Below, in pieces: positions 1 to 64,000 of a stretch of DNA of 64,000 bases. The notes beneath the pieces are model-generated. The model was not told where the DNA came from. It did not search any database and was given only the letters and a program-made list of their open reading frames with translations. Position numbers and translations under genes: made by a program. Where the stretch lies: positions 1,013,080-1,077,079 of the forward strand of contig FN649751.1 of the NCBI GenBank assembly GCA_000310025.1, given 5' to 3'. The DNA is from Ectocarpus siliculosus (lineage: Eukaryota > Sar > Phaeophyceae > Ectocarpales > Ectocarpaceae). Within the stretch, counting starts at the first letter, position 1; each line of letters opens with the position of its first letter.

Positions 1-821
1 TCTGCGCGTCGGTGCCAAATACAGCACCCCCAGAGCTCCCGTGGACCGAATTCCGCGGGTGTGCCCGTGCGCCCACAGATAGACCCTGTCGATACACACA
101 ACAGGCGTTCGGCGTTCCCCCCCTTCACCGTTCCCTCCATGAGCACTCTCTCAGCGGTAGTAGGTTCGAAGGGTACGGGTTTCCAAGAAACGCCTGGCAA
201 ATTGTATTGATTGCTTGATGGTAAGGATGGAGAACAAGCCGGCAGGGGATGTTTTGCCCGGGCTGGTAACGCTCGAAAAGGGCGTGATCCGTTTAGAACC
301 CGAGGAGCGAGACGGCCGTGCGTGGTCCACACAAAAAAAAAAACGTTTTTTCAACTCTTGTAGGCCGCCCAAGTTTCTTTTCTCGAGGTGCATCGGGATG
401 TAACTTTCCGAGATTCGACAAAGCCAGCGCTGTGGAGGGAGGCCCGTTTTGACGGGAACATTTTACGGCACGGTGTATTTGTACACCTTCGATGCAGTGC
501 ACGATGCTCCCGTGCGGGTGAACGTCATGTCTCAACAATCACTTGCAGCACTGAGAGTTTGACAGGTCGGACACTCGTCAAATTGGTACAAAGACGTTGG
601 CAAACTGTCTTGATCAGAACGCTCCAGGCAGAACCAACCACACGACGTTGAAACAAGAGTGCAGCGTTCGACTGCTGTCCTCTATTCGTAGACCGATTTC
701 GTCGGTTCTCACAAAAAAAAACGGCATTTCGTGCCACACCTGACGCGCTGTGTGTCGAGACATTTTTTCTATAATGTTTCCATTTTTCGCCCTCTTGTTG
801 TATGTTCCGTCTGTCTGTTAG

Positions 822-1699
822 ATCCGAAATTTTGTTGCGTCGGATATGAAGATGTTTGCGCGGCTGACGGGGCAAAGCTTCGGGGACTGGGCCATAGACG
901 ACAGAAATAAAGAGGTACGAGCTCCCAGTACGTACGTACGTACGGCAGAGAGGGGTGCAGGCAGGAGGAGGTGCTTGGGGCAAATTTGGAATTTTGGGGA
1001 ACCTTGACAAAGGATCTTATCTGTATCCTAATGGTCCTTGTGTTACAAACTTAGAATGTGTTTGTACGCCGAAGCGGAGGCCTGCGCGAGAGACGACATA
1101 GATTGCGATTGACATGTGAAACGCAAAAAGGTACACGTACGTGGAGGGACCCAGGAATGGGGAAATGGGAGATCCGCGAGGGAGTGGGATAAAGGGGAGA
1201 GGTGTCAAGGATGTGTGCCAGGTAGCAAGTGCTCGACAGGTTCGTGTGGAGACTTGAGGGCACAACACTGACACGACCCAACAAGACGGGTGTGGCAAGG
1301 GTGGTGACACGTGCTGCGTCGTCAATCAAGCCCCTGAATTTCTAGTCGCATCTTGTTCGTAGCAAATTACAGGCCAACTGAAAGCAGGTCTCCCACCCGT
1401 GAACGCAACCATGCAACCGCCATTAGAAACCCAAACCTTAACTGACGTTTCTTGTCTCGCAGGAGGCGATGGTGGGCGGGAACGCCCGGCCGGACGAGTT
1501 GTTTGAAGAAGAGTTCGTCAAGGAGGCGAGCCGTATGGCCGAGGCCAAGAAAGCTTCCGGTAGGGGCACCAGCGGTAGTGGCACCAGGGGCGACAACGCG
1601 CGAAAAATGGCGGCGGCAGCAGCCGACCCTTCGCCACCAAATAGCGAACCAAGGTCCGACACCGAGGGAGACGCGAGGGCCGCTGATGGTCCCCAATGA
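822..1699 (+). CDS. 3' end of an unrecognised gene (last two exons)
   Basis: Two exons join in phase 0. The first (822-914) follows an AG acceptor at 820-821 and ends in a GAG codon before a GTACGA donor. The second (1463-1699) follows an AG at 1461-1462 and ends with TGA. The encoded tail contains the string FARLTGQSFGDWAIDDRNKE at the splice junction, then an acidic stretch (DELFEEEFVKEASRM) and a disordered Gly/Ser/Ala/Pro-rich end. An ATG lies in the first exon (846), but the frame is open back to the acceptor, so upstream exons may exist. I do not recognise the family. Confidence reflects good splice sites and coding-like composition only. Confidence 0.45.
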
Positions 1700-1969
1700 A
1701 ACCCGCTTTCTGGCGAAGGTTTGAAGTCGCCGACGTAGGATTTCGACCATGAAGTTTAGCGGACTGCTTTGGTGTCTTGTGATGCTGCGCCGATTCTTGC
1801 TCGTGATGCTGCCCCGATTCGCGGCGTCGCTTGTGGAAGGCGACCGGGAGAAAGTGAGCGAACCGGTTCGTCTCGTACCGTAGGAGGTCAAAGAGGGCCT
1901 ACGGATTTATTTTTGGGGAAGCACGACGCCAAGCTGCATTGAGGACCAAATGGGGGGGGGGGGCGTCTG

Positions 1970-2117
1970 TTGTATAGGATTTGGTGTGGTTTTACATGTA
2001 AAGCCCACACAATTGTTATTGCATACCTGGAAGGATTTAGTGTGGTTTTAAGACTGATACTAAGGCCAATACAGTATTAAACACGTTATTGCTGTAACCG
2101 CGTTACATCCTATACAA
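1970..2117. repeat. Short inverted-repeat element
   Basis: The ends are perfect 11-bp inverted repeats (TTGTATAGGAT at 1970-1980 and its complement at 2107-2117). Inside, a motif GGATTTRGTGTGGTTTTA occurs twice in direct orientation. The size suits a MITE-like relic. No clear target-site duplication was seen. Confidence 0.45.
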
Positions 2118-2408
2118 TGGGCCTCTTGACCAAACTGGACTGAAAGCGCGAAACAAATTAGCGGGGGGGGGGGGTAGCGGTCGCGGTGCCTCCAATATGT
2201 TGTTTCTCTCACATTAGCTCTATAGTCCACAAAAATGGGGAGCCCGTGGACGCAAAACCCGCCAATATGTAAATCCGTCGGTCCTCTTTCTTTACGAGGG
2301 CACCGGGGTTCCATCCACTCCCAACGCCTTCGTGAATTGGCCGCAAAATACGGGTGTTACTTTTGCCATGTATTGTATGCTGAGTGTCGGACGCGTTAAG
2401 CGTTCAGT

Positions 2409-2419
2409 TGTGCTGTTGT

Positions 2420-2454
<35 letters not shown>

Positions 2455-2456
2455 TG
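2409..2456 (+). repeat. (TTGCTG)n microsatellite
   Basis: A run of GTTGTT and TTGCTG hexamers is visible directly. No coding context is supported. Confidence 0.85.
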
Positions 2457-2506
2457 CTGTTGAGCGGCACTTTTTTGATGCTCAAACACCTGTCGACTGT
2501 CGACCA

Positions 2507-2731
2507 CCGTAAGAGTCGGAGAGATGGCACCCCCGTGTTAAGCGTTTTTGTACAGCGTATTTCTCCACAACCAGGGAGGTATCACCTCCGAAAAGGGTGG
2601 TTTTGGAAACATGTCGTCGAGGGCTTTCCGGAGAGGTATTCGTTGGTGTTCACACCCTCCTGGTTGTGGAGAAATACGCTATACAAAAACGCTAACACGG
2701 GGGTGCGATCACACGCACAATAATTTAACGG
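2507..2731. mobile_element. MITE with long terminal inverted repeats
   Basis: The arms are about 55 bp or longer and nearly identical when inverted. Both contain the block CACCCCCGTGTTA, then AGCGTTTTTGTA and TATTTCTCCACAACCAG, on either side of a spacer of about 75 bp. The right end reads inward as CCGTTAAATTATTGTGCGTG and is followed by TA. The left end (CCGTAAGAGTCGG) is a diverged version. No coding capacity is seen. The ends resemble those of the element at 52155-53090. Confidence 0.65.
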
Positions 2732-4560
2732 TATTATCGGCGGCGGTGCTGAAACATGGTGGTACCGTTTCTAGCAAACAATGAATCCTCGTGCAGTTGT
2801 TGTCCTCTATTCTGCAGGCTTAGTTTTCGCTGTAGTTTGCATGAGAGTCTGTCTACCATTGTCTGCCCGGTGGCTACGTAGCATTGCAAAGTTCCGGCTC
2901 CTCAGAAAGAAATATTATACTATTAAGTACGTCTTTCAGGCTTATGTTGTGCCTCTTCGGGCTGCATCCCGTCCTGTTTCAAGCCAGCTCGCAATGGTGT
3001 GTTGTTTGTTGCTCCGTCCGGTGGATTTCGATGTGAGGAAGTGACATAACTTTGGTGGTCCTTGGCGAGATGCTTTATTATTTTTGTAGTGTTCTACTGT
3101 AGGCCTTCAGGGACGGGCTTTCTTCCATTGGTCTTGCACTGTTCTCCGAAATCTATCAGCGTTTTGCCCTGTATGTATGCGCGTTTGAGGTCGGGGTCGT
3201 TTTAGAACTACTTCTATTGCTGTAAATAGGAGTTGCCAGGGTCTTGACCAGGGGTCCGGTATAAGGGGCTATCTAAAGTACGGAAAAAGAAAGCAACAGT
3301 GGTAGATACATGTGTGGCACGTTGTGGGCGGAATAATTTGCTGGCTTCCAGCAGTGTCACAAACAGCCAGCAGCGTGTTCATGCTACATTTTTTTATCCC
3401 CTTTTTTTGCAGCGTAGACGTTTCTGAAGTGTCATTTAACACATGGGGAAAAAGGACTGCGCGGTACGACCAGTACATATTCAACCAAAGCTTGGGGGAT
3501 ATGAAATCAGAGAAGCAAAGCGACCCATTGCTATCATTCACGGTCCGCTGAGCAAGGAGAGGGGCGAAGTGTTGACTCGGGGTGCCGACGGCGTCGGGTG
3601 TTGGCTTTGCCAGGCAAGAAACGGTTTTGTCCTCAAACGCGGCACCTGTGTACTGATTCTGTGCTCCCAACTCTCATCTCACGTTTGTTTGCGGATCGCC
3701 TACGGCTGCTTACTGACGTTGAGGCCATCGGTTTGGGCCACACGTTCGCCGAGTCGCGTCAGAGGTGTAGACTATCCTCCTCTGCACAGGGGAGAAATGC
3801 GGTTCGTTACAGCAGCAGTGAACGCCCGTACCAATAACGTTTTTTAGGCCCTTGTCTCTTTTTTTTCTTTGTGGGGTATCGCAGCACGGGCTGTAGGTTT
3901 TGTGTAGGAACTTTAGCCGAGCATATGTTCGTGTTTCCGTTTTTTCATTAAGTGTTTGCAGTTACTTGCCGTTTAACGGTTTCAGATATATGTTTTGAGT
4001 CTGAATTATGCATGTAGTTGCGGGCATCTCCCCCCCGGTCGGGTAAATATAGTCAGTAGTACCCTGTCACCCAGTCCACAAAATGCAGGGTGTTTTTCTC
4101 CACAATAACACTAAGCTTGCATGCATCCGCCCAATGAGACCGTGGGTTGAGGGCCTTTGTACAATCCAAAGGGCAAGATTGCCGCGGTCGCCAGGCTGCA
4201 AAAATCGGTGGTGCTACTATTGTCCTCTCCTTCTCGTGTATGGTCTGCACTTGAACGCAGGAGGAAATACCGCTGCTTGTTGATACTGACGGCTGGTATT
4301 ATTATATTAATAGTAGTCCAGATGGTGGTGGTGGTGCCAAGTGTCAGAACCACATAAATACAGAGAGCCTCGCCTTGCGCAAACGACGTTTCTCACCCGC
4401 GCGGGCGCGATCTACATAATCAAACATTAGATACGTTGTTCTACATGTTGTTTGTACTGACGTTCCTCCACACCAGATTGAAATATCTATATCTTGTTGC
4501 GTGATTTGGTATTCACGGCTGATGACACATGCCATCCCTCGAAATATTGAATTTTTGAAA

Positions 4561-4570
4561 ACAGAGAGAG

Positions 4571-4625
<55 letters not shown>
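4561..4625 (+). repeat. (AG)n microsatellite
   Basis: An almost pure AG dinucleotide array of about 60 bp, with one CAAG interruption near the start. Confidence 0.95.
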
Positions 4626-4629
<4 letters not shown>

Positions 4630-7600
4630 GGTCAGTGCCGGGTGTTCGGACGTCATGTTTCTATTTGATTGGTTCATATGCCAACAGATGGCTATGGTAT
4701 GTGGTGTATCGTATCATGTGACGTTTACACACGCACACATGATCCAAGCCAAGATCTTGCTGTTGCAAGATCACACCCGTGTTGCAAGTCTCCACAAAAA
4801 GCGATTTTTTTTTTATTATTACGACAAGGCACCGATCACGCGGAGCCCCCACAGCGGCCGGATTCCTATGGGACAGGCCGTTATTCGTCAACAACTCCGG
4901 CTGTAGTGGCGATCCAAAAAGTGGCCAACCCTCTAAAGCAACCTTAGGCATGTCTCTACAGCGTGGTGCAAAAAAAAAATTGGACGGGGTCGTTTTTTCG
5001 AGGTGTATAGAGCGCTGAAGGTCCAATTGCGGGGGATCATGGGATCTTGCCGGCGATTCCCGAACAAAAAAATGGAGGTAGACATGTGGGGCGTTTTTGG
5101 TCCGTCTAGGCAATAGAGTGCTTCATTGGAACGACCCTCGTAGTGGCGATCCAAAAAGTGGCCAACCCCTCAATGCTACCTATGCCTATGCTATGCACTC
5201 TGCCGAAGTTTCGAGCGAATTCGTCAACTCCTTCGTAGGTGTATAGCAGCGTGAAGTTCGGCGCTGACAGCTGCGAAATGGGCTTGAACCAGCAGCTCTT
5301 TCACTTTTGATAGCACAGCATTTGACAGGCTTAGAGCAAAACCAGGGCAAACCAAATGTCTACGCGTGTAGAACACAACAAGCTTGAGGTGTCCTGTTGA
5401 TTTCATAGCACATAGCCATCTGTGTGGGGAGCACTAGCGGTGACAAAGGTGTGCACCAGATGGTGTCAAAGGGCAACACCTCATCGGGGGCCAAGCGGGG
5501 TACCATCGATTTTCGCGGAGCCCCTTTGTCATATTTTTTTTGCCTTTGTGGGACTTGCAACACGGGTGATCATGGTGTCCTGGTCTACAGCAGGCGGGTG
5601 CGGGGTTGGGGGCATCTGGAGAATCTCGTCTGCGGTGCCCCGCATACTGCGTAGCACGGTGCCGGTGCAGCAGTAGTGTTTGCACACGTGTTGCCCCCTA
5701 TGGAAAAATTACCATATATATATTTTTATGCGGACAGTACAAATCCTGGAATCACACCTCCTGGCGGTCCCTCCGCATAGAGTTTTGAGTTATTCTGCTA
5801 TGCCTCTCGCTGTAGTGCTGATCCCTAATCGTGCACATCCGATATGCCTTGCCCACACATAGAGATGCACACACCCCAATTTCTGTCAGGTTTGGTTGGG
5901 GTTAGGTCTTCAGCAAACGGCGTTGAAAGTCAGGTGCGTGCTTCCATGGCTTGGATTTCTATATGTTTTCGGAGGTAGACACATGATCGTTCTGGAAGCC
6001 ACTTCTGCTGACTACTGGACTTAAGACTTGAATTTGGGCCGACTTTCGCAGGCCAACCGCGGACGCTGTAGTGGAGATCCCTAATCATGCACATCATGGA
6101 TTAGTTCTATGGTACTTTATCTCTACGATAGGCAAAGCATCGGCCGAATCGGGGGACCGTAGTGTTTCAGCAAACCTCGGTGAAAGTTGGCTCCCAAGAG
6201 CTGAAAAGGTTGCGCGCAGCAGCAGAAAGCTGGTTCAACTCAGATGTGATCGTGAGGCATTTCTCGCGTCCAAAGCAAAATCAAAGGGTGAAAACAGCTT
6301 TCCAGTGGAGGGTATGACCTGCTTGAGGTGCCCGTGTACTTTGGTGGCAGGCCGAGGTCTGTGTGAGGAGCACGAGGTGGCGAAAGAACTGGGCTCAGCC
6401 TTGTCCAATCTGGGGAGGGGATGAAACAAAATTGACCCCGCTGAAACCTGCGGCGTGATTTTTCGTCCGTACTTTTTTTCAATTTCGTATAGGGGGCAAC
6501 ACGTGTGTTTGATAGCGCCCACAAGGAAGGCGGGCAGGATGCTCCTTCTTAAGCCATGGTTATGCTGTGTGTCGCTGTTACAGTTGGCTGTGACACGGTC
6601 GTCGGCATGGGTTTTTGTCGGGAACACGGCAGGGTCCCGCATCATGCACACAACTTTATCCAAGACCTGGGCTGGCTCTAAGGCGAGGAAAGAAATCCCG
6701 ACTGCTGTTGCTCTGTCGTTCATGCGGGGGGAGATCATAGCGTGGAGACTGTAGCTCCCTCTGTTGAATTGCGTTTAGTTTGACTTTGAGGCACCCGAAC
6801 TTCGGTGTGGTGGAAACTTTTGGCTCGTTTGCATTGTACGGGTATGCATTGGCTAAATGCAGTGGTCTGATCTACAGCAGTAGCACATCAACTCCTGTAC
6901 ACGGCAGCTCTTCACCAGGTCCAACATCCCGCACGGCAGTTGGGTTTTGCTCATTAGAACGACGACCCCGTCGGCTTTAGAACGGGACAGTGCGCTTAAT
7001 TGCGCCCCCCCCTCTACGCAAGGCCTGGGCAAACGGGTTCCCTATCATGTGCTATAGGTTGGGTTGAAGAAGGCTGGGACTGGCCTCTTTTCTATGCATA
7101 GAATACGTGGTACTCCGGGCTACTCTGTAGCAGTACAGCAGCAGCACAAATGCAACTGCAGTGTGTTATTGTAACAGACTCGACATGGAGCACCGCAGTG
7201 TGTGATTGTAACAGACTCGACATGGAGCACGTGGATTTATATACCTCCCTCGACCCCCCCCCCCACAACCGTCGCCGTGCCACCTGCTACCTGCTGGCCT
7301 GCTTCGCTTTTGGGTTAGGAGGGCTGCCATCGGTAGAATAAAACCTGACGCCCACTACACAGCGTCTGCTGTAGACTATCCTACAAAAGACATGGTAGAT
7401 TACATGTAAAGCAGCGGTACGACCCCACACACGGGATGCCCTTCCCCTACGAAGCTACCCGGGCATACGGAATGGACGTTACATACATTCGAAGCTTGTC
7501 AATCCAGAGGGTTGTTGGGACTGACTGCACTCCGATTACTTAAAGCCTGGCAGGATATATGTTGGGCGCCATTTCTGCAGGTTGACAGGGATTTGCGCAG

Positions 7601-9075
7601 GAAGGGCGCAACACCGAAAGATCTACGGGGTGCCGACCGGCGAAGGACTACTGCGTTCCGATAGATGCATTGCTACTTGTTTAGTGTACATAGATCTCGA
7701 CGGGCACCTCTGAATCCGATGTCTCCTCGCTTGTACCCCAATAGAGCCGGCGGCCTTAGCCCAGCAACTTTCGCCTCCATCACACGCAGGTCGTTGATTT
7801 CCATTCACGCATACGGGGTTCCCGTGAGGTGTGCTTTCTGTGACGGCACAACGACAGACCCCGCAACAGCATCACACCTACCTGGCGTTGACCTTCAGTG
7901 TTGAAATGCCGACACGTAGGTGTGACGCGTGCCGTGTGGCGGTTTTCGTCCAACAAGGGAACGCTTTTGCAGGCTTCCCCGCACGGTGGAGAGGGCTTAC
8001 CTTGGTGCGTGATGCGGTTTACAGGTGCATTCCACACCCACACGGGTGGCCGGCGACGTTACCACCGCGGTAGCAGGAACGCGTGTGGTGGGATTGGGGC
8101 GGCGACGCTGCTCTGTACTTACGATGGGGAAGGCTGATGCTAAGGACGCTGATGTGGCTCTGAGGAGGTGCGAGAATCGCGGATAGAGGTCTTCAACACC
8201 TTTTTATCTGCCCCGTAGCCGGCGTTTTTCTCTCCCGTTCACCAGCGTGTTATGAGACGGAGATAGGGTGGTGGTCTTGCGTTTCGCTGACGGTACGCCG
8301 GGCTTAAAGAGAGAGCCATTGCAACCACCATGTGATGCTTGGACTATTGCTATTGCAGGAACCTTATTCTTCTGTCCAGAACATGTCTCCGAACACGAAG
8401 AGGCGCTCAAGAAACAATCTTGCACTTTACGCACGGGGTAGGGTTTCGTAGCTATGCCCTGTTGTGTGTGCCCCCCGCCTCCTACCTAGCCGCGTCTGGG
8501 AAATTGTTTTCAGAGAACGAGCTTTGTCCATTCCCTCTGCCGGCGAAAACACGAAAGACCGTAACACTTGAAAGTTGGATTTGCTTGTGACAGCGGCACC
8601 TGACTGATTTCTTTGCTCTTGAGGAGCGGGGTAGGTGGTACTGAAGAGGGAGATTTGTTTCTTTCATGGTCGATGTGACGACAGTCCAAGCCTCCGGAAT
8701 TGGCCGCTCTCGAGATGTCGTTATGGTTGGGGTGCGGCGCTTGGCCTTGAGGTACAGTACGCCACAGCCATTGTGAAATGTCTAGATTGACCCCGTGCAA
8801 CTTAGCCTTGCTGACGGTACATGCGGAACTTCCCTCGTCTCTCATGCTGTACTTTCGCAGTGCATCTGGGAACTCGCCATGGCGCCTACGCCAACTATGT
8901 TAGTTTTTGATATTGTTTTAGTTTGTGTGGATAGTGCACCAGGTCACCTAGAGCTACTATCCATAAAGGTCAATAAATTCCACTAGTAAGGTGGTTTTCA
9001 CCGCAGTCTATTATACCCTTTTGTACGCATTACATGTGTCATCACATCTAAATCTACGATCGTTGCGACCAACCT

Positions 9076-9104
9076 GTGTCTGTCTGTCTGTCTGTCTGCC
9101 TGCC

Positions 9105-9171
<67 letters not shown>

Positions 9172-9240
9172 GTCTCTCTCCCTCTCTCTCTGTCTGTCTG
9201 TCTCTACCTCTCTCTGTCTGTCTCTGTCTGTCTGTCTCTA
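9076..9240 (+). repeat. (TGTC)n / (TC)n compound microsatellite
   Basis: TCTG tetramers pass into TC dinucleotides and back over about 165 bp. The long apparent ORFs here (poly Cys-Leu-Ser-Val) come from this repeat and are not genes. Confidence 0.95.
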
Positions 9241-10339
9241 TTTGTTTCTCCCATGCTCGTATTGAATGCATCATGGCATGTGACAGCGTCAAGGTGGGGC
9301 CACTGAAGCAAGAAAATATCGAACTGCCGTCAGGGGTTTCCATGCAGACGTTGTCCCAGAAGCCTTCAACGGGGTCGCCCAAGCGAAGGTGCAGACAATT
9401 AAACAGTGCGGTAGAATCTCGGCCACCTCATTTTTCGCGTTGAAATGTGTCGTTCAACGGAGGGATTTTGTTGTTAGGACTCTTACCATCCCTGGGACAA
9501 TCGGAGGCGTTTTATTCCTCAAATGACGCACCTTTCACAGGGAGGTAGGAGCACGAAAGGGCAGGATGGGCAAGTCGGCGAGCATCTTTTGTTTTTCTTT
9601 CAATGCATGGAATCAACGTGTTACGTTGTTGAACATTCGTGCGCACAGGTACTCGTTTAGACTACGTAGCACCGTTCTACTGATGCGACAGAGAGAATAT
9701 GTTATTCTTCTTCGTCCGAACTCGCGAAGAGTTACGTGCGCCCCCATCGCTCGTTGGCTCTTCGTTTTACGTGAATTGCATCAGTGAACGGATGCACAGG
9801 TTGCAGCCACTGCGCGTCGCTGTAATCCCATTCAGATTGCCGGTCTTGACCGTATTTTATACAATATGTGCATCTCTCTCTCGCTCAAAGCTTTTCTGCC
9901 CAAGCCTCAGCCACAAAACCCACGCATCGCCCTCCGCAATGACACCGGTGCACCGATATGCGCAGACTTCATTCGATATGTTGGTTTTCACCCATGTCGT
10001 CATGCTGCCGCAAGCTGGCGAAAAGCATCTAATCGTTCTGCCTTCCTTACACACGGGCGGCAGATCGTTTTCTCTGGGTGCACATGTATTTGTTGCCTGC
10101 ACAGCAGCTAAGACCAGGAGATCGCACTCACATGGGGAGGCGGGGTAATCAGGGGTTCTTTGTGTAGTGCGGTGAGGAGCAGAAACCTCACACACCCTCC
10201 CTCGATACATTTTTGAGCATTTTTTGGCAAAGTCGGAAGGAACGATTTGCCATCGGTGATCGGTCCTGTGGGAACAATGCGCCGTCCTCTCGAGGACGGG
10301 TGGTCAATGGTCTAACCGCTAAGGCATGCAATACATAAC

Positions 10340-10372
10340 AGTACCCCCCCCCCCCCCCCCCCCCCCCCCCCA
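10340..10372 (+). repeat. Poly-C homopolymer at a contig edge
   Basis: A run of about 27 C residues directly before the damaged contig end. A matching C run occurs at 10937-10958 on the other side of the gap. Both probably represent one locus. Confidence 0.8.
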
Positions 10373-10478
10373 ACCTTTTATTTATCCTCTCCCCAACACC
10401 ACCCACCCTTTTTTCCCCCCCACGGCTGTTCTGATAGAAGCAGCAATGGCCAGCCTGACTGGCGGGCTTACCCCACCA

Positions 10479-10578
10479 NNNNNNNNNNNNNNNNNNNNNN
10501 NNNNNNNNNNNNNNNNNNNNNNNNNNNNNNNNNNNNNNNNNNNNNNNNNNNNNNNNNNNNNNNNNNNNNNNNNNNNNN
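10479..10578. other. Assembly gap (100 N) with low-quality flanks
   Basis: Exactly 100 unknown bases. The right flank (10579-10958) repeats the sequence of 9984-10372 in the same order, but with homopolymers stretched and bases miscalled towards G, T and C, as in a low-quality read end. Gap size and local order are therefore not reliable. Confidence 0.95.
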
Positions 10579-11058
10579 TTTTCACCCATTTTTTCATGTT
10601 GCCCCAAGGGGGGAAAAAGCTTTTATTTTTTTTCCTTTCTTTACACAGGGGGGGAAGTTGTTTTTTTTGGGGGGCAAAGGTTTTTTTTCCCTCCCCAGCA
10701 GTTAAGCCCGGGGGTTCCCCTTCCCAGGGGGGGGGGGGGTAATCGGGGTTTTTTTGTGTAGGGGGGGGGGGGGGAAAACCCTCCCCCCCCCTCCCCGGAT
10801 ACATTTTGGGGCATTTTTTGGAAAATTGGGAAGGAAGGTTTTCCCTTGGGGGTTGGTTCCTGGGGGAAAAATGCCCCTTCTTTTGGGGGGGGGGGGGTAA
10901 AGGTTTTACCCGTTAAGGCAGGAAATAAATAACAGTCCCCCCCCCCCCCCCCCCCCCCGCCCTCGACACCTTAATCTAATCTTGCCATCACCTCTCGCCT
11001 CCTTTATCCCGCCCGTGGCATTCTGCCGATCGCGACAACTGCCCACCTTACACTGCAG

Positions 11059-13963
11059 CAAGCCCCCACCGCCGCTGGTATTCATCCACGGATCGTACCA
11101 TGCGGCATGGTGTTGGGCAGAGCACTGGATGCCATTTCTCGCGGCAAAGGGCTACGAGACATACTCCATCAGCCTTAGAGGGACTTCTGGGACGCTCATC
11201 CCCGGAGCTGAGGTCCGTTGCTGGTTCGCCGGCGTGTGCCGCGAAGCGTGTGATCGTTTGATGCACCGCTTGTATGGTAACCATGCGTCCCGTGCGGAAG
11301 GGATAGCAGAGGGTTCGTGAGTAACATGGAGCGGTCTTGCAACAAGCAGGCAGGAAGGCAGAATATGTGTTGTGTCTGCGGGTTCGACATCTTACCTCGT
11401 GTGGATGCCCGTAGTGAAGGGTTTTTACTATAGAGGAGGGGTGCCATACCCGTTGCTCAATGTATCTTGTGCGGAGTACCGCAATGTACATGTCGAGACA
11501 CAACAGTGTCGTGATCAGCGACAAACACAGCTCGTGCTTTTTGCACTTTAGCTGGGGATGGTGTACACAGTCTCAGAAAATTGCCGCCGGACAATGCACA
11601 TTACCGTGTCCTTCTTTTTGTGTTTAGTTCTCCGCACACCGAAGCGCACGCAGGATTAACTTTTTTGCGCGGTCCCTATTCGTGTCTGCCTCTCTCTGCA
11701 GCCAGACGCGAAAGGCATCAAGGTGAAGATCTCCGACCACGTTGATGACATTCGGAGCTTTGCGGAGACCTTCCTGCCCGGGCGCCGGCCGGTTTTCGTC
11801 TCTCACAGGTTAGCCAAGTCCGTCGATGCATATATTCATTCATGTTGACCCCCTTTGCATTTGCCTGGGTGAATTGTCACGAACAACACCCCCGCGAATC
11901 TGTGTTTCCGCCGCTGGTTGCTCGAACGCTTTGCTCGTTTCCCTGCGAGCTGATTCTGGCGCGGTGCCGCGAAAGTTTGCCAAATCAAAGCGACTCGGTT
12001 TTTACCCCAAGTCCCTCCACCGGTCCTCCTCCTGGCGTGCCTCCATGACACGTATGATTTGCTCTGATGTAGCTTCGGCGGGGTGGTTCTGCTGAAGCTT
12101 TTGGAAGAGCTAGCGACTGAAGGTGGTCAGGGCGAAAAGGAAAACAAAGACAAGGAGGGTGCCGATGGAATACGGCCGGCCGTGGCCGGGGGGGCGTTCT
12201 TGTGCTCGGTACCCCCCTCAGGGAACGGCCCCATGACAAAGCGATTCATCAAACAGGTGTGCCGTAGTAGCCGGGTGCGGTGGCACCGTCGAGGTTGATG
12301 CGGGGCAGCAATGGGCTCTGTGTCTGCACTGCTACCGGTGCATAGCGAAGCTGAGCGCAAGTTGACATTCTCCGAAGGATAAGGAGCTCGCGTCAAGGTT
12401 GCCATCTGGCCGCGTTCGCCTGTTTTTCACATGATGCTTCATGCCTCGCACTTTTCGCTCGGGAGGCATGCGCCGGTCGATACAGAATGTACAGAACAAC
12501 ACGCACCGTTCCAGCTCGACCTCTGCTGCCTGTTGTTTGCACTTACTTACACCACACACGCGTGCCTTTCACGTCGCGCGTTTGGCTTGGCTGCAGAGAC
12601 CGGTGATGGCGGTGAAAATCGTGCTGGGCTTCGTTCTGAAGATGGCGGTGTACTGGCCGTGGCTGGCTCGAGATCTCTTCTTCTGCCAGGCGTTGGAGCA
12701 ATCGGCGCTCAAGAGGTGACTTGGAGGTGTCACCCCAAATGGGGCCAAATATCGTTCTACCCCTCCAAGTGGACTCGGAATCGGGCGTGCCTAAAACCTT
12801 CCGGTTGCTTGTTCTGCTTTCTGAGCGTTCGATAATATGAGACATAGCAACTCGTCCCTGTGCCCCTCGACGTTCGATTAGGACCAATGCAGATGCGATT
12901 ATTCTCGCCGACACAGATAACCTGTGACTTGCGAGACGTTGAAGTGTTCCTGTCGGTGGTCGCGAGACAGGTGGTGATGCGTAAGCACCAAGCATGACCC
13001 ACTGGTGAGCACGTGTGTCGTCCCGGGAAGAAGCTTAATGGCAAAAGCGTCTGTCTCACAGTGTTGCCTTTTTCCTCCCCAGATCCAGACCGAGCCCTTC
13101 GCCATTTACACCCCGCCTTGTTTTCCATGCGCGAACATCCGCACCAGATACATGTCACGTTTCAAGGCCGACTCCAAGAATGGCTTGGATCTCATGGACT
13201 TTTCGGGCCAGCTGCCAATGAAAATGGCGAACGCGGACGGGCAGGCAACGTGGGTGAACCAAGCCCCACCCAGGTAATATTGCATTCCGGATGAGAATCG
13301 TACTACGGTCTTTGGTCATTGTAGTTGTGATTGAAATATAATGGTTTAACGTGTCGTGTTTGCTTGCCCCTCAGCACGTGCGCGCCTCTGATTTTTGTTT
13401 GCCGTCTACCCCTGTGCTGTTTTTTGTTTTCTCACCGGAGTGAAGGTTGGTGATCGGGGCAGAGCGGGACCGCATCGTGGATGAGGCAGGTGTTCAGGAG
13501 ATGGCCGCGTTCCTCGACACCGACTACGTAATGCTGCCAACGGTGCCGCATGAGGTCAGTGATTCTTGTAGTGTAAGCCCGCCAGCCACCCTGTCCATAG
13601 CTGCTTCTATCCGCACAGCCGTGTTGACGGCCTCATTTTCTGTCCTCTTCCGAGCGGACAACTCGAACGTTCCCCACCCAGCGTTGTTGTGTATGATTTG
13701 TGCTGGGATTGTTGCTTTCGTGCCGTTGGGTTGTGCATGTTGTGGAAGTGGCGTGTTGGTTGGTCACTATGTAGCGCTTACCAACGTAGCTTGGTCTGTT
13801 CCCGGTCGTGACTGTGCGGTAGTCCCGCCTTTTCAATGCCCCGTGAACCGTGGGATGCTTATCGCCCCCGCAGGTCATGCTGGGTCCCGATTGGCCGTTG
13901 GGGGTCGCGCGGCTTCTTCAGTGGCTGGAGACTACGGACTTTGCCATGTCGAGCAAGCCATGA
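11059..13963 (+). CDS. Alpha/beta-hydrolase fold protein (5' end missing)
   Basis: Seven exons join in phase: 11059-11212, 11702-11808, 12073-12256, 12597-12715, 13148-13273, 13446-13554 and 13874-13963 (TGA). The first exon gives beta-strand and oxyanion motif PLVFIHGSYHAAWCW. The nucleophile elbow VFVSHSFGG is split by the second intron (AG|C makes the serine). A Lys/Glu-rich insert follows, then FLCSVPPSGNGP in the lid region. The acid is Asp in VIGAERDRIVD, and the catalytic His lies in LPTVPHEVMLG across the last intron. Family members hydrolyse esters, amides or epoxides; the substrate cannot be read here. The first exon starts after an AG with an incomplete codon, so the N-terminus lies upstream, in or beyond the damaged gap region. 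All catalytic residues are present, so the gene looks functional. Confidence 0.88.
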
Positions 13964-15902
13964 CGGAAAGTTCTGCAGGTGTTGGTCGCTCTCCTCGTAT
14001 TTCTGTGTTGTGCTCTGCTCATCGTGCCGTGCAGTGCTCATCTCAGAGGAGTAAACATGGTTGTTCGCCCAACGCAAGACCACGCCCACCTGAACCCCAA
14101 GAAGCTCGATGGACGCGTCGACAACACACCCACATCGAGTCCGCTGCCTTTTCTTTTGACCCGGAGAAGAGTTACGTTGACACATCAGGAAGCACGGGGG
14201 TGTAGCATGCATGTGGATAGGTGTCAAGAGGTATCATGGCCTTGGCGCCCACCTTTCGACTACCTCGAATCGGCTCTGCTATCAAAGCTGCCGCGTGTTT
14301 GTCATGGACCTTCATTGCAACTGCGCACGTAATTCTGGGACGCGAAGAACCTGCCAGGGCGGTGGGGTCACTGAAATGGAGAGCCTGTCCGGCCGAAACG
14401 CGATAGACTTACGTCGCCAGCGTTGAGTGGCCTCTGCCGCGCATTGTCCCGGGACTATTGCTGTTTTGGTGCTGTCATCTCCTTGCTATTGCGTAGATCG
14501 AGTGCTCGCAGTGCCCTTTTTTGCCAATTTTCACAAGCATGCTTTTTTTGGTGTTGTTGAATGCATCACGTTCTTCTCTGTGTTCGCTCTTGTGTTCCTC
14601 GTCTGACGACCTCCGATTAACCTTTACAGAAGTAATTCCTCTTTCGTGCTTGCCGTTGTGAAGCACTTGGGCGGTTCGGACAATGATAAGGTCCCCTTGA
14701 ATCTGCTCATTCTGTGTGGTGGGCACAGTTAGCTGTTGCTGCTGACAAGCAACCATCACTTGTCAATAGCACAGAAACGTGGCAACTTCACGATCACGTC
14801 CCGCCCTGTTCGATTTGCGCACGGTTCCCCCTCGATGATACAAACAGCTGCGTGCTTGCAACACGTAGCATGTTCTTTGATCAACCAGCTCGCGGTCCTC
14901 TGACCGTGTGGCGTTTACAGTCCATATCATGGTGTATCATATTTAGCTCACTATCTGGAGTGGACGATTCCTTTCGGAGCGTCACCACTTGGGAGTACAC
15001 GACTGCAAGTGCTTGCATATCCTGCTCATCGACAATGGCTGCTATCGAATCCCACGTACACGTTGACAGGAGTTTCAACATTGGTTAAAACCTCAGCCAT
15101 ACATGCGCACACGTCGCACTTGCAGCCAAGGCCTCCCAGCAAGGTTAAGTGGTGAACGTCTGTGTCATTTCTAGCATGCAGCTCGACTTCATTCCATTCA
15201 GCCACCTGCTCGAACAAGTTACCATGTCCTCCCCATCTGTCTGTCTACACGAGCTTTCGGTCGTCCCGAATCCTTGAACGGACATTGAGGACTTTGTCGT
15301 CGTTCTCTCAACATTTATAGCCAGCAATAGATTTGCTTTTCTTCGTCATTCAAATTGCCTGACCACGGTATCACCCCGTACAACATGTACAGTTCCTCGG
15401 TAAGATGAAGGGTAGACGAACAAAAACAAGACCGATGAACGGCGTATAGCGGACATACGTCGTAGTACACAGCCATTGAAACGTTTGTGCTGTGCCGGGT
15501 CCGACAACACCTCAAGATGTGGGCAGGTTACTGTCCAATCACACGCATACGTGAACGACAAAGACAGGCGAGCACACAAGAGTACGGCATCAGACGACCC
15601 GGAAATAAACCTAACTATCACATGTTCTGCCGTAGTTCCGTCGATAACACCGTTTTTCGCAGCATATACACTGTATGGCCTCGCCCCTTAAGTCGAAGAA
15701 CACCGATCAGGGGTCACACAAAACAAGATATTCGATGAGGAAATGCTGCCAATGTCCCACTTGCACTTCAGTACATTCAAAACTGGGCAACTCTGTCAAG
15801 TGTAGATTTGTCGCCGTCCGCTGGAACGCGCCTCCACGAAACATATAGATACCGGATGTACACCAGCCACATCGATTGCGTTTTAAGGCAAGCGAAACCA
15901 AA
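13964..15902. other. Spacer, no supported gene
   Basis: Only short overlapping frames on both strands, without family motifs. A - strand frame at 14475-14759 (94 residues, charged, Gln-rich start) is the longest simple one and has no support beyond length. Confidence 0.4.
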
Positions 15903-16952
15903 TCAATGTCTCCAGCCCTTCTCGTGCCCGTCCTTCATATGAGGCTCAAGGAATCCTCGAAATACAGCACCATCTGCACTCCAACGGGCTCCGTAGCCCG
16001 ACTCTTCTCGTATCTCGAGCACGCCATCTTTCCCTCCTCCTCCGAACACGTGGAGGTTTACCCACGTGGCCCCCGCCAGCAATCGCAACGTCACCTCCTC
16101 GGCGTGGTCGTTTTTTTCTGCTTCTGTACCCCCACACTCTCCCCACCAGCCCTCTCTTGCGCGCACGGCGTGCTTGCAAAGAGCTCGGCCACCCACCGTC
16201 AAAATGCAGACGGTCGTAGCCCTCGGTAGTATCGCGCGTCCCTCGGATCTCTTTTGGCTCCCATCAGCCGCAAGACATGATCCTGAAGAACGCGTGCCAG
16301 CGCACCCTTCGCTCACCACCAACAAGTGTGGCTTGTTGATGGCCTTCAATAGGACACGGCGAGAGGGGGGAAGGCAACCATCAATGCTTCCCACCGTCCG
16401 CTTCAGTCCCAACAGGTCCCGAATTCCTGCCTGTCCAATCGACGAAATAAACTTCTCACCACGTCGAAGAAGGTCCACAGCGGCAAGGTTCCATCGAGCC
16501 GATGCCGATTGTGTGGTGCGGGAGTCACAAGTGGCCCGAGCTCCGACCACATTCTCTCCCGGCCGCTCGGTCAAAGCCGGCAACGAAATCGGGGTCGCGC
16601 GGGGATCAATACAGGCATGGTGGGAAGAGCCATGCGTACAGACACATAGCTCCGGCCGGCAGGGCGTTGAAGAGAACCGGTGACACTTGACGACGGTTGT
16701 CTCGCACATTTCGCAAGCCCCGAACAGCGGCGCAAGCGGCGCCGCGGAACAGCCGAAGCCAGTCCGCGTGCCTGCCCCAGTCAAGCCTGCAGCGAAGAGT
16801 TCGGCAGCCAATTCCACAAAGGAGTATGCCTCGTGTTCGATTGCTTCCGCCACGTGGCCAGTTTCTAGAGAAGCGATCGATCCCTTGTCGGCAAAGCACC
16901 TTTGCAACCACGGATGCAGGACAGGAAGCGCAGCACGGTCGGCTTGAGACAT
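15903..16952 (-). CDS. Conserved protein of unknown function, single exon, 349 residues
   Basis: An uninterrupted frame runs from ATG (16952-16950) to TGA, which is long for this intron-rich sequence. The N-terminal part is Ala-rich and helical. The C-terminal third has the character of a conserved domain: GGRALCKHAV near residue 260, GWWGECGG, then KNDHAEEVTLRLL, FGGGG, GYGARWSADG and a terminal FRGFLEPHMKDGHEKGWRH. Trp, Gly, His and Arg in these blocks look like structural or catalytic positions. I have a faint memory of a similar C-terminal FxGFLEP..GH..W motif in plant and bacterial proteins of unknown function, but cannot name the family. The start is the first ATG of the frame. Function is not inferred. 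Confidence 0.65.
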   Translation of the reverse strand: MSQADRAALPVLHPWLQRCFADKGSIASLETGHVAEAIEHEAYSFVELAAELFAAGLTGAGTRTGFGCSAAPLAPLFGACEMCETTVVKCHRFSSTPCRPELCVCTHGSSHHACIDPRATPISLPALTERPGENVVGARATCDSRTTQSASARWNLAAVDLLRRGEKFISSIGQAGIRDLLGLKRTVGSIDGCLPPSRRVLLKAINKPHLLVVSEGCAGTRSSGSCLAADGSQKRSEGRAILPRATTVCILTVGGRALCKHAVRAREGWWGECGGTEAEKNDHAEEVTLRLLAGATWVNLHVFGGGGKDGVLEIREESGYGARWSADGAVFRGFLEPHMKDGHEKGWRH

Positions 16953-19900
16953 GGGTGTAGGTAGAATCGATAACCAACGAGTGCGTATCGCGGAAAGAAT
17001 GTCATGACATGGATTGAAATAATGCTACACGTGTGCTTGGCCGCTCAACCATAAAAGCTACACATTCTGAGCTCGAAAATCTCGATGGCGCGAAAAACAT
17101 GACCCACAGAAAAGGCAAAAGCATCGTGATGACATTGATCCGTAGGGACGTAGTCATCCACGCAATGAATATAATTGGCACGGGATGAGTTTGTTTTTTG
17201 TTTTTTTGTTTGTTTTTCTTCACATTAAACTCGTGTCAGTTGCTAATCCCAAAACCTAGCAAAGACTCGGCCCGTGGTCACAAAAATGCTAAAGCCATGA
17301 GTGAGGCAGTGCGATAGAACAAAACTCAAGAACTGTCCCACAGCAGGAATTGACCCCGATACCCGACCCTGGTTTGCCAAGACCACCGAGTGTCATTTTC
17401 TGACGGCTCAAGTGGAGACTACCGCGACCAGGCCTCTCGGGTCGGCTTGCACCGATCTCTCTCGCCCCGGTCGCCGGGTATTGTCGCAATAAAACTCCTG
17501 AACAAAGACAGTTCGGCTGGTGCGGCCGTCGGACCTCCCGACCAAGTGTAGAATGGCATCAACCGTACTCCAATACAAACACAGCAGATGATCTAACTCA
17601 ACCAAGGTCACGAGCCGAAGGCCAACAACATTGCATTACAATGCACCGAGGCCTCTTGACTTCTCCAACCTCGTCGGTGTTCCGACCACCTCGCCCTGCC
17701 AACGCAGAACCGGGTAAAACATGCCACCACCGCCGCCGCGCGCGCCCGCCACACGTGTTCCGAGATCTGCCTGTCCCTGCCCTGTGTTTACGCACAGACC
17801 AACCCTACCTCTCTCGCACAACCACACACGCGCTCGGTGGTACACAGATGTCTATGTGTTGGTCGAATTATTATTCGAACAGAGACGTGCAACCTTCAAG
17901 ACTACCGTGATGCTATTTGTCGGACTGTACAACTAACCAGGTGAATCGGCAGAGAGAATTGCACAATGGACGCGCAAATCCTGTCGTCGCTGCTATTTAT
18001 GGTGTTGGTGGTGTAGTTGGGTTGCCCCCACACTCCCAAGTTGTTCAGGGAACCCTTGGTTGAGATAACACTGCGCCCGACCATTGTTTGCGACAGTGAT
18101 CGGGGTGACCGAAACGGTGTAAACAGGTCGGCTCGAGTAGCCCGGTCACCGTACCCTCCACTTGAGCTGCCAGAAAACGGGACTCGGTGTCTGGGCCAAT
18201 CAGCATGGGGCCTCCGGGTCAATTTCTGCTGTGAGTTCCTCGTGTGTCCTATTGTGTCACCAACCTTCCCGGTGCGGTATACCATTTGATTGTTCCTCAA
18301 TATATTTGTGGTCGCTGCGTGCCGGTATGGGAGTAAACGCCAACGTTGTTGTGTTTGACTACAACACACTGATGCATGCAAATGGCCGTAAACATGCTAG
18401 TACGTACATAGTACTGGTAGATCGGTGAGAGCATGTATATGGTTTGGCTGGAATCACCTCAGGTTGTCGTTCCACTTGTGGTATTTCTCTCTTTCATGAT
18501 GGTAGAAACTACGTCCACAGAAGGACAGGACCAGCCGTGTCAGCAGCTGTCCGACACCTAGACTACGCATACAGCAGTATTAACAACTGCTGTAGTCTAC
18601 ATAGACTTGTATCGCACACAGTGCATTCCATGCCGTTGGTGACATGAGATAGCACGCCAAACCAAACGCTAACGGAAAGCTCTGGATGAGACGGTTCCAA
18701 CGCCGCCCTATTCGGCACCACTCTCTGCGCCGTGGAGCAATCGAGCTTTGACTATCGGTCCAGGGGGTGTGATATCGTAAGTCACCATATCACACCATGC
18801 ACGTGCGCTCGCCTGTGAATGCCCTTGCGTCGCCGATTGGCGAGGTCGACCATCGCAAGAGCCAGGGCCCAAACGTACGGCTGGACGATGAGACCTACTC
18901 TCGGTGCGTCCCTCGGCCGTGCGGCCGCTTCAGGTCGAAGTACATCCAGGGCATCTCCGACACACAAAAGCTGCTGCGCAACTGCGTCCCCCTGATGAGC
19001 CGGTCCCTGGAGAGCCAGTCTCAAAGCCCACGAAACCAGCAACGTTACGCCCTCATTGAGATCAGGCCGTGCTTTCATGAGAGGTTGACGATGTCTGCCA
19101 AAAGCTTACCCTGCACCAGGTTTGGTCAAACGGCGCCGACGAAACCAGGGGGGTGGAAGGATGGTACCACTGGATGATACCGCCGTAGAAGCTGATTGCT
19201 GTAGGTTGCGGTGGGACCACAAGGAACGGTCGGTCGGTCTCACACAGGACTGTTCGACTCGGCCCTATTTGGCATCGTCAAAATCGTAGAGAAAGGTCTC
19301 GGACAAGGCGACGAACGGGTGCATTGGCCACCCTACAGGATATGCATCTGGGGAAGAGTGGGGTGGAGAGATGAACGACACGAGAAAAGGCTGAATTGAG
19401 AAGCTTGAGGAACGTATGCATTCAGCGGTGTACCTTGTGTCGTCTCAGTTTGAAAAAAGGTAATAAAAAAAAAAAGGTACGGATCTACTGTTTTGCAACT
19501 CGGGGGGCACGCGCCACCTTTGGCTTTTCAAGCCATCGCAGCGCTTGCCGGTCGCATGGAGTCCGCCGACACCAGTGCCACCATAGTGCACTGGCGTGGC
19601 TGGAGACGCAAGGGCGACTTCGAGGTTTGCCTGTCGTGGTTTCGCAGGTGCGAAGAGTGTCGTCCAACAAAGGTCGCCGCAACAGCAACCGAGCTTTGAG
19701 ATTCCGAATCATCATGTCTGTTTGGTCGCTCTCACCGCCAGGAACAGGTAGATCCGACTTGATCTGTGTCGAGCGCGGCGACTTTGCGGGCCGCTGAGGG
19801 GACTGCCCATGAGTCTACTCTCGAGGACTGCACTTTCATCGCCTCTACCCCACGTAATTTTCGCGTGTGCCAGCTTTGCAAAAGTTGCTGTGTGCTGGAT

Positions 19901-21858
19901 GTCTTGTTGCCTCTTCACCGCCGCGTACTGAGTATAGTTCGAATGAAAGTTCCGACGCGCCCTCATGGCGCTGTCAGCCGGCAGTTTAGCCACCCTCGCC
20001 CAGCTGTGTGAATTTTGTATTTGAACGCTTTTGTATTTGAATGTTTCCTCCGTCGTCGCACACCGCGCCGTACATGAGCACTCTTCCCCGAGCGGTCGCT
20101 TCACGAAATTTAAACGCTTTCACATACAACATCATCCACACAACGTGCGGTATTGGTTGTCCAAGTCTGGTGTGGCGGGAGAACGGACGTGTGCCGGTGA
20201 GCGTTGAGCAATCATGAGCCCAAATAGTTTTTGCTGCCGGCGAACAGCGACCAAAGGTTGTGTCAACTTGGATCTGTACACGTATCCCAACCTGGTGGTA
20301 CACGCCATGACGGTGCAGCCTGTTCGGCGCCACAACAAAAAAAGGTTACATTCACAGCGCATACATACATCATCCGCGCCGTGCGGCATTCGCTGTGCAG
20401 GGTTGGTGGCGCAAGAGGCAACGGGGTGCCGGTGAGGGTTCAGCTGTGTCAGGAATGGTGGTAGCTCGTGCTGCCGCTGGAAAGCGAACAAAGTTGACGT
20501 AGCCAAGAGTAGCCAATCCTGGCGGTACACGTCATGACCATACCGCCTGTTCGGCTCTATCTCGGTGTTTTGCTACCACCTCATGTTGTTGCGCAAAGAG
20601 AGACGAATAAAAGGCATGTTGAACCTAACTGTCAGAACTACTGTCGGGCTGGTGCTCTTCGCACAATAGGCCGGAAGATGCGGGCTCGCCTATGCGCTTG
20701 TGCGCTTGCCCCGACCGTGTTGCGGCAGACGAAGACCTTCGTGCCCAAACTTCAACCCTTCAACCCTCTACATCCCCAAAGAGGAGACTTCCCGTTGCTC
20801 TCCGCGTGTGTTTCCTTTACATGCAGTAGATAGTCTGATTGCTAATCAGGAGCACCAAAAAAACAACGTTCTCCGGGCGCGTGTGGGCCGGAAGGTATTC
20901 GCAACACGGAAGGATCGAAGGGCGCGCCAGCTTTATCGGACATCCTGCTCAGTCTGTGCTAACAAGACTCCTGTGTCCGGGATGGCCACAGCACCTGCCG
21001 AGTGGAAAAGGTGTGTTCCTGCGTAAATTGCGCAACAAGATATCGTCATCTACAGCAGTATTCACTTTTTTTACCTTTTTCTACATGCGCACTTTCAAGA
21101 ATCCCTTCCTTGTCCCGTCTCGTTGGCAGTCCCTTGATGTTCATCGTCCAAGCCAGTTAATAAACTAGTATGAGTAAACTTGACATGTACTCTTATGACG
21201 CATGAAAATTTGCCTGCTATTGCGGCGTAAGGTGAAACTCCCAATTGCCCTCTTGCCCTTGAGGGCTCAAGGGTAAAATATCTACTTTGTAGATCGCCGC
21301 CATGGAGCACCAGTGGCTTGGGGAAAAAAATTGGTAGAATTTCAGGTTTGATGATACGCACTACAATCGGCAATACATTATTATTATTTGATGTACATGT
21401 GCCCTCTATTGTAGCAGCAGTACAGAACAACACAAAATTTTGTCTGTGTTGTGGAATTAGTGGAGCGGTGGCGAAGGTGCACTGGTATGGTATTTGGAGG
21501 TAGACATGTGATCGTGGTTGATCATGGTTATTTGGCGCCGTCGGATGCTATGACGTGACGTCATGCTAGATCAGGGCTTTATGCCGAGACATGCGCCCTT
21601 CTGTTCAGTGTGTGCGTACAGGCGATCTATGATCGTGTGTGCGTGGGATATTGTGAGTTGGCTTGGAAAGCGTTAATCAAGAGAAAGAGAACAACGGAAA
21701 GCAACAACAACCTGCTACTGTGGTCGGACAAGAGAATTCCACACAGCTCAAAGGTGATTGATTCTGAAGGAAGGGGTCAAATACCGAGGATGATGCCGTA
21801 AATATTCCTCTGAGTCAGGTACCATTACCCATGCCGTTCTCTGCGCGGTCGTCTGTAG
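16953..21858. other. Spacer with diverged duplications, no supported gene
   Basis: Open stretches near 18.8-19.2 kb read plausibly on both strands, so neither can be preferred. Two diverged copies of a block of about 200 bp lie at about 20165-20340 and 20400-20570, sharing GTGCCGGTGAG, TGCTGCCG, a GTTG..AAC stretch and GGTACACG. A hairpin lies at 18558-18600 (TAGACTAC...ACAGCAGT against ACTGCTGT AGTCTA). These look like mobile-element debris. Confidence 0.4.
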
Positions 21859-24800
21859 CGATACCCGTTACTCCCTTCGCGAGCTCGAGCGTTGGGCCGA
21901 TCAAGGGCACAGGAAGCCGCTGGATGACTTATTCAGGTGCGGGCGAGCGTAGCAACCGTGATATCCTCCTTTTGTCTCGTAGGCTTCAGTTCCGTACCCA
22001 CGTGTAGATTTTCGAGTTCGCCACCATCTGGTGAACCTCTACGCCAGACACCTAATGAGAAAATCGTTCTTACAACAATGAGCAAGACCTCATTGAGTAA
22101 TGTTGCTAATCAGTATCATTGATACCAGCCAACGTCTGTTCGAGCTCTAACGCAATACAGTAGTGGGCCCTCTATAGTGCCGGTTGAATAGTGCCGGTGC
22201 CCGGTATAGTGCCGGTTAAATTTCTGGACACAGACAGCGCCCTCAATAGTGCCAGACCGGCACTATTGAGGGATGGCCCGTTATAGTGCCGGTTGGGCGC
22301 AGCTGTGCCCCCCAATAGTGCCGGTTCACTACCTGCTGTAGACACACACACACACTACCGGTCGCCCCGGTGGTCTAGTTGGTAGTATCCACGTTAACCT
22401 TCTAAGTTTCAGGTCATGGGTCCGAGCCCCGGCGATTTTTTTTTTTTTCTTACTTTCGTTCCTGAAAGAATTGGAAGCAATTTCTCCTGAATTCGTTAGT
22501 AAATGATGCCTTGGTGCATCAACTTCACTGTTGACGAGGGTGGGAGTACTGAACCCTCTCGCGATAAAAACAATCATAGGCATGTACCGCAGAAGGGGGT
22601 CCAGCCCCCCCCTCCTGTGTGACCCCGGTTGGGTCGTCTAGCTAGTCGTAGTGGAGGATGTGGGCCAGTGGGGCAGACGACAGAAACAATAATGGGAGAA
22701 CAAAACAAACACACACATGTGTGGAGCTATGGCATGTGTATGTGTTGCTATTTTGTTTGAGTCATCTAGCTGCTGACACGATGACTGTTGGATCTTGGGA
22801 GTGTACGATTATCAAATTGGGAGATGCAGCATACCACGATATCCTGGTTTCGGCTGGGCTTGAATTAACCCTTTTGCTGTCCTCCGCTCTTTGCATCAGT
22901 GGCTTCCTAGGTTCGGGCGAGGGCATTTGTGTAGCTGAGATGTATGTCTACATGAAATATATATATGTAGAGAGAGTCGTATTAGCATTCGCATTTAGCG
23001 CATTGCGCATTTTTCGAATTTTGGCCCCCTTCCACAGGGACCTTGATTTGTACCCGCTGGCACTGACGTCTTTTCATTGGTCAGCCGGTTAGCGCGGTCG
23101 ATGCTAATAATAAAAACACACACACACCACGACACACCAGAGAGGACAGACGCCACACCGAAAAGAGTGTACACCAGCTGCTGCAGACCATAAGAGCTCT
23201 ACGCAGAGGCGCACCATGCCTTGTGCGGAAGGTGAACTGTGCCTTCAACAGGACAGAACGCCGCAAGACCCTCATGGCCACGTCTGCCAGGGAGGATGTG
23301 GCGGGCGGCTCCACCGCAATTGCGGCATGCAGACATGAGAGAATTTGTTGCTGCTACGGAGTAAGGTTGGGGTACAGCTGTTGTAGCAATGGTTGTTTGC
23401 TTTTCTTCCGGTGCGCTTCCTGTCGTGCTTTTCTTTGTTTTTGTTTCTTCTTGTCACATCCAAGAGTTGCTGCTACGTCGCGAGCGCGGGGAGAACAGCT
23501 GTGGTAGAGTATGTAATGGCCATTTATTTTCCGTGCGGTGCGCTTCCTGTCGTGCTTGTGTTCTTGGGGTTGTTTTGATTCTTTCTTGCGACATCCAAGG
23601 GGGTGCGCCAGGCAGACATGAAAGAGTTGCTGCTACGTTGCGAGGGCGGGGAGAACAGCTGTGGTAGAGTGTGTAATGGTCATTTATTTTTCGTGCGGTG
23701 CGCTCCCTGTCGTGGTTCTCTGTTGTCTTTTTTTATCTGGCAACATCGAAGGAGGGCAACGAGGACTTAAACGTCCAGTAATAATACACATATTCGATCC
23801 ACGATCCACATCGTACTCTGTTGGCCCCGCAAAGCTTGAGCGCTGCACCATGAAATCAACACCTACTCAGTAGTGCCGGTCCGGCACTTCTGAGGGATAT
23901 TCGAAGGCTCAATAGTGCCGTACCGGCACTACTGAGGCACTATTCTGAATACTGCCGGTGCCCGGTATAGTGCCGCTTTTTTCTCTGGACACTACCCGGC
24001 ACTATAGAGGGCCCACTACTGTATCAGTGCCTGTGAGTCGGGGAATGCGTGGCAGATACGAGAGTTTGGACCTGAGTACGCAAGCAGGACAAAAATGATC
24101 CCACCACCCCCGCAAAACCACCCTCCCCGTCCCTCCTGCCCTGCGACTAATTTAACACAAGAGCGTGGAGGGGAATCCAGGAGCTTCCCCCCGATGATCC
24201 CAACAGCTACTGGGCAATCGCCGGGTATCACGGGATACCTTTGGCTCCTTTTGACCCGGATCAGCCCCACCTGCCGCCACCGTTCGCCTGGTGGGGAGGG
24301 TTTTGTCATCACGGGAACGTACTCTTCCCGATGTGGCATCGTGCGTACGTGCACCATCTAGAAAATGCCCTACGTACTCAGGTGATGAGCTCGAAGAGAG
24401 GTAGCTCACCGCTACCACTACCTGCTCACCATGCGAGTGTGGGAGGAAGCATTGGTTTCGTCGGTTCATGCTGCGGGTGATCGAATCAGGGGCAACCGAA
24501 TCGCATGTTTCCCCCAAAGCTCGAATACCGCAGCCGTTTTGCTCGAATACCGCAGCCGTTTAGTAGACAACAGCTAACACATTCGGATGTCACACGCTCT
24601 CAGTCTTTCTTCACGATAGTTTTCGCGTGGAATACCTAGAAATACCGAGGTATCGCACGAAATGGCTGCCTCATGGCCAGTGCCAGTATTCTGAAACGTT
24701 TCCAGATGTTTCTGTGATGTGTCTCCCCTTTGTTGACTCGCTCCCTGTACTCTGGAGGTTCCGGACGTGACCATGGCCTACTGGGACAAAGGTTCAAAGG

Positions 24801-27800
24801 ATTCGCGCAATTATGGCATGCCGGCGAGCCTCACCGACGAGTTTATCAAACTGGATGGAGAGGTACTTTACTGTCGAAGTTCCCGGGGTCGCATTTTCTA
24901 TTGATAGTAGATATTCGACGCTACTGGAGCAGTTCCCCCCGTGGTACCCGGCCCCTTCGGAGTAGCCGAAGCCGTTTCTTTCCAGAGCAACAATTGTAAC
25001 CGTCCTCGCTGATCAAGGGTTGTTGTGCCTCAATCGCCGCGTTCAGTTGGGTCGGTCACCAATTTTGAAACGCATGACATGAAGTTGCGCTTATTCTATG
25101 ACCGAACAAAACTGATTTTATTTGTGCACCCTCTCGGTGTTGCTCAGGTGGTTCGGAACCCGCTGCAGCGCTTCACGTTTCCCGTGGATATCGAATCATC
25201 GGCACAGTTCCAGAGCCCGACGAAACCGTCAGTTGCTGACTTCTCCAAACGCGCGGTATGTTTTGTCTTTCCAATTGTAGAGGCATGGATCTTGTCGTGG
25301 CTGGTGATTTTCCTTCCTGGCCGTACAAACGCCGCACAAGTTGAATTGCTTTCGATGTCAGCCGTGCGTTGAAATTACACACAGGGATTCGTGTCGGACA
25401 CTGGGAGATTTGTCTCAAAACAAGGGCAACATGCGTTGTTCACGAAGGACTGATGTTCGTTCTTGGCGGTGACGGGGAAATCGCGGCAGGGCACGCACAC
25501 GGTGCGGTACCCGATGTCGACGTTCTACGCGAGTAAGGCTGAGAAGGTTGCTGCGGCCGGTAAAGCGCACAACGCTGCCATACGGAAGCGGTACCCTCGC
25601 TACGAAGATCAGCTGAGAGCTCTCAACCTCAACGTCAGGCTTGCCCTCGTCGGAGACGCTCAGGTATTCAGGGACTCCATCGAACAAGCACCGCGACCGA
25701 TTATTTATTTTGCCCTTGTGATTGCCGCTCGCGGTTTACAGCTTTTCTTGGCCATACCCCGCGTGAGCATCCCCTGTCCTGTACTCGAACTTTACGTGAC
25801 AGACATGTAGTGGTGAGGTTTTGGCAATGGCGCTCGTTAAAGCGTCTATGTTCGTCTTGGATACACGGGATAGATGGATGGCAGAATAACAAGGCAACCG
25901 TTACGTGCGGCAATTCGAGCAGGATGATTTGTCCGTGGACTGCGACGGAACGGCAGACGGGGAAACCTACGCGCGCTTGGGGCGCTGCCTTGAGGCCCCA
26001 AACTTCAACATCCTCTCGAACAACAACAGGTAGGGGCAGACACTGTGTTTGCACCGCGATATAGAGAAATAACTCAACTTTTTCCTCAAGGTGCCGTTCT
26101 ATTGTATTCCAATAATCATGCCCTTGGTTTTCGTACTCCGCCGTGAGAGCCTTGCCGTACCCCAGATGTTTTACACCGGCGTGTGATTCCTTTTTACTTT
26201 GATCGTGTTGCAGAAATACCGGCCATTGAACGCATTGTCCGCTGCCTCCGTTTTTTTCTCTGGCTTGCCGGTGGTGTCGTCCTTTGCAGCACGGGTAAGT
26301 GGTACACGTCTGTGGAACAACCTCATGACGAGATTCACCTCGCCATTGGTGGTCAAGACCACCAGCCGATCAAGACCGAGGTACCCGAGACGTACGACAA
26401 GAACGGCGATTTGTCGAAAAGCACGAAGGCGGTCGTGGCACAGGTAGCTACGGCTTGAGGTAGATTCCCCTTGCATCGCTGACAAAGCAACCAATTTCTG
26501 GGACGGCGGGCTAGTTGTCACTTGGGAGCGCTCCTGTCGCTGCCGACTGTGAATGACCCCCACGGTTGCCATTTGTTGTCACTTTCGCTCGGCGTACCGT
26601 TTACTCTTGTTGATCAATCTATGTAGACGAGTGCTTCCCCAAAAATATGGGCTGTTAACCCTTCGACAGAATTTGCCGGTGCGCTTCGTTTTCGGGATGA
26701 ACTGGTCGAATAGAAGCGTTAGCGGAGTTCAACCACGGCTTGGTCGGAATAAGCACGTGGCTTAACCCTCTTCCTCCTCTTGCCTCATCAAAATTCGCTG
26801 CCTGGGAACAACCACTTCGCCACACACAACGTACCTTTAAATCATGTCCCCGTTGGCTCTCGGTCTTCCCTTTCCTGTGGGTGCTGCTGGTGGTTAGATC
26901 ATGGGGAGCAACGGGGACATGGGGGAGAACGAGACGGCAGCTTTCGACCCTGTGTTCTTCTTCCACCACTGCAACATCGACCGTATGATCTGGTGAGCTT
27001 CTGCAACATTCAAGACCACCTCTTGTTGGACTTTCAGCCAACTGATCGACAATTGCATGTTCAAGCTCTTCGTCACGCACGCAAACAATGTTCAAAGGGG
27101 GGCAGGGTTACGTCTGTTCCGTTGCACTGCGGCAGCCTGTGTCTGTTCGAACAAATAGCATCCAATTCAGATTCACGTACAAGTATTTAGCGGTGGACCT
27201 TGGATCTGTCAAAAACGTTTGTTCAACGAGCTGACAACGGCCTTTCTTTATGATAGAGGCGGGCGCAACAATGAGATCGCAACACTCGGCGCCACATTTC
27301 CGAGCTTTGCTGTTTGAAAGTGTGTTGACTGTAGCCTCCCATTTAGTGTAGCCACAGGCACGACCCGCTTGTGATGCATCAAGGAAACGCGAACATGGCG
27401 TGTGTGCGGCGTTACTAATTGAGTTTCATTTCAACGAGAGTCGCTTGCTTTCTGTATTCGAGATTCAACAAGTGGGATGATTACCGCCCAACACAACACG
27501 GTTGGATTTTGTGCGTGGAGGTACGGGCGCATGGGCACGGACCGTGCTTTCGAGTAGACTCAATTTTGGCCTCTATTTTGTGATACTGGTCCGCATCACG
27601 GGTTTTCTTTTCTTCCCAATCGAAATGAGTGTGCTTGAAAAATCCGGAGTTACCATCGACTTGGATGAGCATTTGTACTTCAGCTTTCCCGGCAAGGCAC
27701 AACCTTTTGTTTTGCGCACGACTGTGGCGGATGAGAGACGTTCATCCGTAGTTTTTGGTCTATTCCCCCTGCTGCGCTGTGCGTTGTGTCCAAAGGATCT

Positions 27801-29841
27801 GGCAGAAGAAGTGGGGTAAGACTGCCGAGGGCTCCATCGAGATCGATCCCTCTGACATGGAGGGGACCTACGGACAGTCCCCGTCGGGGCAGGGGGGCAC
27901 GCGGACGATCCCTGGAACCACCAAGCTAACGATGGATACCCCTCTGTACGTGTTTGGAAAGAATCGCACCCTTGGTGTTACTGTACCGAAACAGTACTTT
28001 GTGGTCCCGTCGGACCATATGGCCCGTTCGATTTTGTTTTTCGTCTGCCTCGCTTCAACTTCGCCAACCGTGGTCCTGACCATATCAGGAACGGCACTTT
28101 ATTTTCGCCTTTCTTTTCAGCCATCAAGAAGCTGGTCGATGTATAGGGACAGTGCCGAGGGAATCGAAGCATGAGTAAAGTTAAGGCTTCAGCCGCACGT
28201 CGCTGATGTGACGCCGCTACATGACCACCCCCTTCTGCAGGCACCCGTTCAAGTTGCCATCAGGGGAGTATGTCACATCCCGTGACGTTGTCGACCTGCG
28301 GTCCCAGCTCGGGAGAGGCTACAGCTTGGGATCGTTTGACAAGGTTCGACAGGTTGCTTGTCGAAAAGAAATGGACTTACTCTATTGCACCGACACCACT
28401 GTCTACGATCCGTTGTGCGTGCGTCAGCCTGTGATCCCCCTAGCCAAGGAATCTCTGAAGAAAAAAAGGCGTGTAGTATTTGTCCAAATGTATGGCACCA
28501 AGGAATCCTCGTAAAAAAGGGTTAGTGCAATCGATTTCCACCAGACGCACACTTCACTCGCGACTTTTCCTTCCTTACGGGTCCCAGGTGGAGTGGCCGA
28601 GCGAAGTGATCGAAAAGCCGGGGCCTGAGGTCATCTTGAGCGTGATGAACATCAACAAAGCCAGCTTCCTGGGCTCCTTCAGAGTGATCGTGTCTCATGA
28701 GGTATGCATACAAACCTCCCGTCATTGTCCACTCAGTCAATCTGTGGGCAAATCCTTCGCCGCGTGCTGGCGACTTTGTGTCTAGGATCGATGCTAGTCG
28801 ATGTTTCGTCCTCCGATATGTCTCGCGAGCGCCGCTCCGTTGTAATCTTACCAGCTCGTCCGTTGTAGTACTACGGGCGCAGTGGTTTAGGGCGGCAGGA
28901 CCTTCCAGATGGACACTGCCTCACAGATGGTATCTTGCGTTTCCCGATCCTCCACCGCTGTGCTTGACAGCCGTTTCTCACCTCCCCTGGGGAGAATGCA
29001 GCCATTTGACTTGCTCCCTTCCCGATTGTATAGAAACTGGATGTTGAACGAAATACATGGTACTGCCCACATCCCTTTGTCTGTCTTCTGCCTTTCGCTG
29101 TCTTCTGCGCGCCTCGTACAGGACCCTGCCAGCGGGACGGTCACTCCGGTTGCTAGCGTCAGCGTGCTGAGCCGCTGGAACCTCAAGAGGTACAGTCAGT
29201 CCCCAGAAATGTACGGTGTCGGCCAAGCTGTATGCGCGATGCTTTCTATGTGCGGATTCTAGCCTCGAGGTATTAGCAGGCATTTCTTCCCACAATCGCC
29301 AACCTGTCTCGCTACACTTGCACTTGCAACAGTCTTCTTCTGTTTTATAGGTTGTCGCTTCGGAGGCCAACAGATCTTGTGTAACCCAGGCACGGAAAAT
29401 TTCACGAAGCGGAAGGAAATGACTTCTAACGGGTCGTGTGCTGTGTCTGTCATTCCACGACAATCGATCGTGCTTCTCCCGCTCTCGCGAGCGAAGGTGC
29501 AAGAACTGCCAGATTCATCTTTCGAGGGACGTTCACGTCGACATCACCAGCGTCAAACGCCGGTTTTCCCTGCAGGAGGACATCACCAAGCACATCTACA
29601 CCGTGGACTTCGTAGATCGCAGTTCATCCGATGTGAGACCGAGCGAGCGTTGTATAGGTCGAATCCATACTGTGTTCGGTACGATTTTCAACTGTAGTGG
29701 GAAGCGAAGCGACTCTCAACTTTGTCGTGAGTACCCGTGGTGTTGAACCTGTGCTTCAGTGCAGATTGCTGTGAGTATCCATGAGTTCGGCGGTTCTACT
29801 GGAGGCAACCGTAGACCAATCAAGATAACTTCCGTGTTCAG
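21859..29841 (+). CDS. Tyrosinase / polyphenol oxidase (both ends unresolved)
   Basis: Fourteen exons join in matching phase: 21859-21936, 24162-24381, 24758-24862, 25148-25255, 25490-25663, 25923-26029, 26290-26443, 26898-26992, 27796-27945, 28241-28343, 28588-28701, 29122-29189, 29497-29632 and 29765-29841. The CuA site is in exon 2: His in WAIAGYHGIP, then FCHHGNVLFPMWHRAY. The CuB site is His and His in VEQPHDEIHLAIGG, then AFDPVFFFHHCNIDRMIW. All six copper ligands are present. Other family marks are VPDVTMAYWD, NGDMGEN and SGEYVTSRDVVD, with a C-terminal beta domain containing RCKNCQIHL. Tyrosinases use a type-3 dicopper centre to oxidise phenols to quinones. The start codon and signal peptide lie upstream of 21859 and were not found. 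The last exon ends mid-codon, so at least one more follows. A frame at about 30741-30839 with a TAG is a weak candidate for the end. Confidence 0.9.
22366..22455 (+). ncRNA. tRNA-derived (SINE-like) sequence with box A and box B
   Basis: TGGTCTAGTTGG fits the pol III box A consensus and GGTCCGAGCCC fits box B with one mismatch, about 50 bp apart. A run of 13 T residues follows, as in a pol III terminator. The acceptor stem does not close and the anticodon region is too long, so this is a tRNA relic or SINE head and not a working tRNA gene. Confidence 0.45.
23083..23115 (+). ncRNA. 5' fragment resembling tRNA-Ile(AAU)
   Basis: CAGCCGGTTAG followed by GCG, TCG and TGCTAATAA closely follows the D-arm and anticodon arm of eukaryotic tRNA-Ile with AAU anticodon. 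The match stops in an A-rich stretch, with no T-arm. It is a truncated tRNA-derived piece inside the transposon. Confidence 0.35.
23216..23338 (+). CDS. Small Cys/His-rich ORF inside the transposon
   Basis: ATG to TGA, 40 residues. Spaced Cys and His residues (MPCAEGELCL, then HGHVCQGGCGGRLHRNCG) look like a zinc-ribbon or zinc-knuckle fragment. Downstream repeat units carry further Cys codons in other frames, so this may be the degraded start of a longer zinc-finger protein. No larger product can be assembled. Confidence 0.3.
   Translation: MPCAEGELCLQQDRTPQDPHGHVCQGGCGGRLHRNCGMQT
23345..23765 (+). repeat. Three-unit tandem repeat
   Basis: Three diverged units of about 115-165 bp. Each has GTTGCTGCTACG near its start, later GGGGAGAACAGCTGTGGTAG (degenerate in unit one), then GTGCGGTGCGCT.CCTGTCGTG and CAACATC or CACATCCAAG at the end. 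The repeat is internal to the transposon. Confidence 0.65.
24518..24561 (+). repeat. 21-bp direct duplication
   Basis: The unit GCTCGAATACCGCAGCCGTTT occurs twice back to back inside a tyrosinase intron. Confidence 0.85.
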
Positions 29842-32800
29842 GTACATCTTGTGTTTCTGGTGTGTCATGAACAGCCTCAAAGGCAGCTAGATGACAAGAG
29901 CCTTTGATTACAGAAGGATGACCACGCTTTTGCGTAGAGGCTTTTCGCGAACATGTGGCGTCCTTGTTAGCTTTCCTCCCCTCCTGTGAACCCCAGCATT
30001 TTCCGTGTTGGAAGTGCATGCTATCACAATTCGTCGACGCTCTCCTTCCTGTTTCATCTCTTCCTTTCCACTGACAATTACTCAAAGCGTGTCAAGGTTT
30101 ACAAGACGGAAGGAAACAATGTTGACATCGGTTTATACCAGGGTTTCGCAAGGGCCAACGAGTACATTTCCATACTATTTACCGCCAGAGATGGCTACAA
30201 ATGTGTGTGCAACTCTCGCCGCAATGGACTGGGATGTGAAGTCCTTAATGTAGAAAGCACGCGCGATCCTCGGACACCATTAAAATGTCGACACACGGTT
30301 TATCTTCGTCACAAGGTGACGTTCGATTCCAAAGGAAGCAGCTATTGGAAATCGGTTCAGGCCCATGCTATAACCATAGATTCGTTTCTATCTCAACATC
30401 ACCGAGACCAGCCCGTAGGTGGCAAACCCAGGTCGTGGAGGTTGGAGGCTTGTTGGTTTGCTGAGAAAATGCTCTCTTCCGTACATACTGCGGCAACCTC
30501 CATAGCTCCTCACCTGGCAAGCAGGCGCTAGCACATGTTCCTTCAAGGCGTGCTGTCCGCGGAAGCCAAGCTGGTGCCATCGACGAGGAACGCGCAACAC
30601 GTCATACCTCCTAGTATCTCTGGTTTGCTTCTTACGCCCTGTCGGCCCTGCCGCTTGGCGCATTCCAACTGGCTGACCCTTCCCTTGTCTGCCCGCGCGT
30701 TCGTTCCCGTCTGCCCCGGCGAATTTTCCAGAAGCGGCGAGTGGTTGCAAGCGGGCGGTACGTAGACGGAGAGTGGAAGCTTCTCGTCGGTCGAGAGAAG
30801 GTAGAGTCCGTTCGGATCGAAATAGACGAAAGGGACTAGAGAGCATGCAGAGTTTCGCGCACTTACTAAAGACGGCGGGCATACGTCCAGCAACCCATAA
30901 TAGCAGGGCCACGTGAATTGATCCAGAAGCGCGGCGCGAAGTGTGGTGATTGGACTCGCTAGAATCTGCTGGTATGAGCGATGCTTTTAGAACGGATTTG
31001 AAGCGGGGACCATTTGCAGATGGAAGTATGGATTCGACTTTTCTGCGAGAGGAATTTTGCGGGACGTTGCTCCTTTGTCGCGTTTTTTAAGCTTTGTCCG
31101 GGGGTGTACTTTGTTACAATGCGGTCAGTACACAAAACGTACTGTCCGTTTGCTTGTATTTTGGGACCCGGGCTTCCTTCAACGCATACCAGCATTTTTG
31201 CTACGAATATTTGGTTCGTACATTTGCATATTTATTTGATTTGTATTTATACGTGCTGTGTTTTGGGATTTACCTCTCTTCACAGATCCGGTCATTGAGC
31301 CGAGCATATTTTTTGTCAAGACACACTAAAGGAGGGTAGTGAGCTGGTGCGGGAAGCAAGAAGCTGCATGCGAAGTCATCGCCGCACGCTTTGTGGTAGC
31401 ACCCTAGACGGTCTCACTTCTCAGTTCCTGATGTGGGGTGATGAGTTGAGCGTATATTGAATGAGACTTACCACTGTTTTTTTGCTGTCCTTTAGCATGG
31501 CGCCTTACCTTACCTCAGCATGTTTCGAGTGAGGTAAACCATTGTTTTCTGGTGCGTGAGGTAGAAAGGCGTTAAATAGTAAGCCGTGGGCTTTGCATTT
31601 GTTTTCTTGCGCGGGTTAGCTTTTTGAATGGCAGTCATGACTAAACCATACACACTACCACAAACTATTGGCGTGTTGCTATCAGTGGTGGGTTTGACCC
31701 TCTCTCTTGTACGTGAGGAGGTGGCGCGCCTGCGGGTCATGCGCCGCGTTGTTTCTGTTGTGTCCTTGTGATCAATCGGGACGGTGGGGGGGGGGAGTTG
31801 CTGCTTTTCACTGGCGCTTGTGGAGCCCTTCTCGTTTGTCAAACAAGGTGCCAAAGAAAAGCAGGGGGGTGGAACATGGTTTTGCGCTTGTGCGCTCGTG
31901 CTTTGGCTTCAGAGCGAGTGCGAAAACGTCTGGGGGTGTTGTTGGAGTTGGTGTTATCACGAGGTGCTAAAGTGTATCTATATGTGGAGATAGATAGGGC
32001 ATGGTCCAGGCGAACCGGCCTATGTCCCGGAAAGATAGGGGCTGCAGAAGTTGGAGGGACAGACGGGTAGGCAAAAGCGGGAGCACAAGGCTAAAGACCA
32101 ACATCCCATGCGCGTATGCCCCGTCATCGGCGCCGTTCGAACGCGTCTTTTTCCTTCGATGGTAGGCGATTGCGAACTCTTCTATACGAAGGCGTTCGAA
32201 AAGGTGCACTCTTAGGAAAGTTTTGGTAGACAGCCGTTCAGCTTCGCTCGCAAGGTGCGCATGCGACCTCAAGGGCGTAATTCAGCACCTGTGATCCGTT
32301 TGCCTTTCTTGTGGGATGTTTTCTGTGAGTTTCGTGATTGATGTGGTGGCGTGGCCGATACTACGACTTGCATAGATGGGGGTGGCTTGCTTTCGTGCTC
32401 TGGTTAGAAATTTTGTATCTGCAAGACGCGCCCAGAGTCAGGCGGCTCTATTTCCTAACTCCATGGATGGATTTGATCCAATCTACTGTAGGGGAAGGTT
32501 TGTACGGGTGCGTGTCGTGTTATTTTTATCCAAACCGGTAGCGATGAAAGTTCCACGGATGGACTTTTCTAAACCCGGGAAGGTTGTACTATCTTGCCGA
32601 ATGCAGTTCCTGGCGATAATCCTGGGAGCTGGGTCTGTAAGCGTGCAGCTTACGCTTCCCTCCCGGCACGGGATTCCTGTCATTGCCCCTCCATGTGAAT
32701 GGTTGGGATATTTACCAACAAGAAGGCTCTCATCGACCCCACTTGAAGCATTTTCCTATCGTTCGCTCTTCTCAGCAGTTTTTCCAAACACAAGGCAGAT

Positions 32801-33444
32801 GTTTCGTTTGGTCCGTCTCCGTGTGTTGTCTCGGACGTATCGTGCACCCACTCCACTGTGTCATACCCCTAGGGATTAGCGTGCTATTCTTACTGACGAG
32901 CCTTGTCTTAACGAGCGGCATGCCTAGGGCAGCCACGCCCCTCTCTCCAAGATACGGGTCTTCTTCTTGCGGTCTGTCACACACGGAAGCATAGGGACCT
33001 CCTTCCCGGGTATGCATAAAGAGTGGTGTCTTCTGTTTCTCGTCTTGCTGCAATTATTGCGGTTGCGGTTGGTAAGACAAGCCGTTTCCTGACCTCTCAT
33101 CAATTCGCCGAACAAGACCATCCTATGCCTAATGCCCAGTTATTGATACCACGTGGACCATCCGCAAATCGACGCTCTCAAACTGCAGTTGTTGTTGGTG
33201 CCTTGACATTGAAAATCTTTCCGAGCATGCTCAGTACCTTAAACATCCGTACCGATCTAACTGACGCGGACGCCTTCCGCGGTCACGGGCCAACTACCCA
33301 AAAGCAGTGCACTCTTCTGAATATATATTATATTGTACATGGACTAGTAATCATCAAGCGGGTACCAGATCACAATAAAATACTAGCAGAAAAACGAACC
33401 CGGAAACATAGTAAGACATATAGGAAGGTCCTATCCAGAGCAAG

Positions 33445-33475
<31 letters not shown>

Positions 33476-34392
33476 TATCGCTCCCACTCGGCCCGCGATG
33501 CCAAGCAATACCATCAAAGGCCAAAGATTACGAGTCAAGACCATACCAGAATATGAAGAGTCGCTGCCTTTATCCATACGCCAGAGTGTATTCGCCACGA
33601 GCGCTACACCAGCCAAGCCTTTCCCAACACGTACACACAAAAACGTGGTGGTTCTAAGATCACACCTGCCATGCATGCCCTACTTCCACTCGGACAACCG
33701 AAAAAGCTGCATGTCCTCCATCCCCTATGTGCCGATCTACAGTACTACATGCTAGGATCTCGCCGGCCAGGCTCATCCCGGCGGGTCAGAACAGAGTAAA
33801 CCGATAGTCCAAGGGTCTACGTAAAAAGGTCCCGCACACCTACCATAACTATAGTCTATTAGGTACCCCCCAGGGCCGAAAAGATCATCGGTTTTTCACC
33901 TATTATTGGGCTTCGAGCACATTTCACGCAGCAAGCCGCTTATGGAGGGACACATCGTGCGCTACGAGGGACGACGGTTCACACATACCTTGAGTGGGTT
34001 AGGTACTCTCTCGATGTTCTACACACCCGTTTCAGGTAATCATGGCTTAGGGGATAGGGTTCCAGGATAATAACAGCGTTTTCCCCGCGCGGGTCTTACG
34101 TTTTTTATAGGAAATATAATTAGAATACCATTCCCTCCCCCCCCCCGAAAACATCCCAAAGGAGAAAATGGGTACTCGGTACAAAGCTGTGCAAGAGAGG
34201 TTTTTCGTGCAACCGTGGATAGTTTAGTCTAAAACGCACACAATGACCCATACTAACGTATCGCATCGGGGGCATAATCGGGAGGGGCTTAGCGATACTA
34301 ATGCTCGATACAGATTTTACTCGCACAATCTCTCCTGCTCGTCCCTGAGCAAGACAACAAAGACAATTCCTCAGCGCAGCACAGTGCATCCA
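29842..34392. other. Stretch between the tyrosinase exons and the receptor gene
   Basis: The tyrosinase 3' end must lie in the left part. A 181-residue frame at 29986-30531 and a short frame ending with TAG near 30839 (GRYVDGEWKLLVGREK) are candidates I could not connect by phase. The rest shows no family motif. An (AG)n array lies at 33445-33471. The sequence from about 33.0 to 34.3 kb is free of convincing coding signal. Confidence 0.4.
33445..33471 (+). repeat. (AG)n microsatellite
   Basis: A pure AG run of about 27 bp, seen directly. Confidence 0.9.
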
Positions 34393-37300
34393 CTATGACA
34401 TCAGATCTAGGAGAAGGTTAGCCCCTTCTTCGACAAAGTCACCGAGCACCAGGGTCGACAGCAGAGCAGCCGGTTGTTGGATGAGGGCTTCGACCAGAAG
34501 AGCCAGTACGCAGGTAGTCAGCCAATCGGTCGAGGTAGACCTGCGACGGCGACGGTTGCAAGTGCGGCCCATCATACGCGAAAGCATGTGCACATTGAGA
34601 ACCTTAGGGTAAAGAAACGACCCCCTCCACATTGCGTACAATGAATGGATGTTTCCCTGTACCCACGATTTTGTCTATAAATAACAATCAATGTAAGTCA
34701 AGACCTCTGTGTACGTATTCGGTGAACTTCAGACACGAAAACCCACACGAAGCGCAGACATGTTTTCATGCCACGGAGCAAACCATACCCTTGGCAATGC
34801 GCACTTTTTCGAGGAATGGACTTTGCGCAGACATGGCTGACGTGGCGGCACGAAGTGCCACATTCCTAAGAAAGGAACGTACCGATCGAACTTGGCAGCG
34901 AACACCATGTTGGTGTAGGTCAGACACAGGATTGTCGTGGCCACGGTCCCCTGTGCAAGGAAATACATCCCACGTCGTTGCCCCCGACAATCATGTAACC
35001 ACGTGCGAAATTCCAGCGCCCTGGCCGCCCTGTCGAGCGCATGGTGCACCCTGTCGGGCACAAAAACCGCACAGCATCGATAACGGTGCATATGACTGTG
35101 CCGCATGGAATGGTCTCGCACGTGTAAAGGAACCTTGTGAAGGACCTTTGTTCAGGTTTCACAGTAGTAGTGCGTCGTGGAGCGAAGAGTGCGGCAGGTG
35201 GGCAGACACGAGAAGCCCGCGTCGATTTTCCTTCACTTCGTGGAGACCCGGCTGTACTTGAGCTCTTCAACAACTTCAAATCAACCTCGGCATGATCGGA
35301 TTCAGAAGTTTCAGAAGTTTGACTGGTTTACCCATGCACATTTGCTAATGGCGGCACAAGTATGCAACATGCCTTGAGTCCTACGCTAACAAGGCGCACA
35401 TACGTGTCTGTTGACTGTAGGAGGCAGCAGTGCACTGTCGCGGTACGCAATTAAGCCGACACGTATGCCACGGTTTTGCACCTGAAGCAGCACTGGATCG
35501 TTTCCGCGGCTTTGTGCATTTCCCTCGTTGGGTTCGACCATGCTGCTACGAGGTCGCCTTCGATCAAGTCGCTCAGTATCTCCTCGTATTTCCGCTGTAT
35601 TCCGACCAAGTAAGCACCGACGAGGGTGATAACCGCACCAAGCACCGCCCCTGCAACGACATGGAGGCACCACAAGGCAGCGAGTTGTACTTAAAACAAA
35701 GAATTATTTGTGGGGTTCAAGTCTATACGCGCTGCGCAACATGTGGGAGACAAAGAGTAAAAGTTGATTGGTCCCGAGACGAAGTCGACGTGTATGTATG
35801 TAGCGTAACCTTCGAGTCTACATTACTTGAGAACACCATTATTAGGGTAGGTTAGCCTGTGACCACGGGAATCGACCGCGTCATGTATTAGATCAGTACG
35901 GACAGATGAAGGTAAACGGGTAGAGACATCGGAACGGGATTCAATGTCAAGATAACAACAACCCATCTCTCTATGGTTCACCTGCTGCAATAAAAACGCT
36001 CGAGCCGAGCAGAAGCACGCCGCACAGCGCCATGCCTGGGGCCACAACGCCTTGGAACGCTGTTGCTTTCCGCATTGTACGTGCACTACGACTCATAACT
36101 GAGAAAGCAGACACCATACACAGAACAGAGCTAGCCAGGCTCAGCGATGTGACCATGTTGTGCAAAACCGCGTATTCGTCTCCCCCGTCTGCCTCAGCTT
36201 CCCGCGAAACGCTTAGCACCTGTCGGTTGTGGAGGGCACGAGCGCGGGGACGGGTCTGTTGGCAGAAAAGACACGTGATGGTGACCCGCCTCCTAGATTG
36301 TGCTTATCTTTCAACGGGTGCAACAGGGCCAACGAGGAATGCCAGAGGAGTAGGGCAGAGCGGGCAGGCTCTAAAAAGATCGACCATCGTTGAGCATTGC
36401 CTCGCAGGGGTTGGCGAAGCTCGGTTGGCAGCTCACCTCAGAAACGAGCATCGCCAGCAAAATGGGCAGAGGGACGTAGACGAGAAGGAGCGCCTTCTGC
36501 ATCTCTACCACGTCCAGGTACGCCGCCGTTTCCACCACCGCCGCGTTAGGCTTCGGCTTGAGGAACGGAGACGCTGTGCCTTGCGCTTCTATCGCGGTGA
36601 ACATTCTGCTGGGGATGAGAATGATGATATGCACTTGAGCAACAGTCGCCGGAAAAACGTTAAAATTGCATGACCACATGTTGCCCATCTTATGTACAAG
36701 CCACCAACGAAACTCGGAAAAAAATATCTCACTCATCATCTCTTTAGTGTATGGCGCTGGCATCTGCCACATGGGCTGAGTCTAATAGAGCGTAGGGGGC
36801 TTAACGTTAACAATCAGGCGTTTGTCGTCAATATCGCTAATTGAAAAAAACGAGCACCACTGACCTCCTGCAGTGGACTACTTCAGATTTTCGCGGTCTT
36901 ACAAAAAATTAATGGTGGCACCCGTGGCGCTCTGAGGTGTGGCTGTTTTTAACGCACTCTCTGACTCGGAGATGACTAGCGATTTCGAATGGTGTCCACA
37001 TGTGCTGGGTACGATTATCGACATACCTGATGGGCGATGCCTTGCGGGGGGGGCGATGTTGCTCTTGGAAGCCAACCCGACGCGTGGCATCCCCTGGCCA
37101 CGTGGAAAAGTAGTCGCATGTCAAGGGCGGATCGAGAGAAACAGGTTAAGGAAGATCCACGGCAACAATAATGTCCCCGTGTACAACACAAGTACATGTG
37201 CGTACGTAAAAATCGATACGAACCATGTGAAACACCGTCTGGAACGTCTTCGTGGCGAGTTTCCGAGGTGAGATCATTCAAGCTGCTGATGATGCGGAGG

Positions 37301-39518
37301 AACGAGTTTTGTGAGTATGGTGCGAGGTATACTAAAAACCATGCCCGGTCTACCCGCTCACCTTGCTGAAGGGTTGCTAGGAAGCCATCGTCCGTTTTCT
37401 CCTGCTCAACTTGACGTCGGTCAGTACGGTATTCAGCTGTGCGTTCAGGTTGTTCCTCCAGAGAAACAGGCCTCTGAAGCGTTTGTGACGCAGGTGGGGT
37501 GTTGGCAACCCGCAGGAGGGCGGGAAAAACAACCCCGGCCGGCAGCATGAAGAGTGCGCTCACTACCGCCATCTCTACCTGCGCGTGATGGAAACAGGCA
37601 AAAGGTTGGCGTTTGTGCAAGGCATTTGCGCGCAGAAAGTGGATATGGTCGTGGTACTCTCAATTATGAGTGCTTGCGAGACAACCACTGGCACTGACGA
37701 GCAGCGGAGGATAGGAAATAGTATTGCTGCGTGCTTCGAAGATTGAAGGGGGGGAGAAGATTGCATTCGAGAAAGGGGGGACAGGTGCTGGCAAAATGGA
37801 AGAACGACAGAGCGATATCGCCTTGCCTTTTCCCTCACGCCAAACTGGCTCTTGCCGTAGAAAAGAGCCTGGAGAACGATGGCGCTCATCCAATCAGTCA
37901 ACAGAAGCACCAGGTGCTGCGGCCTGTAATGGGGGCGACAGTCAGAATCAGCACGTGAGAGAACCTGAGACCATTGATCGGAAATGATCCCCCAGCCACA
38001 AAAGCAACGGGTGGTCCTTCCGCGGGGTCGGCCCAGGCCCCCAAGTCGCTGACCGACAAAAAAAACAGCTAACCTACAGGTTTCCTGTAGACCGTTTGCA
38101 AGGTTGGATTTATTGGCCGTCCTGCTGGCCTAGTCAATGTTACTGGCCGTTTGGCCATCAACTCATTCATGAATTTCCACCAGTCAATCTCGTCTGTGCC
38201 GGCCTACCTTGTGAGAAGCGTTCGTTTAAAGTGGGCTGTCGGGGAGCCGCTGAGATGTCGCCACGAGTGGTTGAATAGGAGGCTTTCTACCACCACCTGC
38301 GCAAACCCGTGGCGGCGTATCGGAAAGCATGTTAAATAGTGCCGATAAATTTTCAAATGTGCCGGCCAGCCGTGTATTTTTGTCTTCGCCGTATGGTGAA
38401 CGCAACGGAGAGGCCAGCTTGAAACGACAGGTAACACCAAGTTTTGGAATGCCTCCAAAAATATCCGGTGGCAGTGGATTCACGGCGTCTCTTGTAGTTG
38501 AGCGACACCCGAAGCAAAGTTTGTGATGGCTGGAAACCTCATGCGACCGTTTGGGTAGCTAAATAGTATACTACCAATCGCCGTCCATACATCAGCATCG
38601 GCGTCAAACACGAACCGTGTCTTGATTTCTTCCTACATACCTTGATCGACGTTCAGAGCAAAGCATGTTGTTGTGTGCCTTGACGTGGTTACGTGAACGT
38701 AACGACTATGTGGCCGTGCGTCGCCGTGCTCCCTCCAAACTGTTTGTACCCGCTCACCTTGCCCATTGCTTTCTCTTTGCGTTGGACGGAAATCTGATGA
38801 TAGCCAAAGTAGTCACTTGCGTGGGACTGACTTTTCACCAACGTTTCACGCGAAGCCTTCGCTCGCTCTGCCACCTGGTCAAAACCGGGTCATGTGAAAG
38901 ACGTGATTTCGCTTGATGTTTTCCCACCCGCACCGTTTGCCTTCTTCAGACTCAAAGATCCATACGGTCTCGAACTGTTATGCACGGCCTGCTACCACTA
39001 GACGTGTCGACTATTCTGCATCTCGGCGTAGCGGGGGTGTCAGTCTCCGCCCTCGGAAAAATTACACGCCTACAGCAACGAACCATCGGTATATACCGCC
39101 GTCAGGGTGCTCGCAGAGAGGGCATTGCTCCCTCAGCGAACCGGGATCTTACCCGTTTCTTGAGCGGGCGAACTTCTCGCCGGCTCTTCCCACGTGCTAA
39201 GTACGTGTCCCGAAGCGCCTCGACGTGCTCTCGTTGCTGGTCCATCCCAGCGTCCTGTTGCACGTGTGAGAACGTTAACGTCCTCGAATAACAGCGAGTG
39301 AACGGACGTCCGCTCTCTACACGAAATAATCCGACCTCCGGTAACTACACGGATGATGTAACGAAGAAGGGAATTCAGTCACACATGGACTTCACACGAG
39401 CAAGACACGGGCGTAGACAATGCGTTCGCACCTTCAAAGCAAACCACGTCGCAGGGCCGAGAAGAACTGCTGCAACGCAGCCCAAGAACAGCAGGGCTTC
39501 CCAGCTTTCCGCCCCGTA
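34393..39518 (-). other. Membrane region of the receptor
   Basis: Hydrophobic segments, in order: EALLFLGCVAAVLLGPATWF (39518-39432), HLVLLLTDWMSAIVLQALFY (37923-37839), VSALFMLPAGVVFPALL (37578-37362), ALLLVYVPLPILLAMLV (exon ending 36437), SLASSVLCMVSAFSV and ALCGVLLLGSSVFIAA (36219-35982) running into VLGAVITLVGAYLVGI (35650-35482), LAQGTVATTILCLTYT (35050-34883) and LTTCVLALLVEALI followed by an amphipathic end (34540-34393). That is about nine segments, more than the seven of a GPCR and close to the eleven of polycystin-1. No ion-pore motif or PLAT domain was recognised. Confidence 0.72.
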
Positions 39519-42500
39519 CTGCCAAGACAAGAATGGGCCGATGCTCTCCATCGTAAGTGTTCCAGGCTTGGATTGACAAAGGCTCGGAAAGCACCTACAC
39601 CCTATTGTCTGGACTTGTTCGACAGAGGGTTCTTTACGCGGCAGGCGACACCTGTGCTCGGATTTCGCGTACATTTTGATTTCACCAACGCCTAAGAAAG
39701 TGATCCAGGGCGAAAAGAGAGCCGGATGTTCGACGGGCGAGAAAGACCACTACCACCAGACCACTCCGTCAACATGCTGCACAATATCTACAACGGATGA
39801 CCGCTTCCTAACAGAAGTGTGAATTATACGAAGAAAAGGCACATGTCCACCTGGTTGCGGTGCGTACGACCATGCAATATTAGTTGGGTTGCTCTATCTT
39901 GGCAAATTCAGGTTAATCGTAGTGCCCTTGGTTCACCTCTGCCAGTATGCTGAAGTCGGTGAGATCGGCTGTGCTCCACGTCGGGGTCGTCGAGTCCTCG
40001 CGGCCTGCAAACGCGCTGAGGTGGAACGTCGCACATTCAAGCACGACGGAGTGTGTGTTGTCCAGAGCCGCGCCGAGCGCGGCCAGTACCATACCGTCCG
40101 TCTTCCAATCGCCACTATCTTCTGACCAGTAGGCGCAGCCAACGTGGCTTAACGAGTTTTCGCCTTCAACCTCTGGGCCAGTCGACAGAGTCTCCTGCCC
40201 CACATGCGCGCAGCGATCAGCGAGGACGATAATCAAGGCCAACCGTTCCCACTTTTGTCGATAATTGGACTGAACGGCAGCAATTCATGCTTTTCGAGTC
40301 ACCTTGCTGTCACTTACAGTGGTGGTCCCGACATACCGCGGTCCCGAGTAGTGCGGGTCCCGCCCGATACACCGCTGTAAAATCGCTTGTCAAAAGGATT
40401 TGGCTCTGCACGATACTAAAAAGCTATATATTCCCCAACACTCAATATTGCGGTGTACCGATATTTCGTGGTGAATTCTGCCTGTCACTACACCGCGGTA
40501 TATCGGGACCACGACCGTATTCTATTCGCCTTTGAAGAGAATCCCATCCCACGCGACAGCATCGCAAATTCATGAATATATATTGACTGTAAGGGTGTTG
40601 CCACTGAATAAAAATACGAACAAATCAATTGAATACGATGTACAGCACAATCGGGTCAGCGAATGGAGCACCTTCCAATTCTTACCGGAAGGGCCATGGA
40701 CACCCCGACGGGTCTAGGAAATTGATACTCTGGTGCCCCAGTCGAGTCCCATGCGTCGATGACGGTCACACCATCAAGCCCTATTCATGGAAGGTAGGAA
40801 CACGAAGTGCACACGATGAATTGTATGTCAGTTCCTGTCTCACAGTGCCCACCTGGCAGAAAGTGGAGTTCGGCGTATCGTAACAGACTCATGTTCACGA
40901 TTGCCTCGTCCGTAGTGAGCATCTTGCCAAACAGCCCGATGGAATAGATAGATGAAGCAGCGTACGATGCGTGACATGTTCTCTTCAGACAATGGCTCCA
41001 CCCGCAGACAATGGTTCCGCCCACAAATCCGCAGCAGTTCGAACTCCTGTTTTGGACCCCATTTGGGTATGCGGGGCGAAACGAAGAGGTGTTTCTCCAC
41101 ATGCAACCCCTGCAAACGGCATAGATCATACAGCGAGTAGCTGAAGCGCCGAATCATGTCCCTCCAAGCCCACTTCAACTACTACATGTTTTCTCTCCGC
41201 GATGGTTGCGAGTTTATGGCCGAGGTTAACTGTGGTGACATCATCAAAGCACGCGTGAAGCGCGGTCTCGCACCTGAAGTTGTGGAATTGAATACTGCCA
41301 CCGCAAAGGTTCGGGTATTGTCAAGGTCTTCGTTGGAATCCACGGCGCTGTCCCAAGCATCAAACTCCACCTGTGCTCCGAAACCTCCAGCAGATATGGT
41401 TGTTGCCGACATATCAATCGGATGTGCTCTGGCAGGCTGAGAACGCCATGGAAGACAGGGTACATCGTTGGGGTGCCCTCGCATTATTGTTGAGCATTGC
41501 ACGAGTTGCTTGGAGTGGACACGATGAGCAACATGCAGTTCACTTGAATCTCCTCCAAAAGGATTTTGACACATGTTTGCAAAAAAGTACATGTGTAAGT
41601 CTTTGGTGAGTTGCGTAATGATGTTACGGCCCCTACTTTCACAACATACGGACATATCTGGCGAGGAAGTATGGTGGGGGTTTCCCTTCGGTTATGATGC
41701 ACACGGACACAATTTGACACCATTACGGTATTTGCGGGACGTGTACATCACTTTTGCATCTCTACCGCGGCTCGCCACGAAATCCCGCCATTTGGTGACC
41801 CCACCCCAGAGACCACACACCTGCATGGCTAAATCTCCCGCGCTTATCTCGTCCAGTTCTTCTCCCGCTTCGGCATCAGTGGCCATCGCGAGGCCCACTT
41901 CAGCGAGAACGGCGAGGCTATCTTCTTTCCGGAGGAGGGCTGTATCCGAGGTGACAGCTGTTGATGCCGACGAGGGTACCGAAGGCGACTGGCCGACAAA
42001 GAGCACCGATAGCATCTGCGGGGATGGCACGTTCAACAACCCGTCGGCCAACCACGGTACAGAGTGATGGATCTATGTCGGAAGAAAAGAGGAGCTTCGC
42101 GCGTCTGTTAAGATCAGTACGTCAAGCACTATTGGCTTACAACGCAGCGTCTAAACTTTCAATTTTCGACCTCAGCCATGGATGCCGTGGTGATTGCGGG
42201 CACTCACCGACACAAGCGCAAGGGCAGAAGCGTCATCCAGAGTTTCTCCCAGTTCGATCGCGGTCTCCGCCATGTCTCTAACAGCCTCGGTCACTTCAGC
42301 CAGCGTCAGATCCGACAGGACGCCGTCATCCTGTGACGGACATCGGAGACGCATGGTGCCAAATATGATGTGTCCAGTTTGTGCTTCGAACGCATGCCCA
42401 ACTCGCGGGGGGCGAGCCGCTCTGACGTAACGATATTCGGAGAACGCGATCGACATGCAAGATGCGATGGCCATCGTGCCTCGGCCGCGGAATTGAATGA

Positions 42501-45500
42501 GTGGTCGAACTCGAGTACTGGTTCGGATAACGCACAGGCATGAAGATCGTGTTTTGGTGGTGAATGGTCTTGCAACCAGCTGACACTACCGCAGTTGCAA
42601 CTCACAGCAAATGAGACGAGAGCTCCCGCAAGAGTCTGAGACCCTGCCACAACACTGCTCGATGATGTCTCCAGAGACAAATATGCGTCCACAATGAGGC
42701 CCACGAGATTTTCCTGTCGGGCGCATGTGAGGTTTGAGCACGACATGAATTAGCATTGAAAGCACGCCGAGGGATCCAGGATGGCAGTTTCCCTTCCTAC
42801 TTTTCCAAAAAGTTGTTTCCCCTTGCCAACATACATTAGTGGAGGTTATGCAGTCAATTGGCATCCAGGGGTCCAGATCTGATCCCTGGTGGGCTGACAT
42901 CGACCGGAAATCAGATGCCGCGTAATGTTTGCTCGGAGATTCCTGCGATGAATAACTGGAAAATTAATGCTAAAGCATGGCGCGGGACCAACTGGCGCGG
43001 GACCATCGTCTGTATGGGTTCATATCAAGACGTATTTTTCGCGACCGACAATGTTCGCTCCCACACCCTCTCCTCGCTTCCTTGCCGACGCTTTGAATGA
43101 TTTCACCGAGTGTGTCGTACCGAATGTGTATAAAAGTCCGAAATAAACGTCCCCCACCTGAAGGGCCACAATAGCCTCGATATCGCTCGCATTTGTTCGT
43201 GGCGCATCCAACAGAAGCGCCGTGGCGACCCGCGCATCACGGAGAGTATCCTCTGGATATGCCAAAGACTCGTTTCCGCAAGGATCGGTAGGAAAACACG
43301 TCAGGGCGTATGCCAGCGACAGAACCGAAGCCTGCACGTCGCCGTCAGCGGTACAACGTTGTTAGGCGAAGGTCCGAGGAGGTGCCTTTGACGAGGCAAA
43401 CAGTGGGTAAACCATGAGGTTATCGCCTCCCGCAACCTTACACCGTTCCTGAATTGCTACACTACGTTTTGTGAAACTCAGAACACTCTCGCACTTAGAG
43501 GCCGCTGGCTCTATCCATTTGAATCCGGTCTCCTTCATCACAAAACCCTCCAAAATATCATCCCGCCTATATTATCGTATTTGTTACCCAATCTCGCCTG
43601 CTCTGGAGGAGTAGATGCGATGATCATTGGTGTGCCATCGGCTCCAAGATTTGTTGAAGCTGTCGATCCGAGGGAGTCGGAGACAGACACCAGGATCGTG
43701 ACATTGTACCCATCGTCCGCCAAGCCGGACGGGATCTTGGTGCGCAGGGTGGGCGATGCTGACCAAGATGAAGACAACCGGTTCACTAGCACCGATTCAC
43801 TATGTAGAAGGAACAGGTATGACGGACGGGAGCGTTGGGTAGCACGGGGCGTGACCTCAGGCATAAGGGTTCCATTTTCAACCCAGGTTCACTTTTTTTC
43901 TCATTTTCTCGTCCGGTCGTACTAGTGCGTCAATGGGTCAATAGCCGGAACGGAACACTGCCGCGCAGACATTCTTAGGGGCACTGACACCGTGTGGGTG
44001 TGTCAGGGGTTCAATTAAACGATGACTACCTCCGTGCAGATGGCGATGAGCAACAACCGAAAACACAAACCAACATTTGGACCCATCGGGTTCAGGAGAC
44101 AAGGTACCTCGCAATCGTTGCCACTTGTTGGTATCCATGCACGAACCCAAAGGAGTGCGTGAACGGAAGATCGTCCACGTCATCCGTCCACCCTACGCTC
44201 TGGAGACGGACGCCATCGACGCCGGCGGTCGCCGATGAGGTGTTGGATTCCACGTGGCCCCCAGCGGGGGGGGCGTTGGTCTCGAACGAAAACTCTGTTT
44301 CGGCGCACGTAGGAAACAAACGCTTGAGAGCAAAATCACTGGCGGGCATCATGGGGAAGTACTGTATTCCATTACGGCCGCGTTGCAAAGTGAGTCAGAG
44401 AACCAATAATTAGGAAGTGGGTTCTTAATCGCCCTCCTCACGCAGTGTCAGGCCCGACATGACAACTTCAGCTCCGTCAAGAGACTCTCTGAAACAAAGG
44501 GCGACCATGTTCAGGCAAACATGATAAATTGGGGCGCTTACCTGCATAACCTTCCTGCCCGGATGTGTCGGTTGCAGATAGGGAGAACGTGTACGTCCGC
44601 CCCGCGCCAAGGACTCCTTTTCGGACAACGAGCACCCGATCGCTCGTGGTGGTGCTGAATACATCGTCCCACCCATTGCTCAAGTCGACGTTTCCGCTCT
44701 CCTGTCGACAGTTCGAGCAGTTGGGAAGAGTATCAGAGTTTAGGCCTGCACCTCCTACGCACAATACGCTGATGGGTCACGTACAGTTCAGATTCATATC
44801 CCCTTCTTCGTGGACATTTTAGCAAGTTCCACCGCGCGCGGGGGATGCTCTTTTCTTACCGGTTTCCACTCTAGCTTGAACAGCGACGAGGTCGAGGAGC
44901 TGCACAGCTCCTCTGCAGATGGGGAGGCGCACCCCTGTAGGACAACTTTTTCCGAAGGGTTGTATTTGCGGAGAATGGCCTGACGCACGCAACGAAGACA
45001 AACACACGGTACACGCAAGAGTGAGGTTTCGCCAAGTGATGTCGTTCGGCTGTGAATATGCTCCTCGCACAGCACATGCCGACACGGTATGGTCTACGAT
45101 ACTTGGTAACCCTGTGTAGCTTTTGCCTGAAGGTCAGTCCTTCAATGCAGAGAAGGTAAACGGAGAGCCAACCTTAGGAGAAACGGTGACGTGCGGAAGA
45201 GTTCCCTCGAACGTGGAAACAGTGCATGCAGTGTCGTCGCTTCTGAGCTCTACCGAGTCTTGAAAGACAGTCACGCCGAACTTGTATTCCACACCTGCGA
45301 AGGGGAGTGGACAACAGGAGCTCGTTTAATTCAGCGTCAAAGGTCTGTCGTCCTTAGCACGATAGATGGACGAAATAAATCAGGTCGAGGCTATTAGTAC
45401 CTAACTAAGCGGCGAAGACCTTTCGGTGCATGACCATATGGCCGTCGGACCTACCGATTGGAAGGATACCCGCAGATATTGTCAGTAGTCCTCCGCTTGA

Positions 45501-48500
45501 GAGTGAGTCAATATCCAACAGCTCCGTGCTCGGAGATGTGCAATCTTCTCCGACGTCGTCAGTACAATTCCATCTGAACTGTAAGGGGGATTCGTCCAAT
45601 TGGTCGTCATCCACCGACACGGACGCGTTCAAGTAAAGGTCCTGAAACACACCGACAAGAACATGCACAGCGAACGAGAGGAGATTTTGAGCTTGATGGC
45701 GGAGCGATCATGTAGTTTGATCTGCACAGCCCTATCCACCCCATGTATCAACAATCTAGGACCCACCAGCAGCCAACGTTTGATAACACAATTTTGAAAT
45801 GAAGAAGGAATGTTGCAATATATTTTCCCTGCATACGACAAGGGCACTTGGTGTTGAAGGAAGTGTTTCTCCCACCAAGATCAAATCAAGTTTCAAATAT
45901 TACTTGGTCGTGACCCGCGCGTCTTTTGTCTATGGCAAAACCACTATCGACTTGGATGATGGTGTCCTCGAGTGTAGCCTAACGGTTGCAATATCGGTAA
46001 AGAAGTGAAGATTCAAGCATGCACCAAGTTGATCTCAGGCACGATATCAACCTCTTTGGAATATTACCTGCATGACGCCAACCCTCCTCGTTGTCCCACC
46101 GAAGATGTGGGCGATTAGTGCTCCACTGATAACCTCAACTGTCGGGGCGAAGGGTTAGGGAACGCAGCCAGTTTCGTTTCAGTGGCTACCAGAGAATGAT
46201 GAATGCAACACAGATCCATCAATACATCGATGGGAACGGGTCGTCTTCTTTCGACATGCACAAGCTAGAGGCGGTAAGCTGATGTGTAAATGGAATGTGG
46301 TGATCGCATGACGTTGGGAGCACCTGTCGCAGTAGCCGAGGTAGTGCTCGGCGTGCTGCCTGCAACGGTCACCCTGAAGACGTAGATGCTGCCGGCGTGT
46401 CCCAACGAATATGCGGGAAGCTTGAGGACGCTGGGATTTCTCCCCTTGGTCAGCGTGACTGGTGGAAAGTCTTCCGTGGCACTGTATTCTGAAGCCAGGG
46501 TCCATGTGTAAGTAACATTGTCGTCTTGAGAACGAGGCGACGTTACCTCGGTGCGGACGGTAAGTGGAAGCCCACGCCACTGCTTCCAAGATGCAGATCC
46601 CGCAATCTGCAGGGAGCAACACAGCACCGCGGTTGACGTCGGCGGCACAAGCGTGGCAGGGTGAACTGATGCTGTAGGTGTGTTGTGGCCAACAACAACA
46701 CTCGGCATACTACTCCAACATCGTGCAGTGGGATGGTTGCCACAGATTTCATTCCCTACGATTAGATGCGAAGATCAGAAGCAGGGAGTCAATGCAAGCA
46801 GTTTTTCAGTTCTGCAAGTCAAGGGAAGGATCGACGTGTTTCCTGGACACCCAGTCCTAGGGCAATAATTGGCAAGTCCAACATTGTTTTTGTGCTTACC
46901 TTCAGCGCGGGAAGGGCATCAGTAGACTTGAATACCTCTACGATAGCATCGCTCCACGATCCAAGCCCCGTCGTCACGCGGAGGCTGAACCAGTATGTAG
47001 AACCTTCACCCAAGCTTGCGCTCGGCAGCGTGACAACCAACCCATTTTGAGCGCCGGCCTGGAGATCAAGCAGGTCATTCACGGCGCGCATGGGTGAGCG
47101 AATGGTTCCCACGGTGCGGGGAACAAAGGCGGAGCGGATGCTGCTTTCGGCAGTGCGAGGGCAAACGGTTGCCCTTATCCCTCGTTGGGCACCGCGAGGA
47201 AAAAATATCTGTACCATAGCTTGCACGGCATCGTGCCGTCGATGGCACGCGCCATGTCAACAGACCATGGCGCTGAGGACACTATCATAGCGTAAGACGA
47301 ACGTAGAGTAACCCGCCTGGTTAAGAACCGTTCTTGCGTCGGCAAGGTCGAAGGATTGATTGCCATCCACGATCCCAACGGTCCAGTTGCAAGTGAAGCC
47401 TGGGTTGCACACGGGAATATCGCAGCACAGTCGTTAGCGGTGGGGCCGTTAGCGTGGGGAAGACAACGCGCGCATTTCGGGAATAGACTGTAACGCACGG
47501 CATCAAACAATGGGAGAGCGAGCCTCAGCAGCTTTCAAATATGCGATCGACCGTGTCTCCGCGGCACGATTGAAGGGGTGCCCACATCGGTCAACCATCC
47601 TCGGACACAGGAGGTGCCAGATCCCGCAGACAACAGAACCAAGGCAAGGATCTCCACGCCGAATCAGGAGGAAAAGATTCCCCAAACCTAGATAACTTGT
47701 GACTGCTTCAACAACGCGTGGCCCTGCGCCTTCGCCCCTCTCCCTCCGCAATTGGCAGGTGAGCGGCGAAAATAACTGATGAGTACCGGGTCGACCGTCG
47801 TTCCAACATGCCAGGAGAGTTTAATTTCTCCGTGGCCACGCACGAGTTCGAAAACCTGCGGTCTTCGGAGCAGATACCGCATTTTTCTTGAACACTCGCA
47901 GAACGCCATGACGGCACGACCCTTCTCTGACCTTACGGCACATCAGTCTCCACTGTTGCACATCAGGCATACCTGTTGAAGGGAAGATCGCGATTCCCTC
48001 CAAGATCAAGTCGTCGCAGCAACCCACAACTTCCGGAGCGCTGATATCAACGACTGGTGGATTCGGCTCACTTGCGGGGCCAACCACGACACAACCAGCG
48101 GCCGAGGAGAGAAAGGCCCCGATCTAAAACGACAAAAGCATCCACGGGTAGAAACAGACGGGTTGAACTAGGTGGCCTAAGCAAGCTCCCGTGCGCGTGA
48201 ACGAATCTACTAGAGAACATATCTACTTTCCATGACGGCTAGCATGGCAATAACGGCCGAATGCAGTAAATTTGGGGATCGTTGCCCGAGCTCTTATGGT
48301 TAGGGAGCTTTGTCACCGCACCTCGGTGCGAGCTATTCCATCCAACAAGGAAATAGATGTGCCGTCGCCGTCGGTGCAGTTTGAATAGCTCGAGGGCCGA
48401 ATAGTGTAGTCGAATCCCAGCTCAACCTGAACACGTGTGCAAACCGTTCACAATCATTTCGAAGGCAAGGGGCTTCAGTTGCACACAACAGCCATGGGAA

Positions 48501-51500
48501 CACCCCTACAAAAGGTCTCAAAGCGTATGTTGAGCAGCCTGACAAGCGCACTGCAGACTTCTATCGACCACCGCGTGTTACGGCGTCAATACTCCATTTC
48601 AAAACGTGACCGACAAATCGAAGTAGTGGGTTCGACACGAAATGAAAGGTATCGACCACCGGCCGCGGACATGACATCACTTTACCGTTAGGATCGAGGA
48701 GGACGTAAATTGACTTGCGCAGCCAACGCCCAACGTAGCCGCAGAAGCTTCGGAGAAAGCTTCCCCGCAAGGCACGACAGCATAGCTGCCGTTAATGTCT
48801 TGAGAAGAAGCACTTCCTTCGAATTGAATCAGAACCTGCGAACGAACGAGAGCCAGAGAGTACACACCGTGAGTTTCAGCCCTCTGCACAAACACCGCCT
48901 GGTCAAGACTTGAACGCTGGCGGCAAGCGTCCGCTCTCAGCTCCTACTTGCCTGTGCTCCCTCATGGAACAATTTCGACATTTTTGCATGAATGCTCGGA
49001 GCATTTTGGCGGACACCGGCTGCCAAAGGATGTGTGCAACTCACACGGAAGTTTCGGTGGCAAACCCACCTGTTGTCCCGTGTCAGAAAACCATGCAGAC
49101 GACAGCTCTGGCGGGGGCGTGCGCGCCTGGACGACCACCGACCCTAGCAGTTCATCGGTGTATACACACAGATAGCGGGGGGAACAAAGTAAATTGAGCT
49201 TAGTTCTAAAGGTGATCGGCCCATTTCCAGCGCGCTATCGGAATGCGTCGACGATACATCATTGATTGGGTCGGCCAAGCGAGTTATTTCTCCGCCTGTA
49301 ATTATGGGCAGACTAGTGTGTACTTAACCGACCTACAACTTGTATATCTCGTCACTCGCATGCAACGGTCTCAACCATTTTCCACCAATCTCCTCGTTCT
49401 TGCCTGTAGCATAGTTGGTGCAGCCGGAACAGCCGGCAATGTATTCGCCAGTTGGGTTGAGCGTGATCGTCGATCCTTCGCCTACGGAGTAGCCTGGGTA
49501 CATCAACGGCACCCGAGATGGATCTTGATATTTTCCATTCTTACAACGTCTTTCTTGGGGATGGCTACGCGAGAGACATATCCGGTACCATGCAAAAGCA
49601 GGCCTAGAAGCCACATCATAGCCGTGAGCCACTTCCTAGCGGTGAGTAACATTTATTCGTCAAGGAGTGATGCCGGGGCGAACCATGAAATGCTTCCTCT
49701 TGACAACACCGAGGGTATGAGGCTGACGAGGTAAGAAGCCACGTGGGATAAATCCTCCCAACTATTCTTACCTGTGCCGAAAATAATCGTTACCGTGCTT
49801 TCATCCTTCCAAGAGCACGATGGCGCGCTGCCTAGGCTCGCCACGGTGTCGCCATTGAGCAAATTGTCCACGCTGCACGCCGACCCAAAACAGCGTGTGC
49901 CGTAGCACCACAGCCCTTTTCAAGCAACGGAAGCGACAGGCCATTCATCACATGTTGGTCTATTCCGGAGTTTTTCACGGCATTTCAGGCTTTCGCTAGC
50001 GATTTCATCTGTGCGAAGGTTGTCTACATCGTAGTCATGCCGGAGTAGTGCAAACCGTGCCCAATGGTGTGGAATGGGCGACCTAGAGGATGCCTCCACC
50101 GGTTTGACACGCCAAATTTTGTTGCATGGCATCCTATTCATGAAAGGCATGCACACCCCGACTCGCGATACTCCAAAGTTACGCAGCACGGTCTCTTTAG
50201 ACCAGCAACGCGTGATCCCGAGAATACGTGTCAACTCAGAACTCGAAGTGTTGAACCGTAATCCCGTGTAGGGGCAAGCGACGCCCACCCGTCCGCGCGT
50301 CACCTGTACTCGCCCTACCGAGTCCGAAGGTCGCATCTATTCCTATCAATGCCGCCGCTAATCTAGCTTCTTCAAGCTCCGGGCGTGATGAGAACATCGT
50401 CGGCCCGGGCGTCGGTGTGGATGTTGGGGGTGGTGTCGGAGGAAGAGTTGGACCTAGAGTTGGTGAGAGAGTCGGTGCCTTCGTGGGTCCCGGCGTGGGC
50501 GCTGACAAGGACGAGGACAAAAAACGAGACGGGGGAATGATACAACATTATGGGCTTTGGGCCACAAGGTAGTGTATAAATGTTGTACCATTGACTGCCG
50601 CCGCTCTGTGTTCAACAGAACGCCCTTACCACAACGTACACGCATGATCACCCTAGCGTCTGCCAGATGCCAGAACAGATGTATATGTCGAAAACAAAGT
50701 GTACTTTTGCTTCGAAATAAAGGCGGAAGTAGATGGCGGTGTACGTGAAACACTATACTAACGGTTCGCACCTGGTGTGAGACCGGGAGTAGGAGCGGGC
50801 GATGGAGCCAGCGTGGGAGCGAGTTTTGGAGACGGTGTTGGAGCCAGCGGGGGGGCGGTTGTAGGAGCGGGTGTTGGAGCAGGTGTTGGAGCCAGCGGGG
50901 GAGCAGTTGTGGGAGCGGGTGTTGGAGTAAGTGTTGGAGCCAGAACCGGGTGTTGGAAGAAGAACATTAAAGCCTCCATGGGAAGCTGGTGCAGTGAAGA
51001 GCACCTACAATAGGGTCAAGATAAACGTGTGCGAGTTCTTCTCCCTCTCTTGTTCCCCGGCAGCTTCCCTGTACTGGTTTCATCACATAGGTATCTCTAT
51101 ATGGGAAGTATAGCGACAGAAGCTGATTCTAAACGCACACCTTGTGTGGGAGCGGGGGTGGGAGCGGGAGTGGGTCCACACACAATGTCCATAACGACGA
51201 GGCCGCCAGTGTCTTCACTTGCTGCCATAGAGATGAAGAGCCTTTCCGTGGTGTTGGAAACGACAAACCCAGCGATGACTCCAGACACAGTTTTTGTTTC
51301 GCTGTTGAGCTGAACCGCGACCCCACCAGATAAGGCCCCGGTGGAACTATCTCGCTGGAACACCACCACCTGCGGCGTATGCGGAGGATTGTTTTACAAC
51401 GCTCATGAGCACCGTGGACGTAGAGACGTTCCATGTCTTAGTCAACTCTTGAACCTAGACGAGCAAAAATGTTTTCGTCGGGCAGGATCCCGCATCCCGT

Positions 51501-54500
51501 CAAGGGGCACCGCTGATACAGTGCAAAGGGTGCCACAAGAAGAGAACTAAGCTCAGCGGACGGGTGTCCATGATGGTACAACCAGTCCGCGGATCGTAAG
51601 AGTATTCTTCGGTGCCCCGATAACCACTAAAGTTTCAATGCTGAGCACAGAAGTACATACCAACTTCGATACACCCCGAGAGGCCACAATAATTTTTCCA
51701 GCTAGTGTGGTGCGTCCAGAGAAAGAGCGTGCAACAGTCATCGAGGATGCTATCACCACGCACTCCTCCATGGTCCGCCGTAGATCTCGTTTCGGGCAGA
51801 TGCATTTTTCCACTCGGTAGTGACTCGCTGATGGTTCAAGGATGTGCATACCTCGTCAGATTCATGTCGACCGATCAAGACCGTAAGCTCGAGCGCCTGC
51901 GCTACGAACACCTCTCCGGAAGTGCTTCCGCTTATGCTTGAGTCAGCGATGAAGGTGGTAGTCGACGTCACGACGCCGTTCGCAACGTCTAACCGCAGAT
52001 GAATGACCACAGATGTGGCACAACCGAGGACATAGATCTGTCGGGGCGGGGGGGGCTCCGTTCTCATTGGCGGTGGACACGTCCATGATATCGCATTTTC
52101 TGCCAACTCGGCCGAAAACCCGGAAATGATGTACGGATTGAACTTGGTCGAATACCGTAATTGTGCGTGTGATGGCACCGGGGTGCAATCGTTTTTTATA
52201 TCATTCCTATCTTGGTTTTTTATCGCACCCCAGTGCCATAACACCGATGGGTGCCATAACACCGATACCGGTGCGGAAATGCAATTAAATCATTTCGTTC
52301 TAGATTTTCAACGCACCCCCGGTGCGATGACACCGATGGATGCGTTACGGAAGAAATCAAAGTGGCCGTGATACGGTGCTGAGTAAGCGCATGCGATGAC
52401 ACCGATAGGTGCGATACTCAATAAATGAACAGGTGGTCCCTGGTACACGTAGATTGCGTAGGCGGTACCATGCAACCAGCCCGGAGTGGTGATCAGTGAT
52501 GAGGTCGAAGGAGAACAGACTCTGTGGTTCCCTGCTGGGCAAGGTATACGGCACGGTATCGTTTTTGTTCCAACCTCTTTGTTGGTCGCAAGCCCCTCAT
52601 TTGTTGGCTGTTGTTTCCATCTGTCTTTGTCTGCTTCAAGGGGCATGGTACCGGTAATTGTAGTACCGTTTACGAGCTCCTTCTTGTTCGGTTGGTTGGA
52701 GGCGTGGGATGTGTAGTGTGTGCTTGTGGTTGAATGAGTGAGTGCATTAGATGTACGGATTACCGTAGAAAAAATTAATAAATCATTCCTACTGCGCAAA
52801 CCACGACTGCACGATATACATACATGAAATGGCGCCCCATTTGGTACCTGCCAACTGCGTCACATACCGTTCGACAAGTGGCCCGGAGGGTACCGGCACC
52901 TTGCGGAAACACGCAAGTTTTCGTCCTTAGCAGATTTTATATTGTTGATATCGCACCGGGTGCGAAAACACCGATACCGGTGCGGAAATACAACTAAATC
53001 ATGCCGTTCTTGATATTTTTGCGCCCCATGGTGCCATATCACCGATGGGTGCGAAATCAACGATGGGCGCGATGACACGCACAATTACGGTAATCGCCAA
53101 AGAAGCAAGAGAAGCGGGACGGGCATCTCTCCGCGCCTCGAGCTTGTCACCCGTGCGTGTTTCATGGCCAGAGCCAAAACAACGGATGTAGGATCCGACG
53201 CGCCCACCACAACTTCATTACACAGCCCATGATATCTCTGTGGCCCGTGATACAGGTCGAGGTAGTCTGCCGTCTGGGCTGTTGCCGAAGGATTGGTGCT
53301 TGCAACCATCTCCTCGTCGATTTGAATGATTGGGCGGCATACACAACATTTTGTGTAGTCACAGCAGTCTCAATCTATTTACTTGAAGCTCACCGAGAGT
53401 CCATCCGGTGACACCACGATGTCGCAAAGCTCCCCGTCAGGTGCCGCCGAAGACCAAGTTGGCTCCTCGGTGCCATCGCTATTGACCGCCAATACAACTT
53501 CGTCGGTTGTGGAAACGTAGAGGGTCGAACCGCCGGGGCTGAAAGCAACCGCTTGGACGTCGTGCAATGATGAGTCCTTCCCTAAAGTGGGAAAGGTTGA
53601 GGTTGTCCTTCCCCCCCCCGAGGCATAAATAGTCATAATGACAGCAAGCAGCACAACAAGGAAAACCAGTTAGTTTCATTCGAAGAAGTCAAGAAGACGC
53701 ACCGTGGCACGACCCGCAATTTCCTTAAAAAACGCTCACGGGCTGTGGCTGGATGGCGAGTTCAATGAGGCAAAAGCCATGATAGCCGCAACGGTTGGCT
53801 CTATTCACAATTCCATATGGTCTACACACGGCAGGATTTGGTCGGGGTTCAAACCACAGCGCCAAAGCCCACCAAGAACTGAAGACATCGTGCGCGGAAT
53901 ACAAAGAATGTAGGGTGAAGACTGCGCGGGAGCGCATGATACATCGGTCAATTCACGCCATTCTCTACTAGGGATCTTACCCAAAGTTGCCGGCGGTATC
54001 AACAGTGAGTCGTCGCACGCCACCACCTTCTCCTGCCAGGGCTGCTCAAGTCATCGAGGCCAGCAAGTAACACAAAGAAATGGAAACGGGAATCCATAGT
54101 GAGCACCAGCGATGCTTTAACGAGGTAATGTTTTACAGGAAACACCAAAATAATTACCAAGTGACGATATATCCATCTGTAGTATAGTGTGAGCGGTACC
54201 TGGAAGGGAAGGAGGCACGTGATCAATGAATGAGCTCATTATCGGTTATATAAAAAAAATCCGAGTATTCCGCTCCTCGTTGAAAAAACGTCTGAACGAG
54301 TGCAGGTTAACTACTGTATGAGGACTGGCCAAGGTCTCAGTGTGGATTAAACTACTCTTCGTATGCCAAAAGGGCTGCTTCACTTGTTGTATCGATTTCC
54401 GAGTGAGAGCTCATGTGTTTGTCACAACGCCATCTGAACGGCACATTAAGTGGTTACACCGCGACCTCACGGATGGCCGTACACATTTCATCTCTCGCTT

Positions 54501-57500
54501 CCGTCTTACCGATGATCGAAACCTCTTCGATTACGCTGATGGACATCGCGTCCCTGCCTCCGCAAATTTGCGACGCATCACCATCGCACGGGTCATCGCA
54601 AGCTGTAGATTCACCGAATACATCGTAGTCGTCATCTCCGCACCAACACTTGTTTAATAGTAGGCAGTGGTTGGCCGGCACCGAGTAGTCACGGACATGC
54701 GAAGAATTGCACGCGTCGTGGAGGGGGTGGTAAATCTCAAATAGGTTAATAACCGCGGAAGCTTGGCTTCGGAGGAACAGGGAGATGCGCAGGCTCAATA
54801 GTACTTGCCCGCCTACTACACTTGCGTTCGGCGAGGTACTGGTGTTCGACTAGGGCAGGGTATGTTGAGATCGGCAAACACCAGATGGACGAAACAGCAC
54901 TTGCATGTCTTCCTCTCCAAACGAGCGCGAAGCAAGGCCATAAGGTGATGCGACAACGAATGCCCCGAAGACCTGCAACATACTTCTTGTAGAGGAATAC
55001 ACGGAGTGTTGTGCAAGAGAAAATAGAGCACGGTTGGGGAAGCCCGTCCAACAGACCTGGAATCACGGAAACAATGGTGGCAGCAGGTAGATCCTCGGTG
55101 TGCTTCAGAAAACAGCACTGTGCTTGAGTTGAGACTTCTATGGGTACCTCTGTCAGTACATGTTGAGGTCCCCGGGGGATTTTCTCGACACTGTTGATCC
55201 AATGGTCCTTGGGAATCTAGAGTAGCTAAGGTATGGTGCTGGCGAGTGCCGAATCTGTCCAACCCCCTAATAGCGCTTCACTCAACTCATGAACGTCACC
55301 ATTAGTGTAGAACAAGAAATAGGTTCGGATTTACGTGTTTGACTACATATCATCGGTTCAGGCTTGTGGTCGCAACTCTTCGAAGGGGAACGCTAGACCA
55401 AAACGCAGCGCTAGGCCTACGGACGTGAGCTATTGCCCCGTCTCAAATGAGCCTTTGTGGCGATTGGTGCCGAACGTGCCTGGAAACGTGTGAAGTGCAC
55501 CTAACATAAATCAACTCCAGGGAGATGCTTACGGCATAACAACCTTGTTGGTCTAGTTTCCAGGCTACTCCAAGGTGTCGAAGGAGAAAGTAGAGCAGCA
55601 ATGTTACCCCCTTAAAGAGTGTTTCTGTCACCAGTCTGCATGCTAGGTGTTTGGGGTGTCTTTCTTATCGCGAGCAATCGTGGCTCTTCCCGTCGCTTGC
55701 ACAAGTCAGCACTACCCCAGCAGCGTCTTTGAGTACCCTCCACAAGATCATGTGCGATGCGGGGGCACTTAAACTCCCGACGTTTCGTCTTGCAACCATG
55801 CAGTTTTAAGTCTTGCAACAAGCAATGATGTGTGTAAAATACATTGCCAACGTTTACAGTCGTTCGGGCGTTGCTCTGTGATAGGCATGCAAGGGGCCCT
55901 CGAACTCAGCAACTCGTCGGCAGGGTCAGCGCACCCATCGAAACAAAGCCCCCACGTCAAGGTACATAGGTGTGTTGCTGGCTAGTGCGTTGCGGATCTA
56001 CGTGTTTGTTACAATAGCGACTGGCACATCCCATATTTCTTGTCCCTAAGAGCCACCGAACATCGGGAGATCGATATGATCCGGATATGGCCTACTTTCT
56101 GAGACAAACGTTTCTCACCCAGTAAAAGGAAAATCGCGTTGCCAAAACGTTGCTACTCGTTCCATGGCTCACCTCGCGCGCAAACTGAGTTCCGAAGTAC
56201 TTGAAAGCGCTGCAATGCTCTTGGCACAGCTTCGCCGGCGTGGTAGGTGACAGCAAGTTTGTTCGAGGGGACAGGGGAGATTCGACGACGTGTAAATGGG
56301 CTACAGTATCGTCCGATGGAGAAGAAAAGCTTTCGAGATTCGAAGCTTCGTCCTTTGCGTCTGTCACCGTGATCTACCTTAGCAGCCACCCAGTCCTATG
56401 TAGACAAAATTGTACGCTCTAATCTAGACACGTGTCGGAGCAGCGAAGGCCCCTTTCAAGCCATGTTGCACTCACCTCTGTGGTCATGGTACCGGCTAAG
56501 GAAATCTTGGTGGCGGAACTAAAGACACGATTTCCTTTGTCATCCGCGAAGCAGCCAAGGTAGGTGGCTGTGGTCAACGGAGAGCAAAAATAGAAGTAAA
56601 GCTGAGGTCAAGTGGCGCAGCATGGGGGAGAATCTGAACAGTGATGAGGTTCATGACCGGACGTCCCCCACCCGCACTCATGACTTGCATGAGTGTATGG
56701 CATCGAATCTCCTTCCGCGATGTTTCGGGCGTGGCTCGCCGGAGGAAACAATCTATCGTGATATCTTCGAGATCTCTCGCAATGTCGTTTGTCAATGGTG
56801 GCACCAGGTACACGCGCACGTCGCTCGATAAGCTTGGTTTTGTGAGAGGGACAGACAAGGGTGTTTGCGTTGTTTTCTGCGTGATATTGTTCGGCGTGCG
56901 ACGCCTTTGCCGTCGTGCCTCTACACTGTGCAACTGGGCATGTGATACACGGCAGTCTCAGAATCCCACCTACGACTTGGGTGACGCTATATGCAGATTC
57001 GAGCACCACATCGTCCTGATCGTTGTCTGTGGTGCTGGATGAACCTTCCAGTTCCGGTTGGGTGATGCTGGTAGAACCAAGCAGAACCATCGAATCGGTG
57101 GACGGGACGACTTCGGAGTACTCATAGGTGACAACCGTATCCTCTCCATTGACATGCGTGAACGCCTGGTGAGGGTTTAATCAGTGGGAGGTCGAACGGT
57201 CAAGGTGGTCGGCCATGGGGAATTCTGGGTCGGAGCCAAAGTACAACTAGCTGGTGTGCGGCGCTATTTTCACGCGTCGCCGCATCTTCACCAGATTTCG
57301 AGGCAATAACACGTTCTGTTTTTTCCAGCGCAAGCCCTGTCGGTGTAAGTACTTGCACAGGACCTACGGCGATGCTCAAACACGATTAATGGCAACAACG
57401 ATTTTCCGTTTGTGGATTGCATCGCGTGTTCGTATTCAGGAACGTTTGTGATATAGGGAACCAATAAACCACCCATAATGTACCCATTCAAAGTGCTCCT

Positions 57501-58749
57501 GCAAAGGGGCACCACAACGTTTATCGAGTTGCACCTTCAGCGATGCACACACATTGTTTTGGATTCAAAGCGAAGAAAAATCCCAAAAGGCAACTTACGT
57601 GGATATCTGAGGATCCGGGCCGAAGCATTAGCCCCCTCAATTCGTCAACCCCCCCCGAGTCCAGATCTATGAAGGAGTATAGCCCGGCGCTTGAGGGGTT
57701 CCAGTAGCCGGTGTTGCTCCAAGCCAGTGGTTGCGCTGAATCAGCATCTATTGTTATCACCTGGGGTCGCGTTGGAGTCGACCGAGCGTCGATAAGTTCA
57801 CAGTTAGCCCTATGCCGATGGGATTAGCAGTGAGAAGTACAGAACATGCCCGGTAATGTGGAGATCGATATTAGTTCACTTCAAATGAATGTATCCGCAT
57901 ACTTCGTAAAAACGACCGATTTGTTGGTATGCTAACTTCACTCGAGAACGTATCGGTTGCCTTCAGGCATCGTGTGCGCGTGATGTTACCTTTTTTCAGT
58001 CGGCGGGTGGACATGCGACCAACATCGATCAGCCTTGGAACACAGTAAACCGCTTGCAGCTACTTCACGGAGAAGTTGTTGTGAAGAGATTATTGCGGGG
58101 GGACTATATCTTTACCGTCCTGATGCCTCGGAGCCATGCCGAGACTTCAAATGCGAGAATCCGACCAAAGCGATGAGTCGAAGACAACGTAAGCTAGCCA
58201 GGAGAATGTGCCCCCTCCTCCAGCACATATTTCACATTCCCGACTAGCTGGCATGGCTGGGGAAGCACCAGGAGCGAAAAGGTCGCTAAGCACAAAGTCT
58301 GCAAGGAGAAAATAGACCGAGCGAACGGAAATACTCACCCACTCTTCATTTTCACTGACGGCAATCTGATTTCCTAGCATGTACCCAGTGGTGGAGGACG
58401 TGAGCGTTGCGGAAGTTGAGGCGGAGCCAGTCCTTATCGGGACGTCCTGCACGATCTCCAAACTATCAGCCGGCAGTTAAGATACGACGGGCAGACGACG
58501 AAAGGGTGAGGTCAGCACGCCCTGTTCCACCCACAAGAAGAAGTTATCTGCAAACAACCACTGAAAAAGGACGTTCCAAACGTTGGCGTTGGGAATAGAG
58601 TCTATCGCAAGGTTTTGTCTGGCTGAAACTGCGGTGCCTGCGCCGGCAAAACAAACAAGAAACACTACCCCAGTACAAAGGTACAAACGTATACTTCGTA
58701 TGGCCGTAGCAGATGCACACGCGCTCATTGCACAGCGCGATACCCCCAT
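34393..58749 (-). CDS. Giant multi-pass receptor: WSC, beta-propeller, REJ-like, GPS and TM segments
   Basis: Exons with matching splice sites, read 5' to 3' on the - strand: 58749-58535 (or 58559), 58462-58339, 57760-57599, 57165-56974, 56876-about 56660, 56601-56476, 56229-56173, 54648-54510, 54041-53981, 53607-53394, 53237-53151, 52037-51852, 51765-51661, 51369-51141, about 50990-50772, 50501-50319, 49872-49772, 49493-about 49386, 48835-48686, 48426-48322, 48123-47973, (unresolved 47.9-47.3 kb), 47058-46900, 46606-46324, 45641-45455, 44701-44542, 44294-44108, about 43730-43590, 43331-43158, 42330-42208, 42015-41821, 41436-41274, (about 40970-40860), 40170-39937, 39518-39432, 38296-38208, 37923-37839, 37578-37362, about 36595-36437, 36219-35982, 35650-35482, 35050-34883, 34540-34393 (TAG). 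The product is about 2,200 residues, secreted N-terminus outside. The order resembles polycystin-1 and adhesion-receptor proteins, but with a WSC domain and propeller in front and no PLAT domain seen. A role in sensing or attaching to the cell wall is inference. A split into two genes is possible but phases argue against it. Confidence 0.72.
39937..40170 (-). other. GPS (GAIN-type) autoproteolysis exon
   Basis: A single phase-0 exon encodes GCAYWSEDSGDWKTDGM, then VVLECATFHLSAFAGRED. The spacing Cys-x-Tyr-Trp ... Trp ... Cys-Ala-Thr-Phe-His-Leu-Ser fits the GPS motif of adhesion GPCRs and polycystin-1, which cut themselves between Leu and Thr or Ser. The His-Leu-Ser tripeptide is kept, so cleavage is plausible. 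The exon sits directly before the first membrane exon, as expected. Confidence 0.85.
40317..40517. mobile_element. 201-bp TA-flanked MITE
   Basis: Termini CAGTGGTGGTCCCGACATAC and, inverted, CGGTCGTGGTCCCGATATAC are flanked by TA on both sides (40315-40316 and 40518-40519). Both continue into CGCGGT. No coding capacity. It lies in a receptor intron just upstream of the GPS exon. Confidence 0.7.
40860..49872 (-). other. REJ-like extracellular region
   Basis: Marks, 5' to 3': NLLNGDTVASLGSAPSCSW then VTIIFGTG, PPVVDISAPEVVGCCDDLIL (start of the REJ-type module), QDDNVTYTWTLASEY with LKLPAYSLGHAG, GEGSTYWFSLRV, DESPLQFRWNCTDDVGEDC, GRTYTFSLSATDTSG, NAPPAGGHVES with GWTDDVDDLPF, DDGYNVTILVSVSDS, then helical exons with LTLAEVTEAVRDMAETAIEL. 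This succession matches REJ regions of polycystin-1 and sea-urchin sperm receptor proteins. Some exons between 47.9 and 47.3 kb, near 43.7 kb and near 40.9 kb are not resolved. Confidence 0.7.
50319..51181 (-). other. Pro/Thr/Ala-rich linker exons
   Basis: The end of exon 51369-51141 reads CGPTPAPTPAPTQ, the next exon holds an array of APTPAPTTAPP type, and exon 50501-50319 starts APTPGPTKAPTLSPTLGPT before entering EARLAAALIGIDATFG. Such linkers are usually O-glycosylated spacers. Within the middle exon two frames are open and both repetitive; phase with the next exon favours the Pro/Ala/Thr frame. The upstream junction of that exon does not resolve in phase. Confidence 0.7.
51141..54041 (-). 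other. Beta-propeller region
   Basis: Six exons encode blade-like repeats: GGGVRRLTVDTAGNFG, VQAVAFSPGGSTLYVS then VVLAVNSDG, DIVVSPDGLS, VVLALAMKHAR joined to IYVLGCATSVVIHLRLD, GEVFVAQALELTVLIGRHE, VVIASSMTVARSF and VVVFQRDSSTGALSG then RLFISMAASEDTGGLVVMD. This is the pattern of lactonase- or WD-type propellers (hydrophobic strand, SPDG turn, YV strand). Known propellers bind ligands or partner proteins; no catalytic residues can be assigned. Confidence 0.75.
52155..53090. mobile_element. 936-bp TA-flanked non-autonomous element
   Basis: Ends CCGTAATTGTGCGTGTGATG at the left and CCGTAATTGTGCGTGTCATC inverted at the right, each bordered by TA. Two direct, diverged copies of a block of about 130 bp lie inside (52217-52350 and 52937-53060), sharing ACACCGATACCGGTGCGGAA. 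No transposase frame. The element fills most of a receptor intron between two propeller exons. Confidence 0.68.
54510..54648 (-). other. WSC domain, third exon
   Basis: The exon encodes CWCGDDDYDVFGESTACDDP, then CDGDASQICGGRDAMSISV. CWCG and the QICGG block are the hallmark C-terminal half of WSC domains. The donor is GTAAGA. It is separated from the previous exon by an intron of about 1.5 kb with no visible insert. Confidence 0.88.
56173..56601 (-). other. WSC domain, first two exons
   Basis: Exon 56601-56476 encodes ATYLGCFADDKGNRVFSS and exon 56229-56173 encodes LCQEHCSAFKYFGTQFARE, ending at GAG|GTGAGC. Together with the exon at 54648-54510 they give the Cys pattern of a WSC domain, a module of fungal wall sensors and of several stramenopile proteins, thought to bind carbohydrate. 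Confidence 0.85.
58535..58749 (-). other. Receptor exon 1: start codon and signal peptide
   Basis: The ATG at 58749-58747 opens a basic stretch, then a hydrophobic core LYLCTGVVFLVCFAGAG and a likely cleavage after AVSA. This directs the rest to the secretory pathway. Two donors (low end 58535 or 58559) both leave two codon bases, matching exon 2. Confidence 0.65.
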
Positions 58750-61200
58750 GAGTTCTACCAGACGTTTGGGCCCAAGTGCAACGGCATCATCATTCTTCTG
58801 TTGATTGGTCTAGGGTCCGCCCAAGAGGCGGATTTCTTTCGACTGAGGTTAGCCTGGTCTGAGGTACTTGTTGGTACCGACATAACTGGAGTAGCCCTAT
58901 CGCCCCTTGTCCGTTCGGCACTGTTTGTAGTCTAGGGGACTTCCTCACGTCCTCATGTGAGCTGTGCTATAGGTGGAGTTCGGGAGAGAGGCAATTCGTT
59001 TCGAACCACTTTTGGAGGAAGGGGGTCCAATCTATGTCGAAGGAACCTTCGCACGTTTGTTATGGATATGACAGTATGCATATGCCAAGATCTCAAACTA
59101 ATCACGGAAGCTTACGATTTCGTTGACAGTGTTTCAACAACCGTGGAAGCATTTTGTCGTATTCATGGAAGTTGGGAATGGCCAAAACACTAAAATACTA
59201 CATGCCATCGATTTCCAATACTATATCTCCCATGGAAGCTCATTTGACGTCCATTGCTTCCACGGAACATGTCAGACTTTGGTCAAGTCTGGCGTCACTT
59301 CCACCCGGAAGTCCGCATCTGGCATGGAAGTTATGGAAGCTTTCGTCACTTCCGCGGAAGCCTTCCACGAGCTTCCACCTGGGCTTCCGCCAAGGCTTCG
59401 ATTGCTTGCGTGGAAGCTTCCATGAATGTCATGAAACGGTAGTGTTCGGTGTACCTCTTTCTGGCCTCGGAACCAAGCCGTATGTCACATTCAGACAGCG
59501 TTCGCCCTAATGTGTGGTATACTCCAAGCATCGACTGCGCTAACCCGCTTCCCGATGAGGAGATGTCAGTCTCAGTGCGACTGAAAGCAGAATGTGCTGC
59601 TAATGGCCATGATCTGGGACCCTGTGACGGGTTGTCATGGGGGAGGCTAAGGTACAAGCGTGTGTGTTTGTCTCATCATTCTGGCGCCAGTCTGCACACC
59701 GTTTGGTGTGCAGCTTCGATGATTCAGCCGAGGTCACAAGAATCAGGTCGCGCAGGATTTTTACTGTTGCTCCACCTTTCCTCCAGCAGAACTTGCCTAA
59801 GTTGCCGTTGTTGAAGTACAACAGCAGCATAGTATAATAGTTGCATTGGGGGCACAGATCTACGGATCGTAGTCAGAGGATTGGGGGAAATGAGGGAGTT
59901 TCTGCTTTGTTTTCTCGGAGATTCGACAATGGTCTGAATAGTGTGACGGATGGATGTGGTGACGCACTCTTGAGTGGTGCTTTTTGTTCTCGTTTCCACG
60001 TTACCCTCTACATGTATTTCAAGACTTTTCCATCTCGGCCCTCACTGGCCGAGCCTCCATTCTTTCTCCGCACGCACACAAGCTTAAACCTACCCGGTTT
60101 TTTTAACAGTCATCGCGAGAAGGGTTCAGCCGTTGCTTTCCCGCGTCCATTAAAGTCCAAGTATTTCTCACGAAAGCAATCGTTGTCTGTTGCATTAGTT
60201 GCATGGTATGCATGTAGATCAAGCATGCTCCAGAGAGATCTTCGAACCCACAACCGAAGCCTGCAAATTACTGCAGTTTGCGAGATAACCACGAATTAGA
60301 CCACCAGGGAAGTGTATTGAGTGCATACTATACCATTTCCAATCAAGGAAAAATCACTGGAGATCAACCAGGAGACGGGGAGTTGAGGACGACCACATGC
60401 CATCGTTTATCTTATATTTACAGTATTGTTCAAGGTTCTGTGTTGCAATGTACGCGAGAGCTTCCATCACTTCCACGAGCATAGTTGAAAAGATTGTAGA
60501 TAAATCGTCGTTAAATCGTGCATCTATCACGTACAATGTATCACATACCTGCATGTGATAGCAGCCAGCTCCCGCCGTCGCAAACGATTCAACGGACCAG
60601 GTGACGAGCTGACTGCAAGAGCGTCTGTTGCAAGGTCTAATGGAGGCCTGGTCGATCGTAGGAATGCCAAGGCGCCATGGCACCCTGCAAGAAGTAGGAT
60701 CGGCACGCAGCAGATACAACGCCTTGCCCGGTGTCGTGGCCGGTACCGATGAGCACACATTCTCGAGAGACTCCTCAAGTGTGCGTCTGAAACATACAAA
60801 ATGACGAGAGCTAGATTTACCGACCACCTTCAACTCTGCTTATAGGAACGGACCACGGACCGCGCGAAACGATGCGGCGCAACTATTATACGCTGCTGTC
60901 GTGATCAGCGAATCAGAGTACAAGCAACAGGAATGTTTGTTCGTCGAAGCAGATAGAATAAACTGGTGTTTATTTTGTAACAGTCGAATTAGAATTTGGC
61001 TTCATTTTCTACCGGAAACCCAGGGTCACGGTGTTTGGAATTATTAGTCTATAGTTGGGGGTGTCATTCCGTGATCGAGTCCACGCAGGGGCTGTAGCAA
61101 AGTCGGGTAACGTGTGACAGCTACAGAGCGCGTGAAGCAACGGAAGGACAGCAGCAGCCGCCTAACGCAGTAGCGGCGGCAGTTTAGAAAAGGGCGGGAC
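58750..61200. other. Spacer upstream of the receptor gene
   Basis: No gene is supported. A 159-residue - strand frame (60833-60354, ATG to stop) has no recognised motif. The part 59128-59424 is crowded with GGAAG and CTTCC pentamers, several joined as TGGAAGCTTCCA or near copies; the same motif recurs at 60462-60480. The receptor promoter should lie just above 58750; no TATA box stands out there. Confidence 0.4.
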
Positions 61201-61247
61201 GGGACACGGCGCAAGCATTGGGGAAGTGACCAGCACGCGACTCTCCA

Positions 61248-61253
61248 TATAAA
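61248..61253 (+). promoter_or_regulatory. TATA box
   Basis: TATAAA within CTCCATATAAAGG, about 180 bp upstream of the ATG at 61432 and after a GC-rich stretch. Position and orientation suit transcription of the small gene that follows. No initiator was assigned. Confidence 0.4.
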
Positions 61254-61431
61254 GGTGTGTACTCGTGTCCAACATCCATCGTGTCGGCCGTGTTCCTATT
61301 CGCGTCCCGCTACTCTTGTGACCTCACCGCTGCGTGCATTTAGCACGAGGGGGGAGGGTGCAGTAAGATAAGCGGCGGCAAGCCACCGCAGTCTCGCTCG
61401 CCGCGCCGCTCAGATAGGTCCCTTCCCAAAC

Positions 61432-61668
61432 ATGGGATGCGGTTCATCCCAACCGAGACGTACTCTCGCTGAAGAAAAAAAATGCGGTTCGTCCCAACCG
61501 AGACGTACTCTCTCTGAAGAAAAAATTCAACGGCAAAAAGAAAGAGCGGGGCCTGTTGTATGGTCGCACGCTGACTTGTCGCGGTTGATAGCAGCCATTG
61601 TACTGCACGGGGTGGAGGAACCCTGCGGCATCGGACATAACCAATCGACCCGCGGCAGTAGGGCATGA
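61432..61668 (+). CDS. Small predicted acylated protein, 78 residues
   Basis: The frame starts MGCGSSQPRRTL and ends with TGA at 61666-61668. Gly2 followed by Cys3 and Ser residues is the known signal for N-myristoylation plus palmitoylation, so membrane attachment is predicted. The block CGSSQPRRTL.EEK is present twice in tandem (54-bp duplication of 61438-61491 into 61483-61530, overlapping approximations). The rest (GPVVWSHADLSRLIAAIVLH) has no known motif. The gene may be longer through splicing, since a full-length product this short is unusual here. Confidence 0.45.
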   Translation: MGCGSSQPRRTLAEEKKCGSSQPRRTLSEEKIQRQKERAGPVVWSHADLSRLIAAIVLHGVEEPCGIGHNQSTRGSRA

Positions 61669-62336
61669 TGCTGTCACGAGTATGCACATGAGGCAGGTGC
61701 CTTGTTTTCTGTTCCCCCGGCTTACTAGGGACTACTTGCCGGTACAATCTTGTCTGTGCCGCGCACAGAGGGGCATATAGCTGAAGGAATCGACGATAAT
61801 ATGCCCACTCACGTAAGCAATCGTCTCCACGGATGGTATTGACAAGTCCCCACTGATGGTATCGACAAGTCCCATGGCATACAAAGCGGCCGCATACGTA
61901 ATCGGAAAGTGCATTCAACAGCATTCACGGGAACGGATAAAAGCAAAAACACATGCATGCGAGAGACAGACTCAAAGAAAAAGACTGAAAAACAAAGAAG
62001 ACGAGAAAAAAAAACGAGACAGCGAACTACGTGCTGTATGCATAAGGAAAAAGAAGATGAGAAAAAAATAGGGGGGGGAGGTGAAAGTGACACGCTAGGT
62101 TCGAACTCGCGAGGAACGTCAGGTAGCGGTCCATGTGAGTGCATCACGGTCTCGAGGGGCATCACGTCAAATTCATTGCCGCTGTGACACAAACCTTCTA
62201 AAAGAATACGTCACGTCCATCGACGATTAAGCGACCAAAAACGCCCGGACAGCAATTGATGCATGCCAAAAACTCGTCAACCTGCCGTAGGATTGTCTAT
62301 GCGGAAGTGATCTCAATGAAAAAAAAAAAACAAGGA
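61669..62336. other. Spacer between the small gene and the satellite
   Basis: Lys/Arg-rich frames at about 61910-62070 come from A-rich sequence and are not trusted. A short direct repeat (GATGGTATTGACAAGTCCC and GATGGTATCGACAAGTCCC) lies at about 61831-61875. Nothing else is supported. Confidence 0.4.
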
Positions 62337-63836
62337 CACGCACCAGCACGGGACGCGCCAATAGTGGAAGCACTCGTCCGTGCTGTTGGCGAGTGGAAGT
62401 TAACCGATCTCAACGCAACGAAACACGAAGCCATACATGTATCAGCACGGGATGCGCCAATGAGTGGAAGCACCCGCGCTCTTGGCGAGTAGAGTTAACC
62501 GAATTCAACGCAGCGGTAGAAAATACCACAAATCATGCATCAGTACGGGACGCGCCAATGAGTGGAAGCACCCGTGCTGCATATGTGATGTCAGCCTCAG
62601 CACGGGACGCGCCAATGAGTGGAAGCACTCGTGCTGTTGGTGAGTAGAGTAAACCGATCTCAAAAAGAAAGAACAAAACGCCGTACATGTATCAGCACGG
62701 GACGCGCCAATGAGTGGAAGCACCCGCGCTGTTGGCGAGTAGAGTTAACCGAATTCAACGCAGCGGTAGGAAATACCACAAATCATGCATCAGTACGGGA
62801 CGCGCCAATGAGTGGAAGCACCCGTGCTGCATATGTGTTGTCAGCCTCAGCACGGGACGCGCCAACGAGTGGAAGCACTCGTGCTGTTGGCGAGTAGAGT
62901 TAACCGATCTCAAAAAAAGAAAGAACAAAACGCCGTACACGTATCAGCACGGGACGCGCCAATGAGTGGAAGCACCCGCGCTGTTGGCGAGTAGAGTTAA
63001 CCGAATTCAACGCAGCGGTAGGAAATACCACAAATCATGCATCAGTACGGGACGCGCCAATGAGTGGAAGCACCCGTGCTGCATATGTGTTGTCAGCCTC
63101 AGCACGGGACGCGCCAACGAGTGGAAGCACTCGTGCTGTTGGCGAGTAGAGTTAACCGACCTCAAAAAGAAAGAACAAAACGCCGTACACGTATCAGCAC
63201 GGGACGCGCCAATGAGTGGACGCACCCGTGCTGTTGGCGAGTAGAGTTAACCGAATTCAACGCATCGAAAACGAAGTCGTACACGTATCAGTACGGGACG
63301 CGCCAATGAGTGGAAGCACCCGTGCTGCATATGTGTTGTCAGTTTCAGCAAGGGACGCGCCAATGAGTGCTGTTGGCGAGTAGAGTTAACCGATCTCAAA
63401 AAGAAAGAACAAAAACGCCGTACACGTATCAGTACGGGACGCGCCAATGAGTGGACGCACATGTGCTGTTGGCGAGTAGAATTAACCGATCTCCACGCAT
63501 CGAAAACGAAGTCATACACGTATCAGTACGGGACGCGCCAATGAGTGGAAGCACCCGTGCTCATATGTGTTGTCAGTTTCAGCAAGGGACGCGCCAATGA
63601 GTGGAAGCACCCGCGCTGCGTACAAGTATCAGTACGGGTCGCGCCAATGAGTGGAAGCACCCGTGCTGCATATGTGTTGTCAGTTTCAGCGAGGGACGCG
63701 CCAATGAGTGGAAGCACCCGCGCTGTTGGCAAGTGGAGTTCACCGTATCCAACGCATCGAAAAAAAAAAAAAAAAACACGTATCAGCACGGGACGCGCCA
63801 ATGAGTGGAAGCACCCGTGCCGATGGCGAACCGGGG
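62337..63836 (+). repeat. Satellite with 250-bp higher-order period and hairpin cores
   Basis: About 19 copies of a core of about 39 bp: CAGCACGGG, a 21-base loop containing CGCGCCAATGAGTGGAAG, then CCCGTGCTG. The two 9-bp arms are perfect inverted repeats in the best copies. Cores are joined by three alternating spacers (ATATGTGTTGTCAG; GTTGGCGAGTAGAGTTAACC with an A-rich tail; CAACGCAGCGGTAGG with CACAAATCATG). Landmark GAATTCAACG recurs at 62501, 62751, 63003 and 63253, giving a period of 250-252 bp, after which the order decays. The long + strand frames across it repeat STGRANEWKHP and are a by-product. Confidence 0.9.
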
Positions 63837-64000
63837 TTCACCGAATCCAAGAAAATATATATATAAAAAAAAAAAAAAAGAGAAACCATCGCTAGTGTTC
63901 CAAAGAGAGAAATATTCGGGATTGGTCGACGTCCGGTGACCGTAGCGTCAGCAGCAATAATCACTCCATTCAATCCACAGGCGTCGAGAACGAACTAACG

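Follow-up and report, generated by a model that had tools for sequence, protein, structure and literature searches.

Gene model and module order

The window analysed here is a stretch of 64,000 nucleotides (contig C26, positions 1013080-1077079, of a 189-Mb assembly in 492 contigs, which was also the subject of all genome searches reported below). Its minus strand carries a gene model of 46 exons (58446-34393; 6,849 nt, 2,282 codons), the sole stop of which is the terminal TAG. The initial annotation had read about 40 exons on one strand, in phase through most junctions, from a signal peptide to a stop. A single open frame was indeed recovered from about 58.4 to 34.4 kb and is closed by the TAG, but the exons number 46, and the putative signal-peptide exon at 58749 is followed by no strong phase-0 donor (best score about 2.4); nothing in the tandem copy of the gene described below matches the region around it (58849-58647). 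Frame breaks or internal stops at the junctions, named at the time as evidence that would speak against an intact gene, do not occur in the 2,282-codon model, the boundaries of which were partly chosen for phase. The features of the model, in the direction of transcription, are:

58339..58446, minus strand: first well-supported exon, start of the propeller head; 36 of 36 residues identical in the tandem copy, weakly similar to locus L035 on contig C15 (E 0.16)
56970..57760, minus strand: propeller blades before the WSC domain, two exons (57760-57599, 57165-56970), the second ending in phase 1
54510..56567, minus strand: WSC cassette, three exons (56567-56476, 56229-56173, 54648-54510), phase 1 at both ends; placed by PF01822 (55.6 bits, 1-82 of 82) and splice sites
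51139..53581, minus strand: propeller blades after the WSC domain and start of the Pro-Thr linker, three exons (53581-53394, 52037-51852, 51369-51139); PF10282 below cut-off, PDB matches
50289..50985, minus strand: Pro-Thr-rich linker, repeat-encoded, two exons (50985-50772, 50501-50289); head/body divergence break at about 50.94 kb
46900..49915, minus strand: ectodomain from the linker to the REJ match, eight exons; spliced model and tandem-copy comparison
43598..46606, minus strand: eight exons with the Pfam REJ match (about 46426-43636; PF02010, 177 bits); two of them hit independently, below cut-off, in the single-exon search
40686..43331, minus strand: GAIN-like region from the REJ match to the GPS, six exons; GAIN by position only
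39937..40194, minus strand: GPS-motif exon with two Cys and a putative HL/S cleavage site at about 40023; Pfam GPS just below cut-off, motif in all four loci read
34393..39518, minus strand: 12 exons of the membrane part with about nine hydrophobic segments, closed by the stop TAG; spliced model and hydropathy

Stop-to-stop frames and coding score alone were insufficient to define the gene. The coding score marked 23 minus-strand and 9 plus-strand segments in the window, 32 in all; five of them scored at least 14, four of these lying in the gene; since a plus-strand bin inside the gene (48-52 kb) scored as well, the score was judged unfit to define exons. A self-trained exon finder was dropped due to over-prediction (281 exons on one strand, 294 on the other). 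The model was derived from a tblastn search of the window frames against the tandem copy, which yielded conserved blocks along the gene and, from these, pair-guided exons that were then corrected at the splice sites. From the pair-guided model of 53 exons, the bridging exons 55102-55032, 54032-53981, 53312-53151 and 38048-37965 and four exons upstream of 58446 were taken out, exon 38874-38758 was added and several exon ends were shifted. Splice sites were picked with the tandem copy in view and, for the WSC domain, also with the domain consensus. Three donors in the 46-exon model read GC where the tandem copy has GT, and the tandem copy does not conserve acceptor 50985, at which the first Pro-Thr exon starts.

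Elsewhere in the window, plus-strand frames at 25013-28964 contain the motif FDPVFFFHHCNIDRM (at 26943), which by likeness may be a tyrosinase-like copper site. Near the window end, 62340-63877 is taken up by a tandem satellite whose unit measures about 95 bp, and a run of 100 N at 10479-10578 is either an assembly gap or a withheld stretch.

Comparison with the tandem copy

The tandem copy was found via matches to the REJ exons and lies on the same strand about 36 kb upstream (C26:1108906 to 1083252). Its model has 45 exons (7,062 nt) and its sole stop at the end; one weak linker acceptor (1101164, score 0.63) was picked to keep the frame. When the two linker exons of the window are merged, all 45 matched exon pairs either agree in length (32) or deviate by a multiple of three (13). 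Because phase and the tandem copy guided the choice of boundaries, the intact frame and the paired exon lengths attest consistency and are not independent proof. Support that is independent of boundary choice comes from blastn: between linker and stop there are 22 matches (E <=1e-5, >=60 nt), all of them exon-sized and 70-83% identical, with none listed in between.

Over the 1,740 codons of the body, the two copies share 62.6% of their amino acids (dS 1.15, dN 0.264). The dN/dS of 0.23 denotes purifying selection, and both copies thus look functional. That the window copy is a decaying pseudogene, as its three GC donors and weakly supported start could mean, is extremely improbable in view of 2,282 codons without an internal stop and of dN/dS values that lie at 0.19-0.35 in all eight segments analysed, those for the head segments being based on few changes.

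A propeller-type head with a WSC domain inside

The WSC domain of the initial annotation was confirmed by Pfam. Joining the three exons raised the match to full length (PF01822, 55.6 bits, E 6.4e-15, profile 1-82), as against 25.5 bits on the earlier gene model; the acceptors of two WSC exons have low scores (1.3 and 0.4), and the WSC consensus guided their choice. The annotated beta-propeller agrees with matches to a Lactonase profile and to PDB propellers, but the former, obtained with the WSC domain left out, stays below the cut-off (PF10282, 20.4 vs 21.7 bits, E 3e-4), and the best PDB match (E 3e-8) covers just 27 residues. In total, 14 PDB sequences were hit at E <=10: four named WD-40/beta-propeller, nine Cake/Scone, which we take to be designed propellers, and one pyrrolo-quinoline quinone. 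NCBIfam gave no match for the propeller.

Contrary to the initial annotation, which placed the WSC domain in front of the propeller, it sits inside it with blades on both sides. Both junctions that flank it, at the end of the preceding exon and at the start of the following one, are in phase 1, so that gain or loss of the cassette would leave the frame unchanged. In a relative on contig C15, L035 (C15:4860001-4868000), propeller exons occur in the same order, twice, and no WSC-exon match was found between the corresponding propeller exons; its homologues of the pre-WSC exons are weak (E 0.008 and 0.28 in the first propeller, 2e-5 and 0.006 in the second). The tandem propeller sets of L035 are separated by a short Thr-Pro stretch, and the locus perhaps encodes a two-propeller receptor.

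No described animal protein had been thought to have the module order of this gene. As human PKD1 and the sea-urchin proteins SpREJ6, 7 and 10 contain WSC according to the accessible part of a published survey (PMC1934368), this main claim of novelty falls. What stands is narrower: neither a propeller nor a WSC domain inside a propeller was found in front of REJ in the literature searched, as far as its accessible text goes. A WSC domain carried as a phase 1-1 exon cassette within a propeller, and absent from the one C15 relative read, looks new.

REJ, GPS and membrane part

The REJ (egg-jelly-receptor) module was corroborated by a strong Pfam match (PF02010, 177 bits, E 7e-52) that maps to about 46.4-43.6 kb; the tandem copy reached 149 bits, both scores stemming from a slightly earlier model. 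PDB returned nothing for the REJ ectodomain. For PKD repeats, a single K319L-like_PKD match of 24.6 bits stays below the cut-off of 27, and the Pfam scans gave no match to leucine-rich or C-type lectin domains. As for the annotated GPS, the HLS triplet and two Cys are present, but the Pfam score of 20.2 bits is below the cut-off of 22.5, as are the 20.7 bits of the tandem copy, which reads HLT. An HLS or HLT triplet and two Cys were seen in all four loci read (window, tandem copy, L036, L037); the two Cys presumably hold the first and third canonical places. A GPS contains two to four Cys, according to the accessible part of a review (PMC9672506).

Behind the GPS, each copy shows eight hydropathy peaks, the union of which gives nine places, in line with the annotated estimate of about nine membrane segments. 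Both copies have an extra peak in their GAIN region, and the tandem copy has another in its head; these were taken as non-membrane. An IQ-like motif, AAETIQCCF (35482-35510, minus strand), was noticed by eye between membrane segments and is perhaps a calmodulin site. At E <=1, Pfam found no PLAT domain in the membrane part of either copy (the window sequence scanned was without one 117-nt exon), no PF08016 cation-channel domain and no seven-membrane-receptor (secretin-like) domain; NCBIfam gave no match for the membrane part, and PDB gave none with either a single sequence or a 3-row profile.

By eye, we take membrane segments 2-3 and 8-9 to resemble TM2-5 of PKD1. The likeness to polycystin-1 and the sea-urchin REJ proteins further comprises WSC (in hPKD1 and SpREJ6, 7 and 10), REJ, a GPS-type motif and many membrane segments, to judge from the accessible text (PMC1934368, PMC9672506), and PKD1 combines the first three of these as well. 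Still, a true polycystin-1 orthologue would be expected to have eleven membrane segments rather than about nine, and the empty PDB searches do not point that way either. Because neither a PLAT nor a polycystin channel domain was found, the gene is not filed as such an orthologue, a reading that we consider very improbable. A putative propeller is present here instead, and the leucine-rich and C-type lectin matches are missing along with PLAT and channel. Adhesion GPCRs are comparable in having an adhesive head and a GPS-type cleavage motif ahead of the membrane part; they differ from the present gene with its roughly nine segments and no Pfam match to a seven-membrane receptor.

Relatives across the genome

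Genome-wide searches with single exons mostly miss this gene: its WSC and GPS are absent from the results, and two of its REJ exons score below cut-off. Profile searches gave 12 exon matches for REJ at E <=0.1, six for GPS and 102 for WSC, exons of which are abundant. A query with the body gave at least 36 matches, three of them on C15 (31 of 170 candidates scored). The propeller query matched the C26 pair, many plain WSC exons and five places on C15 (about 4058k, 4813k, 4859-4864k, 4887k and 4932-4937k). At four of these five, propeller exons are followed on one strand by REJ/GPS or body exons (e.g. minus strand, 4864514 to 4846208). The propeller exons at 4058k have no REJ/GPS match listed, and the REJ/GPS loci on C9, C251, C2 and C21 have no match to the propeller query; the head is therefore not shown for the whole family. 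Altogether there are roughly a dozen REJ/GPS loci, of which the one on C251 is perhaps a second copy of C9:360k.

The PF08016 channel domain has eight matches in the genome and none in the 14 control genomes. G-alpha has 24 exon matches in the genome, and two of the 14 controls gave matches, none over the cut-off. The 82 exon matches to light-harvesting proteins mark the genome as that of a photosynthetic organism; together with the many WSC exons and the REJ/GPS genes, they suggest a brown alga. Contigs C92, C232 and C488 carry arrays of light-harvesting copies with an equal score of 127.6 bits (10, 3 and 5 rows, respectively).

Divergent histories of head and body

Between the tandem copies, the 455 codons of the head are 95.8% identical in amino acids, with a dS of 0.081, a dN of 0.021 and a dN/dS of 0.26. 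Compared per 400 aligned bases, and with some large gaps disregarded, the DNA with its introns is 80-99% identical from 61.0 to 50.94 kb; the adjoining bin drops to 55%. By blastn the conserved head block begins at 60918. The break coincides with a 12/36/48-bp repeat at 50784-50943, from which part of the Pro-Thr linker is translated. Identity to C15 is 35-63% for head exons and 44-52% for body sequence, so that slow evolution of the head does not suffice as an explanation. Most simply, some 10 kb including the upstream flank would have been converted or copied recently between two genes that are themselves old. The step in synonymous divergence at the Pro-Thr repeat, from 0.08 in the head to 1.15 in the body, looks new.

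Such a step is also expected if only the upstream one of two neighbouring genes had been copied, i.e. if a gene for a secreted propeller-WSC protein and a separate gene for a REJ-GPS-membrane protein had been joined solely by our modelling. The weakly defined start of the head and of the first linker exon, as well as the propeller exons at C15:4058k with no REJ/GPS match, would fit this as well. However, exon 51369-51139 closes with Pro-Thr repeats and exon 50501-50289 opens with them, a single modelled exon of 607 nt in the tandem copy carries the repeats together with the first body residues, and propeller exons precede REJ/GPS or body exons, in order, at four C15 places. Two genes are thus improbable. 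One large receptor-like protein, as initially proposed, appears well supported by the collinear tandem copy, the four C15 places and the Pro-Thr repeats on both sides of the head/body junction.

As a tentative idea, for which we would claim somewhat less than an even chance, this receptor family may swap heads between tandem bodies, the repeat in the Pro-Thr stalk being the recombination point, so that two old and diverged signalling bodies would now have nearly identical propeller-WSC heads; the WSC domain may have been gained by insertion of phase-symmetric exons into the propeller. A precedent is found in brown algal ROCO genes, in which symmetric exons are shuffled in the ligand-binding part; according to the accessible text these are single-repeat LRR exons of phase 2 (PMC11378527), unlike the one phase-1 WSC cassette and the copying of a whole head seen here.

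A candidate surface receptor and its possible role

Brown algae are walled multicellular organisms with an evolution separate from that of animals; to our knowledge, their gamete receptors are not settled. Relatives in the REJ family have been proposed for this function. The accessible part of one Ectocarpus study puts forward a male-gamete REJ protein as a gamete-receptor candidate and describes Esi0130_0068 as a protein of 1,427 residues that has REJ, GPS, 6-7 membrane segments and signs of positive selection and lacks a lectin domain (PMC4700764); that of another reports five REJ-like proteins expressed exclusively in male gametes (PMC3879662). Among the ancestral sex-region genes of brown algae is one for a putative transmembrane protein with a possible part in gamete recognition, according to the accessible text (PMC12592211). 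The present gene shares with the Ectocarpus proteins REJ, a GPS-type motif, several membrane segments, the existence of several REJ-like genes and a probable brown algal origin. Going by the published description, it is unlike Esi0130_0068, which has no lectin domain upstream of REJ, in its 2,282 modelled residues and its propeller, WSC domain and Pro-Thr linker.

On balance, we favour with moderate confidence a single gene encoding a large cell-surface receptor, of the REJ-GPS multi-membrane kind known from brown algae, with a propeller-WSC head and a likely function in gamete recognition. The chain would be secreted to the cell surface and would cleave itself at HL/S. Its head may then bind a glycan or glycoprotein on the partner cell or in the wall, and binding or pull would shift the N-terminal fragment. 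The freed stump or body could subsequently signal, perhaps via G proteins or via separate polycystin-type channels encoded elsewhere in the genome. We infer these steps partly by analogy: the GPS mechanism has been described for polycystin-1 and adhesion GPCRs, and signalling by the freed stump has been proposed, in the accessible part of the review cited above (PMC9672506). The likeliest setting would be recognition by a gamete, probably a male one, with gamete expression borrowed from the Ectocarpus papers.

The initial annotation had suggested two roles, wall integrity and gamete recognition. Yeast Wsc1-type wall sensors, with which the gene shares the WSC domain, have a Ser/Thr-rich stalk, Pro-Thr-rich here, and a single membrane segment; we know of none with REJ or GPS. 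The same protein could nevertheless serve vegetative cells as a sensor of wall integrity or of mechanical stimuli, its WSC domain binding wall polysaccharide as in yeast Wsc1. The domain itself and the 102 WSC exon matches would agree with this, as would published work on yeast Wsc1 and on brown algal walls, which contain WSC proteins in the accessible account (PMC8307928). We regard this as rather unlikely, since the C15 relative that was read has no WSC domain, so that the family can do without wall binding by WSC, and since REJ-like relatives in Ectocarpus are expressed in male gametes, as far as the accessible texts describe them (PMC4700764, PMC3879662). Of the two suggested roles, wall integrity has the WSC domain as its one piece of evidence, while gamete recognition is indirectly backed by the five male-gamete-only proteins of the accessible report (PMC3879662). 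On this reading, the protein would be a cleavable receptor that binds a glycan ligand at the cell surface and acts more probably in gamete recognition than in wall integrity.

The gene supplies a possible head, propeller plus WSC, that the candidate Esi0130_0068 lacked, and makes the ligand testable. A head and a body with separate histories affect how selection on such genes should be measured. If head-swapping is true and the proteins are gamete receptors, it would be a route to new recognition specificities.
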